Shown here one piece after another: positions 1 through 64,000 of a DNA stretch of 64,000 bases. The position numbers and the translations under genes were made by a program. Position 1 is the first letter of the stretch, and each line of letters starts with the position of its first letter. Source of the stretch: Rhodoferax sp. (lineage in GTDB: Bacteria > Pseudomonadota > Gammaproteobacteria > Burkholderiales > Burkholderiaceae_C); assembly GCF_028689295.1 (NCBI RefSeq), contig NZ_JAQTWL010000008.1, positions 62,001 to 126,000 of the forward strand. Reading direction: 5' to 3'. The notes under the pieces are model-generated. The model did not search any database. It saw nothing but the letters and a program-made list of their open reading frames with translations, and had not been told where the DNA came from.

Positions 1-1983
1 TGCCGCCACATAGGCAGCGATCAAAGCCACCACGAGCAGCGCAAACTTCGACAGCATCACGCGCCGCACCGACCCCGCGCGGTCTGCGTTCTTCCAGTAA
101 AACAAATCATGCGCCAAGGCGTTGCCAATGGTGAGCAACAGGCCATCAGCCGTTGACAAGGCTGCCGCCAAACCGCCCGCTGCGACCAAACCAGACACAA
201 CATAAGGCAGGCCGCCCAATTCCGGTGTGGCCAGCATCACGATATCAGGGCCGAGCTGAAGCTCGGCAAACTGCAGGATATGGTCGCCATTGATATCGCT
301 CACTGAAACAAGGGCCGGGTCGAGTTTGGCCCATTGGGCAATCCAGACTGGCAGATCGTCAAAGGGCAAGCCCACCAATTGGCTCATGACCTCGTACTTC
401 ACCAAAACCGCCAGTGCGGGCGCAGAGAGGTACAAAAGAGCAATAAAAAACAGCGACCAGGTGACCGAGTTCCTTGCCTCGGCCACGGTTCGCGTGGTGT
501 AAAAACGCGTCAACAAATGGGGCAAGCCTGCCGTGCCGATCATCAGGCAAAACATCAAGGCCAAAAAATTGCGCCTCGACACATCGAACAGGTTTTGCTC
601 TTGGGCCGTTCCCTGCGGATTGCCGGCAAAAGGCTGGGTGTGCAGCGGCATGCCCGCAAGAGGTTGGGCGCGTGCCAGATTTTCCTGCATGGCCTGAGTC
701 CAGCGCTCGCGGGCAGACGCAGCGTCACGTGGCAATGCAGCCAACTGACGCCGCGCCATCACAATGACCGACTCGTCTGAATGCGCGGCCATCAAGCGTT
801 GAATGAGCTCTTTTTGCTCCTTCTTTTCCTGCTCAAGCGAGGCCGGCAAGTGCTGAAGTTTGCGCTCATAGTCTTTGGCGCGGCGTTGGTATTCCAGGAT
901 CACCTGCTGTTCATCCGGCGCCTTGACCAAACGCAATTCAAGTTCTGAAATTTTGGGAAGTTGCTGACCATAAACTACGGCGGCCATTGGATTTCCCAAC
1001 TGTTTGTAAGCCAGCCAGGAAACGGGAATCAAAAAGGCAAGAATGACCACCACATACTGTGTGACTTGGGTCCAGGTTACAGCGCGCATGCCGCCTAAAA
1101 AAGAACACACCAACACGCCGCCCAAACCCAGCAAGATGCCAATTTCAAACTGAACGCCAGTCAATCGGGAGGTAATCAGTCCCACGCCATAGATTTGCGC
1201 CACCACATAAATGAACGAACACAATACCGCCGACCAGGCGGCAATGATGCGGGGCCAGCGTCCGCCAAAACGCAGGCCAAAATAATCCGGCAGGGTGAAA
1301 AGATTCAACTGCCGCAAGTAAGGCGCCACAAAGAGCGCCACCAGACAGAAGCCGCCGGTCCAGCCCAAAACATAAACCAAACCTCCCGGATGCGCGCCTG
1401 AACCAGAAAACCCCTGCAAATAGAGCCCGCCCGCCATGCTGATGAAGGAGGCGGCACTCATCCAGTCGGCAGCCACTGCCATGCCGTTGTACATGGCAGG
1501 AATGCGCCTACCGGCCACGTAATATTCTGACGCGTTGGAAGTGCGCCCGTAAATACCAATCAACGCGTACAGAAAAACGGTGGTAAAGAGAAAGATGGCA
1601 CCCACCCAGATTTTCCGCAGCCCGGCCTGCTCTGCCCAGGCCAGCGCCAGGATAAACAGGATCAGCAAGACCACAAACGTGGCAAACCGGCGATGGATGC
1701 GCCGGTTATAGATGCTGACAGCCTTGGAGACAGCGCGAACCTGCCCTTCCCTCCGATTGGCAACCCAGGCAAAGACCGCCACGATGCCTATGAAGATGAT
1801 GACACTGCCCTGCGCAGCAAACCAGTAGGAAACAGGCCACCCAACCACGACTTGCTGCAAGTCGTGGGCGAAGAAAACGAGCCCAAAAGAAGCCGCAAAC
1901 CAAACCAGCAACAGCCAGCCGTGCCAGCCCATCAGGCTGGCATCAGGCGGGCTGCTGTCGGAGGGCACTGCTGTGTCAAACAT
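1..1983 (-). CDS. Sodium:solute symporter with fused DUF4212 N-terminus (3' end outside window)
   Basis: Cation-coupled symporter of the VC_2705 subfamily, a relative of acetate permease ActP, in the inner membrane. 661 codons are visible and the frame is still open at base 1. The first ~75 residues contain two hydrophobic segments and the phrase VSYWFAAQGSVIIFIGIVAV, typical of the separate small subunit DUF4212. The symporter proper follows, with YYVAGRRIPAMYNGMAVAADW. A long charged, probably coiled-coil insert lies near the middle (around KAPDEQQVILEYQRRAKDYE). It starts 42 bases downstream of ppsA on the same strand, so co-transcription with PEP synthase and a role in uptake of acetate or another short acid feeding gluconeogenesis are likely. 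The substrate is inferred. Confidence 0.85.
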   Translation of the reverse strand, partial: MFDTAVPSDSSPPDASLMGWHGWLLLVWFAASFGLVFFAHDLQQVVVGWPVSYWFAAQGSVIIFIGIVAVFAWVANRREGQVRAVSKAVSIYNRRIHRRFATFVVLLILFILALAWAEQAGLRKIWVGAIFLFTTVFLYALIGIYGRTSNASEYYVAGRRIPAMYNGMAVAADWMSAASFISMAGGLYLQGFSGSGAHPGGLVYVLGWTGGFCLVALFVAPYLRQLNLFTLPDYFGLRFGGRWPRIIAAWSAVLCSFIYVVAQIYGVGLITSRLTGVQFEIGILLGLGGVLVCSFLGGMRAVTWTQVTQYVVVILAFLIPVSWLAYKQLGNPMAAVVYGQQLPKISELELRLVKAPDEQQVILEYQRRAKDYERKLQHLPASLEQEKKEQKELIQRLMAAHSDESVIVMARRQLAALPRDAASARERWTQAMQENLARAQPLAGMPLHTQPFAGNPQGTAQEQNLFDVSRRNFLALMFCLMIGTAGLPHLLTRFYTTRTVAEARNSVTWSLFFIALLYLSAPALAVLVKYEVMSQLVGLPFDDLPVWIAQWAKLDPALVSVSDINGDHILQFAELQLGPDIVMLATPELGGLPYVVSGLVAAGGLAAALSTADGLLLTIGNALAHDLFYWKNADRAGSVRRVMLSKFALLVVALIAAYVAA

Positions 1984-2025
1984 CAGCTGATGTTGGCATC
2001 CCCAGGTGCTTGCTGGAAGGGCGGC

Positions 2026-4422
2026 TTACTTGATCTGAGCAAGATTTTGCCAAGTCGCCACCACCGTGTCCGGGTTCAAGGAAATCGACGAGATGCCCTG
2101 CGCCATCAACCAGTGGGCAAAATTGGGATGGTCGCTGGGGCCCTGGCCACAAATACCTACGTACTTGTTTTCTGCCAGACAGGCCTTGATCGCCAGACTG
2201 ATCAAGGTGGTGACAGCAGGGTCTTGCTCGTCAAAATCCTTGGCGAGAAGTTCCAGGCCGGAATCCCGGTCCAGCCCCAAAGTCAATTGCGTCAAATCGT
2301 TGGAGCCAATGGAGAAACCGTCGAAATACTGCAGGAACTCCGTGGCCAGAATGGCATTGCTGGGAATCTCGCACATCATGATCAATTTGAGCCCATCCAG
2401 GCCGCGCTTGAGACCTTGCTGCGCCAACAACTCGGTGACTTTTTGCGCCTGTCCCAGGGTCCGGACGAACGGCACCATCACCTCGACGTTGGTCAGTCCC
2501 ATGTCGTTACGCACCCGTTTCAGGGCTTCGCACTCCATGGCGAACGCCTCGCCAAAGTCGGCGCTGATGTAGCGTGCGGCACCGCGGAAACCCAGCATTG
2601 GATTTTCTTCTTCGGGCTCGTAACGGCTACCACCGATCAACTTGCGATACTCGTTGCTTTTGAAGTCCGACAAACGAACAATCACGGGCTTGGGCCAGAA
2701 GGCCGCAGCGATGGTGGCCACGCCTTCTGCCACTTTGTCCACATAGAAAGCGCGCGGCGAAGCATGGCCCCGCGCCACGGACTCCACTGCCTTTTTCAAG
2801 TCGGCGTCGATGTTGGGGTAATCCAGAATCGCCTTGGGATGCACGCCAATGTTGTTGTTGATGATGAACTCAAGACGCGCCAGACCCACACCCGCATTGG
2901 GCAACTGGCAGAAATCAAAAGCCAGTTGCGGGTTGCCCACATTCATCGTGATCTTCACCGGAATTTCGGGCATCTGACCACGTTGCACCTCGGTCACTTC
3001 GGTTTCGATCAAGCCGTCGTAAATGAAGCCGGTATCGCCCTCGGCGCAACTGACCGTGACCAGCATGCCGTCCTTGAGCACCTGATCGGCATGGCCACAC
3101 CCGACCACCGCGGGAATCCCCAACTCGCGCGCAATGATGGCGGCGTGGCAGGTGCGCCCGCCACGGTTGGTGACGATGGCAGAAGCGCGCTTCATGACTG
3201 GCTCCCAATTGGGATCGGTCATGTCGGTCACCAGGATATCGCCAGCCTGCACCCGGTCCATCTCGCTGATGTTGTGCACCACCTTGACCGGGCCGGTGCC
3301 AATTTTTTGTCCAATGGCGCGGCCTTCGACCAGCACGGTGCCCTTGCCCTTGAGTTTGTAGCGGTGTTCAGCCTTGCCAGCCGCCTGGCTTTTGACCGTT
3401 TCAGGGCGCGCCTGCAGGATGTACAACTCGCCGTCAATGCCATCCTTGCCCCACTCAATGTCCATCGGACGGCCGTAATGTTCTTCGATCACCACAGCGT
3501 AGGAAGCCAGTTTTTGCACATCGGCGTCGGTCAGTGAATAGCGGTTGCGCAGTTCGGTTGGCACATCGGTTGTTTTCACCAAGTGGCCGTTGGCTGCTTT
3601 TTCTTCGGCTGTGGAAAACTGCATCTGGATCAGCTTGGAGCCCAGGCTACGGCGGATCAGTGCCAGCTTGCCGGCCTTGAGCATCGGCTTGTGCACATAA
3701 AACTCGTCCGGATTCACGGCGCCCTGCACCACCGTTTCACCCAGCCCATAGCTCGATGTGATGAACACCACCTGGTCGAAGCCGGATTCGGTGTCCAGGG
3801 TAAACATGACACCGGCGGCGCCCAGGTCGGAGCGCACCATGCGTTGCACACCAGCGCTCAATGCCACATGCTCGTGGGCGAAACCCTTGTGCACACGGTA
3901 GCTGATGGCACGGTCGTTGTAAAGCGAAGCAAACACCTCGCGCATTTTGTGCAGGACTTCGTCGATACCCGTCACATTCAAGAAGGTTTCCTGCTGGCCG
4001 GCAAATGAGGCGTCGGGCAAGTCCTCCGCGGTGGCCGATGAACGCACGGCAAAGGAAGCCTTGTCGTTGTCGCCGCACAGGGTACTGAAAGCCTTGCGGA
4101 TTTCCTTCTCGAGGTCGGCAGGAAATGGCTGCGCCTCGATCATGGCGCGAATCTCGGCGCCGGCCACGGCCAGCGCATTGACATCGTCGGTATCCAGGGC
4201 GCTCAGACGCACATTGATTTTGCCGGCGAGGCCATCAAAAGCCAGAAATTCACGAAACGCATGCGCCGTGGTGGCAAAACCGGTGGGCACCTTCACGCCG
4301 GTTGGCAAATTGGAGATCATTTCGCCCAAACTGGCATTTTTGCCACCCACCGAATCCACGTCGGTCATTCGCAAATCTTCAAAAGGGACGACCAGTGCGG
4401 TCGCTGCAAATCGTGCGGTCAT
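2026..4422 (-). CDS. ppsA: Phosphoenolpyruvate synthase (pyruvate, water dikinase)
   Basis: Cytoplasmic gluconeogenic enzyme converting pyruvate, ATP and water to PEP, AMP and phosphate. 798 residues is the normal family length. The N-terminal ATP-grasp domain has [10 protein letters not shown] near residue 26. The swivelling domain carries the phosphorylated histidine at about residue 426 in [20 protein letters not shown]. The C-terminal TIM barrel has the catalytic CGQGPSD near residue 755. The start at 4422 has a GGAG ribosome site. It is divergent from ppsR, whose product controls this enzyme, and is followed by a symporter gene. Confidence 0.97.
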
Positions 4423-4528
4423 GAAAAAACTCCAGAAGTTAAAAAACCGGTTTTGATGACGTGCAGTTGAGGCTGCACCTCATGGCGAGGCAAACGCATC
4501 TGCTTGTTGATTGAATTGTCGAATCGTT

Positions 4529-4556
4529 TTGCGCTCTGAGAATTTGGTCGGATAAT
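4529..4556 (+). promoter_or_regulatory. Possible sigma-70 promoter for ppsR
   Basis: A TTGCGC element (4529-4534) and a GATAAT element (4551-4556) are separated by 16 bases in the ppsA/ppsR divergent gap. Predicted transcription would begin about 40 bases before the ppsR start. The -35 match is weak. Confidence 0.3.
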
Positions 4557-4605
4557 TATTGTAGGCTCTGGCTCACCCCAAAATTTACCCAAACCCTCTT
4601 TCAAC

Positions 4606-5427
4606 ATGCCCAATCGCACCGTATTTTTTGTCTCTGACGGCACCGGTATTACCGCCGAAACCTTTGGCCACGCCATCCTGAACCAGTTCGAGGTTGACTT
4701 TCGACGCGTTCGTCTGCCCTTTACCGACACGGTCGATAAAGCGCACCAAGCGGTGCGTCAAATCAACCAGGCAGGCGCCCTGGAAGGCAAAAAACCGCTG
4801 GTATTTACCACCCTGGCCAACGAAGAAGTCATGACAGTCATCAGCAAGGGTTGCCACGGCATGCTGATGGACATGTTTGGCACTTTTGTGCACCCACTGG
4901 AACAGGAACTTGGCATCAAGTCCAACCACCGCATCGGTCGCTTCAGCGACGCCAGCAAAAGCAAGCAATACCAGTCACGCATCGACGCCATCAATTTCTC
5001 GCTCGACCATGACGACGGCCAGTCGCATCGCGACCTGGAGAGTTCCGACGTGATTCTGGTGGGGGTCAGCCGCAGCGGCAAAACCCCCACCTCGCTGTAC
5101 CTGGCCATGCAATACGGACTCAAGGCTTCCAATTACCCGCTGATTCCGGAAGACTTTGAACGGCAGGATTTACCGCCAGCGCTTAAGCCGCATCACAAGA
5201 AATTATTTGGACTGACCATCCAGCCCGAGCGCTTGAGCGAAATCCGCAACGAGCGCCGGCCCCACTCCAAATACGCGTCGCTGCAAAACTGTCGCCATGA
5301 AGTCAAGGAAGCCGAAGCCATGATGCGCCGCTCAGGCATCAAATGGTTGTCCACCACCACCAAATCCATCGAAGAAATTGCCACCACCATCCTGCAAGAA
5401 CTGCGCATTGAGCGCGTGGCCTATTGA
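4606..5427 (+). CDS. ppsR: PEP synthase regulatory kinase/phosphotransferase (DUF299)
   Basis: Bifunctional ADP-dependent kinase and Pi-dependent pyrophosphorylase that inactivates or reactivates PEP synthase by modifying a threonine near its catalytic histidine. 273 residues, normal for the family. It opens with RTVFFVSDGTGITAETFGHA and has the P-loop-like GVSRSGKTPTS near residue 153, both diagnostic of DUF299. It lies divergently next to ppsA, the usual arrangement in beta-proteobacteria. The last bases overlap the convergent gene downstream by 7 nt. Confidence 0.95.
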   Translation: MPNRTVFFVSDGTGITAETFGHAILNQFEVDFRRVRLPFTDTVDKAHQAVRQINQAGALEGKKPLVFTTLANEEVMTVISKGCHGMLMDMFGTFVHPLEQELGIKSNHRIGRFSDASKSKQYQSRIDAINFSLDHDDGQSHRDLESSDVILVGVSRSGKTPTSLYLAMQYGLKASNYPLIPEDFERQDLPPALKPHHKKLFGLTIQPERLSEIRNERRPHSKYASLQNCRHEVKEAEAMMRRSGIKWLSTTTKSIEEIATTILQELRIERVAY

Positions 5428-5831
5428 ACCCCCAGCGCAGCAATGCCAGCGCGCGCCACTTGGGCATCTTCGGTCGATTTCACGCCGCTGACGCCGATGG
5501 CGCCCAAACAGTGGCCGTCTTTCATGATCGGCACGCCGCCTTCGAGCATGCCGGACAAGGCGGGCACACTCAAAAAAGAGCTTCTGCCGCCATTGATCTG
5601 ATCCTCATAAACTTTACTTTCGCGACGCCCGAGCGCCGCCGTGTGCGCCTTGGCCGGCGCGATATGCGCAGACAAGGCGGCTGCGCCATCGAGCCGTTGC
5701 AACCACAGCAGATGGCCGCCGTCGTCCACCACGGCAATCGTCACCGGCCAGTTGTTTTTGAGGGCTTCGGCCTCGGCCGCCGCGGCCATGATTTTGAGGT
5801 CTGCGAGTTCAAGCGTCGGTTTGGTTTTCAT
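5421..5831 (-). CDS. GlcG/HbpS-family heme-binding-like protein (DUF336)
   Basis: 136-residue single-domain protein of the GlcG/HbpS family. Family hallmarks visible are VTIAVVDDGGHLLWLQRLDGA, the region AHTAALGRRES and a C-terminal segment GAIGVSGVKSTEDAQVARAG. Members bind heme or act as accessory proteins in glycolate or diol metabolism, but the role varies and nothing nearby fixes it. No signal peptide is evident, so it is probably cytoplasmic. It converges on ppsR with overlapping stop regions. Confidence 0.85.
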   Translation of the reverse strand: MKTKPTLELADLKIMAAAAEAEALKNNWPVTIAVVDDGGHLLWLQRLDGAAALSAHIAPAKAHTAALGRRESKVYEDQINGGRSSFLSVPALSGMLEGGVPIMKDGHCLGAIGVSGVKSTEDAQVARAGIAALGVQ

Positions 5832-6018
5832 AAGATTGCTTCAGTTAAAAAAAGTAATCGAAGCATAACCCGGCCAGGCCACCGGTTTGGTCGTATTACG
5901 GGTTAAAGTATCCTCACGAAAAGTAGGAACACGACCCGAGCTGATTTTGTGGACTAACAGCTCGCACCCTAGAATCCCCACCTGTTGATTCACAGTAACC
6001 CACGCAAGGAGTTTGAAC

Positions 6019-6714
6019 ATGACTGATAACGTCCATTCCATTGAACGTAGCCATGGCTTTGGCGCCATGGCGCAAGAGCGCAACAAGGTCCTGCGCAATA
6101 CCTATTGGCTGCTGGCCATGAGCCTGATCCCCACCGTGCTGGGCGCCTGGCTGGGTGTTGCCAGCGGCATCACCCAATCGCTGAGCGGCGGCATGGGCTT
6201 GATCGTGTTCCTGGGCGGCGCGTTCGGCTTTATTTTTGCCATCGAGAAAACCAAGAACTCGGCAGCCGGCGTGCCGGTGCTACTGGGTTTCACCTTCTTC
6301 ATGGGTCTCATGCTGTCGCGCATGATCGCCATGGTGCTGGGCTTCAAGAATGGCCCTGACCTGATCATGACCGCCTTTGGCGGCACCGCCGGTGTTTTCT
6401 TTGTCATGGCCAGCCTGTCCAGCGTCATCAAGCGCGACCTCTCGGGCATGGGCAAGTGGTTGTTTGTCGGCGCACTGGCCATCCTTGTCGGCGGCATCAT
6501 CAACGTGTTTGTGGGCTCGACCGCCGGCATGATGGCCATTTCGGTAGCTGCCATTGGTGTCTTCAGCGCCTACATGCTGTATGACCTGAAACGCATCGTC
6601 GATGGCGGCGAAACCAACTACATCAGCGCCACACTGGCGCTCTACCTTGACATCGTGAACGTGTTCCAGAGCTTGCTGGCACTGCTGGGCATCTTTGGTG
6701 GCGAGCGCGACTAA
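6019..6714 (+). CDS. Bax inhibitor-1/YccA family membrane protein
   Basis: Integral inner-membrane protein with about seven hydrophobic segments. BI-1/YccA proteins are linked to FtsH quality control (E. coli YccA) or calcium leak, and the role here is unproven. The ATG at 6019 is preferred over the upstream TTG at 6013 because AAGGAG ends 8 bases before it. The product is 231 residues, the usual length. The C-terminus YMLYDLKRIVDGGETNYISA carries conserved acidic residues of the family. It is a monocistronic unit ending in a clear terminator. Confidence 0.9.
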   Translation: MTDNVHSIERSHGFGAMAQERNKVLRNTYWLLAMSLIPTVLGAWLGVASGITQSLSGGMGLIVFLGGAFGFIFAIEKTKNSAAGVPVLLGFTFFMGLMLSRMIAMVLGFKNGPDLIMTAFGGTAGVFFVMASLSSVIKRDLSGMGKWLFVGALAILVGGIINVFVGSTAGMMAISVAAIGVFSAYMLYDLKRIVDGGETNYISATLALYLDIVNVFQSLLALLGIFGGERD

Positions 6715-6735
6715 ACGACTCTCTTCATCCCAAAC

Positions 6736-6762
6736 AAAAAAGGCTCCTTGGGAGCCTTTTTT
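6736..6762. terminator. Rho-independent terminator, probably bidirectional
   Basis: Perfect stem AGGCTCC/GGAGCCT with a 3-base loop, extended by five A residues on the left and five T residues on the right, so each strand reads as a hairpin followed by a T run. It lies between the convergent yccA-like and rlmD genes and can serve both. Confidence 0.85.
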
Positions 6763-6779
6763 CATGTGCGCGACAGGTG

Positions 6780-8222
6780 CTAGCCAACAAGGTCAAAGAC
6801 CGCCATGCTTTCGACGTGGGCGGTGTGCGGAAACATGTTGACCACACCCGCGCCGCTGCAGCGGTAGCCCGCCTGGTGCACCAGCAAGCCTGCATCGCGG
6901 GCCAGCGTTGCCGGGTTGCAGCTCACATAGACAATGCGCTTGGGCGGGCGCCAGTTCTGCAGCCCAGGCGTGGCCGGTTCTTCTGAAAGCCCCAGCTTTT
7001 GTTGATGCAAAGCGGCCAGTGCACGCGCCAGGGCAAAGGCGCCTTCGCGTGGCGGGTCCACCAGCCATTTGTCGGCGGTGCCATCCTGGATCAGCATGTC
7101 AGGCGTTATTTCAAACAAATTTCTGGCGACAAATTCAGTCGCAGCCAAGGGTCTGTTCAATGTGGCCGAGATTTTGTTTTTCAGGTAATTTTCACGCGAC
7201 CTTGCCACCAGCGTTTCGCTGCCCTCGATGCCCAGCACCTCGCGTGCCTGGGTCGCCAAGGGCAAGGTGAAATTGCCCAGACCGCAAAACCAGTCAATCA
7301 CTCGCTCGTCCGGCCTGGCATCGAGCAGACGCAGGGCGCGCGACACCAGCACCCGGTTGATGTGCGGATTCACCTGCGTGAAATCCGTCGGCTTGAACGG
7401 CATGGTGATGCCAAACTCCGGCAAGGCATAACTCAGCACCTCGCAGCCCTCGTCGAGCAAACACACGGTTTCCGGTCCCTTGGACTGCAACCACCACTGC
7501 ACGCCCGCATGCTGCCCGGCAAATAGGCGCAAGCGGGCCAGATCAGCGTCACTCAAAGGCTCCAGATGGCGCAACACCAGGGCCGTCACGCTGTCGCCAC
7601 AGGCCAATTCGATTTGCGGACAGGTCTCGGCGGCTTCGAGCGAGGCGATCAGCGCGCGCAAGGGCATCAACAGGGCCGACACGTGCGGCGGCAGGATCGG
7701 GCACGCCTGCATGTCTGCCACGTAACGGCTCTTGCGCTCATGAAAACCCACCAGCACCGTGCCTTTTTTACGCACGAAACGCACTGACAAGCGCGCCCGG
7801 TAGCGGTAGCCCCAAGCCGGGCCTTCGATGGGCCGATAAATGGTCTCTGGCCTGACCTTGCCCAGATGCCACAAGTTGTCTTCCATCGCACGCTGCTTGA
7901 CCGCCACCTGCGCCGCCACGTGCAAATGCTGCATCTTGCAGCCACCGCAGGCGCCCGTGTGCAAACCAAAGTGCGGGCAATGCGGCACCACCCGTTGCGA
8001 AGATTCCCGGTGCACCGTGGTGAGCGTGCCGCGCTCCCAGGTGTTCTTGGTGCGGTTGACATTGGCGCTGACGTATTCAAAAGGCAGCGCGCCTTCAATG
8101 AACACCACTTTGCCATCAGGCTTGTGGGCCACGCCCTGCGCTTCCAGATCGAGCGACTCCACATACAGCCAGTCGGCGGGCACGGCAGGTTTTACGGCTG
8201 CGCGATCAGTCGGTTCAGTCAT
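6780..8222 (-). CDS. rlmD: 23S rRNA (uracil(1939)-C5)-methyltransferase
   Basis: SAM-dependent RNA m5U methyltransferase of the RumA/RlmD family, 480 residues from the ATG at 8222 ([10 protein letters not shown]). The same frame stays open upstream but that part overlaps nlpD and is unlikely to be used. The order TRAM-like N-terminus, iron-sulfur cysteines in [18 protein letters not shown], Rossmann motif [19 protein letters not shown] and the catalytic [12 protein letters not shown] is intact. It is the last gene of surE-pcm-nlpD-rlmD, 52 bases after nlpD. Confidence 0.93.
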
Positions 8223-8274
8223 TGAATTCAGTGCTTGATTGCCCGGCTGGTGTGCCGGACGCGGGATGAAAGCG

Positions 8275-9135
8275 CTACTTGGCAGGCAAATATTTGGCAG
8301 GGTCAACCGGTTTACCCTGGCGACGCACCTCGAAGTGCAACTTGACGCGCTCCGCATCGCTGTTGCCCATCGCGGCAATTTTTTGCCCCTTGAGCACCGC
8401 CTGGTCTTCTTTCACCAGCAGGGTCTGATTGTGGGCATAGGCCGTCAGATAGACATTGTTGTGTTTCAGGATGATCAGGTTGCCATAGCCGCGCAAACCG
8501 GCGCCCACATACACCACGCGCCCATCGGCGGCTGCCATCACGGGGTCGCCCACCGCACCGCCGATATCCAATCCCTTGTTCTTGACCTCATCGAAGCCGG
8601 CCAACACCACGCCGTTGGCGGGCCATATCCAGTTGATTTCTGAATCATTGGCAGGCATCGGCTTGTTATTGGCAATCACCGGGGCACTGGCTGCTGAGGC
8701 TGCTGTGGCAGAAGATGCTGGCCTCGCCAGGCTACCGGCGCTCACGACCGGCTTGCTCACGGCTTGAACCACCACCTCCTGGTTCACCAGCGGCGCCACT
8801 CGCAAAACCTGCCCCACTTCAATGCGGTTGGGATCTTCCAGCTGGCTCCAAAGGGCAATATCGCGCGGACTTTGGCCGTTTTCCAGGGCAATGCGTGTCA
8901 AGGTGTCTCCCGGTTTGACCGCGTAAAAGCCCGGCTTGCCTGCATTCTCGAAGCCCTGGGGTTGCTTGACAGTCGCCTCTACCACAGCAGGCACGGCACC
9001 ACCCATCACGCGCTCCTCAACCGGTGCACGATTGACGCTTCGGGTGCCGCAAGCCACCAAAGTCAACAGCACACATGTCGAAGCCATCGACAAACCCATC
9101 CATCTTTTTAAACCCGTCATATCAACCCCCATCAT
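8275..9135 (-). CDS. nlpD: NlpD-like murein hydrolase activator lipoprotein (LysM + M23)
   Basis: 286-residue outer-membrane lipoprotein. The N-terminal signal ends in a lipobox (LTLVAC near residue 29). A LysM domain follows ([26 protein letters not shown]), then a low-complexity Ala/Ser linker and a C-terminal M23/LytM domain ending in [18 protein letters not shown]. In E. coli NlpD activates the amidase AmiC during daughter-cell separation, and such LytM domains are usually non-catalytic. The start overlaps the pcm stop as ATGA, so it is translationally coupled. Confidence 0.92.
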
Positions 9136-9938
9136 GCAATGCCCGATTTTAAGGGGACAAAGTAAACGCCCTCCATCACAGTCTGAACCACACCTTGCGG
9201 CGTTTTGTCAATCACCAGTAACACCTGTTTGCCTGCGCTTGAGGCGCCAGCAGACACCGGCGCGACCAGCCTGCCACCCACGGCCAACTGGTCAATCCAG
9301 GCCTGGGGCACGGCCTCTCCGCCCGCCGCCGCAATGATGCCGGCATAGGGTGCGCCCCTGGCATAGCCCAGCATGCCGTCGCCAAACAGCAAGTGCACAT
9401 TGGCCAGGCGCAAATGGCGCAGGTTGTCGCGCGCCTTGTCATGCAGCGCGCGCAGGCGCTCGATCGAATACACCTCGGTACACAGCAGACTCAGCAGCGC
9501 CGCCTGGTAACCGCAGCCGGTGCCGATTTCCAGCACCCGTCCCAGGCGCCCCGGGCGGCCCTGGTGCAGCAGTTCCAGCATCCTGCAGACCACACCGGGT
9601 TTGGAAATGGTTTGCCCCAGGCCGATGGGCAGGCTGGTGTCTTCGTAGGCCTGGTTTACCAGCGCAGTGTCGACAAAACGGTGCCGCTCGATGCTGCCCA
9701 TGGCCTGCAACACGGCGGGAATCGTCATGCCCTGCTGCGCCAGCTTGGTCACCATGCTTTGGCGAACTGCGCTGGAATCGAGGCCCACGCCATGGACCAC
9801 ATGGATAGTTTGCCTTTGGCCGGCAACCTGGCCTGCCTTGATGGCCGGCCGCGCAGGGGTGGCCGACGTCGTGCGCGTTTCCAGCTTGGCCGGAAAACCG
9901 GGCCGCAACTTGACGCTGCTCAGGTTGCGCTGCGTCAT
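9132..9938 (-). CDS. pcm: Protein-L-isoaspartate O-methyltransferase
   Basis: Repairs isoaspartyl residues in aged proteins using S-adenosylmethionine, in the cytoplasm. The ATG at 9938 overlaps the surE stop (TGATG), and a 14-codon upstream extension is unlikely. From there it is 268 residues, longer than the usual ~215, because of a basic N-terminal tail of about 50 residues. Family motifs are HRFVDTALVNQAYEDTSLPIG, the SAM site VLEIGTGCGYQAALLS and VHLLFGDG. It sits between surE and nlpD, the conserved stationary-phase survival operon. Confidence 0.93.
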   Translation of the reverse strand: MTQRNLSSVKLRPGFPAKLETRTTSATPARPAIKAGQVAGQRQTIHVVHGVGLDSSAVRQSMVTKLAQQGMTIPAVLQAMGSIERHRFVDTALVNQAYEDTSLPIGLGQTISKPGVVCRMLELLHQGRPGRLGRVLEIGTGCGYQAALLSLLCTEVYSIERLRALHDKARDNLRHLRLANVHLLFGDGMLGYARGAPYAGIIAAAGGEAVPQAWIDQLAVGGRLVAPVSAGASSAGKQVLLVIDKTPQGVVQTVMEGVYFVPLKSGIA

Positions 9939-10705
9939 CAGTCGGCCAGGTCGGTGAGTTTGGCCGCCGTTTGCGCCCAATAACTCAAATGGTCATGGTC
10001 GGTCAAATCGACTTTGAGCGGGGTCATGGCGATGTGACCTTGCGCGGTCGCATGAAAATCAGTGCCCTCAGCCTCATCCTTGGCCTGGCCCGCTGCACCA
10101 ATCCAGTACATGGTCTCACCGCGCGGATTTTTCTGGGTGATGACCTTTTCAGCGGAATGGCGCCGACCCAAGCGGCAAAGTTTCAAGTGGCCGATCTCGG
10201 CCAGTGGCAAGTTGGGAATGTTGACATTGAGCAGCCAGGGGGCATTGCCAATGAGGTTTTGCTGCCACATTTGCAGCACCAGTTGGCGCGCCCTGATGGC
10301 CGCTGCATCAAGATGGTGCCAGTCCCGTTCAACCTGTGAAAACGCAATGGCCGGGATGCCAAACAGATAGCCTTCCATGGCGGCACCCACGGTGCCCGAG
10401 TAAATGGTGTCGTCGCCCATGTTGGCACCGTTGTTGATGCCTGCCAGCACCAGGTCGGGGCGGTAGTCCAGCAGCCCGGTCAAGGCGATGTGAACACAAT
10501 CGGCCGGCGTGCCGTTGACGTAGCGAAAGCCATTGACGACGCGCTGAACGTACAGTGGCGTGTGCAGCGTGAGGGCGTTGGACTTGGCGCTGTTGTTGTG
10601 CTCGGGGGCAACCACTTCGACCGCGGCCACGTCCTTGAGCGCTTCGTATAGCGCCACTATGCCGGGCGCCTGAAAGCCGTCGTCGTTGCAAATAAGAATT
10701 TTCAT
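9938..10705 (-). CDS. surE: 5'/3'-nucleotidase SurE
   Basis: Metal-dependent nucleoside monophosphate phosphatase associated with stationary-phase survival. Starts MKILICNDDGFQAPGI, the family signature with the two metal-binding Asp residues. The chosen ATG at 10705 fits this N-terminus, with another ATG one codon before. NSAKSNALTL and GTPADCVHIALTG supply the remaining active-site region. 255 residues, normal length. First gene of surE-pcm-nlpD-rlmD and divergent from lemA. Confidence 0.94.
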   Translation of the reverse strand: MKILICNDDGFQAPGIVALYEALKDVAAVEVVAPEHNNSAKSNALTLHTPLYVQRVVNGFRYVNGTPADCVHIALTGLLDYRPDLVLAGINNGANMGDDTIYSGTVGAAMEGYLFGIPAIAFSQVERDWHHLDAAAIRARQLVLQMWQQNLIGNAPWLLNVNIPNLPLAEIGHLKLCRLGRRHSAEKVITQKNPRGETMYWIGAAGQAKDEAEGTDFHATAQGHIAMTPLKVDLTDHDHLSYWAQTAAKLTDLAD

Positions 10706-10819
10706 CATGGTGCCCAATTAGACTCGAAATTTAGAATGCCGGCCCGCCGCTGCAGTCGTCATTGGCGTGACAATTCGTCGCATATAGGACAATTCCGGCT
10801 TAACAACAAGGAGCCGTTC

Positions 10820-11386
10820 ATGGGTGCTATTTTCTGGATTGTGTTGGCGCTGGTCGTGGTGTATGCCATCACCATGTACAACAGCCTGGTGAATGTGAAG
10901 AACGCCGTGTCCAAGGCGTGGGCCAACATCGATGTGCTGCTCAAGCAGCGCCACGACGAACTGCCCAAGCTGGTCGATACCTGCCAGCAGTACATGCAAT
11001 ACGAGCAGAGCACGCTGGAAAATGTGATCCATGCCCGCTCCCGAGTGGCCGAGGCCCGCCAATCGAAAGACATGGGCGCGCTGGGCCTGGCCGAAGGCGC
11101 CTTGCGCAGCGGCTTGGGACAGTTGTTTGCCCTGGCCGAGTCCTACCCCGAGCTCAAGGCCAACGAGCAGTTTTTGCACCTGCAGTCGCGTATCAGCGGG
11201 CTGGAAAACGCCATTGCTGACCGGCGCGAGTTTTACAACGAAAGCGTGAACATCAACAACGTTGCCATCGAGCAGTTTCCGGGCAACCTGATGGCCAAAA
11301 TATTCGACTTCAAGGCCTTTGACCTGCTGAAATTTGCAGCCACCGAGCTGCAAGACGTCAACATCGGCCAGCGTTTCAAGGCCTGA
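10820..11386 (+). CDS. lemA: LemA family protein
   Basis: 188-residue membrane-anchored helical protein: one N-terminal transmembrane segment (IFWIVLALVVVYAITMYN) followed by a long alpha-helical domain with the LemA signature VKNAVSKAWANIDVLLKQRHDELPKLV. The ATG at 10820 follows AAGGAG by 6 bases. The biochemical function of LemA is unknown. The next gene, 4 bases downstream, encodes a GIDE-like membrane protein, a pairing seen in other proteobacteria. Confidence 0.9.
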   Translation: MGAIFWIVLALVVVYAITMYNSLVNVKNAVSKAWANIDVLLKQRHDELPKLVDTCQQYMQYEQSTLENVIHARSRVAEARQSKDMGALGLAEGALRSGLGQLFALAESYPELKANEQFLHLQSRISGLENAIADRREFYNESVNINNVAIEQFPGNLMAKIFDFKAFDLLKFAATELQDVNIGQRFKA

Positions 11387-11390
11387 CACC

Positions 11391-12299
11391 ATGCTGGTGC
11401 GCGGTTTGCGCGGCCTGCGGCACCTGGGGCTGAACCTGACCGGGCTGGTCAGCGGCCTGTATGTGGTCTTGATTGCTGCGGCGCTGCAGTTTGGCCCCGG
11501 GCCGCAGGCGCGCTGGAGCCTGGCCGGCATTGCACTGCTGGCTGGCCTGGCATGGCTGGGCAGTCTGCGCCGCGCCCGCGCCATCGCCGAGCTGGCCACC
11601 TCGCGCATTGCCTCGGCTGCACAGGGCTATGTGGAATTGATGGGGCGCGCAAGTAGCGACAAAGACCAGCAGATCTACTCCCCACTGGGCGGCATTGCCT
11701 GCATCTGGTACCGCTACAAGCTGTTTTCCAAGGACAACGCCAAGCGGGAATGGCGCCAAATTGACAGCGGCGTCAGCAGCAGCACCTTCGACATCAGCGA
11801 CCCGAGCGGCGTGTGCACCGTTGATCCTGACCATGCCGAGGTGGTGGGCCCGGAAGTACGCACCACCTACCCCGGTAATGAAAAACTGGTCGAAGAATTG
11901 CTTTTTGGCGGCAGCACGATCTACGTGCTGGGCGACTTTTCGACGCTTGGCGGCTCCAGTTCTGCCCTGAGCGTGCGCGAAGACGTGAGCGCTCTGCTGA
12001 GCCTCTGGAAACAAGATCGGACAGGCTTACACGCGCGTTTTGACCTTGACCGCAGCGGTACCGTGGATCTGCAGGAGTGGGAGTTGGCGCGCCAGCTCGC
12101 CACCCGGACAGTTGAACGCGAACACCGGGAGATACGTCAGCAGCCCGGTGTGCACGTGCTGCGAGCACCTCAAGACGGCAGGCTGTTTTTGATCTCTGCC
12201 CTGTCGCCCGAGGCGCTGCGCAAGCATTTTTTGCGCTGGAGCCTGTTCCATTTTTCAATGGGGCTGGCCGCCACCGCTGGCTGGTTTTACCTGGTGTGA
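11391..12299 (+). CDS. GIDE-domain-like membrane protein with an EF-hand loop
   Basis: 302 residues from the ATG at 11391. Two N-terminal hydrophobic segments, a soluble middle, and a C-terminal hydrophobic segment (FHFSMGLAATAGWFYLV) give the layout of bacterial GIDE/MULAN-like proteins, usually annotated as E3 ubiquitin ligase-like though bacteria lack the RING finger. YSPLGGIACIWYRYKLF matches the GIDE-domain style. Residues 218-229 read DLDRSGTVDLQE, a textbook calcium EF-hand loop (acidic at 1, 3, 9 and 12, Gly at 6). It is co-transcribed with lemA. Function is unknown, and calcium binding is inferred from the loop alone. Confidence 0.75.
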   Translation: MLVRGLRGLRHLGLNLTGLVSGLYVVLIAAALQFGPGPQARWSLAGIALLAGLAWLGSLRRARAIAELATSRIASAAQGYVELMGRASSDKDQQIYSPLGGIACIWYRYKLFSKDNAKREWRQIDSGVSSSTFDISDPSGVCTVDPDHAEVVGPEVRTTYPGNEKLVEELLFGGSTIYVLGDFSTLGGSSSALSVREDVSALLSLWKQDRTGLHARFDLDRSGTVDLQEWELARQLATRTVEREHREIRQQPGVHVLRAPQDGRLFLISALSPEALRKHFLRWSLFHFSMGLAATAGWFYLV

Positions 12300-12314
12300 G
12301 GGCACGAGCCAAGT

Positions 12315-13751
12315 CTATTGCGGAATGATGAACTTGGACTCTTCACGCAAGTGGCCTGGGCTGTCCAGCGATTCGATGTTGAAATGAATCTCATGCGAGC
12401 CCGGCTTGTCGGCTTCTGGCGGCACCTGGACCCGCACCGCCACCCAGCGGGCCTCGGTGGACGCAATACTGATGGTGTCTTCGGACATGATCTTGATGTC
12501 AGGCAGGCCTTCGACCGAGATTTTGTAGCGTTGCGGAGCTTCTGTGGCGTTCATCACCTGAATGCGATACACGTTCTCGACCTTGCCGGCCTCGACCACA
12601 CGCGCCATCACGCCACGGTCGCGCACCACGTCGGCTTTGAAAGAGGTTCGCGTCGCCAAACTGACAAAAATGGCTGTCACGATCGCCAGCAAGATGGCGG
12701 TATAGATCAGCACCCGCGGCCGCAACACACGTTTGACGGTCTGCTCTTTGGTCCAGTGATTTTTCATGGCGTTTTCGGTCGAGTACTTGACCAGGCCGCG
12801 CAGGTAACCCACCTTGTCCATCACCGTGTCGCACACGTCAGCGCAGGCGCCGCAGCCGATGCACTCGTACTGCAGACCGTTGCGGATGTCGATGCCGGTG
12901 GGGCAGACCTGCACACACAAGCTACAGTCCACGCAGGCGCCCAGGTTCAAGGTGCTGAGGTCGGCCTTTTTGGAGCGGGCACCGCGCGGCTCACCGCGCT
13001 CGGTGTCGTAGGTCACGATCAGGGTGTCCTTGTCGAACATGGCACTCTGAAAGCGGGCATAGGGGCACATGTGTTTGCAAACCTGCTCACGCATGAAACC
13101 GGCGTTGCCGTAAGTGGCAAAACCGTAGAAGAAGACCCAGAAAAATTCCCAGGCAGCCAGTTGGCCACCCAAAAAGGCGCCAGCCATTTCGCGCATCGGC
13201 ACAAAGTAGCCGACAAAGGTAAAGCCGGTCCAGAAAGCAAACACAATCCAGAAAAATTGTTTGCCTGCCTTGCGGGCGAACTTTTCAAAGGTCATCGGGC
13301 CGTCGTCACGGCGCATGTGGGCTGAACGGTCACCTTCAAGTTTTTTCTCGATCCATAAAAAGATTTCCGTGTACACCGTCTGCGGGCAGGCATAACCGCA
13401 CCACAAGCGCCCCGCCACTGCCGTGAACAGGAACAGCGACAAGGCCGAAATGATCATCAGGCCAGTGAGGTAAATAAAGTCTTGCGGGTACAGGACAAGG
13501 CCGAAGATATAAAAGCGGCGCACGCTCAAGTCAAACAACACCGCCTGGCGCTGGCCCCACTCAAGCCAGGGCAGACCGTAAAAAATGATTTGCGTCACCC
13601 ACACCATGATCCAGCGCCAATTCGAGAACACGCCCGACACACTGCGCGGGTATATTTTTTGATGCGCCGCATAGAGCGACACCAATTCCTCGTCGGGCTC
13701 GGCCGCAGCGATGGGTATCACTTTTCTGGGTTCTTTGTTTTCTATGCTCAT
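12315..13751 (-). CDS. ccoG: Cytochrome c oxidase accessory protein CcoG (copy 1)
   Basis: Inner-membrane ferredoxin-like protein needed for copper delivery during cbb3 oxidase assembly. 478 residues from ATG 13751. N-terminal membrane segments surround CGYACPQTVYTEIF. MREQVCKHMCPYARF and the two-cluster block CVDCSLCVQVCPTGID/CIGCGACADVCD supply iron-sulfur ligands. A C-terminal IG-like domain (DUF4405/FixG type) follows. Ten bases separate it from the upstream persulfide-dioxygenase-like gene, so they form one operon. A paralog lies at 44671-46128. Confidence 0.93.
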   Translation of the reverse strand: MSIENKEPRKVIPIAAAEPDEELVSLYAAHQKIYPRSVSGVFSNWRWIMVWVTQIIFYGLPWLEWGQRQAVLFDLSVRRFYIFGLVLYPQDFIYLTGLMIISALSLFLFTAVAGRLWCGYACPQTVYTEIFLWIEKKLEGDRSAHMRRDDGPMTFEKFARKAGKQFFWIVFAFWTGFTFVGYFVPMREMAGAFLGGQLAAWEFFWVFFYGFATYGNAGFMREQVCKHMCPYARFQSAMFDKDTLIVTYDTERGEPRGARSKKADLSTLNLGACVDCSLCVQVCPTGIDIRNGLQYECIGCGACADVCDTVMDKVGYLRGLVKYSTENAMKNHWTKEQTVKRVLRPRVLIYTAILLAIVTAIFVSLATRTSFKADVVRDRGVMARVVEAGKVENVYRIQVMNATEAPQRYKISVEGLPDIKIMSEDTISIASTEARWVAVRVQVPPEADKPGSHEIHFNIESLDSPGHLREESKFIIPQ

Positions 13752-13761
13752 CACGGGTTCC

Positions 13762-14397
13762 TCAAAAGGTGGATTCAGGTATTTTCTGCGCTGGCAGCGA
13801 TGCCATCTGCGCCAGGAATTCGTCACGGGTGCGTCCCGCAAAGTACGGGTGCCAACGGCGTTGCTCCAGCACCGTGCTGACGGCGCGGGCGTGCTGCTCG
13901 TGGCCGGCAAACAGCAGGGTCTCGTCGGGCAGACTCAGGATTCTTTGGGTCACACTGTCCCACAAGGCTTCGGGTTCGGCCGGACGGGGCTGGTGCGGAC
14001 AGGCCGTCAGCGCCAGCAAGCCGCCACAAAACAAGCGGTCACGCCAGGCAAAACTCAGGCAGACTGGCGTGTGGCCCGGGGTGCTCATGATGCGCACCAT
14101 TTCATCGCCAAACGGCAGCACGTCGCCATCGCTCAAATGCAAGGCTGCCAGTGCGTCGCCTTGCACCAGCGGTGCTCCCAACTGCGCCAATTGATCGTGC
14201 TCATCAGCTTGCAGGGTGTCGTGGTGATGGGTGCGCAGTACCCAACATAAATGCAACTCGCGCTCGCCAAGCAGCGCCGAGAGCAGTGGCAAATCGCGCC
14301 CATGGGGATCGATCAAGATGGCTTCCCGGGCATCCAGGTCAGCCAGCAAGTAGGTCAACTCGCCGCTGGCATCGTTGTTCAACATGCGGAAGTACAC
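13762..14397 (-). CDS. ETHE1/persulfide dioxygenase-like MBL-fold protein with altered metal site
   Basis: 211-residue metallo-beta-lactamase-fold protein. The GTG at 14397 is preferred because a GGAG lies 8 bases upstream and the product then begins (M)YFRMLNNDASGELTYLLAD, aligning with the start of ETHE1 enzymes. ETHE1 persulfide dioxygenases have THxHADH, GHTxGC, GDxLL and an AHDY-like motif. Here these read THHHDT, GHTPVC, CGGLL and AGHEQ, so the aspartate normally supplied by GD, an iron ligand, is replaced by glycine. It may be a diverged sulfane-sulfur enzyme or a non-catalytic relative. It is co-directional with ccoG and divergent from a FisR-like regulator. Confidence 0.75.
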   Translation of the reverse strand: MYFRMLNNDASGELTYLLADLDAREAILIDPHGRDLPLLSALLGERELHLCWVLRTHHHDTLQADEHDQLAQLGAPLVQGDALAALHLSDGDVLPFGDEMVRIMSTPGHTPVCLSFAWRDRLFCGGLLALTACPHQPRPAEPEALWDSVTQRILSLPDETLLFAGHEQHARAVSTVLEQRRWHPYFAGRTRDEFLAQMASLPAQKIPESTF

Positions 14398-14484
14398 GTC
14401 ACAAGCTCCGCAGGGTAGGCAGTTCTTCGACAAGGGGTATGGGCACCATCATGGCAGTTCTGGTTGATTCCGTTCTTTTTCACT

Positions 14485-14500
14485 ATCAAGAAACATGCCA
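14485..14500 (-). promoter_or_regulatory. Possible sigma-54 (-24/-12) promoter for the MBL-ccoG operon
   Basis: On the minus strand the sequence is TGGCATGTTTCTTGAT. The spacing of GG to the -12 element is exact for RpoN (TGGCACG-N4-TTGCW), with one mismatch at the -12 C (A here). Transcription would start about 75 bases before the GTG of the MBL gene. A palindrome about 90 bases upstream could bind the activator. Confidence 0.4.
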
Positions 14501-14581
14501 AATCGAGCTCATGGATTTATTGTAGTAAATTCAGGCAATTACGATGAGTTCAGAGAAACTTTGATCCCAAGGCGTCAATTA

Positions 14582-14611
14582 GGCTGCCAATATTGGCAGC
14601 CATTGGCAGCC
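14582..14611. promoter_or_regulatory. Palindrome with extra half site, candidate activator-binding site
   Basis: GGCTGCCAATATTGGCAGCC (14582-14601) is a perfect 20-base palindrome, and its right half ATTGGCAGCC is repeated directly at 14602-14611. It lies between the MBL-ccoG operon and the divergent FisR-like activator gene, at a distance typical for a sigma-54 enhancer site. Confidence 0.55.
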
Positions 14612-14614
14612 AAG

Positions 14615-14630
14615 TTGACAGCCATGTCAA
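14615..14630. promoter_or_regulatory. Second inverted repeat upstream of the FisR-like gene
   Basis: TTGACA-GCCA-TGTCAA, with 6-base perfect arms, lies 47 bases before the regulator start. The left arm also equals a -35 consensus, but no good -10 lies at the right distance. It could be an autoregulatory site. Confidence 0.35.
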
Positions 14631-14676
14631 GGTTTTTGGCATACAGTCATGCCCTTGTTGACTCACAAGACATGCC

Positions 14677-15987
14677 ATGAAACCCCTGCCCGAACTCATG
14701 TCCTTTGTGGAAGGCCTGCCCGAGCCGCACATTTTGTTCGACACCCAGTACCGCATCCTGGCCGCCAATGCGGCCTATCGGCGCCAGTTCAGCCCGGACC
14801 GCAGCGTGGTCGGGCGCACCTGCTACGAGGTGTCCCACCGCTTCAGCGTGCCGTGTGACCAGGCCGGCGAATCCTGCCCGCTGGCGCGCTCGCGCGAATC
14901 GGGCCAGCGCGAGCGCGTGCTGCACCTGCACCACAGCCCAAAGGGCGAGGAATACGTCAACATCGAACTCGCACCGCTGCTCGACGCCAATGGCCAGCAA
15001 GCTTTTTATGTGGAAAAAATGGAACCCCTGCGCGTGGCTCAGGGACAGGCCACAGCCCAGGGGCTGATCGGCCGCAGCCCGGCGTTTGTGCACATGCTCG
15101 GTCTGGTGGCGCGGGTGGCACCGTCACAGGCCACGGTGCTGCTGCTGGGCGAATCGGGCACCGGCAAGGAACTGGTGGCGCGGGCGGTACACGAGGCAAG
15201 CCACCGTGCTGCCAAGGCGCTGGTGCCGGTGGACTGCGCCAGTCTGCCAGAGAGCCTGTTCGAGTCCGAGCTGTTCGGCCACGAACGCGGTGCATTCACG
15301 GGGGCCAACACGGCGCGCGGCGGCCTGGTGGAGGCGGCCAGCGGAGGCACCTTGTTTCTGGACGAAGTGGGCGACATCCCGCTGACCATGCAGGTCAAGC
15401 TGCTGCGTCTTCTGGAAACCGGAACCTACCGGCGCGTGGGCAGCACCGAGCAGCGCCACGCCGACATCCGCGTGGTGTCGGCCACCCACCGCAACCTGGA
15501 CCAGATGGTGGCGCAGGGGCGTTTTCGCGAAGACCTGTACTACCGCCTGAGCACTTTTCCGATTCATCTGCCAGCCCTGCGCGAGCGCCGTGATGACATT
15601 GGCCTGTTGGCCACCGCCCTGCTAAGCCGGGTGGCGCCGCAACGCAAGCTGGTGTTAAGCAATGCGGCCCTGCAACTGCTGCAAACGCAAGACTATCCAG
15701 GCAATGTGCGCGAACTGCGCAACCTGCTTGAACGCTCGGCCCTGATGTGCGATGGCGACACGCTGGAGGCCGGTCACGTGACGCAGGCGCTGCAATCGGG
15801 CCGTCGGGCTAGCGTTGCCGCGGCACCGCTCGGAGTGGCAACGCCCGGCGCCCTGAAATCGGTGGCTGCGTCGGCGCTCCAGCAAATGGCCCGGCAGCAC
15901 ACCGGCAGCCGCGCAGAACTGGCCACCCAACTGGGCATTAGCGAGCGCTCTTTGTACCGTAAGCTCAACGCGCTCAAATCGGGCTGA
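14677..15987 (+). CDS. fisR: FisR-like sigma-54-dependent transcriptional activator
   Basis: 436-residue enhancer-binding protein: PAS-like sensor domain (1-120), AAA+ domain with Walker A GESGTGKE (158-165), GAFTGA (205-210), Walker B GGTLFLDE (223-230) and [10 protein letters not shown], then a Fis-type helix-turn-helix ([19 protein letters not shown]). The sensor domain has cysteines at 49, 60 and 67. The spacing (11 and 7) equals that of C53, C64 and C71, the reactive-sulfur-sensing cysteines of Cupriavidus FisR, which activates sqr/pdo genes. This supports a sulfane-sulfur sensor controlling the divergent persulfide-dioxygenase-like gene. Symbol assigned by this similarity. Confidence 0.8.
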
Positions 15988-17936
15988 TGCGGACAGGCGC
16001 AATCACCATGATAAAAGTCCTTCAAAAAATACTTTTCCTTTTTGCGGCAACCAGCCTGAGCTGCGTGGCGGCGCCGTTCGAAGACAGCATGGCCCAGCGC
16101 CTGCAGGCCTGCACCGGTTGCCACGGCGCGCAGGGCCGCGCCGGGCCCGACGGCTATTACCCGCGGCTGGCAGGAAAACCAGTGGGCTACCTGTACAACC
16201 AGTTGCTCAATATTCGCGAAGGCAGACGCCATTACGCGCTGATGGAAGGCTTGCTGGAGCCACTCAGCAACGCCTATCTGCTGGAAATTGCACAGCATTT
16301 CTCAAAACTGGAAGTGCCCTACCCGTCCCCTCTTCCAGCCAGCGCACCGCAGGAATTGCTGGCGCGCGGGCGCACGCTGGTGACGCAGGGTGACCCTGGC
16401 CAAGAAGTGCCACCCTGCCAGCAATGCCATGGCGAAGCGCTCACCGGTGCCGCACCGCATGTGCCGGGGCTGCTGGGCTTGCCGCGCGATTACCTCAATG
16501 CCCAGTTGGGCGGCTGGCGCAGTGGCCAGCGCCGCGCGCAATCACCCGACTGCATGGGCCACATTGCCAACCGCCTGAGCAACCGGGACGTGGCCGCCGT
16601 GACCCACTGGCTGGCAGCCCAGCCGGTACCCGCCAACGCCAAGCCGCTGGCTGCCCTGCCCGCGTGGCCAACCGGAACCAAAGCATTGCACTGCGGCAGT
16701 GCAGCAGTTGCCAGCGCCATGGCCACGGTTGCCGTGACACCCCAAGTTCTGACACCCCAAGCAGCGCAAGGCGCCTATCTGGCACGTCTGGGCAACTGCG
16801 AGACCTGCCACACCGCCCTGGGCGGCACGCCCTACGCCGGGCAACGCCCGATCGAAACCCCTTTCGGCACCGCCTATTCCACCAACCTGACGCCTGACCC
16901 GGCCACCGGCCTGGGCAACTGGACAAAGGATGATTTCTGGCAGGCGTTGCACCACGGTCAAGCCAAAGACGGCCGCCTGTTGAGTCCGGTTTTCCCCTAC
17001 CCCAGCTACACCCGTGTGACGCGTGAAGACGCCGATGCGCTGTTCGCCTATCTGCAAAACCTGCCGCCCGCGAATCAACCCAGGCGTCCGGCGCGAATGC
17101 GCTGGCCATTTGGCACCCAAACTGCCCTGCGCGCCTGGCAGACCCTGTTTTTCACGCCGCAGGATTTCCAGCCTGACGCAGCGCAATCGAAGGTATGGAA
17201 TCGCGGCGCTTATCTGGTGAACGGGCTGGGCCATTGCGGCGAATGCCATACGCCGCGCAACCTGCTCGGCGCCACGCAGCAGGCGAAGGCCTTGAGCGGC
17301 GGGCTGATTCCCATGCAAAACTGGCTGGCGCCGTCGCTGCTGAGCAGCGCCGCGGCGGGCATCGATGCCCGGCATCTGGGCGACACGCTGCAGTTGCTCA
17401 AATCGGGTCACGCATCCCAAGACACTTCAAACGGCCCGATGGCGCTGGTGGTGCAAGGCAGCACCCAGTATTTGAACGCGGCCGATCTGCAGGCGATGGG
17501 TGTTTATTTGCAGTCGTTGACGCCATCGGGTAAGCAAGTCAAACCCAAGGCGAGCGCCAAAACCGCAGCAGCAAACCATGCCAGCTCGGCCCCAGCCGTT
17601 TTGACCAATGTCGCTGAACTTTACGTCAAGCATTGCGCCGACTGCCATGGCCGACAGGGCCAGGGCGTCCCGGGTGCTTACCCGGCGCTGGCCAACAACC
17701 GGGCCGTGCTGTCGGCCGACACCAGTAATCTGATCCAGACTGTTTTGCACGGCGGCTTTGCGCCGGTCACCCAGGCCAATCCCAAACCCTTTGGCATGCC
17801 GCCGATGATGCTCATGCTCAGCGACGCTGAAATTGCCCAGGTGCTTAGCTATCTGCGCAACAGTTGGGGCAATCAGTCCGCGCCGGTGACTGAATCGGAG
17901 GTAAGCCGCCTGCGCGAGCGCCAAGCCAGCCGATAA
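15987..17936 (+). CDS. Five-heme c-type cytochrome (c4-like plus triheme fusion)
   Basis: 649 residues with five CXXCH motifs in order: CTGCH, CQQCH, CETCH, CGECH and CADCH. The first two sit in a c4-like diheme part. The last three resemble the triheme cytochrome subunit of membrane alcohol/sugar dehydrogenases (QGAYLARLGNCETCHT, TPFGTAYSTNLTPD). A signal peptide (MIKVLQKILFLFAATSLSCVAA) begins at the second ATG, 16008, which may be the real start. The first ATG, 15987, overlaps the stop of the FisR-like gene (TGATG). It is a periplasmic electron carrier whose partner dehydrogenase is not in the window. Confidence 0.88.
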   Translation: MRTGAITMIKVLQKILFLFAATSLSCVAAPFEDSMAQRLQACTGCHGAQGRAGPDGYYPRLAGKPVGYLYNQLLNIREGRRHYALMEGLLEPLSNAYLLEIAQHFSKLEVPYPSPLPASAPQELLARGRTLVTQGDPGQEVPPCQQCHGEALTGAAPHVPGLLGLPRDYLNAQLGGWRSGQRRAQSPDCMGHIANRLSNRDVAAVTHWLAAQPVPANAKPLAALPAWPTGTKALHCGSAAVASAMATVAVTPQVLTPQAAQGAYLARLGNCETCHTALGGTPYAGQRPIETPFGTAYSTNLTPDPATGLGNWTKDDFWQALHHGQAKDGRLLSPVFPYPSYTRVTREDADALFAYLQNLPPANQPRRPARMRWPFGTQTALRAWQTLFFTPQDFQPDAAQSKVWNRGAYLVNGLGHCGECHTPRNLLGATQQAKALSGGLIPMQNWLAPSLLSSAAAGIDARHLGDTLQLLKSGHASQDTSNGPMALVVQGSTQYLNAADLQAMGVYLQSLTPSGKQVKPKASAKTAAANHASSAPAVLTNVAELYVKHCADCHGRQGQGVPGAYPALANNRAVLSADTSNLIQTVLHGGFAPVTQANPKPFGMPPMMLMLSDAEIAQVLSYLRNSWGNQSAPVTESEVSRLRERQASR

Positions 17937-17990
17937 TGCACCGGCACAACCCTTCATCTCCTTCACATCACATCAACCCAGGAGTTCATC

Positions 17991-18140
17991 ATGGCAAAAG
18001 GTCAACAGGGCAATAACAAAATGGTCAAGAAACCCAAAAAAGACACCTCGCCGCCCAAGCCCGTGTCGGCTGACGCGGTGCGCCCGACCGTCACCACCGT
18101 AGTGCCGGTGCGCGGCAAGCTGAAAAACGCCCCAAAATAG
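17991..18140 (+). CDS. Small basic hypothetical protein (49 aa)
   Basis: Begins MAKGQQGNNKMVKKPKKDTS and ends with ARG/LYS-rich VRGKLKNAPK; 49 residues, rich in Lys and Pro, no membrane segment. A good AGGAG lies 6 bases before the ATG, which supports translation. Similar tiny Lys/Pro-rich proteins occur in related Comamonadaceae as far as I recall, but no function is known. It lies between the cytochrome gene and a pseudouridine synthase gene on the same strand. Confidence 0.65.
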   Translation: MAKGQQGNNKMVKKPKKDTSPPKPVSADAVRPTVTTVVPVRGKLKNAPK

Positions 18141-18201
18141 GTAGGCATCAATCAGCGTCAGACTTGTATCTGTCCCGACCGTCACTTCATTCTGTGCAGC
18201 A

Positions 18202-18840
18202 TTGCCTGAAATAGCCGTCCTCTATGCGGACGAGGTCATTTTGGTGCTGGACAAGCCAGCCGGCCTGTTGTGCGTTCCTGGAAGGGGCGAAGACAAGCAG
18301 GACTGTCTGAGCAGCCGGGTGCAGCAGCGCTATCCCGATGCCCGTGTGGTGCACCGGCTCGACCAGGCGACCTCGGGACTGCTGGTGATGGCGCTGGGCG
18401 CAAGCGCGCAGCGCGCCTTGAACGACGCCTTTGCCAGCCGCCTGGTGCACAAGCGCTACGTGGCTGTGGTAGATGGTTTGCTGGAACCAGCTTGCGGGGA
18501 TCGGGGCACGATTGACTTGCCGATTCTGCTCGATTGGCCGAATCGGCCCCGGCGCATCATCGACCCCCAAGGCAAGCCCAGTTGCACGCGCTGGTGGGTG
18601 CTCAAGCACGACCTTGCAGCAAAAACCACGCGCCTCGAGCTGGAGCCGGTCACCGGCCGCTCGCACCAGTTGCGCGTGCACCTGCAGGCCTTGCAACATC
18701 CAATTTTGGGCGATGCCCTCTACGGCACACCGGCCAGCCTTGGCAAAGCCGAGCGACTGTTGTTGCACGCCACGCGGCTCGAACTGACGCACCCGGTGAG
18801 CTTGCAAAAAATGGTATTTTCGAGCGAGCCACCATTTTGA
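18202..18840 (+). CDS. RluA-family RNA pseudouridine synthase
   Basis: 212-residue pseudouridine synthase with the RluA signature HRLDQATSGLLVMAL containing the catalytic Asp, the N-terminal VLDKPAGLLCVPGRG and the C-terminal TGRSHQLRVHLQALQHPILGD. No S4 domain. The only start that keeps the full N-terminus is a TTG at 18202, because a stop precedes it in frame at 18142 with no ATG between. The target RNA (23S or tRNA uridines, as for RluA) cannot be decided from sequence. Confidence 0.9.
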   Translation: MPEIAVLYADEVILVLDKPAGLLCVPGRGEDKQDCLSSRVQQRYPDARVVHRLDQATSGLLVMALGASAQRALNDAFASRLVHKRYVAVVDGLLEPACGDRGTIDLPILLDWPNRPRRIIDPQGKPSCTRWWVLKHDLAAKTTRLELEPVTGRSHQLRVHLQALQHPILGDALYGTPASLGKAERLLLHATRLELTHPVSLQKMVFSSEPPF

Positions 18841-18881
18841 CGATCGAACGGACGCGCTTCAACCCACTGAGTCTCCAACAC

Positions 18882-19643
18882 ATGACAAGCCATCTCTACA
18901 TCCTCACCGGCGCCTCACGCGGCATGGGCCTGGCCATGGCCGAGCAACTCCTGGCTGAAGAAAACCGCCTGCTGTGCATCTCGCGCCATAAGAACGAAGC
19001 ACTCAATGCATTGGCTGAAAAGAACTTTGCCTGGCTTGAGCAATGGGCACTGGACTTGTCCGCGACCGAGCCAGTCGCCAGCCGCCTCAAGCTCTGGCTG
19101 CGCAGCCTGGACGCCCAGCAGATCAAAAGCGTCACCCTGATCAACAACGCCGGCGTGATTCCGGCCGTGGTTCCTTTACGTGCCTCCAACCCGGCAGACT
19201 TGGCCCTGGCACTGCGCGTCGGACTGGAAGCCCCGCTGCTGCTCACGGCGGCCTTTTTGAGCGCTACAGATGCCTGGACGGTGCCGCGCAAGGTGCTCAA
19301 CATTTCCTCGGGCCTGGGCCGCAGGGCGATGGCTTCACAAGCCGCCTACTGCGCTGCCAAGGCGGGCATGGACCACTTCACCCGCTGCCTGGCGCTTGAC
19401 GAAGCGCGCCTGCCCAACGGCGCCAAGGTCTGCTCGCTGGCACCCGGCGTCATCGACACCGACATGCAGGTGCAACTGCGCAGCGCCGATGCAGCCGGTT
19501 TTCCGGATCAAGCTGCCTTTGCGCAGCTCAAGGCTGCGGGACAACTCAGCACTGCCAGCGATGCGGCCAAGCGCGTTCTGGCCTTGCTGGCACGCCCCGA
19601 TTTCGGCCAGCAAGCGGTGGCCGATGTGCGCGACGCCGCTTAG
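18882..19643 (+). CDS. SDR-family oxidoreductase (sepiapterin/benzil reductase-like)
   Basis: 253-residue NAD(P)-dependent short-chain dehydrogenase from ATG 18882. The cofactor motif is TGASRGMG near the N-terminus, followed by NNAGV and the catalytic AYCAAKAG (YxxxK), with SLAPGVIDTDMQ typical of sepiapterin-reductase/benzil-reductase-like members. It lies 41 bases after the pseudouridine synthase gene on the same strand. The substrate is unknown. Confidence 0.88.
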   Translation: MTSHLYILTGASRGMGLAMAEQLLAEENRLLCISRHKNEALNALAEKNFAWLEQWALDLSATEPVASRLKLWLRSLDAQQIKSVTLINNAGVIPAVVPLRASNPADLALALRVGLEAPLLLTAAFLSATDAWTVPRKVLNISSGLGRRAMASQAAYCAAKAGMDHFTRCLALDEARLPNGAKVCSLAPGVIDTDMQVQLRSADAAGFPDQAAFAQLKAAGQLSTASDAAKRVLALLARPDFGQQAVADVRDAA

Positions 19644-19742
19644 ACCAGCTCCTGATTATGGTTTCTGACCTCGTCGGTATGCTGTCAGAATTTACCGCTA
19701 AGATGTGTCCGTAATTATTTATTAACCCCAAGGAGACAGCAA

Positions 19743-20930
19743 ATGACCCGTGAAGTTGTGATTGTGAGTGGTGCCCGTTCCGCCATTGGTACCTATGGTG
19801 GCAGCCTGAAAGACATTGCGCCCACCGAACTGGCCGGCCAGATCGTGCGCGAAGTGCTGACCCGTGCCCAGGTCAAGGGTGACGAAGTGGGCCACGTGGT
19901 GTTTGGCCATGTGGTCAACACCGAGCCCAAGGACATGTATTTGTCACGCGTGGCAGCCGTCAACGGCGGCTGCGCTGAAAGCGTGCCGGCCTTTAATGTG
20001 AACCGCTTGTGCGGCTCGGGCCTGCAAGCCATCGTATGCGCCAGCCAGAGCATTTTGCTGGGCGACTGCGACATTGCCATCGGCGGCGGTGCCGAATCCA
20101 TGAGCCGCGCCCCGTACGCCAGCCTGAACATGCGCTGGGGCGCGCGCATGGGCGATACCAAGATGGTTGACATGGTGGTAGGCGCATTGAACGACCCGTT
20201 TCACACCGTCCACATGGGCGTGACCGCTGAAGCCATTGCCGCCAAGTGGTGCATCACCCGTGCCGACCAGGATGCGCTGGCGGTTGAGAGCCACAACCGC
20301 GCCCAGCGCGCCATCGAAGGTGGCCGCTTCAAGAGCCAGATCATGCCGGTGACCCTGAAGAGCCGCAAGGGCGATGTGGTGTTCGACACAGACGAGCATT
20401 ACCGCCCCAACTGCACGCTGGCCGACTTGGCCAAGCTCAAGCCCGCCTTCCAGAAAGAGAATGGCACGGTCACGGCCGGCAACGCTTCGGGCATCAACGA
20501 CGCAGCCGCTGCCGTGGTGCTGATGGAAGCAGGCACCGCCAAAGCGCGCGGACTCAAGCCGCTGGCCCGCCTGGTGGCCTATGCCCACGCTGGCGTGGAC
20601 CCGATGTATATGGGCATCGGCCCGGTGCCGGCCTCGCAAATGGCGCTCAAAAAAGCCGGTTTGACCGTGGCCGACCTGGACGTGATCGAGGCCAACGAGG
20701 CCTTTGCCGCCCAGGCCTGCGCCGTCAGCCGCGACCTCGGCTTGGACCCAGCCAAGGTCAACCCCAATGGTTCCGGTATTTCGCTGGGACACCCGATCGG
20801 CGCCACTGGCGCACTGATCACGGTCAAGGCGCTGTATGAGCTCGAGCGCATTGGCGGGCGTTATGCGCTGGTGACCATGTGCATTGGCGGCGGTCAGGGC
20901 ATTGCGGCTATTTTCGAGCGCCAGGCTTAA
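19743..20930 (+). CDS. bktB: Beta-ketothiolase / acetyl-CoA acetyltransferase
   Basis: 395-residue thiolase II, very close to BktB of Cupriavidus necator throughout (MTREVVIVSG, MGIGPVPASQMAL, NPNGSGISLGHPIGATGA). The catalytic residues are present: nucleophilic Cys in NRLCGSGLQA, His in GHPIG and Cys in MCIGGGQG. BktB condenses or cleaves acetyl- and longer acyl-CoA, for polyhydroxyalkanoate precursor supply or beta-oxidation. AAGGAGA precedes the ATG. Its own promoter probably lies in 19644-19742. A hairpin follows. Confidence 0.92.
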   Translation: MTREVVIVSGARSAIGTYGGSLKDIAPTELAGQIVREVLTRAQVKGDEVGHVVFGHVVNTEPKDMYLSRVAAVNGGCAESVPAFNVNRLCGSGLQAIVCASQSILLGDCDIAIGGGAESMSRAPYASLNMRWGARMGDTKMVDMVVGALNDPFHTVHMGVTAEAIAAKWCITRADQDALAVESHNRAQRAIEGGRFKSQIMPVTLKSRKGDVVFDTDEHYRPNCTLADLAKLKPAFQKENGTVTAGNASGINDAAAAVVLMEAGTAKARGLKPLARLVAYAHAGVDPMYMGIGPVPASQMALKKAGLTVADLDVIEANEAFAAQACAVSRDLGLDPAKVNPNGSGISLGHPIGATGALITVKALYELERIGGRYALVTMCIGGGQGIAAIFERQA

Positions 20931-20957
20931 GAAATCCGCCAACTTTGGCGAGCCCCT

Positions 20958-20988
20958 ATGAGACCCGTGCCAACCTGGCGGGTCTCAT
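20958..20988. terminator. Strong hairpin after bktB
   Basis: Arms ATGAGACCC/GGGTCTCAT pair over 9 bases, with an inner GCCA/TGGC stem. There is no T run, so termination may be inefficient or Rho-aided. It lies 27 bases after the bktB stop. Confidence 0.5.
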
Positions 20989-21161
20989 CCAAATAACTTG
21001 AATGCGCTACATGTCCAATACCCTGCTATAGAGGAGCAACGCGTCAGAGATGAAGGTGCTGATATCCATTGCGGAGATGAAACCGCACGGGTCAACACTG
21101 ATGTACAAGATCAATTGGGATAAAGTGGGCGCATGCATTTGAGTCCCATCCAGTCATACCC

Positions 21162-22859
21162 ATGATTATCGAAAAGAGTATTGTTCGACGCTACCTGGTT
21201 CTGTCGGTGATCGCGTCCACGCTGCCAGTGCTGGCGATTGGATTGATGTATGACCACTTCACCGGCAACGCATTGGAACAATTGCTGGGCGAGAAAATGT
21301 CCACACACCTGACGGCCACGGCAAATCGGTTGGGTGCCTATATCGAGTCGCGCCGTTATCAACTCGAAACGCTCGCCAACTACCCGGGTATTGATGAATA
21401 TTCCAGTTCAAAGACAAGCCAACCCAGCTCCGAGGTGACTGCCTTGCTGCAAATCGAATCGGATTTGCCAGACCTCTACGGCATTCTTTTTTTTGATGCA
21501 CAGGGCCGCCTGCAACGTGTGGTGCCGGGTCAGGCTGCGGCGGGGCCACCTTATTGGAGTGATCGCCCCTTTGAGACCAACAACCTGCCGGTCACGACCG
21601 TGGGAGAGACCCAAATTCTGGGCCCCGTGGCGGCACTTGACGGTGATTCGGGTTGGCTGCTGGTGCGCCACGCCCTGCACGCGCGGCAAGCGGATCAGAT
21701 TTCCGGCTACATCGCCTTGCACGTGCGTCTGGCCTCGCTCACCGAGCAACTCGGTGCCAATGCCGTGGCAGGCACCCTGCAGCCCTTGCTGCGCACGCCG
21801 GTAGGCAATTTCAATACGGTGGGTCAATCCAGCACCGTGCATGGCAAGGTGATCGTCGGCCCGGAAATTCTGCCTGGCTGGCAGCCGCTGCTTGAAGTCG
21901 AGTCAGACGGTGTACTCAAGTCCTTCGCACTGGAGCGGCGTGCCCTGCTGCTGGCCGTCATGGTGAGCGCAGTGCTGATCGTGTTCCTGTTCTTTCGTTT
22001 GTCCACACATCTGCGCTTTCGTATTGGCTTATTGCTGAGTGGCGTTGATGCCATTTCGTCGGGGCAACTTGCGCACCGAATTGCCGAGGAAGGCAGCGAT
22101 GAAATCGCCTCCGTCTCGCATGCCTTTAACGCGATGTCGGGCAAACTTCAGGAGTATCTGGCGCGCGCTGTGCATATGGAAAAGCTGGCCGTTCTGGGCG
22201 AATTTGCGACCGGGATCGCGCATGAGATTCGCAATCCTCTGGCCGCCCTCAAGACCAGCGCCCAAGCCCTGGCTAGACGTGAGCAAGACCCAAAACGGGC
22301 GCAACTTCTGGCCGAGATGGAAGGCGAAATTGACCGGCTTGCACGCGTTGTGAGCGATTTGGTTGACTTTGGACGTCCACGCCCCGCAGCCCCCGGTGTC
22401 GTGCTGGTTCGTGACTTGCTGCGCCGTGTGCTCCCGAGCATTGAACCCGAGGCACTACAGCGCGGTGTGCACCTGAGCTGCCAGGGAGATTCAGACCTGG
22501 AGGTGTGGGCCGACCCTGATCATTTACTGCAGATTGTGCTGAACCTAGCGCTCAATGCGGTTCAGGCCACGCCGCCAGGAGGAACGGTGGTGCTACGAGC
22601 TTTCGCGGCTGATGCACAGATTGCCATGGAAGTCAGCGACACGGGTTGTGGCATCCCCAAAGAATTGCTGAATCGTGTCAGTGACCCATTCTTTACGACC
22701 AAGACCCGGGGCGTTGGTCTGGGTTTGAGTATTTCCCGTCAGTTATGTGAACTCAACAATGGACAGATGTCGCTTGACAGTGCGCCCGGACACGGTACTG
22801 TGGTGCGTATCACCCTTCCTAACGCAAAATTCTTCCATGCCAACCATCCTGATCATTGA
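21162..22859 (+). CDS. Two-component sensor histidine kinase (NtrB/DctB-like)
   Basis: 565-residue membrane kinase: N-terminal transmembrane helix (LVLSVIASTLPVLAIGLMY), a periplasmic Cache-like sensor of about 220 residues, a second helix (LLAVMVSAVLIVFLFFR), HAMP, HisKA with GIAHEIRNPLAALKTSAQA (phospho-His), and HATPase with NLALNAVQA, DTGCGIP and GVGLGLSIS. All catalytic boxes are intact. It overlaps the sigma-54 response regulator downstream by 23 bases, so the pair is coupled. The periplasmic sensor suggests it detects an extracellular solute, plausibly the substrate of the transporter downstream. Confidence 0.92.
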   Translation: MIIEKSIVRRYLVLSVIASTLPVLAIGLMYDHFTGNALEQLLGEKMSTHLTATANRLGAYIESRRYQLETLANYPGIDEYSSSKTSQPSSEVTALLQIESDLPDLYGILFFDAQGRLQRVVPGQAAAGPPYWSDRPFETNNLPVTTVGETQILGPVAALDGDSGWLLVRHALHARQADQISGYIALHVRLASLTEQLGANAVAGTLQPLLRTPVGNFNTVGQSSTVHGKVIVGPEILPGWQPLLEVESDGVLKSFALERRALLLAVMVSAVLIVFLFFRLSTHLRFRIGLLLSGVDAISSGQLAHRIAEEGSDEIASVSHAFNAMSGKLQEYLARAVHMEKLAVLGEFATGIAHEIRNPLAALKTSAQALARREQDPKRAQLLAEMEGEIDRLARVVSDLVDFGRPRPAAPGVVLVRDLLRRVLPSIEPEALQRGVHLSCQGDSDLEVWADPDHLLQIVLNLALNAVQATPPGGTVVLRAFAADAQIAMEVSDTGCGIPKELLNRVSDPFFTTKTRGVGLGLSISRQLCELNNGQMSLDSAPGHGTVVRITLPNAKFFHANHPDH

Positions 22860-24228
22860 CGACGAACCCAGCCTCATCAGCTCCCTGACCTTTGCCCTGG
22901 AGGAGGAGGGCTACAAGGTCTATGGTGCGGGAACCGGGCATGACGGACTGCTGATGCTGTCGGAGGTGCAGCCGGATCTGGTGCTGCTTGACCTGCGCTT
23001 GCCCGATCTGACCGGCCTGGAAGTCCTGGAGGCGATGCAGCGTAAAGACGGTGTGCCGCAAGTGATCATGATTTCGGCCCACGGCGACACCCGCGCTGCG
23101 GTCAAGGCTGTAAAAATGGGCGCCGCAGATTACCTGACCAAACCCTTCGATCTCAACGATCTGCTACACACCATACTCACTGCGCTGGAACGCAGCCGCA
23201 TGGCCAGTGAAATCGATTTTCATCGACGGGCTGCGTTGCGCCATACCGGCTTGGTGGGTGACAGCGCAACCATGCGTGATCTGGCAGCGACTATCGCGCG
23301 CATTGCGGCCAGCAATACGGCACGCATCCTGGTGCTGGGGGAGTCGGGCACCGGAAAAGCATTGGTGGCTCGCGCCATTCACGCCGGCAGTACGCGTTCC
23401 GCCGGGCCGTTCATCGAGGTCAACTGTGCCTCGCTGCCGGAACAATTGATCGAGGCCGAGCTCTTTGGTGCTGCCAAGGGCGCTTACACCGGTGCGCACC
23501 AGCGTCGTGAAGGTTTGGTCACTCTGGCCGACAGAGGCACGCTGTTTCTGGATGAGATTGGAGAAATGCCCCTGGCCTTGCAGGCCAAGTTGCTGCACTT
23601 CATGGAAAATGGCCAATACCGTGCCATTGGATCGACCAGCCCACTGCAAGCCGATGTGCGCGTTGTGGCCGCCACGAATCGCGATCTGGCGCAGGAAGTT
23701 GCCGCCGGACGCTTTCGCGAAGACCTGTTCTACCGCATTAACGTCATCTGCCTGAAAGTTCCGGCATTGCGCAGTCGCGGCTCTGATGCCGTTCAATTGG
23801 CCGAACACTTTGCCCTGCGCTATGCCCACGAAGAAGGGGTAGCCGCCATCAGCATCGGCAAGGCAGCGCACGCGTTGCTGGCGGCCTACACTTGGCCAGG
23901 CAATGTGCGCGAACTGAAGAACCTGATTGAGCGATTGACCATTCTGTTTCCAGGTCAGGAAATCAGCGCGACAGAACTGCCTGCCGAGATTGCTGCCACT
24001 GACCACAGCAGCACGCGTACCACGCCGGGTGTCGCCTGCGGCGTGGCTGCACCAGCGCGGCCCGAGGGTGCTTCCATCGACGATACCCTGGCCGAGGCCG
24101 AACGCGAGTTGATACTCGCTACCCTGCGTGAATGCGGGGGTCACAAGGGCCACGCTGCGGATCGCCTCGGTATTTCACGCCACGCCTTCAAGCGGCGCTT
24201 GCAAAGGCTCGCTATTGACCCTCCCTGA
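22837..24228 (+). CDS. Sigma-54-dependent response regulator (NtrC/AtoC family)
   Basis: 463 residues from ATG 22837 (MPTILIIDDEPS). The receiver domain has the phospho-accepting Asp in LVLLDLRLPDLTG. The AAA+ domain has GESGTGKALVARAIH and a GAYTGA loop in place of GAFTGA, a tolerated F-to-Y change. The C-terminal Fis-type helix-turn-helix is HAADRLGISRHAFKRRL. It is coupled to the kinase gene. The gap downstream holds an inverted repeat and a sigma-54 promoter, so it very likely activates the transporter operon that follows. Confidence 0.94.
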   Translation: MPTILIIDDEPSLISSLTFALEEEGYKVYGAGTGHDGLLMLSEVQPDLVLLDLRLPDLTGLEVLEAMQRKDGVPQVIMISAHGDTRAAVKAVKMGAADYLTKPFDLNDLLHTILTALERSRMASEIDFHRRAALRHTGLVGDSATMRDLAATIARIAASNTARILVLGESGTGKALVARAIHAGSTRSAGPFIEVNCASLPEQLIEAELFGAAKGAYTGAHQRREGLVTLADRGTLFLDEIGEMPLALQAKLLHFMENGQYRAIGSTSPLQADVRVVAATNRDLAQEVAAGRFREDLFYRINVICLKVPALRSRGSDAVQLAEHFALRYAHEEGVAAISIGKAAHALLAAYTWPGNVRELKNLIERLTILFPGQEISATELPAEIAATDHSSTRTTPGVACGVAAPARPEGASIDDTLAEAERELILATLRECGGHKGHAADRLGISRHAFKRRLQRLAIDPP

Positions 24229-24277
24229 GCGGTATGCGCCCTCAGGTCTGAGCGGTTTTCGCTCAATTGGGCGCTCA
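24226..24277. promoter_or_regulatory. Candidate enhancer sites for the sigma-54 regulator
   Basis: TGAGCG-GTTTT-CGCTCA at 24249-24265 is a perfect inverted repeat. Further copies of the half site lie at 24226-24231 (TGAGCG, overlapping the regulator stop codon) and 24272-24277 (CGCTCA). The main repeat is centred about 130 bases before the predicted transcription start, the normal place for an RpoN enhancer. Confidence 0.6.
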
Positions 24278-24363
24278 GCCATGATCCCCGGAAATGTCAC
24301 ACCGAGGCAGGTCATGGGTTTCTTTGCTGTGCAATCAGCCTTTTTCGACATCTTCTGCTCGCT

Positions 24364-24379
24364 TGGCATGATGCTTGCA
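24364..24379 (+). promoter_or_regulatory. Sigma-54 (-24/-12) promoter
   Basis: TGGCATGATGCTTGCA matches the RpoN consensus TGGCACG-N4-TTGCW at every strongly conserved base with exact spacing. Transcription should start near 24390, about 70 bases before the first binding-protein gene. It lies directly after a sigma-54 activator gene. Confidence 0.85.
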
Positions 24380-24462
24380 ATATGTCGATTGAGTGGCCCA
24401 CGATATCAGCGCGGTGAGTGATCACAAACAGCGCTGTTATGACCAAGCCACCAGAGGAGAAC

Positions 24463-25845
24463 ATGTTTCAGTCGATTCGTCCTGTCATCATCGGTGTCAC
24501 GCTCGTTCGCATAGCGCTGCGGCGCATTGCCTTGCCCGGCTGGATGCTGGTAGCGCTTTTCACTTTGGGCTGGCCTCTGGGGGCTGCAGCCCGCATCGAA
24601 TTTGGCGCACCAGCCCAAACTGCGGATGCCACCGTCGGCTGCATGTTTCCGTTGGGTGGCCGGGCTGCGATCTATGGCCGCGACAGCATCGCCGGCATGA
24701 AATTGGCCTTGGCCGATTTGGCAGCAGAACTCCCACTAGGAGCTGCACCCAGACTGCGTGTGCTGGTCGAGGACGATCGATCAAAAGCCTCTGTGGCGAC
24801 ACGGATTGCAGAGAACTTCATCACCCGGGACAAGGCGCGTTTTCTTTGCGGCATCGTCAGCTCCGGTGTGGCACAGGCTATCAGCCGCTTTTCGCGCGAC
24901 CACCAGGTCATCATGATCGGCACCGATCACGCCTCGTCACGCTTGACCATCGAGGACTTTCACCGCCACTACTTTCGGGTCTCCAACGATACCTACACAT
25001 CGATGGCGGCCGGCGCTCGTTATCTCGCCGATCTGCAGAAAAAGAACGGTTGGAAACGACTGGCCTTCATCGGCCCCGACTACGACTACGGTCATATTTC
25101 CTGGCGCGACCTGGAGGACGCCCTGTCCAGTCTGGACGTGCGCTACCAAGTGACAGGGCACCTTTGGCCGCGCCTGTATGAACCCGACTACACCGCCTAC
25201 GTCGCGGCACTGCTGGCGGCCAAACCTGACGTGGTGGTGGTAGCGTTGTGGGGTGGCGATTTCATCGCCTTCCTCAAGCAAGCCCTGTCATCCAGGTTGC
25301 TGGAAAAAACCAAACTGGTGAACTTCGATACCGGCGGCAATTACGACGTGCTGGAGTCTCTGGGTGAACAGGTACCCCCCGGTCTGATCCTGTCAGCGCG
25401 GCATCACAATAATTGGCCCGATACTGCCCGCAACCGCAAGTTCGTCAACGACTTCCACCAACTTGAAGGGCGCTTTCCGACCTATGCTGCCGAGGGCGCA
25501 TACGCTGGCATCATGGCCATCGCCCACGCCATGCGCATCGCAGGGCCTCATGCCAGCAACGATCAACTGATTCACGCCCTGGAGGGTTTGCAGTTGCCGC
25601 TGCCCAAAGACCCTGAGGGATTCACCTCACATATCGATGCGCAAACCCATCAAATTGTGCAAGTCCAGGCCATCGGCGAAGTGCTGCCCAATTCCGCCTT
25701 CCCACCGGCCAGGATCATGCTTGGCAACTGGGTGGTTTACCCGGCAGAAGATTTGCAACCGAGCCCCGATCTCATTCATGCCCGGCGCGCCCGTGCGCGT
25801 ACCGTTCCCAGCAGTTCCCCCGTTCCCAGTAACTCAACTAACTAA
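24463..25845 (+). CDS. Periplasmic binding protein, Liv type (Peripla_BP_6), first copy
   Basis: About 460 residues from ATG 24463, where GAGG lies 5 bases upstream; ATG 24439 is an alternative. A basic N-terminus and one hydrophobic segment (GWMLVALFTLGWPLGAAA) act as signal or anchor. The mature part starts in the style of branched-chain amino acid binding proteins (VGCMFPLGGRAAIYGRDSIAGMKLAL). It is the first gene behind the sigma-54 promoter and 14 bases before a second binding-protein gene of the same fold. The ligand is unknown, and the context suggests an organic acid or alcohol-derived solute. Confidence 0.85.
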   Translation: MFQSIRPVIIGVTLVRIALRRIALPGWMLVALFTLGWPLGAAARIEFGAPAQTADATVGCMFPLGGRAAIYGRDSIAGMKLALADLAAELPLGAAPRLRVLVEDDRSKASVATRIAENFITRDKARFLCGIVSSGVAQAISRFSRDHQVIMIGTDHASSRLTIEDFHRHYFRVSNDTYTSMAAGARYLADLQKKNGWKRLAFIGPDYDYGHISWRDLEDALSSLDVRYQVTGHLWPRLYEPDYTAYVAALLAAKPDVVVVALWGGDFIAFLKQALSSRLLEKTKLVNFDTGGNYDVLESLGEQVPPGLILSARHHNNWPDTARNRKFVNDFHQLEGRFPTYAAEGAYAGIMAIAHAMRIAGPHASNDQLIHALEGLQLPLPKDPEGFTSHIDAQTHQIVQVQAIGEVLPNSAFPPARIMLGNWVVYPAEDLQPSPDLIHARRARARTVPSSSPVPSNSTN

Positions 25846-25859
25846 CCAGGAGTCAATTC

Positions 25860-27158
25860 ATGTCAACCATTTTCCGTTTATCCACTCTGACCGCCGCCAT
25901 TGCGCTGGCAGCGGCTGCGACATCCACAAACGCTGCCGACAACGGCAAGTACCGCATCGGTGTTGTCACCTTCCTGTCGGGTGCCGCAGCCGGTCCGTTT
26001 GGCGTGCCCGCCGCCAATAGTGCCAAGTTGATGGTTGAGACTTTGAACAACAGCAAGGTTCCCGCACCCTACAGCAAGAAAGGTATCAACGGCCTGGAAA
26101 TTGAAATGGTGATGCTCGACGAAAGTGGTGGTGCAACCAAGCAGACCGAGGAGTTCCGCAACCTGGTTCAACGGCAAAAAGTGGATGCCGTGATCGGTTA
26201 CATCTCGTCTGGCGACTGTTTGGCCATTGCCCCCGCCGCTGAAGAGCTGGGTGTGCCGACCATTTTCTTTGACTGCGGGACATCCAAAGTCTTCGACGTG
26301 GTAAAGAATCCCAAATTCCTGTTTCGCACCGGCCTGGATGCGGTCGTGGACAACATTGCGGCAGCACGCTACGTAGCGGAAGCCAGGCCCAACGTGAAAA
26401 CCATTGCCAGCATCCAGCAAAACTATGCCTGGGGCCAGGAATCCTGGGCCGACTTTGCGCTGGCTTTCAGCCGTATCAAGCCAGAATCGAAAGTGGTGTC
26501 CGAACAGTGGCCCAAACTGGGACAAGGCCAGTACGGCGCCGAAATTTCCGCGCTTTCTGTGGCCAATCCCGACCTGATTCACTCCAGTTTCTGGGGTGGC
26601 GACATGGAGGCACTGATGTTGCAAGGAGGCGCGCGCGGCCTATTCGACAATAAAACCGTGGTGTTGACCGCCGGTGAGACTGGTATGGAACACTTCAAGG
26701 GCCAGGTCGCCAACGGCACCATCATCGGCGGGCGTGGTCCGTTTGGTGCTTTTTCGCCAAAAAATGCCTTGAATGACTGGTTCCGTCCGACGTTTGTGAC
26801 GCAATTCAAGGAGTCCCCGACCTACCCCGCCTACAAAATGGCGCAGGCCATCCTGGGCCTGAAGGCGGCCGCAGAGAAGAGCGCCAAGGCCGGGGCGATG
26901 CCCACCACTGATCAGGTCGTGAATGGCTTGACCGGACTGAGTTTTGAAGCCCCAAGCGGTACCGTCAACATGGCCCGTACCAAGGGCCATCAGGCGGTGC
27001 AAAGCGTGTCTTTTGGCGAGTACCAGTTTGATGCCAAGTCTGGCAAGGCCACGGTTGCCAAGGTCAAGACCTACGCCGGTGAATGTGTGATGCCACCGGA
27101 TGGCACCACCAGCGCCGACTGGATCAAAGCCGGTTTCCCTGGTGCTAAGTGCAATTGA
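25860..27158 (+). CDS. Periplasmic binding protein, Liv type (Peripla_BP_6), second copy
   Basis: 432 residues with a clear Sec signal (STLTAAIALAAAATSTNAA). The mature part begins KYRIGVVTFLSGAAAGPFGVPA, typical of Liv/amide-type solute-binding proteins. It diverges strongly from the preceding binding protein, so it is not a recent tandem duplicate. AGGAG precedes the ATG by 8 bases. The permease and ATPase genes follow, which makes this the more likely main receptor of the importer. Confidence 0.9.
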   Translation: MSTIFRLSTLTAAIALAAAATSTNAADNGKYRIGVVTFLSGAAAGPFGVPAANSAKLMVETLNNSKVPAPYSKKGINGLEIEMVMLDESGGATKQTEEFRNLVQRQKVDAVIGYISSGDCLAIAPAAEELGVPTIFFDCGTSKVFDVVKNPKFLFRTGLDAVVDNIAAARYVAEARPNVKTIASIQQNYAWGQESWADFALAFSRIKPESKVVSEQWPKLGQGQYGAEISALSVANPDLIHSSFWGGDMEALMLQGGARGLFDNKTVVLTAGETGMEHFKGQVANGTIIGGRGPFGAFSPKNALNDWFRPTFVTQFKESPTYPAYKMAQAILGLKAAAEKSAKAGAMPTTDQVVNGLTGLSFEAPSGTVNMARTKGHQAVQSVSFGEYQFDAKSGKATVAKVKTYAGECVMPPDGTTSADWIKAGFPGAKCN

Positions 27159-27236
27159 ACCCGTCATCACCACGGATGAAACTCCGTGTCCAAGGGCGAG
27201 GCGCAATGCCTCGCCCGCAAACGGTACTCAACGACT

Positions 27237-28139
27237 ATGACAACCTTACTCGCCATTCTGATTGACGGGGCCATCTACGCCTCCTGGCTGTTCCTCGTGG
27301 CCGCCGGCATGACCATCATTTACGGTGTCATGCGCGTGCTCAATATGGCCCACGGCAGCTTTTATGCGATTGGCGCCTATTCCGCGGCCTCACTCGTGAG
27401 CTGGTATTTCTCTGGTGAGCACGGCGACCCCTATTGGAGTTTTCTGATGCTGCCCGCATGCGCCATCGTGGCCGGTGCCATCATTGGCTTGGCGATTGAA
27501 CAGGGGCTGCTGCGTTTCCTGCATGGACGCGATGAAATTTTAATGGTGATCGTCACCTATGCACTGCTGCTCATTCTGGAGGACGCGACCAAGCTGATAT
27601 GGGGCGTGAATCCCTATTTCGCCTACCAGCCCTACAAGCTGTTGGGGCAGACAGCGTTTGGTTCCAATCTGCGCTTTGCCAACTACGACCTGATGTTGAT
27701 CGGGGTCGCGATCGCGGTTGGCCTGGCCGCCTGGGCCGCGCTGAACCGCACCAACAAGGGCCGATTGTTGCGCGCCGTGATTCACGACCGCGAGATCGCC
27801 ATCGCCATGGGTGTCAACGTGAACGCCATGTTTGCCGCCACATTCGCCATTGGTGCAATCCTGGGTGCACTGGCCGGGGCGCTCACCGCGCCCGCGATTT
27901 CGGTGTCGCCGGGCATCGGTGTTGAAGTCATTGTGCTGGCCTTTGCGGTGATCGTGATCGGGGGGTTGGGCAGCATCGGCGGGGCCGCCGCTGGTGCGGT
28001 GTTGGTAGGCCTGGCTCGCTCCTTTGCTGTGCATATTGCGCCTGAGATTGAGCTGTTCGTCATCTACGGTGTGATGTTCCTGGTGCTGGCCATCCGTCCG
28101 CAAGGGCTGTTCGGTCAAACCTTGGCCCGGAGAATCTGA
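27237..28139 (+). CDS. ABC importer permease, LivH type
   Basis: 300-residue inner-membrane permease from ATG 27237 (MTTLLAILIDGAIYASWLFL). It shows the LivH signature GVMRVLNMAHGSFYAIGAY and the loop IHDREIAIAMGVNVNAMFA that contacts the ATPase. Eight or so hydrophobic segments. It ends one base before the LivM-type gene. Part of the Liv-type transporter whose substrate is not known from sequence. Confidence 0.92.
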   Translation: MTTLLAILIDGAIYASWLFLVAAGMTIIYGVMRVLNMAHGSFYAIGAYSAASLVSWYFSGEHGDPYWSFLMLPACAIVAGAIIGLAIEQGLLRFLHGRDEILMVIVTYALLLILEDATKLIWGVNPYFAYQPYKLLGQTAFGSNLRFANYDLMLIGVAIAVGLAAWAALNRTNKGRLLRAVIHDREIAIAMGVNVNAMFAATFAIGAILGALAGALTAPAISVSPGIGVEVIVLAFAVIVIGGLGSIGGAAAGAVLVGLARSFAVHIAPEIELFVIYGVMFLVLAIRPQGLFGQTLARRI

Positions 28140-29102
28140 ATGTCATTCCCAAAGTTTTCTTCTTCATCGACCATGCCGGCGTTACTGCTTGTGGCTGCCG
28201 TGTTTGTTGCCGCTGCCTGGGTCATCCCGGCCTGGATGGCCTTCTTGCTCACCCTGGCGTTGGCCAAGGCCCTGGTAGTGCTGGGGGTAGTGATCCAGAT
28301 GCGTGCGGGTCTGGTCTCGTTCGGTCAGGCACTGTTCTATTGCATCGGCGGTTACGGTGTCGGACTGGCCTCGCAATATCTGGGTGTCGGTGATGCCTTC
28401 GTCTTGTTGGCGCTGGGCACCGTGGCTGCAATTGCGCTGGCGCTGCTTTGCGGTTGGCTGCTGACGCGCTACCGTGAAATTTTCTACGCCATGCTGACGC
28501 TTGCCCTGTCGATGATTCTGTATGGCGTGCTGGTCAAGTCATCGGCACTGGGTTCCACCGATGGTTTCAACGTGTCGCCACCGAGCTTTTTAGGCTGGGT
28601 TCCTGAGGGCGATGCCCGCAAGCGCACGCTGTATTTAATGACGGTCGTGCTTGCCACACTGGCTGCAATGGGCTTTCATCGGTTTATGGTTTCCAGCCTG
28701 GGGCGGGTCACCGAGGCCGTGCGCGAAAACGAGATTCGCGTCGAATATCTGGGCCTTTCACCCCAGCGCATGCTTTTTGCGAACTACGTGCTGGCCGCCG
28801 GCGTGTCGGCTCTGGGCGGTGGTCTTACCGCTCTGGCCAGCGGCCATATCGACCCCGATATGGCGTTCTGGACCACCTCGGGCGAATTCGTGTTTATCGC
28901 CATTCTGGGTGGCACCGGTCATGTGGCGGCACCCTTCATTGGTGCCATTGTGTTCTCGGTGGTTCGCACCTTCGCCATCCAGGAGGCACCCAACACCTGG
29001 CAAATGACGCTGGGCATTGTCCTGTTGGCGCTGGTGTTGTTCTTGCCCAAGGGCTTGTGGAGTCTGGTGGAACGCAGCAAGAAGCGGGGGGCCTCAGCAT
29101 GA
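28140..29102 (+). CDS. ABC importer permease, LivM type
   Basis: 320-residue second permease subunit. The LivM-like pattern ALVVLGVVIQMRAGLVSFGQ, the coupling loop VRENEIRVEYLGLSPQRMLF and FIAILGGTGHVAAPFIGA are visible. It begins right after the LivH-type stop and overlaps the next ATPase gene as ATGA. Confidence 0.92.
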   Translation: MSFPKFSSSSTMPALLLVAAVFVAAAWVIPAWMAFLLTLALAKALVVLGVVIQMRAGLVSFGQALFYCIGGYGVGLASQYLGVGDAFVLLALGTVAAIALALLCGWLLTRYREIFYAMLTLALSMILYGVLVKSSALGSTDGFNVSPPSFLGWVPEGDARKRTLYLMTVVLATLAAMGFHRFMVSSLGRVTEAVRENEIRVEYLGLSPQRMLFANYVLAAGVSALGGGLTALASGHIDPDMAFWTTSGEFVFIAILGGTGHVAAPFIGAIVFSVVRTFAIQEAPNTWQMTLGIVLLALVLFLPKGLWSLVERSKKRGASA

Positions 29103-29878
29103 GCGTTATCCTCGAAACCCGTGGCCTGACCCGGACCTTTGGTGCGGTGGTAGCGGCCAAGGACTTGAATGTCACAATTGGGCAAGGCGAAATTGTGGGT
29201 GTCATTGGTTCCAATGGCGCTGGCAAAACGACCTTTATCAACATGGTGACCGGCTACCTGCCACCCAGCAGCGGCGACATTCTGTTCGACGGCAAATCGG
29301 TGCTGGGTTGCAAGTCGCGAGACATTACCCGCATGGGAATGGCGCGTTCTTTCCAAGTGGCCCAGTTGTTCCCGAAGCTCACTGTGCTGGAAAACGCGAT
29401 GGTGGCGCTGGTCGCGGCCGATGGCACACAACCCTCGTTTTTCGATCCCCTGGACACCCCGCAGCGGCGCGAGCGGGCGGATGCCATCTTTGCCGAATTC
29501 GGTGTCAGCCAGTACCGCGACGCCTTGGTCAGCGCAGTGCCCCAGGGAGTGCGCAAGCTGGTGGATATTGCCATGGCGCTGATCAGTCGCCCGCGCATGC
29601 TGCTTCTGGACGAACCTACCAGCGGTGTCAGTTCAGAAGAAAAATTTGCACTCATGGACACCGTCATGGCCGTGGTGCGCCAGCACGGTGTCACCGTGCT
29701 ATTTGTGGAGCACGACATGGAAATTGTGGCGCGCTATGTAACGCGCATCATTGCCTTCTACAGTGGTGAGATCATTGCCGACGGCTCGCCCCGAAGTGTG
29801 CTTGGCGATGCCAAAGTGCAGGAATTCGTGGTGGGTCATCACCTAGATGTGAATGCTGTGTTGGGAGATGCCGCATGA
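29099..29878 (+). CDS. ABC importer ATPase, LivG type
   Basis: 259 residues from ATG 29099. Walker A GSNGAGKTT, Walker B MLLLDEPTSG and the LivG-type C-terminus (EIIADGSPRSVLGDAKVQEFVVG). The ABC signature, usually LSGGQ, reads VPQGVRK, a weak form. It overlaps both neighbours by 4 bases, in line with tight subunit coupling. Confidence 0.9.
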   Translation: MSVILETRGLTRTFGAVVAAKDLNVTIGQGEIVGVIGSNGAGKTTFINMVTGYLPPSSGDILFDGKSVLGCKSRDITRMGMARSFQVAQLFPKLTVLENAMVALVAADGTQPSFFDPLDTPQRRERADAIFAEFGVSQYRDALVSAVPQGVRKLVDIAMALISRPRMLLLDEPTSGVSSEEKFALMDTVMAVVRQHGVTVLFVEHDMEIVARYVTRIIAFYSGEIIADGSPRSVLGDAKVQEFVVGHHLDVNAVLGDAA

Positions 29879-30528
29879 ACGCCGCACTCGAAGTTCGTTC
29901 CCTCAACGTCGCTATCGACCGCATTCCGGTACTGCGCGATGTCTCGCTCGACATACCTGCGGGCAAGATGGTGGGGCTGATTGGCCGCAACGGTGCCGGC
30001 AAGACCACGGTGATGCGCACCATCATGGGGCTACTTCCTTTCCAAGCCACACGGATCGCTGCCGACGGTGAAGATATCCAGGCACTGGCACCGTATGCTT
30101 TGGCGCACCGGGGTATCAGCTACATGCCAGAGGATCGTCGCTTGATTCCGGTGCTGACGGTCGAAGAAAACATCCTGTTGCCAGCTTGGGCCAACCACAT
30201 TCCCAACGCGCAAAAGCGCTTGGACTGGATCTATGGATTGATGCCCGAAGTCGTCGAATTCCGCTCCCGCCGCGCCATGCTGTTGTCCGGCGGGCAGCAA
30301 AAACTCGTGGCACTGGCACGCGCCCTCATGCCTGGCAACAAGCTACTGCTTCTGGACGAACCTTTTGAAGGCGTGGCACCGGTGCTCTCGAGGCGGTTGG
30401 CCGAGGTCATTGGCAGTCTTCGCCAGGAAGGGCTGTCGGTACTGATCTCGGAGTCCGATCATACCCACAGTGCCCATCTGGTCGATCTGGTTTACCGAAT
30501 CGAGCGTGGTGTTGTGACCACTGACTAG
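29875..30528 (+). CDS. ABC importer ATPase, LivF type (short)
   Basis: 217 residues, slightly shorter than the usual ~235. Walker A GRNGAGKTT, signature LLSGGQQKLVALARAL and Walker B LLLLDEPFEGVAP, plus the LivF-type ISYMPEDRRLIPVLTVEENI. Final gene of the importer block, followed 32 bases later by the iron alcohol dehydrogenase gene. Confidence 0.9.
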   Translation: MNAALEVRSLNVAIDRIPVLRDVSLDIPAGKMVGLIGRNGAGKTTVMRTIMGLLPFQATRIAADGEDIQALAPYALAHRGISYMPEDRRLIPVLTVEENILLPAWANHIPNAQKRLDWIYGLMPEVVEFRSRRAMLLSGGQQKLVALARALMPGNKLLLLDEPFEGVAPVLSRRLAEVIGSLRQEGLSVLISESDHTHSAHLVDLVYRIERGVVTTD

Positions 30529-30560
30529 GCGCTGGAACACTCTTTTGAAAGGAAAACATC

Positions 30561-31715
30561 ATGTCGCAATTCAGCTTTGAAACCGCACCAAAAATCATCT
30601 GTGAACAGGGCGGTGCGAACCGTCTCGGCGAGATCGCCAAGGGCTTGGGCGCGTCCCGTGTATTTTTGGTCACCGACGCTGGCCTGATCAAAGCCAAACT
30701 ACTCGACGGTGCCTTGGCCTCGTTGGCCGCTGCGGGAGTTGCTGTCACGGTGTTTGCCGATGTATTGGCCGACCCACCCGAGATCAGTGTTCAGGCTGCG
30801 GTGGACGTAGCGCGCGAGGCAGGCGCAGACGGAGTGGTTGGCTTTGGCGGGGGCAGCTCGCTCGATACCGCCAAACTCGTTGCGCTGCTGGTACGCACAC
30901 CTCAGGCGCTGCCCGACATCTACGGCATTGGCCTGGCCCGCGGCCCGCGCCTGCCGCTGATCCAGGTGCCGACGACGGCCGGCACCGGTTCCGAAGTCAC
31001 ACCCATTTCCATCCTGACCACGCCCAGCCACGAAAAGAAGGGCGTGGTCTCGCCGCTGTTGTATCCGGACATCGCCCTGCTTGACAGCCGCCTGACTCTG
31101 GGCCTGCCCTCCGCTGTGACAGCCATGACCGGCGTTGATGCCATGGTGCACGCCATCGAAGCTTTTACCACCCGCTTGAAGAAGAACCCGCTGTCTGACG
31201 CGCTGGCCGTCAAGGCGCTGCAACTGCTCTATCCCAACCTGTTAGCGGCAGTCAACGATGGCAACGACGCCACGGTGCGTGAGGCCATGCTGCTGGGCTC
31301 GCTCTTCGCAGGCATGGCATTTGCCAATGCGCCAGTCGGGGCGGTGCACGCCCTGGCCTATCCGCTGGGTGGCCACTACGGCCTGCCACACGGCTTGACC
31401 AACTCCCTGGTGCTGTTGCCTGTGCTGGAGTTCAACCTGGGGGTGGCGCAAAGCCTCTATGCCGAACTGGGTCGCGCCATCCTGCCCGAACTCGCAAGTG
31501 CCAACGATGTGGCAGCGGCAGCAGCCTTCGTCGCCGCGATCCGCGCCCGCGTCGCGGCCATGCCCTACGCCCAGACCCTGCGTGAAGCCGGCGTGAAGGA
31601 AGGCGATCTACCCATGCTGGCCGAGGACGCCATGAAAGTGCAACGTCTGCTGGTCAACAACCCGCGTGATGTGGCCTACCCCGACGCCCTCGCGTTGTAT
31701 CAGGCGGCCTATTGA
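30561..31715 (+). CDS. Iron-containing (group III) alcohol dehydrogenase
   Basis: 384-residue NAD(P)-dependent alcohol dehydrogenase. The nucleotide loop is GFGGGSSLDTAK, and metal ligands lie in GVDAMVHAIEAF (Asp, His) and HALAYPLGGHYGLPHG (two His). Family members oxidise ethanol, 1,3-propanediol, methanol or 4-hydroxybutyrate. Because a lactonase-family gene follows and an SSADH gene closes the cluster, a 4-hydroxybutyrate dehydrogenase role like BlcB/AttL is the best inference, but a short diol or alcohol is possible. A ribosome site GAAAGGAAAA precedes the ATG. Confidence 0.93.
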   Translation: MSQFSFETAPKIICEQGGANRLGEIAKGLGASRVFLVTDAGLIKAKLLDGALASLAAAGVAVTVFADVLADPPEISVQAAVDVAREAGADGVVGFGGGSSLDTAKLVALLVRTPQALPDIYGIGLARGPRLPLIQVPTTAGTGSEVTPISILTTPSHEKKGVVSPLLYPDIALLDSRLTLGLPSAVTAMTGVDAMVHAIEAFTTRLKKNPLSDALAVKALQLLYPNLLAAVNDGNDATVREAMLLGSLFAGMAFANAPVGAVHALAYPLGGHYGLPHGLTNSLVLLPVLEFNLGVAQSLYAELGRAILPELASANDVAAAAAFVAAIRARVAAMPYAQTLREAGVKEGDLPMLAEDAMKVQRLLVNNPRDVAYPDALALYQAAY

Positions 31716-31803
31716 ATGGAGTGTGGGGGCGCGTTGGTTCGCCGCACCATAGAACACAAAGAACAAGCCAACATCAACGGCAAATCAACCTTAAGGAGAT
31801 AGC

Positions 31804-32667
31804 ATGAAGTCAAGTAAGCTGAAGTTGTATAAACGCTGGGCGGCAGGTGCCGTTCTGGCCTCCATGCTGGCGGTGCCGGTGGCCGCGCAGCAACTCTACG
31901 TATTCACGTCCGGCTCGTTGGGCGGCTTTGCCAAAGCTGCTTTCCAGGCCGGCGCATCGGGCACGGTCGACTGGTGTCCGGTCGGCTTCTATGTCTTCAA
32001 ACATCCGAACGGCAGTGTGATATTCGACACCGGCATCAATGACAAAGCGATCGTCGATGGGGAGGGCTGGCTGGGTCCGCTGAACAAGGGCTTCGGCGTG
32101 AAACTGACCAAGGACCATGCGATTCCGGTGCAACTGGCAAAGATTGGTCTGACGCCCAAGGACATCAGGTACGTGGTGACCAGTCACATGCACTTTGACC
32201 ATGCCGGCAACATCTCGCTGTTCCCCAATGCCACCCATATCGCGCAAGAGGAAGAGTTCAAGGCTGCCCTGTTTCCAGACCATCCTTTCCAAGCCTTCTA
32301 CATGGCGGGTGACTTTGCCGGCATGAAGCAGCAAAACACCATCATGCTCAACGGGGACCTTGACGTCTTCGGCGACGGCACGTTCCGCATCATGAAGGGA
32401 ACTGGTCATACCAAAGGAAGCCAGTTTGCCGTGGCCAAACTGCCCAAGACCGGAACCGTGGTCCTGACTGGCGATGCGGTCTACCTGAAAGAGAATCTCG
32501 ACAAGAACATTCTCCCCCCACTGTCTGGCGCCACCAATCAGATCGAGGGTTACAAGACCTACCAGCGTATCCGTCATATCCGCGACTCGGAAAATGCCCA
32601 GATTTTCTACGCTCATGATCCGGACGCTTACAAGGTCACCAAGCAGGCGCCTGAGTTTTACAACTAG
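31804..32667 (+). CDS. Secreted AHL-lactonase-family metallohydrolase (AttM/BlcC-like)
   Basis: 287-residue MBL-fold hydrolase. Residues 1-29 form a signal peptide ending AVPVAAQ, unusual since AiiA and AttM/BlcC are cytosolic. The lactonase hallmark CPVGFYVFKHPNGSVIFDTG precedes the dinuclear zinc motif HMHFDH (128-133), with the remaining ligands in GTGHTKGS, TGDAVY and YAHDPD. The stretch AVYLKENLDKN resembles the AiiA segment containing its active-site Tyr. It probably opens a lactone in the periplasm. Whether the natural substrate is gamma-butyrolactone, an AHL or another lactone is open. AAGGAG precedes the ATG. Confidence 0.87.
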   Translation: MKSSKLKLYKRWAAGAVLASMLAVPVAAQQLYVFTSGSLGGFAKAAFQAGASGTVDWCPVGFYVFKHPNGSVIFDTGINDKAIVDGEGWLGPLNKGFGVKLTKDHAIPVQLAKIGLTPKDIRYVVTSHMHFDHAGNISLFPNATHIAQEEEFKAALFPDHPFQAFYMAGDFAGMKQQNTIMLNGDLDVFGDGTFRIMKGTGHTKGSQFAVAKLPKTGTVVLTGDAVYLKENLDKNILPPLSGATNQIEGYKTYQRIRHIRDSENAQIFYAHDPDAYKVTKQAPEFYN

Positions 32668-32677
32668 TCTTGCATCT

Positions 32678-32713
32678 GCTACCCACCGCGGCCGGACCGC
32701 TGCGGTGGGTAGC
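32678..32713. terminator. 12-bp perfect hairpin between lactonase and exporter genes
   Basis: GCTACCCACCGC (32678-32689) pairs fully with GCGGTGGGTAGC (32702-32713) around a 12-base loop. There is no T run. It could attenuate transcription into the downstream membrane module or stabilise the upstream message. Confidence 0.5.
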
Positions 32714-32726
32714 TTGCAGCCTTCCC

Positions 32727-33440
32727 ATGAATACACTTCCCGTTCCTGCTGTCAGCATTCGTGGCGTGACGAAGCGCTACGGTGCGGTGACGGCGCTGGC
32801 AGGGCTTGACCTGACCATCGCTCAGGGCGAGATCGTCTGCCTGCTTGGCCCCAACGGTTCTGGCAAGACCACCTTGATTCGCCTGCTAAGCGGCTTTCTG
32901 AGTCCCGACAATGGTCAGTTGCAAGTGGCAGGTTTTGACGTCCAACGCCAACCAATGCTGGCGCGCCGGTGCATTGGTTATGCCCCCGAGTCTGCGCCCA
33001 TGTACCGACATATGCGGGTCGGCGAGTTTCTCACCTTCATGGCGCGATTGCGCCAGGTGCCAACGCACAAAGTACGGGAAGCGGTGGAGCGAGTAGCCGA
33101 GCAGCTGGAGCTGACTGACAAGTTGCAAGCACCAGTGCCAACTTTATCGCGCGGTTACCGGCAGCGGGTGTGCATCGCGCAATCCCTGCTGCACGAACCC
33201 CAATTGCTAATTCTTGACGAGCCGAGCAACGGACTCGATCCACGCCAGATCATCGAAATGCGCCACCTGATCCGATCGCTGGCCACCAAACATACGGTCT
33301 TGATGAGCTCGCACATTCTGGCCGAAGTGGCCAAGACAGCTGACCGGGTAGTCGTGCTGATGGCCGGGAAACTGAAGGGCGAACGCCAGGTCAACGCCGA
33401 GGATACCGATTTTGAGCCCTGGTTCCTGTCACTGGCCTGA
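32727..33440 (+). CDS. ABC transporter ATPase (NatA/GldA-like)
   Basis: 237 residues from ATG 32727. Walker A GPNGSGKTT, signature in LSRGYRQRV, Walker B LLILDEPSNGLDP and the switch His in VLMSSHILAE. The sequence GYAPESAPMYRHMRVGEFL is typical for ATPases paired with ABC-2 permeases (GldA, NatA, CcmA class). It is followed by an ABC-2 permease, a Gldg protein and a DUF4340 protein, which together form one module. Confidence 0.9.
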   Translation: MNTLPVPAVSIRGVTKRYGAVTALAGLDLTIAQGEIVCLLGPNGSGKTTLIRLLSGFLSPDNGQLQVAGFDVQRQPMLARRCIGYAPESAPMYRHMRVGEFLTFMARLRQVPTHKVREAVERVAEQLELTDKLQAPVPTLSRGYRQRVCIAQSLLHEPQLLILDEPSNGLDPRQIIEMRHLIRSLATKHTVLMSSHILAEVAKTADRVVVLMAGKLKGERQVNAEDTDFEPWFLSLA

Positions 33441-33452
33441 GCACCCAATGCC

Positions 33453-34154
33453 ATGCACCCCTTCATTGTCCTGACCCGAAAAGAACTCAGCGCGGCGCTG
33501 CTCTCACCGATCGCCTACATCGTCGCAGCGGTGTTCTTGCTGGTGCTGGGTTACACCTTCAGCCTCACGCTCTTTGCCACCAAGGTGGCGAACCTACAGT
33601 ACATTTTTCGCCAAATCTATGTGCTGTCGATCCTGCTCGTCCCGGTGCTGACGATGCGTGCTTTCGCCGAAGAACGGCGTAGTGACACGCTGGAATTGCT
33701 GCTGACGACACCGATCGCCGAAGTCTGGATTGTGTTGTCCAAGTACATCGCTTTGATGGTGGTGGTGCTGTCCATCTATGCCCTGTCAAGCGTCTACGCC
33801 TTGCTTTTGGGGTGGTTGGGAGAGCCTGACTGGGGACCGATCCTGACCGGTTACGCCACGCTCGTACTGCTGGCCAGTTTACTGGTATCCGTTGGTGTTC
33901 TGGCCTCCAGTCTGACAGAAAATCAGGTTATCTCAGCCGCCTTGTCGATGGGCATATTCCTGATGCTCTGGTTTGCCGATTCGGTGACACCGATGTTGCC
34001 CATTGCGCTTCAGCCCGTGGCTCTGAATCTATCATTGATCGGGCACTTCAAGCCGCTGGTCACTGGCTCGGTTTTTCTGTCGGATGCCATGTACTTTGTC
34101 AGCATCACGATGGTGGCGATCTGGTTGGCCAGCCGACGTCTGGCAGACAGGTAA
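33453..34154 (+). CDS. ABC-2 type permease (GldF-like)
   Basis: 233-residue membrane protein with about six hydrophobic segments. It begins LTRKELSAALLSPIAYIVAAVFL and has the ABC-2 pattern RAFAEERRSDTLELLLTTPI. It follows the ATPase gene by 12 bases and precedes the Gldg-family gene by 5. In Flavobacterium GldA-GldF-GldG act in gliding. The proteobacterial version has no known substrate. Confidence 0.9.
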   Translation: MHPFIVLTRKELSAALLSPIAYIVAAVFLLVLGYTFSLTLFATKVANLQYIFRQIYVLSILLVPVLTMRAFAEERRSDTLELLLTTPIAEVWIVLSKYIALMVVVLSIYALSSVYALLLGWLGEPDWGPILTGYATLVLLASLLVSVGVLASSLTENQVISAALSMGIFLMLWFADSVTPMLPIALQPVALNLSLIGHFKPLVTGSVFLSDAMYFVSITMVAIWLASRRLADR

Positions 34155-34159
34155 GCACC

Positions 34160-35647
34160 ATGCCCTTATTCATCAATTTGTTGGTTGTGCTGGCTCTGGC
34201 CGTGCTGTTCACAGCCGGCCTGCGCGCGCCGCTGGGCCCGCGGAGCTGGCGTGTGGCAGTGCAGTTGCTGGGCCTGGCACTGGCCGTGCTCGTGGCCGCG
34301 CTGGCCAACGTCGTGTCCTACCGCAACGATCAGCATTTCGACATCACGATGGAAGAGGCCTTCACGCCGGCAGCCGAGACGCTACAGGTTCTGCGCGACC
34401 TGAAGCAGGATGTGGAGCTGATTTATTTCTACCATGCCCAGAACCCCGCGGGTCTTGCCGCCAAGCAGATGGTGGAGATCATGGGCAAGGTGACACCCCA
34501 CCTCAAGGTGCGCACCATCGATCCCGACCAGCAGCCAGCACAAGCCAACGAGTACGGGATGCGCATGTACAACGTTGCCCTGATGATCGCCGACGGGCGA
34601 CGCATCGAGGTGATCACCACTGAAGATCGCGAGATGGCATTGGGGCTCCTGCGTTTGCTGCGCAGCGACAAGCGACCGGTCTGTTTTCTCAGCGACCACG
34701 GGGAATACGACATTGACAACTTCGAGTTTCACACCCACTTTGAGGGTCCAGGCAGCAACCACGCCCACGACGCTGCCGGACAGGGCATCGTGGATATGAC
34801 CCAGCATGGCTTGGGTCGGTTGCGCCGCGCCCTTGACAAGCTCGGTTACGCCGTGCGCAAGCTGTCGCTGGCAACCGGCGCTTCCGGTGATGGGCAGGGC
34901 GTACCGGCTGATTGCGCCGCCCTGGTGGAAGCGAATCCGCGCACGCCCTTCGCGCCGCCCGAGGTGGCTCTGTTGGCTCGATACCTCGAAGGCGGTGGCA
35001 ATTTATTGATGCTACTGGAGCCCGACTACGCCGTGGGGACCGAGCTGGCGGCCTTGTTAGCGCAGGCCGGCGTGCGTGTCGGCAACGGTGTTGTGGTCGA
35101 CCCGACCAGTCACTATTTCACCGATGCACAGATGGTCGCAGTCGAGAAGTACGCGAGCCACCCCAGCACTGGCGGACTGTCCCTCAGCTTTTTCCCCGGA
35201 ATTCGGCCATTGCAGGTGGTGGCAGCTGGGGGTGTCAAGTCCGGCGTGCTGTTTTCCAGCAGCGCGCAAGCCACGGTCACCACGCGCGACCCATCGATTC
35301 ACCTCGATGCCTCCGCCCAGATACCCGGCACACGCGCGCTGGCCCTCGTCAGTGAAGGTCAACTGGCCGGCAAAGGAAAACCCTTTCGTCTGGCCGTGCT
35401 GGGCGATGCCGACTTCGCCAGCAATTCGTTCTATCCGTATCTCGCTAACGCTGATCTGGTGCTGGGGCTCACCGCCTGGTTGCGCGGCGAACCTCGCGGC
35501 CCCGCGATCAAGCCGCCAATGGAAGTCATGCCCACCGTGGTGATGACAAAATCACAGATGCAGATGGTATTCATTTTGTGTGTGATGCTGATACCCGGCT
35601 TGTGTGCCCTGGCCGGGCTGGCAGTCTGGTGGCGGCGGCGGCAATGA
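34160..35647 (+). CDS. Gldg-family ABC auxiliary protein
   Basis: 495 residues. N-terminal transmembrane segments (LFINLLVVLALAVLFTAGL and a second), a large periplasmic region with the ABC_transp_aux/IFT52-like features (YHAQNPAGLAAKQMVEIMGKV, CFLSDHGEYDID) and a C-terminal transmembrane helix (VFILCVMLIPGLCALAGLAVWW) ending RRRQ. The stop overlaps the next start as ATGA. It is the expected partner of the ABC-2 permease; its molecular role is unknown. Confidence 0.85.
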   Translation: MPLFINLLVVLALAVLFTAGLRAPLGPRSWRVAVQLLGLALAVLVAALANVVSYRNDQHFDITMEEAFTPAAETLQVLRDLKQDVELIYFYHAQNPAGLAAKQMVEIMGKVTPHLKVRTIDPDQQPAQANEYGMRMYNVALMIADGRRIEVITTEDREMALGLLRLLRSDKRPVCFLSDHGEYDIDNFEFHTHFEGPGSNHAHDAAGQGIVDMTQHGLGRLRRALDKLGYAVRKLSLATGASGDGQGVPADCAALVEANPRTPFAPPEVALLARYLEGGGNLLMLLEPDYAVGTELAALLAQAGVRVGNGVVVDPTSHYFTDAQMVAVEKYASHPSTGGLSLSFFPGIRPLQVVAAGGVKSGVLFSSSAQATVTTRDPSIHLDASAQIPGTRALALVSEGQLAGKGKPFRLAVLGDADFASNSFYPYLANADLVLGLTAWLRGEPRGPAIKPPMEVMPTVVMTKSQMQMVFILCVMLIPGLCALAGLAVWWRRRQ

Positions 35648-36177
35648 AACGCATCGTTTGGGTGCTGGCGGCCTTGGTCTCATTGGCAGTGTTGGCAGTG
35701 CTGGCTTTTCAGGGCCCCGATCGACGTCAATCGCTGGTCGAACACCAGGCCGAGGGCAAGATGAAGCACTTGGCCACCGATAGCGTCACGAGCGTGCGCG
35801 CCAGCTCCAGCGCTGGCACACACTACTTTAAGCGTGCTGCTGATGGGCAATGGTTATTGAGCCGCCCAGCGGCCGATGCTGGCGTTTCGGCTGCCACTGG
35901 TGCAGCGATTGAAGCCGGGCTTCGCCTGCTGCACAACACCTTGCCTGAGCGCAATTTCGAGACCGAAATACCCGAGTTTGGTCTATCCGCCCCAGTCCTT
36001 GAACTGGCATTGCAAACCGTGGATGGCCAGTCTTTTGAGGCCACCTTCGGTGCCACCAACCCCATGGGTATCGCCCAATACGTGCGGATCCGATGCGGCG
36101 GTCAAACCACAGTGCACTTGATGCCAACTTACGTTGCCCAGGCCTGGGCGCCCACGCTTGGAGGCGTTGCAAAATGA
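35644..36177 (+). CDS. DUF4340-like periplasmic protein
   Basis: 177 residues from ATG 35644. One N-terminal membrane anchor (VWVLAALVSLAVLAVLAF), then a soluble domain with FKRAADGQWLLSRPAADAGV and FEATFGATNPMGIAQYVRI, the style of DUF4340 proteins that follow Gldg genes. It is shorter than many DUF4340 members. It overlaps the neighbours on both sides by ATGA. Confidence 0.7.
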   Translation: MKRIVWVLAALVSLAVLAVLAFQGPDRRQSLVEHQAEGKMKHLATDSVTSVRASSSAGTHYFKRAADGQWLLSRPAADAGVSAATGAAIEAGLRLLHNTLPERNFETEIPEFGLSAPVLELALQTVDGQSFEATFGATNPMGIAQYVRIRCGGQTTVHLMPTYVAQAWAPTLGGVAK

Positions 36178-37301
36178 GCGGCCCAAGGGGACCTTTCAGG
36201 CGGGGATATTGGCTGTTGTTGACCTTGCTGGGGTTGGTTCTGGCGGGTGGGCCTGCGTCGGCGCACACCAACAGCACCGGCCTCGCCCGCCTCGAGTTCC
36301 AGGGCACTGAAGCGCATTACCGGCTGACGCTGTCACCAACTGAGGTCGGAGATGCAGCCATCTTGGTGCAGCGTGGCGGCGCCGGTGATGTCGACGCCGC
36401 CCAACAGGTTATGGCGGTATTGCAAAAACACCTGACCTTGAGCGTCGATGACAAGCGGTGTCGCGTTAAACGCAGCCGAATCCAAGCTCCGAAACTCGGT
36501 ACCGACCAGGTAACGCTGCTGCTCGACTGGCAGTGCACCAACGCGCCCGGCATGCTAGTGTTGCAAGACACCTTGAGCACTGCCTTTGGCGAGCATTACC
36601 GCAGCATTGCCAGCATCAGCCGATCTGCCGATCCTGAAGCTCAAATCGCATCCGGGGCAGACGGGGAAGACGGGGCGGTCAGTCGGCGCCAGGAGCACAT
36701 TCTGGACCGTGAACACCCGCAGGTCCGCATTGACTTTGGCCAGGCAGCGCGAAGCAGCCTGGGTGGCTTCCTGCGGCTCGGTCTGGACCACATTCTGAGC
36801 GGCTTTGACCACCTGTTATTCCTGGCTGCGCTATTGTTGGGCAGTCGCAGTCTGCGTTCACTGCTGATTACCGTCACCGCGTTCACCGCCGCGCACAGTC
36901 TGAGTCTGGCGGCGGCGACGCTGGGCTGGTTGCACGTTGCGGGCACCTGGGTCGAGCCAGCCATTGCGGCCTCCATTGTCTGGGTGGCGGTGGAAAACAT
37001 CTGGCTGCAGCCGCACCCACTGCGCCGCCACGCGCTGACGTTTGGCTTTGGCTTGGTGCATGGTCTGGCTTTCGCCGAGGCGCTGACTGAGCTGCACCTG
37101 AGCGGCTGGCCTTTGGCGCGCGCTCTGTTGGGCTTTAACGTGGGTGTCGAAACCGGCCAGGCGCTGGTAGTTTTGTTGCTAGCCCCGGCGTTGACCTGGT
37201 TGGCGCGACACCCTGTCGGCCCCCATATCGCCCGTGCACTGTCACTGGGCATTGCCTCAATGGGGCTGGTATGGGTAGTGCAACGGCTGGCGCAGTCCTG
37301 A
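36174..37301 (+). CDS. HupE/UreJ-family membrane protein
   Basis: 375 residues from ATG 36174. Signal peptide (LLLTLLGLVLAGGPASAHT), a soluble extracytoplasmic domain of about 180 residues, then a C-terminal bundle of six or so helices with the HupE/UreJ_2 histidine motifs GFDHLLFLAALLLG, FTAAHSLSLAAATLG and GLVHGLAFAEAL. HupE/UreJ relatives carry nickel or other metals. Here it is coupled by ATGA to the DUF4340-like gene, not to hydrogenase or urease genes, so its role is unclear. Confidence 0.82.
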   Translation: MSGPRGPFRRGYWLLLTLLGLVLAGGPASAHTNSTGLARLEFQGTEAHYRLTLSPTEVGDAAILVQRGGAGDVDAAQQVMAVLQKHLTLSVDDKRCRVKRSRIQAPKLGTDQVTLLLDWQCTNAPGMLVLQDTLSTAFGEHYRSIASISRSADPEAQIASGADGEDGAVSRRQEHILDREHPQVRIDFGQAARSSLGGFLRLGLDHILSGFDHLLFLAALLLGSRSLRSLLITVTAFTAAHSLSLAAATLGWLHVAGTWVEPAIAASIVWVAVENIWLQPHPLRRHALTFGFGLVHGLAFAEALTELHLSGWPLARALLGFNVGVETGQALVVLLLAPALTWLARHPVGPHIARALSLGIASMGLVWVVQRLAQS

Positions 37302-37378
37302 CACTTGATACGGCAATAACCTCATTCGCGAACAACAACTTTTTTGACTTTTTTTGACCATTAACCTGGAGTAATCTC

Positions 37379-38839
37379 ATGATGCAACTCAAAGACCCCA
37401 CCCTGCTACGCCAACAAGCCTTTATCAACGGTCAATGGTGCGATGCCGACAGCGGCGAAACCTGTGCCGTGACCAATCCGGCCACTGGCGAGACGATTGG
37501 CACTGTGCCCAAAATGGGCACCGCAGAAACCCGTCGTGCGATCGCTGCCGCTAACGAGGCCTGGCCTGCCTGGCGCGCCAAGACCGGCAAAGAGCGCAGC
37601 GCCGTGATACGCAAATGGAACGACCTGATGCTGGTCAACGCCGACGATCTGGCCATGATCATGACTATCGAACAGGGTAAACCTCTGGCTGAAGCCAAGG
37701 GCGAAATTGCTTATGCAGCATCGTTTATCGAGTGGTTTGCCGAAGAGGCGAAGCGGGTCAGTGGTGACACACTGGCCTCTCCCTGGACCGATCGGCGCAT
37801 CGTGGTCATCAAACAACCCATTGGGGTCTGTGCCGCCATTACGCCGTGGAATTTCCCATCATCCATGATCACCCGCAAAGCTGGCCCGGCGTTGGCTGCA
37901 GGTTGTCCGATGGTGTTGAAACCAGCGCTGGCCACACCTTATTCGGCGCTGGCGCTGGCAGTGCTGGCCGAGCGCGCTGGCGTACCGCCTGGTATCTTCA
38001 GTGTCTTGACCGGGTCTGCCAGTGCCATTGGCGGCGAAATGACCGCCAACCCTACGGTGCGCAAGCTGTCGTTCACCGGCTCCACCGATATTGGCAGCAT
38101 GCTGATGCAGCAATGTGCCAAGACCATCAAGAAGTTGTCATTGGAACTGGGCGGCAACGCGCCCTTTATCGTGTTTGACGATGCCGATCTGGACGCAGCG
38201 GTCGAGGGCGCCATCATGTCCAAGTACCGCAACGCCGGCCAAACCTGCGTCTGTGCCAACCGTTTGTATGTGCAAGACGGTGTTTATGACGCTTTCGCCG
38301 CCAAATTAGTCGCCGCAGTCGAAAAGCTCAAGGTCGGCAACGGTGTTGAAGCAGGTGTCACGCAAGGGCCCTTGATTGACGGCGCTGCCATTAAAAAGGT
38401 AGAAGAGCATATTGCCGATGCGCTGGCAAAAGGTGGGCGACTACTCACCGGTGGCAAACGCCATGCGCTGGGACACAGTTTCTTCGAGCCGACCGTGATC
38501 GCTGATGCCACGCCTGACATGTTGGTGGCGCGCGAGGAAACCTTTGGCCCGCTGGCTCCGTTGTTCCGGTTCAAGACCGATGCTGAAGCGATTGCCATGG
38601 CCAACGACACCGAGTTTGGACTGGCCAGCTACTTCTATTCGCGCGACATCGGCCGCATCTGGCGCGTTGGCGAAGGCATTGAGAGCGGCATGGTAGGTAT
38701 CAATACTGGTATTATTTCTAACGAAGTTGCACCCTTTGGCGGGGTCAAACAATCCGGGTTGGGCCGCGAAGGTTCCAAGTACGGCATGGACGACTACCTG
38801 GTCATCAAATACCTATGCATGGGCGGGTTGGACAAGTGA
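37379..38839 (+). CDS. gabD: Succinate-semialdehyde dehydrogenase (NADP+), GabD type
   Basis: 486 residues, close to E. coli GabD along its whole length (FRQQALINGEW-like N-terminus, GKPLAEAKGEIAYAASFIEW, GINTGIISNEVAPFGG). The catalytic Glu is in SLELGGNAPFIVF and the Cys in NAGQTCVCANRLYVQDG. It oxidises succinate semialdehyde to succinate, entering the TCA cycle. A GGAG precedes the tandem ATGs at 37379/37382. As the third BlcABC-like activity it is best read as the final step of the cluster's pathway. It is separated from hupE by 77 bases and may have its own promoter. Confidence 0.93.
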   Translation: MMQLKDPTLLRQQAFINGQWCDADSGETCAVTNPATGETIGTVPKMGTAETRRAIAAANEAWPAWRAKTGKERSAVIRKWNDLMLVNADDLAMIMTIEQGKPLAEAKGEIAYAASFIEWFAEEAKRVSGDTLASPWTDRRIVVIKQPIGVCAAITPWNFPSSMITRKAGPALAAGCPMVLKPALATPYSALALAVLAERAGVPPGIFSVLTGSASAIGGEMTANPTVRKLSFTGSTDIGSMLMQQCAKTIKKLSLELGGNAPFIVFDDADLDAAVEGAIMSKYRNAGQTCVCANRLYVQDGVYDAFAAKLVAAVEKLKVGNGVEAGVTQGPLIDGAAIKKVEEHIADALAKGGRLLTGGKRHALGHSFFEPTVIADATPDMLVAREETFGPLAPLFRFKTDAEAIAMANDTEFGLASYFYSRDIGRIWRVGEGIESGMVGINTGIISNEVAPFGGVKQSGLGREGSKYGMDDYLVIKYLCMGGLDK

Positions 38840-38871
38840 ATGATCGCTTGGTCGCAGCCGTGGAGATGTCC

Positions 38872-38893
38872 TAGCCTGTACAGACGCAGGCTA
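38872..38893. terminator. Hairpin after gabD
   Basis: TAGCCTG (38872-38878) pairs perfectly with CAGGCTA (38887-38893) around an 8-base loop, 32 bases after the gabD stop. There is no T run. It may mark the end of the catabolic cluster. Confidence 0.4.
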
Positions 38894-38901
38894 TGCGACG
38901 A

Positions 38902-38920
38902 ACCTTGATCAGTTCAAGGT
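38902..38920. promoter_or_regulatory. Inverted repeat upstream of nnrS1
   Basis: ACCTTGA-TCAGT-TCAAGGT, 7-base perfect arms with a 5-base spacer. It resembles an FNR/Dnr site (TTGAT-N4-ATCAA) but is one base shorter in the centre, so the binding protein is uncertain. A TTGACA element (38931-38936) follows. Confidence 0.4.
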
Positions 38921-39005
38921 CAGTTTTTTCTTGACATGTGTTATGGTTGTTTCAAGCTAGCTGCCGTCTAATGGCAAGGTTTGAAACTACCCGTAGCGCC
39001 ATTGC

Positions 39006-40211
39006 ATGAAATCTGTCTCTCTCCCGATTTTTTTCGAGGTCAAAGCGGCCGCTGAAAAGCCGCAAGGCTGTCCATTTTTGCGCTTGGGGTTCCGCCCGTT
39101 TTATCTGGGCGGCACCCTGGTCGCGGCGCTGGCGGTGCCGCTGTGGATGGCCATGTTCATGGGCGGTATTTCCAGCAGTCCGGCCGTGCCTGCGCTGCTA
39201 TGGCATGCGCATGAAATGCTGTTTGGTTTTGCCGTGGCCATCATCGTTGGTTTTTTGATGACAGCCGGCAAAAACTGGACCGGACTGTCCACCCCGCGCG
39301 GTGCCTCCCTGGCCGCTTTCGCTTTGCTCTGGTTGGCAGCTCGCATCGCCGCCCTGACCAGCCCAGGCGTGCTTTACGCGGTGTTGGACGTGGCCTTGCT
39401 GCCGCTGGTGGCTGGCATTCTTGCGCGCTTGCTACTGCGCGCCAATAACTACCGCAACTTGCCGTTGGCCCTGATTCTGGTCCTGCTGGGTGCGGACAAC
39501 CTGGTGTTCCATCTGGCCACGTTGGGCCTGCTTGATGTACCGGCCATGACGCCGCTGCACGCCGCTTTGGGTTTGATCATCATGATAGAGAGCGTGATCG
39601 CCGGGCGCGTGGTGCCCGCCTTCACCATGAGCGCCACGCCAGGCCTGCGGCTCCAGACTACCTCGACGCAGGAGCGCCTGACGCTGGGTTTAACCGCTGC
39701 GGGCTTGCTGATGTGGGTGTTTGCCCCGCCAGGGGTGTGGGGTTTGGTGGTGCTGCTGGCGGCAGCGGGCTTGCACGCCAAACGCCTGTGGGGATGGCGT
39801 CCCATGCTGACGCGGAACAAACCCATCTTATGGATTTTGCATGGGGCTTATGCCTGGATTGCGCTAGGTTTGCTGATGCTGGCGCTGGCGCAAATGGGCT
39901 GGGTGCCGGTCTCTGCAGGTGTGCACGCGCTGGCAGTCGGCGCCACCGGCGGCCTGATCATCGGCATGGCCACGCGCACAGCGCGCGGCCACACCGGCAG
40001 ACCACTGATCTTGACCCGCATCGAAGTGGCCGCCTATGGGCTGGTGATGACGGCGGCGCTGCTACGTGTCTTGGTGCCACTGCTGTTGCCCAGTTTCTAC
40101 ATCGCGGCGCTGGTGCTGTCGGCCAGTGCCTGGAGCGCGGCTTTCTTGAGCTACCTGTGGGTCTATGCCCCCTGGCTGCTTCAAACCCGACTCGACGGCA
40201 AAGACGGCTAA
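39006..40211 (+). CDS. nnrS: NnrS family heme-copper membrane protein (copy 1)
   Basis: 401-residue polytopic inner-membrane protein with about 12 helices. NnrS signatures: LRLGFRPFYLGGTLVAAL, LLWHAHEMLFGFAVAIIVGFLMTAGKNWTG and GATGGLIIGMATRTARGHTGR with conserved histidines. NnrS proteins protect against nitric oxide stress in denitrifiers. It lies 5 bases before narX, an unusual but sensible link to nitrate/nitrite sensing. A second copy lies at 46383. Confidence 0.93.
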   Translation: MKSVSLPIFFEVKAAAEKPQGCPFLRLGFRPFYLGGTLVAALAVPLWMAMFMGGISSSPAVPALLWHAHEMLFGFAVAIIVGFLMTAGKNWTGLSTPRGASLAAFALLWLAARIAALTSPGVLYAVLDVALLPLVAGILARLLLRANNYRNLPLALILVLLGADNLVFHLATLGLLDVPAMTPLHAALGLIIMIESVIAGRVVPAFTMSATPGLRLQTTSTQERLTLGLTAAGLLMWVFAPPGVWGLVVLLAAAGLHAKRLWGWRPMLTRNKPILWILHGAYAWIALGLLMLALAQMGWVPVSAGVHALAVGATGGLIIGMATRTARGHTGRPLILTRIEVAAYGLVMTAALLRVLVPLLLPSFYIAALVLSASAWSAAFLSYLWVYAPWLLQTRLDGKDG

Positions 40212-40216
40212 AGCGC

Positions 40217-42163
40217 ATGACGATCAACCGACACTGGAGCCTGGGTGCCAAGCTGCTGATGGTGGGGGCACCCTTTTTGCTACTGGTCTTCATGGCGACC
40301 ATCGCCACGCTCTGGGTGTCTTGGCAGTTGGACGGTGGTGCGGCAGCCGTCAACGAGGCCGGCCGCATGCGCATGCAGTCTTACCGCATGTCGCTGTCCA
40401 TTGGCACCGGCGAGACCAGTCAACTGTCCGAACAAATTGCCGAATTCGACCGCAGCCTGACCACCCTCAAACAAGGCGACCCGGAGCGCCCGCTGTTTGT
40501 CTCGTGGGACGCGGATACCACTGCGCGCTTTGCCGTGGTGGAGAAGAACTGGGCGCACTACCAGGCGCGCTGGATTCAAGCCAAACCCGCCGTTTTCACC
40601 GACCTGCGCGCCGACACGGTGGCCTTTGCCTCCCACATCGATGACTTCGTCAACAGCATCGAAGTGCACATCGCCCGCTGGACCGCGCTGCTGCATCTGC
40701 TGCAAATGAGCATGCTGGCCTCTGTGGTCGTGGGCGCCACCGTCTTGCTCTACACCGGCTACCTGTTTGTGCTGGAGCCTGTCGGGCAACTCAAACAGGC
40801 CATTGAAAAAATCCAGCAGGGCAACTTCGATGCCCGGGTGGCGCACACTTCCAGCGACGAATTCGGCACCCTGGCCGACGGCTTCAACGGCATGGCCGAG
40901 CACCTGCAGTCGATGTACAAAAATCTGGAAGGCAAAGTGGCTGAGAAAACCGTTTTGCTGAAAGAGAAGTCCGACCGGCTGGAAAGCCTGTATGAAGTCA
41001 CGGCCCTGGTGTCCAAAGCCACCTCGCTGGATGCTTTGGCGCAAGACTTTACCAAGAGTCTGGCAAAAATTTCCCAGGCCGATGGCGTCGCGCTGCGCTG
41101 GTCCAACCAGGGCGGCCAGCGCCATCTGATGCTGGCCGCGCACGGCCTGCCCGCGGCCATGATCGATGCCGAACAATGCCTGAACACCGGCGATTGCCAT
41201 TGCGGCACGACCACCGAAGATTCGGAATTTCGCGTCATTCCGATCCGTGATGAATCCAGCGCGCCGCTGCAGCATTGCCTCAAGGCCGGTTTCGAGACCG
41301 TCATCACACTGCCGGTGCGCCTGCATCAGCAGCTCATGGGCGAAGTCGATTTGTTCTTTCACGCCCGCATCAGCCCGACGCCCGCCGAGCGCTCGCTGCT
41401 GCAGGCCTTGAGCAGCCACCTGGCCAGCGGCATGGAAAACCTGCGCCTGAACGCGCTGGAAAAAGAGGCAGCCGTGTCACAGGAACGCCACCTGCTGGCA
41501 CGCGAGCTGCATGATTCGATTGCCCAGTCTCTGGCGTTCCTGAAAATCCAGGTGCAGTTGATGCGCGACGCCCTCAAAACCCGCGATGAAGCTGAAATCG
41601 CCAAAATCCTGGAAGAAATTGACGAAGGTGTGCGCGAGAGTTATGGCGACGTGCGCGAACTGCTGCTGCACTTCAGAACCCGCACCAACACCGAAGACAT
41701 CGAGCCCGCGCTGGCCACCACGCTGCAAAAATTCGAGCATCAAAGCGGCATCAAGACCACCATGACGATGCAGGGGCAGGGCATGCCGCTGGCCCCGGAT
41801 GTGCAGATTCAGGTGCTGCACATTGTGCAGGAGGCGCTGTCCAACGTGCGCAAGCACGCCCACGCATCGCAGGCCTGGCTCGATGTGCAGCAGCAACCCA
41901 GCTGGCGCTTTGAAGTGCGCGACGATGGCATTGGGTTCAATCCCGACACCGATCAATTGGATGAAACCCATGTGGGCCTGCGCATCATGACCGAGCGCGC
42001 GCAGCGCATCGGTGCGCACATCGACGTTATTTCTACGCCATCGCGTGGCAGCTCGGTCATCGTCACCCTGCCCGCGCCGTCACACCCCAGCACAAGCAAC
42101 GCCGCCCGCATCGACAGTGCTGCAGCCGATACCTCTCACCGGGCGGCCTCAAGCGCCGTTTGA
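40217..42163 (+). CDS. narX: Nitrate/nitrite sensor histidine kinase NarX-like
   Basis: 648 residues from ATG 40217. Two transmembrane helices flank a periplasmic four-helix sensor containing the nitrate-binding P-box NEAGRMRMQSYRMSL. HAMP, a GAF-like middle with a cysteine cluster (CLNTGDCHCG), then the HisKA_3 dimerisation region LLARELHDSIAQSLAFLKIQ with the phospho-His and a C-terminal HATPase (DDGIGFNPDTD). It is coupled to the narL gene, whose ATG follows the stop by 2 bases. It should report nitrate or nitrite to NarL. Confidence 0.93.
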   Translation: MTINRHWSLGAKLLMVGAPFLLLVFMATIATLWVSWQLDGGAAAVNEAGRMRMQSYRMSLSIGTGETSQLSEQIAEFDRSLTTLKQGDPERPLFVSWDADTTARFAVVEKNWAHYQARWIQAKPAVFTDLRADTVAFASHIDDFVNSIEVHIARWTALLHLLQMSMLASVVVGATVLLYTGYLFVLEPVGQLKQAIEKIQQGNFDARVAHTSSDEFGTLADGFNGMAEHLQSMYKNLEGKVAEKTVLLKEKSDRLESLYEVTALVSKATSLDALAQDFTKSLAKISQADGVALRWSNQGGQRHLMLAAHGLPAAMIDAEQCLNTGDCHCGTTTEDSEFRVIPIRDESSAPLQHCLKAGFETVITLPVRLHQQLMGEVDLFFHARISPTPAERSLLQALSSHLASGMENLRLNALEKEAAVSQERHLLARELHDSIAQSLAFLKIQVQLMRDALKTRDEAEIAKILEEIDEGVRESYGDVRELLLHFRTRTNTEDIEPALATTLQKFEHQSGIKTTMTMQGQGMPLAPDVQIQVLHIVQEALSNVRKHAHASQAWLDVQQQPSWRFEVRDDGIGFNPDTDQLDETHVGLRIMTERAQRIGAHIDVISTPSRGSSVIVTLPAPSHPSTSNAARIDSAAADTSHRAASSAV

Positions 42164-42165
42164 CC

Positions 42166-42885
42166 ATGCCTAAAAGTACACCTGACAGCCCGCCCATCCG
42201 CGTTTTGGTAGTCGATGACCACACCTTATTTCGCCGTGGCCTGACCGCGCTGCTGGCGCGCGACGCCGGCCTGCTGGTGGTGGGCGATGCGGCCGATGCC
42301 GGGCAAGCCCAGCGCAAAGCGCAGGAACTGCAGCCCGATGTGATCCTGCTCGACAACCATCTGCCGGGCGTCAACGGCGTCGATGCCCTGCCCTCGCTGC
42401 TCGAAGCGGCCCCCAACGCCTGCATCTTGATGCTGACGGTGAGCGAAGACGAGAACGATCTGGCAGCGGCCCTGCATGGCGGCGCCAGCGGCTACCTGCT
42501 CAAAACCATGGAAGGCGACGACCTGACCGCCGCCGTGCACCGCGCCGCGCAAGGCGACAGCATCATCGCGCCCGAGATGATGGGCAAACTGATTGCCGCC
42601 TACAAAAATGTGGCGCACAAGTCGGCTGCCGCCACAGACATTGCGCAAAGTACGAGCAGCTTAAAAGCGGCAACGCCGGCAGCCCAGGCCATGGCCAGCC
42701 TGTCACCGCGCGAACTCGACATTTTGCGTGGTATCGCGCGCGGTGCCAGCAACAAGGAAATCGCGCGCGAACACGGCATTGTGGAAACCACCGTCAAAAT
42801 TCACGTGCAACACGTGTTGCGCAAACTGGGCGTTAGCTCAAGGGTCCACGCCGCCGTGATGGCCACGGAACAGGGTTTGCTTTAA
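42166..42885 (+). CDS. narL: Response regulator NarL-like
   Basis: 239 residues from ATG 42166, a better choice than the TTG at 42160. Receiver domain with VVDDHTLFRRGL and the phospho-Asp in DVILLDNHLPGVNG. LuxR/NarL-type helix-turn-helix LSPRELDILRGIARGASNKEIAREHGIVETTVKIH. The stop overlaps the convergent HPP-CBS gene stop by 3 bases. Targets likely include nitrate respiration genes, but I saw no clear NarL heptamers upstream of narK in this window. Confidence 0.94.
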   Translation: MPKSTPDSPPIRVLVVDDHTLFRRGLTALLARDAGLLVVGDAADAGQAQRKAQELQPDVILLDNHLPGVNGVDALPSLLEAAPNACILMLTVSEDENDLAAALHGGASGYLLKTMEGDDLTAAVHRAAQGDSIIAPEMMGKLIAAYKNVAHKSAAATDIAQSTSSLKAATPAAQAMASLSPRELDILRGIARGASNKEIAREHGIVETTVKIHVQHVLRKLGVSSRVHAAVMATEQGLL

Positions 42886-44054
42886 GCCGATGCCAGGGCA
42901 ACCCGCTTGTAAAGCGCTGCCAGGGTATCTGTCTGCGTCACGATGCCCAGCACTTTGCGATCCTCGTCAATGACGGGAATGTGCGGCAGGTTTTTCTCAA
43001 TCATCAGGCCCATCACCTCGGTGATGGGCGTGTCCAGTCTGGCGCTGCTTACCACCGTGGACATGATCTGATGCACATAGATGGCTCGTTTGGGTTTTGC
43101 GCCAGGCATACGCTGCAGCATGCCCTGCAAGTGCATCGCCAGACCGGCCGCCGAGGTGTCGTCCATCTGACGCAAAAAATCGGCCACACTCAAAATGCCA
43201 ACCAGCCTGTCGGCATGGTCAAGCACTGGCAAGGCCTTGACTCTATGGTGGCGCAGCCGGTTCCAGGCCAGCTCGATGTGTGTATCGGTTTTGACCGTAA
43301 TCACATCGCGTGACATGACATCACCGCAGGCCAGCCCAATATGGCGCTCAAACGCGTGCTCAACCGCCAGGTTGTACAGCGACACCAATTCGTCCTCCTG
43401 AATGTCAACAAAGGTATTGAGCGCCGTGACGGCGCTTGCCAAGTCCGTGTGATCCAGGCCGCTGCGCTGCATCGGCGCCAGATCCCGGGTGTTATGGTTC
43501 TGCACTTTCTCAAGGCTGACCCGGTAAGGGTAAGGCCGCCCCAACAACCAGGTGTTGATGAGCCAGGCGAACAGGAGCATCAAAAGAACATTGAGTGCCA
43601 CCAGGCTCACCGTCTGGGATGTTTGGGTCAGGCCGCCTGGCCCGTCGAGCACCATCAATAGCACCAGGGCGCCGCCGGGCGGATGGATGCCATTGAATTT
43701 GATCATGAGCCAGACTGTGACGGCCACACCGACTGCGGCGGCAAACACGGCATTGGGGATCAAGTGGGTGCACACCAGACCCACCAGGGTAGCAAAAAAA
43801 TAACTGCTGATGACAGACCACGGCTGCGCCACCGGGCTGTGTGGCTGCACAAACAAGATCACCACACTTGCACCTATCGGAGCAATCAGCCAATTCGAAT
43901 GCAAGGGCATGGCGTGCAGCAAAAACCCGCACAAGCCAATTCCAAGCAGCGCGCCAAAACTGGATCGCCATTGCTCTGCCGCCGACATCGAGGGCAGGCT
44001 GCTGGACACCCATGCCCGCGCCAAACCGGAAAAACGCAGCACAAACAGTTTCAT
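42882..44054 (-). CDS. HPP-family membrane protein with C-terminal CBS pair
   Basis: 390 residues. N-terminal HPP domain with four or so helices and the name-giving motif KFNGIHPPGGALVLL; C-terminal tandem CBS domains (MSRDVITVKTDTHIELAWN, QIMSTVVSSARLDTPITEV). HPP proteins have been proposed to move nitrite in cyanobacteria and chloroplasts, which fits this neighbourhood, but that role is inference here. It lies 7 bases downstream of nsrR on the same strand and is probably co-transcribed with it. Confidence 0.88.
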   Translation of the reverse strand: MKLFVLRFSGLARAWVSSSLPSMSAAEQWRSSFGALLGIGLCGFLLHAMPLHSNWLIAPIGASVVILFVQPHSPVAQPWSVISSYFFATLVGLVCTHLIPNAVFAAAVGVAVTVWLMIKFNGIHPPGGALVLLMVLDGPGGLTQTSQTVSLVALNVLLMLLFAWLINTWLLGRPYPYRVSLEKVQNHNTRDLAPMQRSGLDHTDLASAVTALNTFVDIQEDELVSLYNLAVEHAFERHIGLACGDVMSRDVITVKTDTHIELAWNRLRHHRVKALPVLDHADRLVGILSVADFLRQMDDTSAAGLAMHLQGMLQRMPGAKPKRAIYVHQIMSTVVSSARLDTPITEVMGLMIEKNLPHIPVIDEDRKVLGIVTQTDTLAALYKRVALASA

Positions 44055-44061
44055 TTTGAGT

Positions 44062-44541
44062 TCAAACCGATGCCCCAGGCAGGCCGGGAATCAAATGCAG
44101 ACGCCGTGTTTTTGCTGTGCCACCAACGTTGGCACCAGGCGCCACCAAATCTGCCAGCGTGATGCCATCCAATACCGCCAGGAAGCTCTGCGTCGCCTGA
44201 TTCAGCACACCTTTGAGTCTGCAGTTCTGGTTCATCCGGCACTGGTTAAGGTTCGGCTCGAAACACTCAACCACGGAAAAATCGGTCTCGGTCGCGCGCA
44301 CGACTGTGCCCAGGCAGAGGTCTTTGGCTGGCAGTGCCAAACGCATGCCCCCACCGCGGCCACGGGTGGTTTCCAGCCAGCCACGGGCGGCGAGTTGCTG
44401 CACGATTTTGGTCAGGTGACTGCGCGAAATGCCGTGACTTTCGGCAATTTCGGTGATCGTCACCGGCTCGCTGCGTTCCTTGCTGGCAGCGCAGTACATC
44501 AGTACGCGCAAGGTGTAGTCGGTCCATTGGGTCAGGCGCAT
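44062..44541 (-). CDS. nsrR: NsrR-like nitric-oxide-sensing repressor (Rrf2 family)
   Basis: 159-residue Rrf2-type regulator. N-terminal winged helix MRLTQWTDYTLRVLMYCA and SRSHLTKIVQQLAARGWLET with the GGGMRLA wing. Three cysteines in CFEPNLNQCRMNQNC are placed as in NsrR, which binds an NO-sensitive iron-sulfur cluster. It is divergent from ccoG2, and the gap has an NsrR-like half site, consistent with autoregulation. IscR is excluded by position and cysteine context. Confidence 0.88.
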   Translation of the reverse strand: MRLTQWTDYTLRVLMYCAASKERSEPVTITEIAESHGISRSHLTKIVQQLAARGWLETTRGRGGGMRLALPAKDLCLGTVVRATETDFSVVECFEPNLNQCRMNQNCRLKGVLNQATQSFLAVLDGITLADLVAPGANVGGTAKTRRLHLIPGLPGASV

Positions 44542-44562
44542 AGATCAGGGCAGGTTAAATCA

Positions 44563-44582
44563 AAGATGCATTCAATGTGCCT
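44563..44582. promoter_or_regulatory. NsrR-like binding site between nsrR and ccoG2
   Basis: AAGATGCATT at 44563-44572 is a perfect half of the NsrR consensus (AAGATGCATTT-N-AAATGCATCTT). The second half AATGTGCCT is degenerate. It sits 21 bases from the nsrR start codon in the divergent promoter region. Confidence 0.55.
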
Positions 44583-44670
44583 ATTATCAGGATAAAATAA
44601 TATTCATATCAAATTCTTCTTTAAGGATGGCACGCAGGCCGACACCACGACCGTTCTGCGCAACGTAAAA

Positions 44671-46128
44671 GTGACAAAAAAACCGATTCCTCAAAAGATC
44701 ATTCCGATCCATCCCGTCCCCGTTGACGTAGCGGCTGACAGCGTCTTTTCATTGAGCGACGAATCGGGCAAAATTTATCCGCGCAGCGTCGGCGGGTTTT
44801 TTACCCGCTTGCGTTGGGTCATGGTCTGGGTCACCCAGCTGGTTTTTTACGGCATCCCCTGGCTCCAGTGGAACGACCGCCAGGCCGTTTTGTTCGATCT
44901 GGCGGGCAGCCGGTTCTATATTTTTGGTCTGGTGTTGCACCCGCAAGACCTGATCTATCTGGCTGTTTTGCTGGTGCTGGCCGCGCTAGCGCTTTTTTTC
45001 TTTACCGCAGTGGCGGGCCGGCTCTGGTGTGGCTACGCTTGCCCGCAAACGGTCTATACCGAGATTTTTTTGTGGCTGGAACGCATCACGGAAGGGGATC
45101 GCCTGGCCCGGATGCGTCTGGATGCCGCTCCCTGGCGCGCTGAGAAAATCATCCGCAAAAGCGCCAAGCAAGCCCTGTGGATTGGCCTGGGTTTGTTTAC
45201 CGGTTTTACTTTTGTTGGCTACTTCACGCCCATTCACGACCTGGTGCAGGAGCTCCTGACGCTGTCGTTTTCACCTTGGGAATGGTTCTGGGTTCTGTTC
45301 TATGGTTTGGCCACCTACGGCAACGCGGGTTACCTGCGCGAACAAATCTGCAAACAGATGTGTCCCTATGCCCGCATTCAAAGTGCCCTGACCGACATGG
45401 ACTCGATGGTCATCGCTTACGACAGTGTGCGGGGCGATGCCAGGGGCTCACGCGCACGCGCCGCCGACCCCAAGGCGCTGGGCCTGGGTGATTGCATTGA
45501 CTGCACGCTATGTGTGCAGGTGTGCCCAACCGGGATCGACATCCGCAATGGGCTGCAAAATGAATGTATCGCCTGCGCCGCCTGCATCGATGTCTGCGAC
45601 GAAGTCATGGTCAAAATGAACTACCCCAAGGGGTTGATCCGTTATTCGTCGGGCCGGGGCATCGCCGACAAATTGACACCCAGGCAAATGGTGAAACGGG
45701 GATGGCGACCGCGCGTGTGGCTTTACGGCGTGCTGTTTCTGGGGGTCGTGGCGATTTTTGTTGGCGGTTTATCCACGCGCAAGGGCTTTGCCGTGGACAT
45801 CATCAAGGACCGTGGCACCATGGCACGTGAATTGGGCAATGGCGACATCGAAAACATCTACCGTCTGAAAGTCATGAACACCACAGAACACACACAAACC
45901 TATACCGCCAGCGTGCAGGGCTTGCCGGGCTTGGCGTTGGTCACCGACCCGGTGCTCAGAGTGCCGGCCACCGGCATCGGCTCGCTCACCATCCGTCTGA
46001 CCCTGCCCTTTGAGACGGCACAGGCCTACCGAGGCAAGGCCAGCCCAATTCACTTCCGGGTGGAAACCCGGGAGCGCGACAAGGCGGCGGTCGTTGAAGA
46101 AAAATCCACTTTTGTCATTCCGCGCTAA
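44671..46128 (+). CDS. CcoG-like cytochrome oxidase accessory protein (copy 2)
   Basis: 485 residues, paralogous to the protein at 12315-13751. It keeps all iron-sulfur and copper-site cysteines (CGYACPQTVYTEIF, REQICKQMCPYARI, CIDCTLCVQVCPTGID, CIACAACIDVCD) and a C-terminal IG-like domain. The start is a GTG at 44671 with no clear ribosome site. No in-frame ATG exists upstream before a stop. Its place in the NsrR-linked cluster suggests a role in metal-center assembly or repair under nitric oxide rather than general cbb3 assembly. Confidence 0.88.
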   Translation: MTKKPIPQKIIPIHPVPVDVAADSVFSLSDESGKIYPRSVGGFFTRLRWVMVWVTQLVFYGIPWLQWNDRQAVLFDLAGSRFYIFGLVLHPQDLIYLAVLLVLAALALFFFTAVAGRLWCGYACPQTVYTEIFLWLERITEGDRLARMRLDAAPWRAEKIIRKSAKQALWIGLGLFTGFTFVGYFTPIHDLVQELLTLSFSPWEWFWVLFYGLATYGNAGYLREQICKQMCPYARIQSALTDMDSMVIAYDSVRGDARGSRARAADPKALGLGDCIDCTLCVQVCPTGIDIRNGLQNECIACAACIDVCDEVMVKMNYPKGLIRYSSGRGIADKLTPRQMVKRGWRPRVWLYGVLFLGVVAIFVGGLSTRKGFAVDIIKDRGTMARELGNGDIENIYRLKVMNTTEHTQTYTASVQGLPGLALVTDPVLRVPATGIGSLTIRLTLPFETAQAYRGKASPIHFRVETRERDKAAVVEEKSTFVIPR

Positions 46129-46158
46129 TTGGTTTTAGTGCATCAACCAGCTTCTGAC

Positions 46159-46386
46159 ATGGCCAAGAAATTCCCCGTTCACCCCGCCAACCCGGAGCGC
46201 ATCTGCTGGGGCTGTGACCAGTTTTGCGCCATCACGGCGATGGCCTGTTCCAACGAGCGCTCACCCCATCCGTCCGAGTTGTTTGGCGACGACTGGCTGG
46301 CCTGGGGTGATCAGCAACTCGCACCCAGCAGCGCGCCGACTGGCCCCAGCACCCCGGCAGACCCCAACACGGAAAAACAGGCATGA
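46159..46386 (+). CDS. DUF3079 protein
   Basis: 75-residue cytoplasmic protein matching DUF3079: MAKKFPVHPANPERICWGCD, a CxxC followed by CAITAMAC, then HPSELFGDDWLAWG. Four cysteines suggest a metal or iron-sulfur site. The C-terminus is a Pro/Ser-rich tail. It lies between ccoG2 and nnrS2 and overlaps nnrS2 as ATGA. Function unknown; linked to the nitric oxide/nitrate module by position. Confidence 0.85.
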   Translation: MAKKFPVHPANPERICWGCDQFCAITAMACSNERSPHPSELFGDDWLAWGDQQLAPSSAPTGPSTPADPNTEKQA

Positions 46387-47576
46387 CGATCCCGATTGCA
46401 AACAATGTCCCTGCGCCACCCGCACCCCAAGGCATGCCCTGGATACGCCTGGCTTTCCGGCCGTTTTACCTGGGTGCGGCCCTGCTGGCGGCCTTGATCG
46501 TGCCACTCTGGGTGGCGGTCTTTCTTGGCGCGCTCCGTTGGCAATCCACGCCGCCGCCCTTGCTCTGGCACGCCCACGAAATGCTGTTTGGTTTTGCCAT
46601 CGCGGTCATCGTGGGGTTTCTGATGACCGCAGGCAAAACCTGGACCGGACTCGCCACCCCGCGTGGCCCGGCCTTGGGGTTTTTGATCCTGCTCTGGCTC
46701 AGCGCACGCGTGGCTTCGCTGGTGGCGCCTTACGCGGTGTTTGCAGTGCTGGACCTGGCGCTGCTGCCCGCGGTGGGGCTGATTTTTCTACGCTTGCTGA
46801 TCCGCTCACGCAATTGGCGCAATGTGCCGCTGGCGCTGATTTTGTTGTTGCTGATGGGGGTGAATTTGACCTTCCATTTGTCAGCCAAGGGGATGATCAA
46901 CCTGGACCCGATGCGCAGTCTGTATGCCGGGCTGGGTTTTGTCGTCATCATCGAATGCGTGATGGCCGGACGCGTGGTGCCATTTTTCACCACCAGCGCC
47001 CTGCCGAATCTCAAAATCATCACCCTACCCTGGCTGGACCGCGTTGCGCTGGCGGCCACCGTGGTTGGCATGGCGCTGTGGGTGACCGACTGGCACAACG
47101 GGCTGGCCAGCGCGGCATTGGCCCTGGCTTTCGCGCTCAACCTGATTCGCCAGTGGCGCTGGCATTCGCTGGCCACGCTGCGTCGCCCCATTTTGTGGAT
47201 CTTGCACGCTGCCCACCTTTGGTTGATTCTGGGCTTGGGCTTGCTGGCGCTGGCGCAGTTGGGTCTGGTTACCACATCGCTCGGTGTCCATGCGCTGGGC
47301 GTCGGCGCCACCGGTGGCTTGATCCTGGGCATGATGACGCGCACCGCGCGCGGCCATACCGGTCGCCCGTTGACGGCAGATGCACCAGAGATGGCAATTT
47401 ATGCGTTGATCATGCTGGCCGCGCTGCTGCGGGTGCTGTTGCCGATGCTGGCACCGTCGCTCTACGTCGATGCGCTGGTGGCATCAGCCGCTGCCTGGAG
47501 TGCCGCGTTCCTGATCTACCTGTGGCAATACACACCCTGGCTGGTGAGTGCGCGGCCTGATGGCAAGGACGGCTAG
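46383..47576 (+). CDS. nnrS: NnrS family heme-copper membrane protein (copy 2)
   Basis: 397 residues, about 12 helices, with the same hallmarks as copy 1: IRLAFRPFYLGAALLAAL, LLWHAHEMLFGFAIAVIVGF and GATGGLILGMMTRTARGHTGR. The two copies are clearly diverged, so this is an old duplication or separate acquisition. It is the last gene of ccoG2-DUF3079-nnrS2. Confidence 0.92.
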   Translation: MTIPIANNVPAPPAPQGMPWIRLAFRPFYLGAALLAALIVPLWVAVFLGALRWQSTPPPLLWHAHEMLFGFAIAVIVGFLMTAGKTWTGLATPRGPALGFLILLWLSARVASLVAPYAVFAVLDLALLPAVGLIFLRLLIRSRNWRNVPLALILLLLMGVNLTFHLSAKGMINLDPMRSLYAGLGFVVIIECVMAGRVVPFFTTSALPNLKIITLPWLDRVALAATVVGMALWVTDWHNGLASAALALAFALNLIRQWRWHSLATLRRPILWILHAAHLWLILGLGLLALAQLGLVTTSLGVHALGVGATGGLILGMMTRTARGHTGRPLTADAPEMAIYALIMLAALLRVLLPMLAPSLYVDALVASAAAWSAAFLIYLWQYTPWLVSARPDGKDG

Positions 47577-47590
47577 CGGTTTCGGTGCAG

Positions 47591-47851
47591 TCAAATTCGT
47601 GCAAAGTCAATCACGATGGCACCGGGTTCGCGCTGCACGTACGCAATCGTCACCGCCTCGCCAAAACGGGCACCCAGTTGATGCAACAAGGGAATCGGGT
47701 CGTGGTCATTGCAGAAACGCATGGTCTCGCCGGGTTGCAGCGCATCCAGCGCACCAAATATCGCGGCGTGGCGAAAGCGTTTGGCAACGCCGCGGGCGTC
47801 GAATGGGTAAATCGCTTCGGGGGTGACGTGACCGGTGGCACAGGAACTCAT
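47591..47851 (-). CDS. DUF2249 domain protein
   Basis: 86-residue protein of the DUF2249 family (SirA/TusA-like fold): FDARGVAKRFRHAAIFGALDALQPGETMRFCNDHDPIPLLHQL. DUF2249 proteins are often next to nitric oxide genes. GGAG lies 7 bases before the ATG. An NsrR-like site lies 22 bases upstream of the start, which supports NO control. It is convergent with nnrS2. Confidence 0.85.
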   Translation of the reverse strand: MSSCATGHVTPEAIYPFDARGVAKRFRHAAIFGALDALQPGETMRFCNDHDPIPLLHQLGARFGEAVTIAYVQREPGAIVIDFARI

Positions 47852-47873
47852 GGCTTGACTCCAAATAAATTTA

Positions 47874-47896
47874 AAGATTCATTGTAGATGCATCAA
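47874..47896. promoter_or_regulatory. NsrR-like binding site upstream of the DUF2249 gene
   Basis: On the minus strand the site reads GATGCATCTACAATGAATCTT after two T residues. The right arm AATGAATCTT matches 9 of 10 consensus bases and the left arm keeps GATGCAT. It is the best NsrR-type site seen in the window. Confidence 0.65.
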
Positions 47897-47934
47897 TTAG
47901 GTTGCAAGCAAAAAATAGCGCCAAAATCCTGCCG

Positions 47935-47952
47935 CTAGTTCTTCAGAACTAG
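47935..47952. promoter_or_regulatory. Palindrome upstream of narK
   Basis: CTAGTTCT-TC-AGAACTAG is a perfect inverted repeat about 110 bases before narK. A further CTAGTTCC half site lies near 47969. It fits neither the FNR nor the NarL consensus, so the binding factor is unknown. Confidence 0.45.
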
Positions 47953-48062
47953 TCCTGACGATTTGCCTCTAGTTCCAAATTCTGCCGCCACCCGTTCCAC
48001 AGAGGGATTCCGCAAAAGGCCTGCAAAACCTAAAGTCATCACAACCCCAAAGGAGTTTCGTT

Positions 48063-49319
48063 ATGACCAAGAAAGGGCAAGCCCTGTCGGTGCTGATCGT
48101 GAGCACCTTCGCCTTCACCGTGTGTTTCATGGTGTGGATGATGTTTGCGGTGATCGGCATTCCGATCAAGAAGACGCTCGACCTCAATTCGACCCAATTC
48201 GGCTTGCTGATGGCCATGCCGGTGCTCACAGGCTCGCTGATCCGCGTGCCGCTGGGCATCTGGACCGACAAGTTTGGCGGCCGCATCGTGTTTGCCGTGC
48301 TGATGGCCATTACCGTGCCAGCCATCTGGGTCATGACCTACGCCACAGCGTATTGGCACTACCTGGTGATCGGTCTGTTCGTGGGGCTGGCCGGGGGCTC
48401 GTTTTCGGTCGGCACGCCTTACGTGGCGCGCTGGTTTCCCAAAAAGCAGCAGGGCTTTGCCATGGGTATCTTCGGCATGGGCAACGCCGGTGCGGCACTC
48501 AACAAGTTTGTCGCCCCGGCACTGGTGGTGGGCTTTGGCTGGACCATGGTGCCGCAGGTCTATGCCGGCATCATGCTCGGCACGGTCATTTTGTTCTGGA
48601 TGTTTTCGCACAGCGACCCGGCCCACCACGCGGCCAAGCAAGTGCCGTTCATGGCCCAGCTCAAGGCCCTGAAAGACCCCACGGTCTTCAAATACTGCCA
48701 GTACTACAGCATCGTGTTCGGCGGCTACGTCGCTTTAAGTCTGTGGATGGTGCAGTACTACGTGGGTGAGTTTGGCCTGGACATCCGCACCGCTGCCCTG
48801 CTGGCGGCCTGCTTCTCTTTGCCCGGCGGCATTTTGCGCGCGCTGGGCGGCTGGCTGTCAGACAAATACGGCGCCCACTCGATGACCTGGTGGGTGCTGT
48901 GGGTGAGCTGGATCTGCCTGTTCCTGCTGAGCTACCCGCAAACCGATTTCACCATTGCCACCGTCGATGGCCCCAAAACCTTTCACGTCGGCCTGAACGT
49001 TTACCTGTTCACCATTCTGATGTTCACACTGGGCGTGGCCTGGGGCTTTGGCAAGGCCAGCGTGTTCAAGTACATCAGCGACGACTACCACCACAACATC
49101 GGCGCCGTGAGCGGCATCGTCGGGCTGGCGGGTGGCATGGGCGGCTTTTTGTTGCCCATCATGTTCGGTGGCCTGATGGACCTGACCGGCATCCGCTCCA
49201 GCGCCTTCATGCTGATGTACGGTATCGTCTGGGTGTCCCTGATCTGGATGTACCTGACCGAGGTGCGGCGCTCCGAATTCATGGTAAAACCCACGGCTGC
49301 CCCAGCTTTGAAGCACTGA
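48063..49319 (+). CDS. narK: Nitrate/nitrite transporter (MFS, NarK family)
   Basis: 418-residue major facilitator with 12 helices. NarK signatures are visible: FAVIGIPIKKTLDLNSTQFGL with TDKFGGR, and GNAGAALNKFVAP plus GIVGLAGGMGGFLLP (nitrate-signature-like Gly-rich helices). AAAGGAG precedes the ATG. It imports nitrate or exchanges nitrate for nitrite. No narGHJI genes are in the window, so the nitrate reductase must be elsewhere or just not sampled. Confidence 0.93.
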   Translation: MTKKGQALSVLIVSTFAFTVCFMVWMMFAVIGIPIKKTLDLNSTQFGLLMAMPVLTGSLIRVPLGIWTDKFGGRIVFAVLMAITVPAIWVMTYATAYWHYLVIGLFVGLAGGSFSVGTPYVARWFPKKQQGFAMGIFGMGNAGAALNKFVAPALVVGFGWTMVPQVYAGIMLGTVILFWMFSHSDPAHHAAKQVPFMAQLKALKDPTVFKYCQYYSIVFGGYVALSLWMVQYYVGEFGLDIRTAALLAACFSLPGGILRALGGWLSDKYGAHSMTWWVLWVSWICLFLLSYPQTDFTIATVDGPKTFHVGLNVYLFTILMFTLGVAWGFGKASVFKYISDDYHHNIGAVSGIVGLAGGMGGFLLPIMFGGLMDLTGIRSSAFMLMYGIVWVSLIWMYLTEVRRSEFMVKPTAAPALKH

Positions 49320-49340
49320 AATACCCCAAAGGAAATAGAC

Positions 49341-49790
49341 ATGTCCAACATCGAAGGCAAGCAAGCGGCAAACCTCCCGGAAGCCATTCTGCAATTCATG
49401 CCGGAAGCGCTGATTTTTTCGGACCTCGAAGGCATCATTCGCCTCTGGAATCCGGCTGCCGAAACCCTCTTCGGCTTTAAGGCTGCTGAAGCCATCGGGC
49501 AAAGCCTCGACCTCATCATTCCAGAACGATTACGCAAACCCCACTGGGACGGATTCAACATGGCGGTTTCCCGTGGCGGCACAAAGCCCGGCAGAAGCTC
49601 GGCCATCACACGTTCCCTGCATAAAAATGGTGAGCAAATCTACGTGGACATGAGTTTCATGATGGTCAAAAACCCGTCCGGTGAAATGCTCGGTGCCATG
49701 GCAGTTGCCCGGGATGCCACGGCGCGATTTCAGGAAGAAAAAAACCTGCGGCGTCAGCTTGCCGAATTAACCCCCAAACCAGCCTCCTAA
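49341..49790 (+). CDS. PAS-domain protein following narK
   Basis: 149-residue single PAS/PAC protein without output domain: MPEALIFSDLEGIIRLWNPAAETLFGF, GQSLDLIIPERLRKPHW and NPSGEMLGAMAVARDAT. It starts 22 bases after narK, so co-transcription is likely. It probably is a ligand or redox sensor acting through protein contact, and the partner is unknown. Confidence 0.88.
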   Translation: MSNIEGKQAANLPEAILQFMPEALIFSDLEGIIRLWNPAAETLFGFKAAEAIGQSLDLIIPERLRKPHWDGFNMAVSRGGTKPGRSSAITRSLHKNGEQIYVDMSFMMVKNPSGEMLGAMAVARDATARFQEEKNLRRQLAELTPKPAS

Positions 49791-49854
49791 GACGGCCTGC
49801 CGGCGTTAAAGTGGCGGCGTTGCGGACTCTGCCGCACGCCACCGGAGACGTTCG

Positions 49855-51402
49855 ATGAGTTTGGTTGATTTGCTGATACGCCAGGCACGCCTGAAGCCTG
49901 ACTTTGCGGCCGTATTCAACGGCACCGCGCTGCACGCCAGCTACGGCCAGTGGGCGGCCCGCAGTGCCGGCCTGGCGCAACGGCTGCAGGCCGCGGGCCT
50001 GCGCAGCGGCGACCGCGTGGTGCTGTTCATGCACAACCACCCGCGCTACCTCGAAGTGTTGTGGGGCGCATGGTGGGCGGGTCTGGTGGTGGTGCCGGTC
50101 AATGCCAAGCTGCACACCCGCGAGGTCGAGTGGATCATCGACAACGCGCAGGCGCGCTGGGCTTTTGTCACCAGCGACGTGGCCCCCACACCACTGGCAG
50201 GGCTGGATCACCAGGTGGACATTGAAAGCCGGCAAGCCGACCAACTGCTGGCACCGGCGCCGGACGCCATGGCCATGGCCGTGCCCGTGCGTGCGCGCGA
50301 ACCGGGCGACCTGGCCTGGCTGTTTTACACCAGCGGCACCACCGGCCGCCCCAAAGGCGTGATGCTCACCCACCGCAACCTGATGACCATGGGCCTGAGC
50401 TACTTTGTCGATGTGGACCCGGTTGCCCCGCAAGACACCATCGTCTATGCCGCGCCCATGTCGCACGGTGCCGGCCTGTACGCCATACCGCATGTGATGG
50501 CCGGTGCGCGCCATGTGGTGCCGGCCTCGGGCGGCGTGGAACCGGCCGAGCTGTTTGCCCTGGGGCGCGCGCTCGGCCCGCTGTCCACCTTTGCCGCGCC
50601 CACCATCGTCAGGCGCCTGGTCGACTACGCCCAGCAACAAGGCTTGAGCTCGGCCGACGCGGCCCGGTCGTTCAAGACCATCGTGTATGGCGGTGCCCCC
50701 ATGTACGCCGCCGACATGGCGCGCGCCCTGCGGGTGATGGGGCCGGTATTTGTGCAAATCTACGGCCAGGGCGAAACCCCGATGGTGGCCACAGCGCTGT
50801 CCAGAGCCCATCTGGCTGACAGCACTCATCCCAGGTACCTGGCGCGCATGGCTTCTGTGGGCGTGGCGCAAACGCCGGTGCTGATCCGTGTGGCGAACGC
50901 CGACGGGCAAGCCCTGCCTATGGGCGCGGTGGGCGAGGTGCTGGTGCAGGGCGACAGCGTGATGGCCGGCTATTGGCGCAATCCGGAGGCCACAGATCAG
51001 ACCCTGCGCGACGGCTGGCTCTTTACTGGGGACGTGGGCAGCCTGGACGAGGACGGCTTCCTGACCCTGAAAGACCGCAGCAAGGACCTGATCATCAGCG
51101 GCGGCTCCAACATCTACCCGCGCGAAGTCGAAGAAGTGCTGCTCACGCTCGACGGCGTGGCCGAGGTGGCCGTGGTCGGCGCGCCGGATACCGAGTGGGG
51201 CGAAGTGGTGGTGGCCTTTGTGGTGCTGCAAGCCGGGGCCGTGGTGGATACGGCCGCACTCGACGCCCATTGCCTGGCCCAAATGGGCCGCTTCAAGCGC
51301 CCCAAGCTATACCATCTGGTGGCCGAGTTGCCCAAGAATAACTACGGCAAGGTGCTCAAAACCGAACTGCGCGCCAGGCTCGTCGCTGACAATGCCGCGT
51401 GA
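49855..51402 (+). CDS. Acyl-CoA synthetase (AMP-forming, class I)
   Basis: 515 residues. The adenylate-forming motifs are intact: YTSGTTGRPKGVMLTHRNL (P-loop), YGQGETPMV, GDVGSLDEDGFLTLKDRSKDLI and the C-terminal catalytic Lys in NNYGKVLKTEL. It activates a carboxylic acid to its CoA thioester through an acyl-AMP. Chain length or aromatic preference cannot be read from the sequence. It lies 64 bases after the PAS gene and may be a separate unit with the next two genes. Confidence 0.9.
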   Translation: MSLVDLLIRQARLKPDFAAVFNGTALHASYGQWAARSAGLAQRLQAAGLRSGDRVVLFMHNHPRYLEVLWGAWWAGLVVVPVNAKLHTREVEWIIDNAQARWAFVTSDVAPTPLAGLDHQVDIESRQADQLLAPAPDAMAMAVPVRAREPGDLAWLFYTSGTTGRPKGVMLTHRNLMTMGLSYFVDVDPVAPQDTIVYAAPMSHGAGLYAIPHVMAGARHVVPASGGVEPAELFALGRALGPLSTFAAPTIVRRLVDYAQQQGLSSADAARSFKTIVYGGAPMYAADMARALRVMGPVFVQIYGQGETPMVATALSRAHLADSTHPRYLARMASVGVAQTPVLIRVANADGQALPMGAVGEVLVQGDSVMAGYWRNPEATDQTLRDGWLFTGDVGSLDEDGFLTLKDRSKDLIISGGSNIYPREVEEVLLTLDGVAEVAVVGAPDTEWGEVVVAFVVLQAGAVVDTAALDAHCLAQMGRFKRPKLYHLVAELPKNNYGKVLKTELRARLVADNAA

Positions 51403-51442
51403 TCGTCACGCTCTCTGCAAGCCAATTTTGAAAGGACTCACC

Positions 51443-51721
51443 ATGAATCAAGATGCCACAACCAGTTTGGAAAAACGCAATATCTGGCTGCGCGGCCTGC
51501 TGATGATCCTGATGGGCCTGGCCCATCAGCTCGCCGGCACCGTGCTGTTTTGTACGGCCCTTCTTCAGTTTATTTTCACGCTGGCCAGCGACGCCCCCAA
51601 CCCGCGCCTGGCAGCCTTTGGTCAAAGCCTGGGCCGCTTCCAAAGCCAGGTCGCCGACTTCGCCAGTTTCGCCAGCGAAGTCGTACCCTTCCCGTTCGCT
51701 GACTGGCCAGCAAGTGACTAA
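51443..51721 (+). CDS. DUF4389 protein
   Basis: 92 residues from ATG 51443, preceded by AAAGGA. One or two hydrophobic segments (GLLMILMGLAHQLAGTVLFCTALLQFIFTL region) and the DUF4389 style RNIWLRGLLMILMGLAHQLA. It is an inner-membrane protein of unknown function. The end overlaps the GTG start of the DNA alkylation repair-like gene by 8 bases. Confidence 0.8.
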   Translation: MNQDATTSLEKRNIWLRGLLMILMGLAHQLAGTVLFCTALLQFIFTLASDAPNPRLAAFGQSLGRFQSQVADFASFASEVVPFPFADWPASD

Positions 51722-52436
51722 CCAAATCGACCAGGCACTGACGCTGCTGCACCAGCACGCGCGCCCGGCCGAACTGGCCGGCATGGCGCGCTTTGGCATT
51801 GTGGGCAGCCAGCGTCTGGGCTTGTCTATGCCCTCCATGCGAGGCATTGCCCGCACGCTCGGGCACGACCACGCGCTGGCGCTCGCGCTGTGGGACACCG
51901 GCATCTCCGACGCCCGCATTGTGGCCGGCATGGTGGCCGAGCCCGCCAAATTGACGTCGCGCCAGATGGACGCATGGGCCAAGGGTTTTGCGTCGTGGGA
52001 CGTGTGCGACCAAGTGTGCGGCAGCGCCTTTGTGGCGTCGCCACTGGCCTGGGCAAAGGTAACCGTGTGGGCCGGGCGCAAGGAAGAATTTGTGCGCCGT
52101 GCCGCGTTTGCCCTGCTGGCCACGCTGGCAGTGCATGACAAGGCGGCCAGCGATGCCCGCTTTATGGCGGCCCTGCCATTGATCGAGGCGGCGGCCGGTG
52201 ATGATCGCAACTTTGTCAAAAAGGGAGTGAACTGGGCCTTGCGCAACATCGGCAAGCGCAACGCCGCACTCAACAATGCAGCCATTGACGCTGCCCGGCG
52301 CATTCAACAACAGGGCAGCCGCGCTGCCCTCTGGATCGCCGCGGACGCGTTGCGTGAGCTCAACAGCACGGCCGTGCTGGCACGCATCCAGCAAAGGCGC
52401 CCGACGCGGCTTGCTGATTCTGGATTGGCGAAATGA
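51714..52436 (+). CDS. DNA alkylation repair protein (AlkD-like HEAT repeat)
   Basis: 240 residues from GTG 51714, which gives (M)TNQIDQALTLLHQHARPAELAGMARFG, the expected N-terminus. DNA_alkylation family landmarks: MPSMRGIARTLGHDHALALALW, WDVCDQVCG, EEFVRRAAFALLATLAVHDK and FVKKGVNWALRNIGKRN. Members resemble AlkD, an N-alkylpurine glycosylase of HEAT-like repeats. Activity is inferred from family membership. Confidence 0.85.
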   Translation: MTNQIDQALTLLHQHARPAELAGMARFGIVGSQRLGLSMPSMRGIARTLGHDHALALALWDTGISDARIVAGMVAEPAKLTSRQMDAWAKGFASWDVCDQVCGSAFVASPLAWAKVTVWAGRKEEFVRRAAFALLATLAVHDKAASDARFMAALPLIEAAAGDDRNFVKKGVNWALRNIGKRNAALNNAAIDAARRIQQQGSRAALWIAADALRELNSTAVLARIQQRRPTRLADSGLAK

Positions 52437-52808
52437 TGGGCGAACGCGGGAACCACGGCTGCAGACCGTGATTCATAGCTGACAACGCATTTTGCAGATC
52501 GGCAGTTGGGTTTGATGGCTGTCAGCAGCAGACCCAAAGCTGTAGTAGCGTGGAGTTATATGCCTCCTGGAGAGCCGGCATTGGAAGTAAACGAGCACCG
52601 TCGCGCGTGCCAACGCTGAGGGCAGACTGTGATGTGCAGATGGACGCAACCGAGGGTGTCGAACTCAAGCCAGAAGATGGCGTCATGAGCTATGCGAAGG
52701 ACCTCCATGCGGTCACGCGCGTCCACACTCGATTAACATTGCCGTACCTTTGAGCAATACCTAGTCGCAACACAAATGCTTGTCGCACTCTGACTTTAAC
52801 GCCGGCGC
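52437..52808. other. 372-base gap without a convincing gene
   Basis: I see no family match on either strand. A 67-codon open frame at 52550-52753 has no ribosome site and no recognisable product. No promoter or terminator stands out. The promoter of the GGDEF-EAL gene is probably within the last 100 bases. Confidence 0.5.
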
Positions 52809-55535
52809 ATGATCCTCTCCCTGATCAATAACATCGCCTTCCTGGTCGCCCTGGTGGCTGCGGGGCAGATCGTGATTTCGCGTCTTTACAGGAATCCGCT
52901 GAGTCGGCATGTGCTGCTCGGGCTGCTGTTTGGCGGCGCAGCCTTGCTGGGCATGGCGAATCCCTTGAACTTTTCACCCGGTGTGCTTTTTGACGGCCGT
53001 ACGATTGTGCTGTCGGTGGTCGGCGTGGTGGGTGGCGGAGTGGCCGCGCTGATTGCAGCTGTCATGGCGGCCCTGTATCGCTACCAGTTGGGCGGCGGCG
53101 GTGCGACGGTTGGCGTCATGGTCGCACTACTGTCGGCTTTGCTGGGAGTACTGGCACGGCAATGGTGGCTGCGCCGCGGCATCTCTCCGCAACCGATTCA
53201 CTATCTGGCGCTTGGCGTATTGGTTCAACTGGTGCAGTTGACACTATTTACGCAAATTCCTGATCGGGCCGGCTATGCCTTTATTGAACAGGCTTGGTGG
53301 GTGATCCTGCTGCTCTACCCACTCGCCACCATGTTGCTGTGCCTGATTTTTCGCAATCACGAACAGCAGCTGATTGACCAGCAGGCTTTGTCCTCGGCGC
53401 AACATGCGGTGACTGCCGCGGAAGCCGCCAGCAGGGAGCGCTTTCACGCCTACTTCGACCATTCCATCGTCGGCCTCGCCATCACCAGCCCGGAAAAAGG
53501 CTGGGTCGAGGTCAATGATGCACTTTGCGCGACGCTGGGGTACAAACGAGATGAACTAACCCGCATGACCTGGACTCAGTTGACCTACCTCGAAGATTTG
53601 GCTCCCGACCTGGCTCAGTTCAACCGCATGTTGTCCGGTGAAATCAACAGCTATACCTTGGACAAGCGCTTCATTCACAAGGATGGCCATTTGGTGGATA
53701 CGCGCTTGGCGGTAAGCATAGTGCGCGAGCCGGACGGCAGCGTCGATTACGTCGTTGCGATGGTGGATGACATTAGTGAACGTACAAAGTCGCAGCTTGC
53801 CAGCGAGGCGGTGCGCAATCAGTTGCAAGCCACGCTGGATGCCTTGCCAGATCTGCTGTTTGAAGCGGACTTTCAAGGGCGCATCGTCACCTACCACAGC
53901 CATCGCAGCGACCTGCTCGCTGCACCTCCCGAAGTGTTTATCGGCAGGCGGTTTTCTGATTTGCTGCCACCAGATGCCGCTGGCGCCTGTCAGCACGCCA
54001 TCGACGAGGCCGCGCAAAACGGTTTTTCCAATGGGGTGACTTACCGGCTCGCCTTGCCAAACGGTGAACACTGGTTTGAACTCTCCGTGGCACCTCTGCA
54101 TGCGGATGCCAAGCCCGACCAGCACTTTATCATGATCTGCCGCGACATCACCGAGCGCAAGGCGCATGAAAGGCAGTTGGAGCGTATCGCCCACTTTGAT
54201 GTGCTGACCCACCTGCCCAACCGCGTTCTGCTCGCTGACCGCATGCAGCAGGCGATGCTGCAGGCGCAGCGCCGCAAGAAACAACTGGCGGTGGCCTACC
54301 TCGACCTCGATGGCTTCAAGGCCATCAACGACCACCACGGCCATGAGACCGGCGACCAGGTGCTCATCGCCCTGGCCAATCGCATGAAAGAGGTGCTGCG
54401 CGAGAGCGACACCATAGCCCGCATAGGCGGCGACGAGTTTGTGGCGGTGCTCACCGACCTGGACAACAGCTCGGCCAGCGTGCCGCTGCTTGACCGGCTG
54501 CTGGCGGCTGCCGCGCTGCCGGTGCCGGTGGGCGAGCTGAGCTTGCAGATTTCAGCCAGCCTGGGCGTCACCTTCTACCCGCAGGCGCATGACATCGAGG
54601 CCGACCAGCTCCTGCGCCAGGCCGACCAGGTCATGTACCAGGCCAAAGTGGCGGGCAAGAACCGCTACTGCGTGTTTGACGCCGCGCAGGACAGCAGCCT
54701 GCGCGACCACCACGAAAGCCTGGAGCGCATGCGCCTGGCAATGGAGCACGGCGAGTTCGTGCTGCACTACCAGCCCAAGGTCAATATGCGCAGTGGCAAG
54801 GTGATAGGTGCCGAGGCCCTGATCCGCTGGCAGCACCCGGAAAAAGGTTTGTTGATGCCGGCGGCCTTCCTGCCGGTGATCGAAGACCATCCGCTGGCCG
54901 TTGACTTGGGCGAATGGGTGCTTGACACCGCCATGCATCAAATGGAGGTGTGGTGCGCCTCCGGTCTGGACCTGCCCGTCAGTGTCAACATCGGCGCGCG
55001 CCAATTGCAGCAAAGTGACTTTGTGGCGCGCCTGCAGGCCATCCTGGCAAAACACCCGCAAGTGCATCCGGGCTGCATTGAACTGGAGGTGCTGGAGACC
55101 AGTGCCCTGAATGACATGGTGCAGGTGTCGCAGGTGATTGATGACTGCGCCAGGATCGGCGTGAAGTTTGCGCTGGATGACTTTGGCACCGGCTACTCCT
55201 CGCTCACCTACCTCAAGCGCCTGCGCGTAGCGCTGCTCAAGATCGACCAGAGCTTTGTGCGCGACCTGCTTAACGACCCCGATGACCTGGCCATTTTGCA
55301 AGGCATCATCGGTCTGGCTGCCGCCTTCAAATGCGAAGTGATTGCTGAAGGCGTAGAGACCGTGGCGCACGGCACCGCGCTGCTGCAACTGGGCTGCGAA
55401 CTGGCGCAAGGCTACGGCATTGCCCGGCCCATGCCGCCAGATCAGTTGCCAGCCTGGGCAGCCACCTGGCAGCCCGATGCGGCGTGGCGTGCAACCACGA
55501 ACGCCGCTGTGGTCTTGCGGCCCACAGACGAGTAG
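52809..55535 (+). CDS. 5TMR-LYT/PAS/GGDEF/EAL cyclic-di-GMP protein
   Basis: 908 residues. The N-terminal 5TMR-LYT membrane sensor (NPLNFSPGVLFDGRTIVLSVVG) is followed by two PAS domains (SIVGLAITSPEKGWVEVND; LPDLLFEADFQGRIVTYHS), GGDEF with an intact RIGGDEFVAVLTD, and EAL with GAEALIRWQHPEKG, LDDFGTGYSSLTYL and KIDQSFVRDL. Both output motifs look catalytically competent, so it may make and degrade cyclic-di-GMP. It stands alone on its strand; neighbours do not hint at the target. Confidence 0.93.
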   Translation: MILSLINNIAFLVALVAAGQIVISRLYRNPLSRHVLLGLLFGGAALLGMANPLNFSPGVLFDGRTIVLSVVGVVGGGVAALIAAVMAALYRYQLGGGGATVGVMVALLSALLGVLARQWWLRRGISPQPIHYLALGVLVQLVQLTLFTQIPDRAGYAFIEQAWWVILLLYPLATMLLCLIFRNHEQQLIDQQALSSAQHAVTAAEAASRERFHAYFDHSIVGLAITSPEKGWVEVNDALCATLGYKRDELTRMTWTQLTYLEDLAPDLAQFNRMLSGEINSYTLDKRFIHKDGHLVDTRLAVSIVREPDGSVDYVVAMVDDISERTKSQLASEAVRNQLQATLDALPDLLFEADFQGRIVTYHSHRSDLLAAPPEVFIGRRFSDLLPPDAAGACQHAIDEAAQNGFSNGVTYRLALPNGEHWFELSVAPLHADAKPDQHFIMICRDITERKAHERQLERIAHFDVLTHLPNRVLLADRMQQAMLQAQRRKKQLAVAYLDLDGFKAINDHHGHETGDQVLIALANRMKEVLRESDTIARIGGDEFVAVLTDLDNSSASVPLLDRLLAAAALPVPVGELSLQISASLGVTFYPQAHDIEADQLLRQADQVMYQAKVAGKNRYCVFDAAQDSSLRDHHESLERMRLAMEHGEFVLHYQPKVNMRSGKVIGAEALIRWQHPEKGLLMPAAFLPVIEDHPLAVDLGEWVLDTAMHQMEVWCASGLDLPVSVNIGARQLQQSDFVARLQAILAKHPQVHPGCIELEVLETSALNDMVQVSQVIDDCARIGVKFALDDFGTGYSSLTYLKRLRVALLKIDQSFVRDLLNDPDDLAILQGIIGLAAAFKCEVIAEGVETVAHGTALLQLGCELAQGYGIARPMPPDQLPAWAATWQPDAAWRATTNAAVVLRPTDE

Positions 55536-55668
55536 GCTACCGCAAAGCTGGCGTTCGCCAAGGTCGGCTAACGCTGCACACCCGAAGTAGTTTTCCGCTG
55601 TCAGTCCACCACGCACTTTGAGCACCAGCTTCTTCAACCATCGTTGGTTGATCCCCTATTTAGCAACA

Positions 55669-56619
55669 TCACCCCAGCAAGGCCGCCAGCGACATCACCA
55701 GCGTGATGGTGGCCAGGCCCAGTACCGTCGATACCGCCATGCTGGCAGTCACCAGGTCTTGCGCTACCTCGTAGCGCTGGGCAAACAAAAACACATTGGC
55801 GCCCGTTGGCAGCGACGCGGTGACGATCATCACCGTCAAGGGCAGGCCCGCCATGCCCAGCCCCAAACCGAGCACTGCGACCAGGCTGGGCAAGGCCAGG
55901 TTTTTCAGCAGGCTGATGCCCAGCGCGTTCTTCAGATGCGGCCCCACCTGCACCTGCGTCAGCGTCACCCCCACCAGCAGCAAAGCCACCGGACCAAAGG
56001 CACTGCCCAGCAGATGCAAGGGCTTGTCAACCACTTCGGGCAACACCAGCCCGGTTTGCGCAAACAGCAGGCCGACGATGATGGGCAGGGGCACCGGGTG
56101 GATGATGCCGCTTTTCACGGCCGCCAGCACGGTCATTGCCATGTGCCTTTGGCCGCCCGGCCCGCTAACGCGTTCCTCGCGAGCGGCCACCATTTCCAGC
56201 ACCACGGTGGCCAGCGTCAACAGCACCAGTGCATGCACGGAAATAAGGGTAAACAACGTGACCAGGCCGATTTGCCCGTAGGCCAGGCCAACCAGCGGAA
56301 TGCCGATCATCACCGTGTTGCTGAAGGTGGCGGCCAGCGCCAGCACGGCGGCGCGTCGATTGGCGCCTTGCCAAAACAGCATGGCAGCAAACAGCAGCAG
56401 CGCCGCCACAAAGTACATGACCACCGGCTTGAAGTTGAGCTGTTCGACATGCACCGTGCTCATGGTGCGAAACAGCAGCGCTGGTGTCAGCACCATGAAC
56501 ACCAGGTTGGACAAATCCTTGATGGCCTCGGCCCTGATCCAGCCGGCGCGACCCGCAACAAACCCAACAAAAATCAATAGAACAACAGGCAGCAGCGCCG
56601 AAAAAACAGGGTTATTCAC
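55669..56619 (-). CDS. AEC family transporter
   Basis: 316-residue auxin-efflux-carrier-type permease with about ten hydrophobic segments: VFSALLPVVLLIFVGFVAGRAGW, FSNTVMIGIPLVGLAYGQ and LPTGANVFLFAQRY are typical. The start is a GTG at 56619 preceded by AAGGGA. In proteobacteria these carry malonate or other organic acids, and the substrate is unknown here. A DUF3149 gene lies just upstream. Confidence 0.9.
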   Translation of the reverse strand: MNNPVFSALLPVVLLIFVGFVAGRAGWIRAEAIKDLSNLVFMVLTPALLFRTMSTVHVEQLNFKPVVMYFVAALLLFAAMLFWQGANRRAAVLALAATFSNTVMIGIPLVGLAYGQIGLVTLFTLISVHALVLLTLATVVLEMVAAREERVSGPGGQRHMAMTVLAAVKSGIIHPVPLPIIVGLLFAQTGLVLPEVVDKPLHLLGSAFGPVALLLVGVTLTQVQVGPHLKNALGISLLKNLALPSLVAVLGLGLGMAGLPLTVMIVTASLPTGANVFLFAQRYEVAQDLVTASMAVSTVLGLATITLVMSLAALLG

Positions 56620-56628
56620 TTTCCCTTG

Positions 56629-56772
56629 TTATTTGCCGGCGCTTTTGGCGCTCTCGTTCATTTTCGATTTGAGCACCACGTAGGCTCCGATCGACACCAC
56701 GATGATGGCGCCAATGACCACCACGCTCATCAGGCCGTAGTCAGTGGAAAAAAGGTCTTGGAGTGCTTTCAT
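56629..56772 (-). CDS. DUF3149 small membrane protein (47 aa)
   Basis: MKALQDLFSTDYGLMSVVVI, a second hydrophobic stretch, then a short basic tail ending SAKSAGK. This is the DUF3149 pattern (xLFxTDYGLMS). One transmembrane helix. It ends 9 bases before the AEC transporter start on the same strand, so they are probably co-transcribed. Confidence 0.8.
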   Translation of the reverse strand: MKALQDLFSTDYGLMSVVVIGAIIVVSIGAYVVLKSKMNESAKSAGK

Positions 56773-56908
56773 GGTCTTGGTCCTTAAAAAAGCCGATCAT
56801 AAATTTGAAAATCATGCCTGGCTGAACTATGCAACATTGCCAGGTCGTTAAATCTGACATATATCAATCCGCCGGAATATTAAAGCACGCCAAGTGGATG
56901 GCCGAAAC

Positions 56909-57451
56909 TTATGACACAGCCTCGTCGCGGCTTGTGCTGGACGTGGCTGCCGTCGCGCAGTCGGCACACACGCCGCGCACCGCCAGGTCCAGGCTCATTC
57001 CCTGATAACCCAGCGCCTTGAGGGCTTGCAAGGCATTTTGCGCGGCCACCTCCAGGTCGAGCGCATTGCCTTGCAGCGCGCCCTGCAAGGGTTGATCACG
57101 GTGGCAGCTTTGACACTCGAAATGCGGCAAGGCATGCACGCTGGCAGGCATAGCCTGGTAGTGGCGCACCCGACTGGCATCGACCCGGCACAGCAGCAAG
57201 CCCACTTGGGTCAGCCGGTCGATCAGGCGGTAGAGCGTGACGCGGTCGAGCGTGGCCGCGCCCTCGCCCTGCTCGCCCGGTATGCCGTCAGACTGCAAGG
57301 CTGTTTGCAATTGGGCGTGGGTGTAGCTGGTGTCCGGGTGCGCCAACAGCCAGCCCAGCACGCGCCTGGCCGCGCCGGTGCGGCGCAGGCCGTGGGCGGA
57401 CAGCAAGGCGTCGATCGGATCAGTCGGATTTGACAATGGGGTGCGGGACAT
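56909..57451 (-). CDS. zur: Fur-family zinc-responsive repressor Zur
   Basis: 180 residues from ATG 57451. Fur-type winged helix (LRRTGAARRVLGWLLAHPDTSYTHAQL) and dimer/zinc sites: HFECQSCHRDQ with CxxC and GVCADC near the end. It is divergent from a zinc ABC transporter with a long palindrome between, which identifies it as Zur rather than Fur. With zinc bound it should shut off the transporter genes and perhaps itself. Confidence 0.9.
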   Translation of the reverse strand: MSRTPLSNPTDPIDALLSAHGLRRTGAARRVLGWLLAHPDTSYTHAQLQTALQSDGIPGEQGEGAATLDRVTLYRLIDRLTQVGLLLCRVDASRVRHYQAMPASVHALPHFECQSCHRDQPLQGALQGNALDLEVAAQNALQALKALGYQGMSLDLAVRGVCADCATAATSSTSRDEAVS

Positions 57452-57489
57452 GGTTTGGGTAGGCTGATTTTTCAATAGCAAGACTTTAA

Positions 57490-57530
57490 TGCAATTGAGT
57501 TGCGATATACTAAGACGCAATTCAATTGCA
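57490..57530. promoter_or_regulatory. Zur operator between zur and the zinc transporter operon
   Basis: TGCAATTGAGTTGCG (57490-57504) and CGCAATTCAATTGCA (57516-57530) form an inverted repeat with 14 of 15 bases matching around an 11-base AT-rich centre. It lies 38 bases from both divergent starts and can hold two Zur dimers. Confidence 0.75.
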
Positions 57531-57567
57531 TTATCGCTGCAAACATTCTAATTCCGTATCACCAGAC

Positions 57568-57777
57568 ATGACGCCTCAATCCCCCGCCGCACCACATGAT
57601 CACGGCCCTGCGCATCACCACGCCGTGCACATCAGCGCGCAGCTCATTGCACCTGCCAGCACGACCCGCAGCGTGCTGGCCTGGCCCGCCTGGTTGCGCG
57701 TGCTGGCGGTGTTACCCGTGGTGCTGGCGCTCTGGCTGGCCGTGTGGTGGGCCAATGCGGGAGTGGTAGCGTGGTAA
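57568..57777 (+). CDS. His-rich small membrane protein of the zinc operon (69 aa)
   Basis: 69 residues from ATG 57568. A His-rich N-terminus (HDHGPAHHHAVH) is followed by one transmembrane helix (WLRVLAVLPVVLALWLAVWW). First gene behind the Zur operator and overlapping the ATPase gene start by 7 bases. It may bind zinc near the permease. No function is established. Confidence 0.7.
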   Translation: MTPQSPAAPHDHGPAHHHAVHISAQLIAPASTTRSVLAWPAWLRVLAVLPVVLALWLAVWWANAGVVAW

Positions 57778-58508
57778 GCATCGACAACCTGACGGTGAGC
57801 TACCGCCAGCACCCGGCCCTGCACCATATCAGCGGCCAGTTTGCCAATGGCTCGCTGAGCGCCGTGATCGGCCCCAACGGCTCGGGCAAAAGCACGCTGC
57901 TGAAAAGCATCATGGGGTTGGTCAAGGCATCTGGCGGGCGCGTTCAGGTGAGCGCACCACACGCGCGCATTGCCTACCTGCCTCAAATGACAGAAATCGA
58001 CCGCAGCTTTCCGATGCCGGTGCGCGACTGCGTGTTGCTGGGTTGCTGGAGCGCCTTGGGTGCCTGGGGTGGCGTCAGTGCCGACCTGCTGGCGCGCGCC
58101 GATGCGGCCATTCAGACCGTGGGGCTGCAAGGCTTTGAGCAGCGCACGGTGGGGTCGCTGTCCAGCGGCCAGTTTCAGCGCGCGCTTTTTGCCCGCCTGC
58201 TGATGCAGGATGCCGAGTTGATCCTGCTCGACGAGCCCTTCAACGCCATGGACTCGCGCACCACCGCCGCCCTGCTGACCTTGATCAAACAGTGGCACGC
58301 GCAGGGACGCACCGTGATCGCCGTGCTGCATGACGACGCGCAAGTGCACGCGCACTTCGAGCAAACCGTGCTGCTGGCACGCGAACTGGTGGCCTGGGGC
58401 GACACCGCGCAGGTGCTCACCGAACCCAATTTGCAGCGCGCCCGCGCCCTGGCCGAAGCCTGGGACGACAACGCCGACATCTGCCACACCGACGAGGTTA
58501 GCGCATGA
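57771..58508 (+). CDS. znuC: Zinc ABC transporter ATPase
   Basis: 245 residues from the GTG at 57771 (MVSIDNLTVSYRQ). Walker A GPNGSGKST, signature SLSSGQFQRALFARLL and Walker B LILLDEPFNAMD. Metal-transporter type (YLPQMTEIDRSFPMPVRDCVLLG). It overlaps the permease gene as ATGA. Zinc is assigned from the Zur operator and the binding protein downstream; manganese is less likely. Confidence 0.9.
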   Translation: MVSIDNLTVSYRQHPALHHISGQFANGSLSAVIGPNGSGKSTLLKSIMGLVKASGGRVQVSAPHARIAYLPQMTEIDRSFPMPVRDCVLLGCWSALGAWGGVSADLLARADAAIQTVGLQGFEQRTVGSLSSGQFQRALFARLLMQDAELILLDEPFNAMDSRTTAALLTLIKQWHAQGRTVIAVLHDDAQVHAHFEQTVLLARELVAWGDTAQVLTEPNLQRARALAEAWDDNADICHTDEVSA

Positions 58509-59392
58509 TGACGCTATGGGATTGGCTGATTGGTCCGTTTGCCGAATTTGCCTTCATGCGCCGGGCGCTGGTGGCCACGCTGGCGCTCGCCGTGAGTGCG
58601 GCACCGCTCGGCGTATTTCTGACGCTGCGGCGCATGAGTTTACTGGGCGACGCGATGAGCCATGCCGTGTTGCCAGGTGTCGCCGTGGGTTTCATGCTGT
58701 TTGGCTTGTCGCTGCCAGCCATGGCCCTCGGCGGCGTGGCGGCGGGCCTGCTGGTGGCGGCAATTGCCGGCGTGGTGAGCCGGGCCACGGCGCTCAAGGA
58801 AGATGCCAGCCTGGCAGCGATGTACCTGGTGGCGCTGGCGCTGGGCGTGACGCTGATCTCGCGCCAAGGCAGCCAGCTCGACCTGCTGCATATTTTGTTT
58901 GGCAGCGCGTTGGGCGTGGATGCAGCAGGATTATTGCTGGTGACCGGCGTGGCCAGCCTCAGCCTGATCGCCCTGGCCGCGCTTTACCGCGGGCTGGTGC
59001 TGGAAAGCTTCGACCCGGTGTTTCTGGCAGCATCTGCCGGACGCGGCTGGGGCCGGCGTGGCTGGATCTGGCAACAAAGCTTTTTGATGCTGGTGGTGGT
59101 CAACCTGGTGGCGGGTTTTCAGACACTGGGGACGCTGATGGCGGTGGGCCTGATGATGCTGCCTGCGGTATCCGCCCGGCTCTGGCATGACACGTTGAGC
59201 GCGCAACTGCTCAACGCCAGCGCACAAGCGGCTGTGGCCGGGGTAGCCGGGCTGCTGCTGTCGTTCCACCTCGACACGCCCAGCGGGCCCACCATCATCG
59301 GCTGCGCCGGGGTGCTGTATGCCGTCTCTTTGCTGGTATCACCTGGCGGCTGGCTGCCCCAGGTGCTCAAGCGCCCGCACCGGGTGGGCTGA
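58505..59392 (+). CDS. znuB: Zinc ABC transporter permease
   Basis: 295-residue ABC-3 family permease with about eight helices. MRRALVATLALAVSAAPLGVFL, RRMSLLGDAMSHAVLPGVAVGF and MLPAVSARLWH are family landmarks. It is coupled to the ATPase gene upstream and followed 18 bases later by the binding protein gene. Confidence 0.92.
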   Translation: MMTLWDWLIGPFAEFAFMRRALVATLALAVSAAPLGVFLTLRRMSLLGDAMSHAVLPGVAVGFMLFGLSLPAMALGGVAAGLLVAAIAGVVSRATALKEDASLAAMYLVALALGVTLISRQGSQLDLLHILFGSALGVDAAGLLLVTGVASLSLIALAALYRGLVLESFDPVFLAASAGRGWGRRGWIWQQSFLMLVVVNLVAGFQTLGTLMAVGLMMLPAVSARLWHDTLSAQLLNASAQAAVAGVAGLLLSFHLDTPSGPTIIGCAGVLYAVSLLVSPGGWLPQVLKRPHRVG

Positions 59393-59410
59393 TTTTTCAC
59401 AAGACGCACC

Positions 59411-60331
59411 ATGAAACGCAACACACTCAAATTTCTGGCACTGACCGCACTGGCTGCCCAGACGCCTTTCTTCGCCCAGGCCACAGCCGCCGAGCCGGTT
59501 CCCGTGGTGGCTTCTTTCAGCATCCTGGGCGATCTGGTGCAGGTGGTGGGCGGCGAGCGCGTCAAGCTCACCACGCTGGCCGGACCGAATGCCGACGCGC
59601 ATGCATTTGCACCCAGCCCGCGCGATGCCAGGGCGGTGCTGAACGCGCGCCTGTTTGTCATCAATGGCCTCAACTTCGAGCCCTGGGCGCAAAAGCTGGC
59701 CAAATCGGCTGGCTACAAGGGCGCAACCGTGGTGGCCGCCACCGGCGTGCCAGCACTCCCGATGCAAGAGGCAAGTGACAGCCACGGCCACCAGGAAGCT
59801 GACCCGCACGCCTGGCAAAACCCGGACAACGTGGTGCTGTATGTGAAAAATATTGCGGCCGGCCTGTCCAAAGTGGACCCTGCCGGCGCCACCACTTACC
59901 AAGCCAACGCGTCAGCTTATGCCGCAGAGCTGAAAAAGTTCGACGCCTGGGCCAAAGCGCAATTCGCCAGCATCCCCGTGGCCAAGCGCAAAGTGATCAC
60001 CTCGCATGATGCGTTTGGCCACTTTGCCGCGCACTACCAGATCAGCTTCCTGGCGCCCGAGGGCATCAACACCGATGCCGAACCGAGTGCACGGCACGTG
60101 GCCGAACTCATTCGCCAGATGAAGCGGGAAAAGATCAAAGCTGTTTTTGTGGAAAACATGAGCAACCCGAAGCTGATGGCGCAACTCAGCCGGGACGCGG
60201 GTGCCACGCTGGGTGGCACGCTCTATTCCGATGCACTGTCCGGCCCCGAAGAACCGGGCTCAAGCTACCTCAAGATGATGCGGCACAACGTGACGCAACT
60301 GCTGGCGGGCATGCGGCTGAACAGCCTCTAA
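59411..60331 (+). CDS. znuA: Zinc-binding periplasmic protein
   Basis: 306 residues, cluster A-I metal-binding protein. Signal peptide (LKFLALTALAAQTPFFAQATAA). Metal ligands: His in NADAHAFAPSP, His in DPHAWQNP, His in ITSHDAFGHFA and the acidic residue in YSDALSGPEE. A short His loop (SHGHQEADPH) lies at the usual ZnuA position. It ends just before a pair of hairpin repeats. Confidence 0.92.
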   Translation: MKRNTLKFLALTALAAQTPFFAQATAAEPVPVVASFSILGDLVQVVGGERVKLTTLAGPNADAHAFAPSPRDARAVLNARLFVINGLNFEPWAQKLAKSAGYKGATVVAATGVPALPMQEASDSHGHQEADPHAWQNPDNVVLYVKNIAAGLSKVDPAGATTYQANASAYAAELKKFDAWAKAQFASIPVAKRKVITSHDAFGHFAAHYQISFLAPEGINTDAEPSARHVAELIRQMKREKIKAVFVENMSNPKLMAQLSRDAGATLGGTLYSDALSGPEEPGSSYLKMMRHNVTQLLAGMRLNSL

Positions 60332-60337
60332 TCAGTT

Positions 60338-60442
60338 GGGGTCAGAGCACGTCGCTGCGCGAGTGGTCTGACCCGCAATATTTCAGGATAGTTAGGGTCA
60401 GGGCACGTCGCTGCGCGAGTGGTCTGACCCGCAATGTTTCAG
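60338..60442. repeat. Tandem REP-like hairpin repeat (two 49-base copies)
   Basis: Copies at 60338-60386 and 60394-60442 differ at only two positions and are spaced by 56 bases. Each holds GGGTCAG...CTGACCC arms enclosing an inner GCGCGAG region, so each folds as a stem. It lies between convergent znuA and the CMD gene, and its second copy covers the CMD stop codon. It probably acts as terminator or 3' stabiliser and has the look of a dispersed genomic repeat. Confidence 0.8.
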
Positions 60443-60786
60443 GCTGAGGCCATCGCGTCCCAAGCCGCCAGCGCCTCGGCCACCAGCATCAGGCCAGGGC
60501 CGCCGCCCATGTAAACGCACACCCCCAGCGCTTCTTCCAGCTCAGTGCGGGTGCAGCCCAGGCGGTGCAAAGCCTTGACATGAAAGGCGATGCAACCGGC
60601 GCAGTGCTGGGTGACGCCAATGGCCAGGGCGATCAGCTCCTTGTGTTTGGCGCTGACCGTACCTTCTGCCATGGCGGCCTTGGCCATTTGGCCAAAGCCC
60701 AGCATGGTTTCGCTTTGCGATTTGCGAAACGGCCCGAGGTTGTCATTGATGTCCTTCATCAGGCCAATGGAATCAAACGTGCTCAT
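60439..60786 (-). CDS. Carboxymuconolactone decarboxylase/AhpD-like protein
   Basis: 115 residues from ATG 60786 (MSTFDSIGLMKDIND). The redox motif HCAGCIAFHVKAL (CxxC plus His) and LGCTRTELEEALGVCVYMGGGPG mark the CMD/AhpD family, so a peroxidase-partner or disulfide role is likelier than ring decarboxylation. It is 22 bases downstream of the secreted unknown gene on the same strand. The 3' end overlaps the REP-like repeat. Confidence 0.87.
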   Translation of the reverse strand: MSTFDSIGLMKDINDNLGPFRKSQSETMLGFGQMAKAAMAEGTVSAKHKELIALAIGVTQHCAGCIAFHVKALHRLGCTRTELEEALGVCVYMGGGPGLMLVAEALAAWDAMASA

Positions 60787-60808
60787 AGCGCTCCTTGTGG
60801 TGAACGGA

Positions 60809-61534
60809 TTATCCGAATTTGGCAAACAGTTTGCTGTACGGTCCCTTCAATTTTCCCGCGGCTTCCTTGGCAGCGGCCATGTCCTGGTTCAGCAAAGCTG
60901 CTTCCAGCGTGCCGACGGATTGGTTCACGGCCTTGAGCAGCTGGTTGAACTCTTCATTTTTCTTGAGCGATGCCGGGGCTTGCACTTCGAGCTGTTTGCC
61001 CAGATAGCTCAACGCACCCGTCTGCGCCGTCAACAGCAACGCGCCTTTGGGCTGCGCCAGCGTTTCGCCGCCATGCACCTGGATCAATTCCATCTGGCTG
61101 TGATAAGCGTTCATGTGGTCGCTGAAGACCACCACGTTGTTGCGCTGACGCATGTCGGCCATAACGTCGCGCACCCGCTCCAGCGTGTTGTGCGCGGTGC
61201 TGAGCTGACCGGCGCCGACTTCTTTCAAGGCCTGGTCATAGACCTTGCCCACTTCTGCCACCGAGCCCGCAAAGGCTGGATCGCGGTCATACGGGGCAGC
61301 CGGTTTGGCGCCGAACTCGGTGGCGAGCTTGCCCCACATCTGCTGCGCCTGCAGCAGGGCATGCTGCGCCTCTTCCTGGGATTTTCCGTTGGTCTTGTAC
61401 AAGGCCATGCGGTAAGGCGCATTGGCCGCCTGCATAAGATCAGTCACCGGATCAGCCGCCTGGGCAAAAGCCCCAAAAGACAGGGAAACGGCCAGGCTGA
61501 CGACTTTCAAAGTGGTGCTGATGTGTGCTGACAT
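60809..61534 (-). CDS. Secreted helical protein of unknown function
   Basis: 241 residues with a Sec signal (VVSLAVSLSFGAFAQAA). The mature part is predicted helical (AKPAAPYDRDPAFAGSVAEV, VRDVMADMRQRNNVVVFSDH) with several His and Met residues and no CXXCH, so it is not a cytochrome although the layout recalls a four-helix bundle. AAGGA precedes the ATG. It shares a promoter region with the divergent TetR gene and is upstream of the CMD gene. I do not recognise a family. Confidence 0.7.
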   Translation of the reverse strand: MSAHISTTLKVVSLAVSLSFGAFAQAADPVTDLMQAANAPYRMALYKTNGKSQEEAQHALLQAQQMWGKLATEFGAKPAAPYDRDPAFAGSVAEVGKVYDQALKEVGAGQLSTAHNTLERVRDVMADMRQRNNVVVFSDHMNAYHSQMELIQVHGGETLAQPKGALLLTAQTGALSYLGKQLEVQAPASLKKNEEFNQLLKAVNQSVGTLEAALLNQDMAAAKEAAGKLKGPYSKLFAKFG

Positions 61535-61576
61535 GATCGAAATCCTTGTGTTGTTGTTGAAGCCCTGAGTGTGTTT

Positions 61577-61590
61577 ACTTCAGGTGAAGT
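61577..61590. promoter_or_regulatory. Inverted repeat near the secreted-protein start
   Basis: ACTTCA-GG-TGAAGT is a perfect palindrome, flanked by TTT and GTAAA, 43 bases from the start of the secreted-protein gene. It could bind the TetR regulator encoded divergently. Confidence 0.4.
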
Positions 61591-61689
61591 GTAAATAAGG
61601 CCCAGCAAAAGTATTGTAAAGATAAGCCAAAAGCGATGGATTACGGCGCTTGCGTCCCCTTGCCAGGATTTGTCAGGCCCTACAATGAT

Positions 61690-61705
61690 GTAATTACTCA
61701 ATTAC
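61690..61705. promoter_or_regulatory. Inverted repeat just before the TetR gene
   Basis: GTAATT-ACTC-AATTAC, perfect 6-base arms, ends 9 bases before the TetR start. It overlaps the leader next to a TACAAT element (61681-61686), so a bound repressor would block initiation. Autoregulation is inferred. Confidence 0.5.
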
Positions 61706-61714
61706 TTCAAGCGC

Positions 61715-62398
61715 ATGAAAGTTCTCGAAAAGGCACCCAAGCAACGCACCGAGGTGCGCCAGGCCAGTCTGGTGGATGCCGCCTTGCTGCTGGCGGCGCA
61801 GCGCAGCCCGGCTGACATCACCACCGCAGACCTGGCGCAGACGGTGGGCATCACGCAAGGGGCCGTGTTTCGCCACTTTGCCAGCAAGGAAGCCATCTGG
61901 CTGGCGGTGCTGGACTGGGTGAGCGATGCCTTGATGGCGCGCCTGCAATCTGCGGCCGACGCTGTGGCCGAGGCAGCACCCAGTAAATCTCATGGCGCCG
62001 TCACCCCCGCCGCGCCAACCGCCATGGCGGGCCTGCGCGCGGTCTTTTTGGCGCATGTGGACTTTGTCCTGGCCTACCCCGGCGTGCCCCGGCTGATTTT
62101 TCAGGAGTTGCAAAGCCCGGACGACACCGCGTTGAAAAAACGGGTTCGCATGCTGATGCAGCGCTACCGGCAATTGCTCGTGCAACTTTTAAGGCAGGCA
62201 CAAAACGAACAAAAGCTGCACCCGGCTGTTGACCCGCAAGCCGCAGCCATTCTGTTTATCGGCTCGGTGCAAGGCCTGGTGATGCAGGCCATGATTTCAA
62301 ACGACGTGCAAGCCATGGTCGCGCAAGCACCGGGCGTCTTTGCCATTGTCCAGCGTGGGTTGGAAAACCTGCCCACTGTTCTCCAAGGAAAACCATGA
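61715..62398 (+). CDS. TetR/AcrR-family regulator
   Basis: 227 residues. N-terminal TetR helix-turn-helix (RSPADITTADLAQTVGITQGAVFRHFASKEAIW) and a C-terminal ligand domain with YPGVPRLIFQELQSPDDTALKKRV. It overlaps the HlyD-type gene by 4 bases, so it should control this efflux operon and possibly the divergent secreted-protein gene. Confidence 0.9.
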   Translation: MKVLEKAPKQRTEVRQASLVDAALLLAAQRSPADITTADLAQTVGITQGAVFRHFASKEAIWLAVLDWVSDALMARLQSAADAVAEAAPSKSHGAVTPAAPTAMAGLRAVFLAHVDFVLAYPGVPRLIFQELQSPDDTALKKRVRMLMQRYRQLLVQLLRQAQNEQKLHPAVDPQAAAILFIGSVQGLVMQAMISNDVQAMVAQAPGVFAIVQRGLENLPTVLQGKP

Positions 62399-63591
62399 AC
62401 ACAAACGTCCTGCTCAAACGCCGCCTGATCATTGCTGCTGTTGCCATCGCCCTGGTTGGCGGCATGGCTTATGTGTCGCTGCGCACCGGGCCACTGGCGC
62501 CCATCAAGGTGACGGTGGCGCAACCGACCGAGGGCACGTTGAGCCCCGCCATTTTTGGCATCGGCACGGTCGAGGCGAGGCGCAGCTGGATGGTCGGCCC
62601 CACCGTGCCCGGGCGGGTGCTGAAGGTGCTGGTCGATGTGGGTGACAGCGTCAAGGCAGGGCAATTGCTGGCCGAGATGGACCCGGTGGACTTGACCCAG
62701 CGCCTGGCCGCATTGGATGCGTCACTGGCACGCGCGGGCAGCACACAAGCGGCGGCGCAAGCGCAGTTGCTTGACGCCAGCGCACGGCGGAAGCTGGCAG
62801 CCATCAACACCCAACGAAATCAGGATCTGGCGCGGCAAAACTTCATCAGCTCTGGCGCGCTGGACGCCAAACTACAAGAACAAGCATCCGCAGAGGCCGC
62901 CGTGCAAGCCGCACAAGCCAATTTGGCTGGCACCGGCCAGGACTCGGCAAGGTTGAAAGCCGAGCGCGCAGCCCTGGCACAACAGCGCGACAACGTGCGC
63001 CTGTTTGCCCCGGCCGATGCGGTGGTGACCACGCGCGATGCCGAAGCCGGCAGCACCGTGGTGGCAGGCCAGCCCGTGCTGCGCTTGATGGACCCGGCCA
63101 GCCTGTGGGTCAAGTTGCGGGTTGACCAGGGCCGATCTGCCGGCCTGGTCAGCGGCGTGAAGGCCAGCATTGTGTTGCGCTCCAGCCCGCAAACCCCGTT
63201 GATCGGCCAGGTGGCACGCCTGGAGTTGCTGGCCGACAGTGTCACCGAAGAACGCATCGCGCAAGTGGCGTTTGATGCCCCGCCCGCTGGAGTGTCGGTG
63301 GGTGAAATGGCCGAAGTCACGCTGCAGTTGCCCGCCACAGCACCCGCGCTGCTGCTCCCCAACGCTGCCATCCAGCATCAACAAGGCCAAAGCGGGGTCT
63401 GGCGTTTGAAAAACGGCCGGCCTGAGTTCACCCCGGTGCAGCTCGGCACGCAAAGTCTGGACGGCCAGGTGCAGGTGCTCAAGGGTCTGGAGAAAACCGA
63501 CCAGGTGGTGGTTTACAGTCAGAAAGCCTTGAGCAGCGGCGCGCGTATCAAGGTGGTTGAGACCTTGGTCAAGCCCGAGGCGACGCCATGA
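62395..63591 (+). CDS. HlyD/RND-type periplasmic adaptor
   Basis: 398-residue membrane fusion protein. One N-terminal helix (RRLIIAAVAIALVGGMAYVSL), lipoyl half motifs (GTVEARRSWMVGPTVPGRVL; PADAVVTTRDAEAGSTVVAG), an alpha-hairpin (ARAGSTQAAAQAQLLDASAR) and a beta-barrel C-terminus. It overlaps the permease gene as ATGA, which indicates an ABC-type (DevB/MacA-like) rather than RND efflux system. Confidence 0.9.
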   Translation: MNTNVLLKRRLIIAAVAIALVGGMAYVSLRTGPLAPIKVTVAQPTEGTLSPAIFGIGTVEARRSWMVGPTVPGRVLKVLVDVGDSVKAGQLLAEMDPVDLTQRLAALDASLARAGSTQAAAQAQLLDASARRKLAAINTQRNQDLARQNFISSGALDAKLQEQASAEAAVQAAQANLAGTGQDSARLKAERAALAQQRDNVRLFAPADAVVTTRDAEAGSTVVAGQPVLRLMDPASLWVKLRVDQGRSAGLVSGVKASIVLRSSPQTPLIGQVARLELLADSVTEERIAQVAFDAPPAGVSVGEMAEVTLQLPATAPALLLPNAAIQHQQGQSGVWRLKNGRPEFTPVQLGTQSLDGQVQVLKGLEKTDQVVVYSQKALSSGARIKVVETLVKPEATP

Positions 63592-64000
63592 TCAGCCTGG
63601 CCGGACGCGACATTCTGCACGGCTGGGGCAAGTTCGCCCTGACCGGCCTGGGGCTGGGGCTGCTGATTGGCGTCACGCTGACCATGGCCGGGGTGTACCG
63701 CGGGATGGTGGACGATGCACAGGCCCTGCTGACCAACAGCCAGGCGGATTTGTGGGTAGTGCAAAAAGACACCCAGGGCCCGTATGCCGAGGCCTCCAGC
63801 ATCAAGGACGACGTGGTGCGCAGTGTGCGCGGCATGCCCGGTGTGGCGCAGGCCGCCAATGTGACCTACCTCACCATGCAGGTGCAGCGCCCCAGCGGCG
63901 ATGAAGCCCGCACCATGGTGGTGGGGGTTGAGCCCGGCAAGCCCGGTGCACCCGGCTACCTGGTGGCAGGGCGCCAACTCACCCGCGACCACTATGAAGC
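63588..64000 (+). CDS. ABC efflux permease, DevC/FtsX-like (partial)
   Basis: The first 137 codons are in the window. N-terminal helix (LTGLGLGLLIGVTLTMAGVY) and the periplasmic MacB/FtsX-type domain start (MVDDAQALLTNSQADLWVVQ, VVRSVRGMPGVAQAANVTYL). The frame is open at base 64000. It is the inner-membrane partner of the adaptor; an ATPase should follow outside the window. Confidence 0.87.
   Translation, partial: MISLAGRDILHGWGKFALTGLGLGLLIGVTLTMAGVYRGMVDDAQALLTNSQADLWVVQKDTQGPYAEASSIKDDVVRSVRGMPGVAQAANVTYLTMQVQRPSGDEARTMVVGVEPGKPGAPGYLVAGRQLTRDHYE

Follow-up and report, generated by a model that had tools for sequence, protein, structure and literature searches.

A candidate two-component-controlled, import-coupled relative of blcABC joined to an exported lactonase-family cassette in Rhodoferax

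Background

The blcABC (attKLM) operon of Agrobacterium and Rhizobium, with its regulator BlcR, unites in one operon a succinate-semialdehyde dehydrogenase (SSADH), an iron-containing alcohol dehydrogenase (Fe-ADH) and a hydrolase of the AHL-lactonase superfamily. BlcC is reported to cleave both gamma-butyrolactone (GBL) and AHLs (PMC5924552, PMC3907764), and to support growth on GBL and not on the AHL OC8HSL (PMC3907764). The same papers functionally tie an ABC importer, the Bra/Atu2422 system of A. tumefaciens, to blcABC, with GABA as its ligand and a locus separate from the operon (PMC5924552, PMC3907764).

The locus described here lies in a 64,000-nucleotide stretch of a Rhodoferax sp. genome (the window) and contains the same three enzyme classes. 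It differs from blcABC in its control, which is of the sigma-54 two-component type instead of the IclR type of BlcR, in having the importer inside the operon, and in a lactonase that carries a signal peptide (judged by eye), is about 34% identical to AttM and falls under the AttM cut-off. Related arrangements occur elsewhere. In R. leguminosarum and R. johnstonii (pPR4, pRL10) a periplasmic binding protein (PBP) and LivHMGF importer (47–58%, R. johnstonii) adjoins SSADH-FeADH-AttM, but these loci use an IclR regulator and divergent transcription, and the AttM of R. leguminosarum CC283b begins without an evident signal peptide; Methylorubrum DM4 has the order PBP-LivHMGF-FeADH-SSADH. Plasmid pC of S. 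meliloti LMB1 (NZ_CP141215) shares both the operator motif and the order kinase-regulator-SBP-SBP-LivHMGF-FeADH-MBL-SSADH; its metallo-beta-lactamase-fold protein (MBL), however, is of another subfamily (best model AidB, 142.1 against a cut-off of 360) with a Tat-like signal, and the stretch has no GldAFG, DUF4340 or HupE genes.

Results and discussion

A composite locus

Every gene that a first-pass annotation had named was recovered where it had been placed, on the plus strand between 21162 and 38839 (open reading frame list, Pfam, NCBIfam): a kinase, a sigma-54 regulator, two binding proteins, an importer, an Fe-ADH, an exported lactonase-family protein, five envelope genes and GabD. The gene order is the same in G036, another genome of the genus. 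Gene families, order, conservation, the operator pattern, the presence or absence of module B and the SSADH assignment (curated models) were all obtained by computation. The annotation had regarded the locus as a candidate self-contained unit of a composition for which it knew no described counterpart, and had named a lack of co-variation across genomes among the results that would speak against this. The genes do not all co-vary, and the near-identical order in S. meliloti LMB1 deprives the composition of its uniqueness. Because the lactonase travels with a GldAFG-type cassette in loci that lack the FeADH, and this cassette is itself missing from four of six related operons of the genus, the comparison of sequences resolves the locus into a composite of two modules, not a single unit. 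Module A comprises the following features, with GabD lying beyond the inserted module B.

21162..22859, plus strand: membrane histidine kinase (HAMP, HisKA, HATPase_c), with no Pfam match in its N-terminal region
22747..24228 (putative start), plus strand: sigma-54-dependent response regulator, AtoC/NtrC-like, receiver-AAA+-Fis HTH (Pfam, NCBIfam)
24249..24265, no strand: putative enhancer (UAS) TGAGCGGTTTTCGCTCA, inverted repeat TGAGCG-N5-CGCTCA
24364..24379, plus strand: sigma-54 promoter-like site TGGCATGATGCTTGCA, 115 bp past the UAS start
24418..25845 (true start probably downstream), plus strand: periplasmic binding protein 1 (PBP1), Peripla_BP_6, candidate sensory receptor (Pfam)
25860..27158, plus strand: periplasmic binding protein 2 (PBP2), Peripla_BP_6, transport receptor (Pfam)
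27186..28139, plus strand: importer permease, LivH/UrtB-like (Pfam, NCBIfam)
28140..29102, plus strand: importer permease, LivM/UrtC-like (Pfam, NCBIfam)
29099..29878 (open reading frame from 29057), plus strand: importer ATPase, LivG/UrtD-like (Pfam, NCBIfam)
29875..30528, plus strand: importer ATPase, LivF/UrtE-like (Pfam, NCBIfam)
30561..31715, plus strand: iron-containing alcohol dehydrogenase (FeADH), BlcB/AttL-like, candidate 4-hydroxybutyrate dehydrogenase (Pfam, NCBIfam)
37379..38839, plus strand: GabD succinate-semialdehyde dehydrogenase (NF008415, TIGR01780)

Control of module A

Both members of the kinase/sigma-54 regulator pair that had been claimed are present on the plus strand (Pfam, NCBIfam), and no protein scanned between 19743 and 42885 has an IclR domain. 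The best NCBIfam match of the kinase is AtoS-like and below cut-off (213.4 against 646). The kinase is 73% identical to its counterpart in G036 and 31–44% identical in ten further loci; the corresponding values for the regulator are 74% and, in other loci, 43–58%. The inverted repeat TGAGCG-N5-CGCTCA recurs with at most one mismatch in 11 of the 12 kinase-regulator-PBP1 loci, including an exact copy in G036 and two one-mismatch copies in S. meliloti LMB1, as against two occurrences across 20 control loci totalling 351,608 bases. A lone site is not diagnostic, with 17 in genome G000 as a whole versus 8 in a backwards control; one-mismatch sites number 13–28 per genome in 12 genomes of the genus (backwards control 6–14), operon-less genomes included. 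The promoter-like site matches 11 of 12 positions of what we take to be the sigma-54 consensus, a score (11 or more) reached in one of 1200 random placements; a second site of 11/12 lies at 41496, within the gene at 39713-42163, and shuffled 64 kb sequence holds a mean of 0.63 such sites. S. meliloti has no good sigma-54 site (best 6/12). This poor site and the frequency of the operator in genomes of the genus, with or without the operon, both count against the reading preferred below.

Binding proteins and importer

The first-pass annotation had described a Liv-type importer with two receptors. The set is complete, with a substrate-binding protein, two BPD_transp_2 permeases and two ABC ATPases (Pfam), as in HAAT (Liv/Urt) importers, but the permease and ATPase subunits score higher on Urt than on Liv models (UrtB 166.5 against a cut-off of 250.3, UrtC 118.3/296.2, UrtD 175.4/304.1, UrtE 183.3/285.8), none reaching a specific Liv or Urt equivalog cut-off in NCBIfam. 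The start of the LivG/UrtD-like gene is likely the one given above, overlapping the stop of the LivM-like gene.

The two binding proteins are 28% identical to each other. PBP2 is also present in importer loci that yielded no PBP1, and PBP1 was found, among the loci examined, solely alongside the kinase-regulator pair; PBP1 is probably a sensory receptor. Searches in which the best few candidates per genome were scored, so that misses are possible, detected PBP1 in at least 7 of 397 other genomes of a phylum sample and at least 2 of 398 others of an order sample. Of 36 plasmid records with a PBP2 relative of 40% identity or more, 28 encode an AttM-type lactonase no further than 6.4 kb away; most of these 28 come from closely related Rhizobium/Sinorhizobium. 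In the five of these 28 examined with the importer intact, PBP-LivHMGF adjoins IclR and SSADH-FeADH-AttM; four of the 28 have an incomplete PBP match (63%), and in the one of these four that was examined the stretch contains an IS element but lacks Liv genes. Importer relatives are also found without ADH or SSADH genes, in the Comamonadaceae member OTU4NAUVB1, Acuticoccus and A. rubi (32%). An alcohol dehydrogenase follows the importer in 10 of the 12 kinase-regulator-PBP1 loci (Fe-type in six, Zn-type in four).

Enzymes of module A

GabD exceeds the cut-offs of the NADP-SSADH equivalog NF008415 (863.3 against 828) and of TIGR01780 (737.2 against 646.35). It is 66–67% identical to blc-type SSADHs, a likeness that is nonspecific, as ordinary gabD genes reach 70–76%. 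The FeADH is 54–56% identical over its full length to the alcohol dehydrogenases of Rhizobium/Agrobacterium blc-type operons and has an NCBIfam profile approximating that of A. fabrum BlcB; no BlcB model is among the NCBIfam matches of either protein. Its closest plasmid relatives (66–69%) stand in non-blc contexts, that of Azospirillum (69%) adjoining thiolase/MaoC/SDR genes and that of Cupriavidus (C. basilensis, 66%) lying beside an aldehyde dehydrogenase and the glutarate dioxygenase GlaH. The FeADH occurs in 26 of 89 genomes of the genus, where several of the copies examined adjoin other genes. As neither of these closest relatives is a blc gene, we slightly lowered our confidence in the reading preferred below.

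The lactonase cassette

Module B occupies the interval between FeADH and GabD.

31711..37360, plus strand: lactonase cassette (module B), missing at the same site in G015, G073, G045 and G053
31804..32667, plus strand: exported metallo-beta-lactamase-fold protein, AHL-lactonase superfamily, candidate ring-opening hydrolase (Pfam, NCBIfam, PDB sequence match)
32727..33440 (open reading frame from 32670, later start inferred), plus strand: GldA-like ABC ATPase (Pfam, NCBIfam)
33453..34154, plus strand: GldF-like ABC-2 permease (Pfam, NCBIfam)
34160..35647, plus strand: GldG-like protein (PF09822, IFT52/GIFT-like; NCBIfam)
35644..36177, plus strand: DUF4340-like protein, below the Pfam cut-off (21.5 against 25); inferred start overlaps the GldG stop
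36174..37301, plus strand: HupE/UreJ_2 protein, made up of an exported N-terminal domain and a membrane domain; start, as inferred, overlapping the stop of the DUF4340-like gene

The enzyme classes had been likened to those of blcABC; all three are present, but the lactonase belongs, as judged from its model scores, to the AHL-lactonase superfamily and is not AttM proper, because it scores 167.2 against the AttM equivalog cut-off of 390 (the R. johnstonii AttM scores 479.7). Its best match among PDB sequences is an N-acylhomoserine lactonase (3.4e-38). The HxHxDH motif and the further H, D, Y and H residues that we take to form the active site are intact and invariant in 12 aligned rows (H128, H130, D132, H133, H202, D224, Y227, H271). 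The signal peptide that had been proposed is borne out, by eye, in all 12 rows, the window included, as a hydrophobic N-terminus ending A-Q.

The membrane module of the first-pass annotation can now be specified as GldA/GldF/GldG-like ABC genes with a DUF4340 protein and a HupE/UreJ_2 protein. The first three share by best NCBIfam match the three-gene type of the GldA-GldF-GldG transporter of gliding Bacteroidota; in contrast to the latter, they score under the curated cut-offs (TIGR03522, 217.5/402.6; TIGR03518, 117.2/288.5; TIGR03521, 24.5/389.85) and are joined to lactonase, DUF4340 and HupE genes. The HupE protein matches PF13795 at 150 bits (cut-off 24.5), has a predicted structure with pLDDT 89.4, and keeps H206, D212 and H213 invariant in 63 rows, within HX5DH, which is presumably the metal motif of HupE/UreJ.

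The lactonase is accompanied by the GldA-GldF-GldG cassette in 27 of 27 other loci, none of which has the FeADH (0/27); locus L112 (G073 C213), with a 31% MBL and no cassette, was excluded from the cassette counts. In one order of another class of the phylum (18 genomes) the cassette is flanked by a cyclase (10/18), CobW (10/18) and a beta-lactamase-like hydrolase (12/18). Given these neighbours and the score below the AttM cut-off, the native substrate of the lactonase may differ. Liv sets neighbour the cassette on a Bradyrhizobium plasmid and in G226. In the cassette-less operons of the genus GabD follows FeADH, and the blastn match of the window to G015 stops at 31710 and restarts at 37361. 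Two genomes with non-sister operons keep the cassette at one and the same site, and the operon tree, (((G000,G015)100,G073)62,G036)100,(G045,G053), is as compatible with a single gain followed by two losses as with two separate acquisitions.

Function and alternatives

Module A is, by a modest preference, a sigma-54-controlled, import-coupled relative of blcABC. The kinase and regulator, with PBP1 as sensory receptor, would switch on the operon via the TGAGCG-N5-CGCTCA enhancers and the sigma-54 promoter; PBP2 and the Urt/Liv-type transporter would import a small hydroxy acid, which FeADH would oxidize to a semialdehyde and GabD to a dicarboxylate; the likeliest sequence is 4-hydroxybutyrate, succinic semialdehyde, succinate. 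The exported hydrolase of module B, together with a putative GldA-GldF-GldG-DUF4340-HupE envelope complex, would open a lactone such as GBL in the periplasm. That the product feeds module A, handling most likely 4-hydroxybutyrate, is the reading that we favour somewhat over all others combined. The stronger proposition falls a little short of an even chance: that two undescribed conserved modules are joined, one a blcABC counterpart under two-component control, defined by its operator, coupled to import and equipped with a dedicated receptor for sensing besides the one for transport, the other a ring-opening hydrolase of the periplasm linked to an ABC/HupE envelope machine of the GldAFG type, so that the first step lies outside the cytoplasm and uptake is ATP-driven and ligand-sensed.

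The most serious alternative, unlikely though made slightly less so by further checking, is that the operon serves a different substrate, either another omega-hydroxy acid (5-hydroxyvalerate, oxidized via glutarate semialdehyde to glutarate) or a diol (1,4-butanediol), with GBL incidental. The GlaH and thiolase/MaoC/SDR neighbours of the closest FeADH relatives point this way, as does the Zn-ADH that replaces FeADH in four kinase-regulator loci (NDMA-ADH-like and below cut-off by NCBIfam in two of them); in P. putida, growth on 1,4-butanediol is reported to induce an Fe-ADH (PMC7090098). The SSADH scores of GabD and the proximity of importer relatives to AttM-type lactonases in the plasmid records argue for 4-hydroxybutyrate instead. 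It is also unlikely that the transcript combines two systems with no relation to each other, the cassette (for envelope or metal handling, or for opening the ring of another compound) being here by chance with no role in hydroxy-acid oxidation. Its conservation in FeADH-less loci, its cyclase, CobW and beta-lactamase-like neighbours and its absence from most related operons would fit such a coincidence; yet an exported MBL not closely related to the window lactonase fills the corresponding FeADH-[MBL]-SSADH position in S. meliloti LMB1, Liv sets adjoin the cassette elsewhere, and non-sister operons keep it at the same site.

We consider it improbable that the lactonase is a secreted quorum quencher, destroying AHL signals independently of the catabolic genes. 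Its closest solved structures by sequence are AHL lactonases and BlcC accepts both substrate types, but FeADH, GabD and an importer should not be needed for AHL degradation, and the growth that BlcC supports is on GBL. That the FeADH is a regulator of alcohol oxidation by quinoproteins, like ErcA, is scarcely credible: ErcA (NF041833) is its best NCBIfam match, at 294.3 against a cut-off of 550, but a BlcB annotated beside blcR has a near-equal profile (ErcA 290.2), no quinoprotein gene is among the operon proteins scanned (Pfam, NCBIfam), and GabD comes after FeADH in related operons. The ErcA identity was rejected on the strength of the BlcB comparison.

Searches of the open-access literature gave no match for GBL with periplasmic, lactonase and 4-hydroxybutyrate, nor for Fe-ADH with HupE, branched-chain amino acid, metallo-beta-lactamase and ABC transporter; nothing was found linking GldG with DUF4340 or with HupE. 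A search on GBL, sigma-54, two-component and ABC transporter returned nothing relevant by title and abstract start among the best 12 of 197, and one on attM, gamma-hydroxybutyrate, ABC transporter and branched-chain amino acid gave quorum-sensing reviews or unrelated work only. If the preferred reading holds, lactone and 4-hydroxybutyrate use is not confined to the three-gene blcABC route, scattered proteobacteria would possess a version that includes sensing, import and an operator of its own, and ligands could be predicted for binding proteins that annotations currently assign to branched-chain amino acid transport. The comparison also brings out an unexplained association, seen repeatedly, of an exported enzyme of the AHL-lactonase superfamily with a GldAFG-like ABC complex, and 'N-acyl homoserine lactonase family' proteins of such cassettes may be catabolic or envelope enzymes.

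Composition of the operon

ORF, Pfam and NCBIfam analysis found every gene that the first-pass annotation had listed, all on the + strand of the window (C26:62001-126000 of the 3.49 Mb genome G000). Its reading of the locus as a hydroxybutyrate utilisation system gained comparative support from importer and blc-type neighbourhoods, while the proposal of a self-contained unit did not hold: the 17.7 kb combine two parts, a blc-like operon coupled to import and a lactonase cassette. Open-access literature searches turned up no published description of either module.

Features of the locus
19743-20930, just upstream of the kinase: BktB beta-ketothiolase, above its equivalog cut-off
21162-38839, + strand: kinase, sigma-54 regulator, binding proteins PBP1 and PBP2, LivHMGF importer, iron alcohol dehydrogenase (FeADH), the cassette (exported lactonase, GldA, GldF, GldG, DUF4340, HupE) and GabD
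37379-38839, + strand: GabD, a succinic semialdehyde dehydrogenase (SSADH)
39006-42885, directly after GabD: NnrS, a PilJ-domain NarX/NarQ-like kinase and a NarL-like regulator

The same NnrS-kinase-regulator trio also follows GabD in G015, a genome of the same genus (locus L187), and may be tied either to the hydroxy-acid operon or to the respiration of nitrogen oxides.

A module of its own: the lactonase cassette

The cassette is a separate module, since four of six related operons lack it and it is conserved elsewhere without FeADH. The DNA match to G015 (blastn, 84-88% identity) stops at window position 31710 and restarts at 37361; there GabD directly follows FeADH and the cassette is absent. 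The order is the same in G045 and G053, and a contig end in G073 matches the start of GabD about 230 bp past FeADH, so that two of the six Liv-FeADH-GabD operons found in the genus carry the cassette. In the genus sample (89 genomes, G000 counted) the lactonase occurs in four at 1e-20, with more than 90% identity only in G000 and G036; the closest named relative that it matched is Rhodoferax sp. MAG_33 (91%), which judging by its operon is G036, of the same genus as G000. FeADH was found in 26 genomes at 1e-60, and PBP2 in 15 at 1e-60, six of these at 80% or more.

Elsewhere, the lactonase and GldA-GldF-GldG occur in this order in all 27 other cassette loci (26 lactonase matches at E 1e-60 and one Bradyrhizobium plasmid), and tblastn detects DUF4340 in 22 of them, Pfam adds L111, and HupE is seen in 18, several contigs ending early. 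FeADH was found in none of the 27 stretches fetched, mostly about 10 kb on each side and less on short contigs; in one there is an aldehyde dehydrogenase that shares 34% identity with GabD. In the window, GldG/DUF4340 and DUF4340/HupE overlap by four bases, provided that translation begins at the ATG codons 35644 and 36174 inside the ORFs, as read from the sequence. The H-x5-D-H motif, which we take to be that of HupE, is kept in all 63 aligned rows, and the predicted HupE structure combines a mixed alpha/beta exported domain with a helical membrane domain (pLDDT 89.4). With low confidence, we would guess that GldAFG, DUF4340 and HupE supply metal to the candidate periplasmic hydrolase or give it an energised scaffold in the envelope.

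Flanks were surveyed in 18 genomes of a single order that belongs to another class of the phylum, probably Alphaproteobacteria, with Pfam families assigned for a few. A PF04199-type cyclase lies upstream of the cassette in ten and a divergent CobW gene in the same ten (L132, L137, L140-L144, L146-L148), and a class C beta-lactamase-like hydrolase lies downstream in 12. A PF04199 cyclase also adjoins the Zn-ADH of the import operon at L254.

A near-complete counterpart in Sinorhizobium meliloti

The first-pass annotation knew of no described system with such a gene set; plasmid pC of S. meliloti LMB1 holds a near-complete counterpart, in the order kinase (annotated as ATP-binding protein), sigma-54 regulator, two binding proteins, LivHMGF, FeADH, metallo-beta-lactamase-fold protein (MBL) and SSADH. 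Identities to the window proteins are 31% (kinase), 43% (regulator), 49% and 50% (binding proteins), 51-57% (importer), 51% (FeADH) and 63% (SSADH). Comparison of the LMB1 MBL with the window lactonase yielded no match above 100 bits; the nearest NCBIfam model of the LMB1 protein is the AidB lactonase (142.1/360), and its N-terminus holds SRRSLLALGGG, which reads as a Tat signal. Because two different MBLs of one superfamily, both lactonase-like and apparently exported, occupy the same slot, they constitute the best evidence for the periplasmic step that the first-pass annotation proposed.

Import, sensing and alcohol oxidation

A PBP1 profile search at E 1e-80 reached nine further genomes (matches in 8 of 398 phylum-sample and 3 of 399 order-sample genomes, G000 counted in each); the window, G036 and S. 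meliloti LMB1 bring the loci with the kinase-regulator-PBP1 set to 12. On the contigs seen, neither PBP1 nor the kinase-regulator pair was found at the G045, G053 and G073 loci. The inverted repeat TGAGCG-N5-CGCTCA occurs with at most one mismatch in 11 of the 12, L253 being the exception; it is paired in nine, 23-41 bp apart, and single in the window and L251. Seven loci (window, L249-L252, L256, L257) have this operator where the regulator meets PBP1. G036 and S. meliloti have it between the two binding-protein genes, L254 has it upstream of its PBP2, which is placed apart, and L255 has it at the PBP1 end. Twenty control loci without the kinase-regulator pair (351,608 bases), some of which, such as L187, L227 and L228, lack an importer-upstream region, held two sites, neither upstream of an importer. 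A lone site proves little, and the case comes from position and conservation, because the motif is frequent genome-wide (at most one mismatch: 17 in G000 and 13-28 per genome in 12 genus genomes; backwards pattern, 6-14) and the 7 sites that the window has at two mismatches do not exceed chance (4.8 expected).

A sigma-54-like site scoring at least 10/12 follows the operator within 320 bp in six of the 11 loci (window, G036, L249, L250, L251, L256), as against 16 of 1200 random placements; the best S. meliloti LMB1 score is 6/12, and another 11-of-12 site in the window, at 41496, lies inside a gene. We infer that PBP1 is the receptor of the sensor and PBP2 that of the transporter; L253 and L255, where the 20 kb fetched showed no importer, are exceptions to this pattern, and in L255 permease and AMP-binding genes come next.

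An alcohol dehydrogenase follows the importer in ten of the 12 loci, FeADH in six (window, G036, S. meliloti, L249-L251) and Zn-ADH in four (L252, L254, L256, L257). SSADH is seen in seven and an exported MBL in three, so the operon core is import plus alcohol oxidation, with the lactonase optional.

Of 72,556 plasmid records searched, 50 match PBP2 at E 1e-40 or better. Among the 36 with at least 40% identity, an AttM-type lactonase lies no more than 6.4 kb away in at least 28, as counted among 60 of the 111 AttM records; most are close relatives and therefore not independent events. Five of the six opened carry PBP-LivHMGF, IclR and SSADH-FeADH-AttM; in two of these an IS element separates IclR from PBP. 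In the sixth, one of four with a partial PBP match, the stretch shows a short binding-protein gene and an IS element but lacks Liv genes, so the importer there looks broken. Six of the other eight records were opened, as were three below 40%.

Plasmid relatives of PBP2 outside the 28 AttM-linked records
Methylorubrum DM4, at least 40%: with FeADH-SSADH
S. meliloti LMB1, at least 40%: whole kinase-to-SSADH order
Qingshengfaniella, at least 40%: with Zn-ADH
Thermus, at least 40%: with Zn-ADH-SSADH
Comamonadaceae OTU4NAUVB1, at least 40%: neither ADH nor SSADH
Acuticoccus, at least 40%: neither ADH nor SSADH
Bradyrhizobium sp. 195, 32%: lactonase cassette present
Chelatococcus, 34%: aldehyde dehydrogenase, SDR and MBL gene after importer
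A. rubi, 32%: without aldehyde dehydrogenase, SDR or MBL

From these neighbourhoods, the importer probably belongs with the catabolic half (FeADH, GabD). On the Methylorubrum extorquens DM4 plasmid p1METDI (L225), phasin and PHA depolymerase (phaZ) genes at 4248-6340 lie near PBP-LivHMGF-FeADH-SSADH, a possible link to poly-4-hydroxybutyrate. A gene annotated as homoserine O-acetyltransferase follows attM on five Rhizobium/Sinorhizobium plasmids (L223, L229, L231, L236, L237).

The dehydrogenases

Excerpts of two sources give the blcABC route as gamma-butyrolactone to 4-hydroxybutyrate, succinic semialdehyde and succinate (PMC5924552, PMC3907764). GabD scores above both the SSADH equivalog and subfamily cut-offs, and the pair in the R. 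leguminosarum IclR-SSADH-FeADH-AttM operon is 54% (FeADH) and 67% (GabD) identical to that of the window. Two comparisons counsel caution about the blc likeness: ordinary plasmid gabD genes are 70-76% identical to GabD, and the nearest plasmid relatives of FeADH adjoin beta-oxidation-type genes in Azospirillum (69%) and glutarate dioxygenase in Cupriavidus (66%). ErcA is the top NCBIfam match of FeADH, far under its cut-off, and was rejected as an identity because the A. fabrum BlcB, annotated beside blcR, has nearly the same profile.

GabD is 99% identical between G000 and G015 but just 67% between G000 and G036 (L103:3119-4564), whose importer and FeADH are nearer to those of G000; the SSADH gene seems to have been exchanged. 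FeADH-GabD pairs without Liv also occur in the genus (L196-L200), two with another MBL directly upstream. FeADH homologues of 79-88% identity, lacking the importer and an adjacent GabD, are found in the same genus at L192, L195, L201, L202 and L204; two-component genes lie about 0.5-3 kb from them, the kinase of L192 being RisS-like, and in L195 an SDR gene precedes FeADH.
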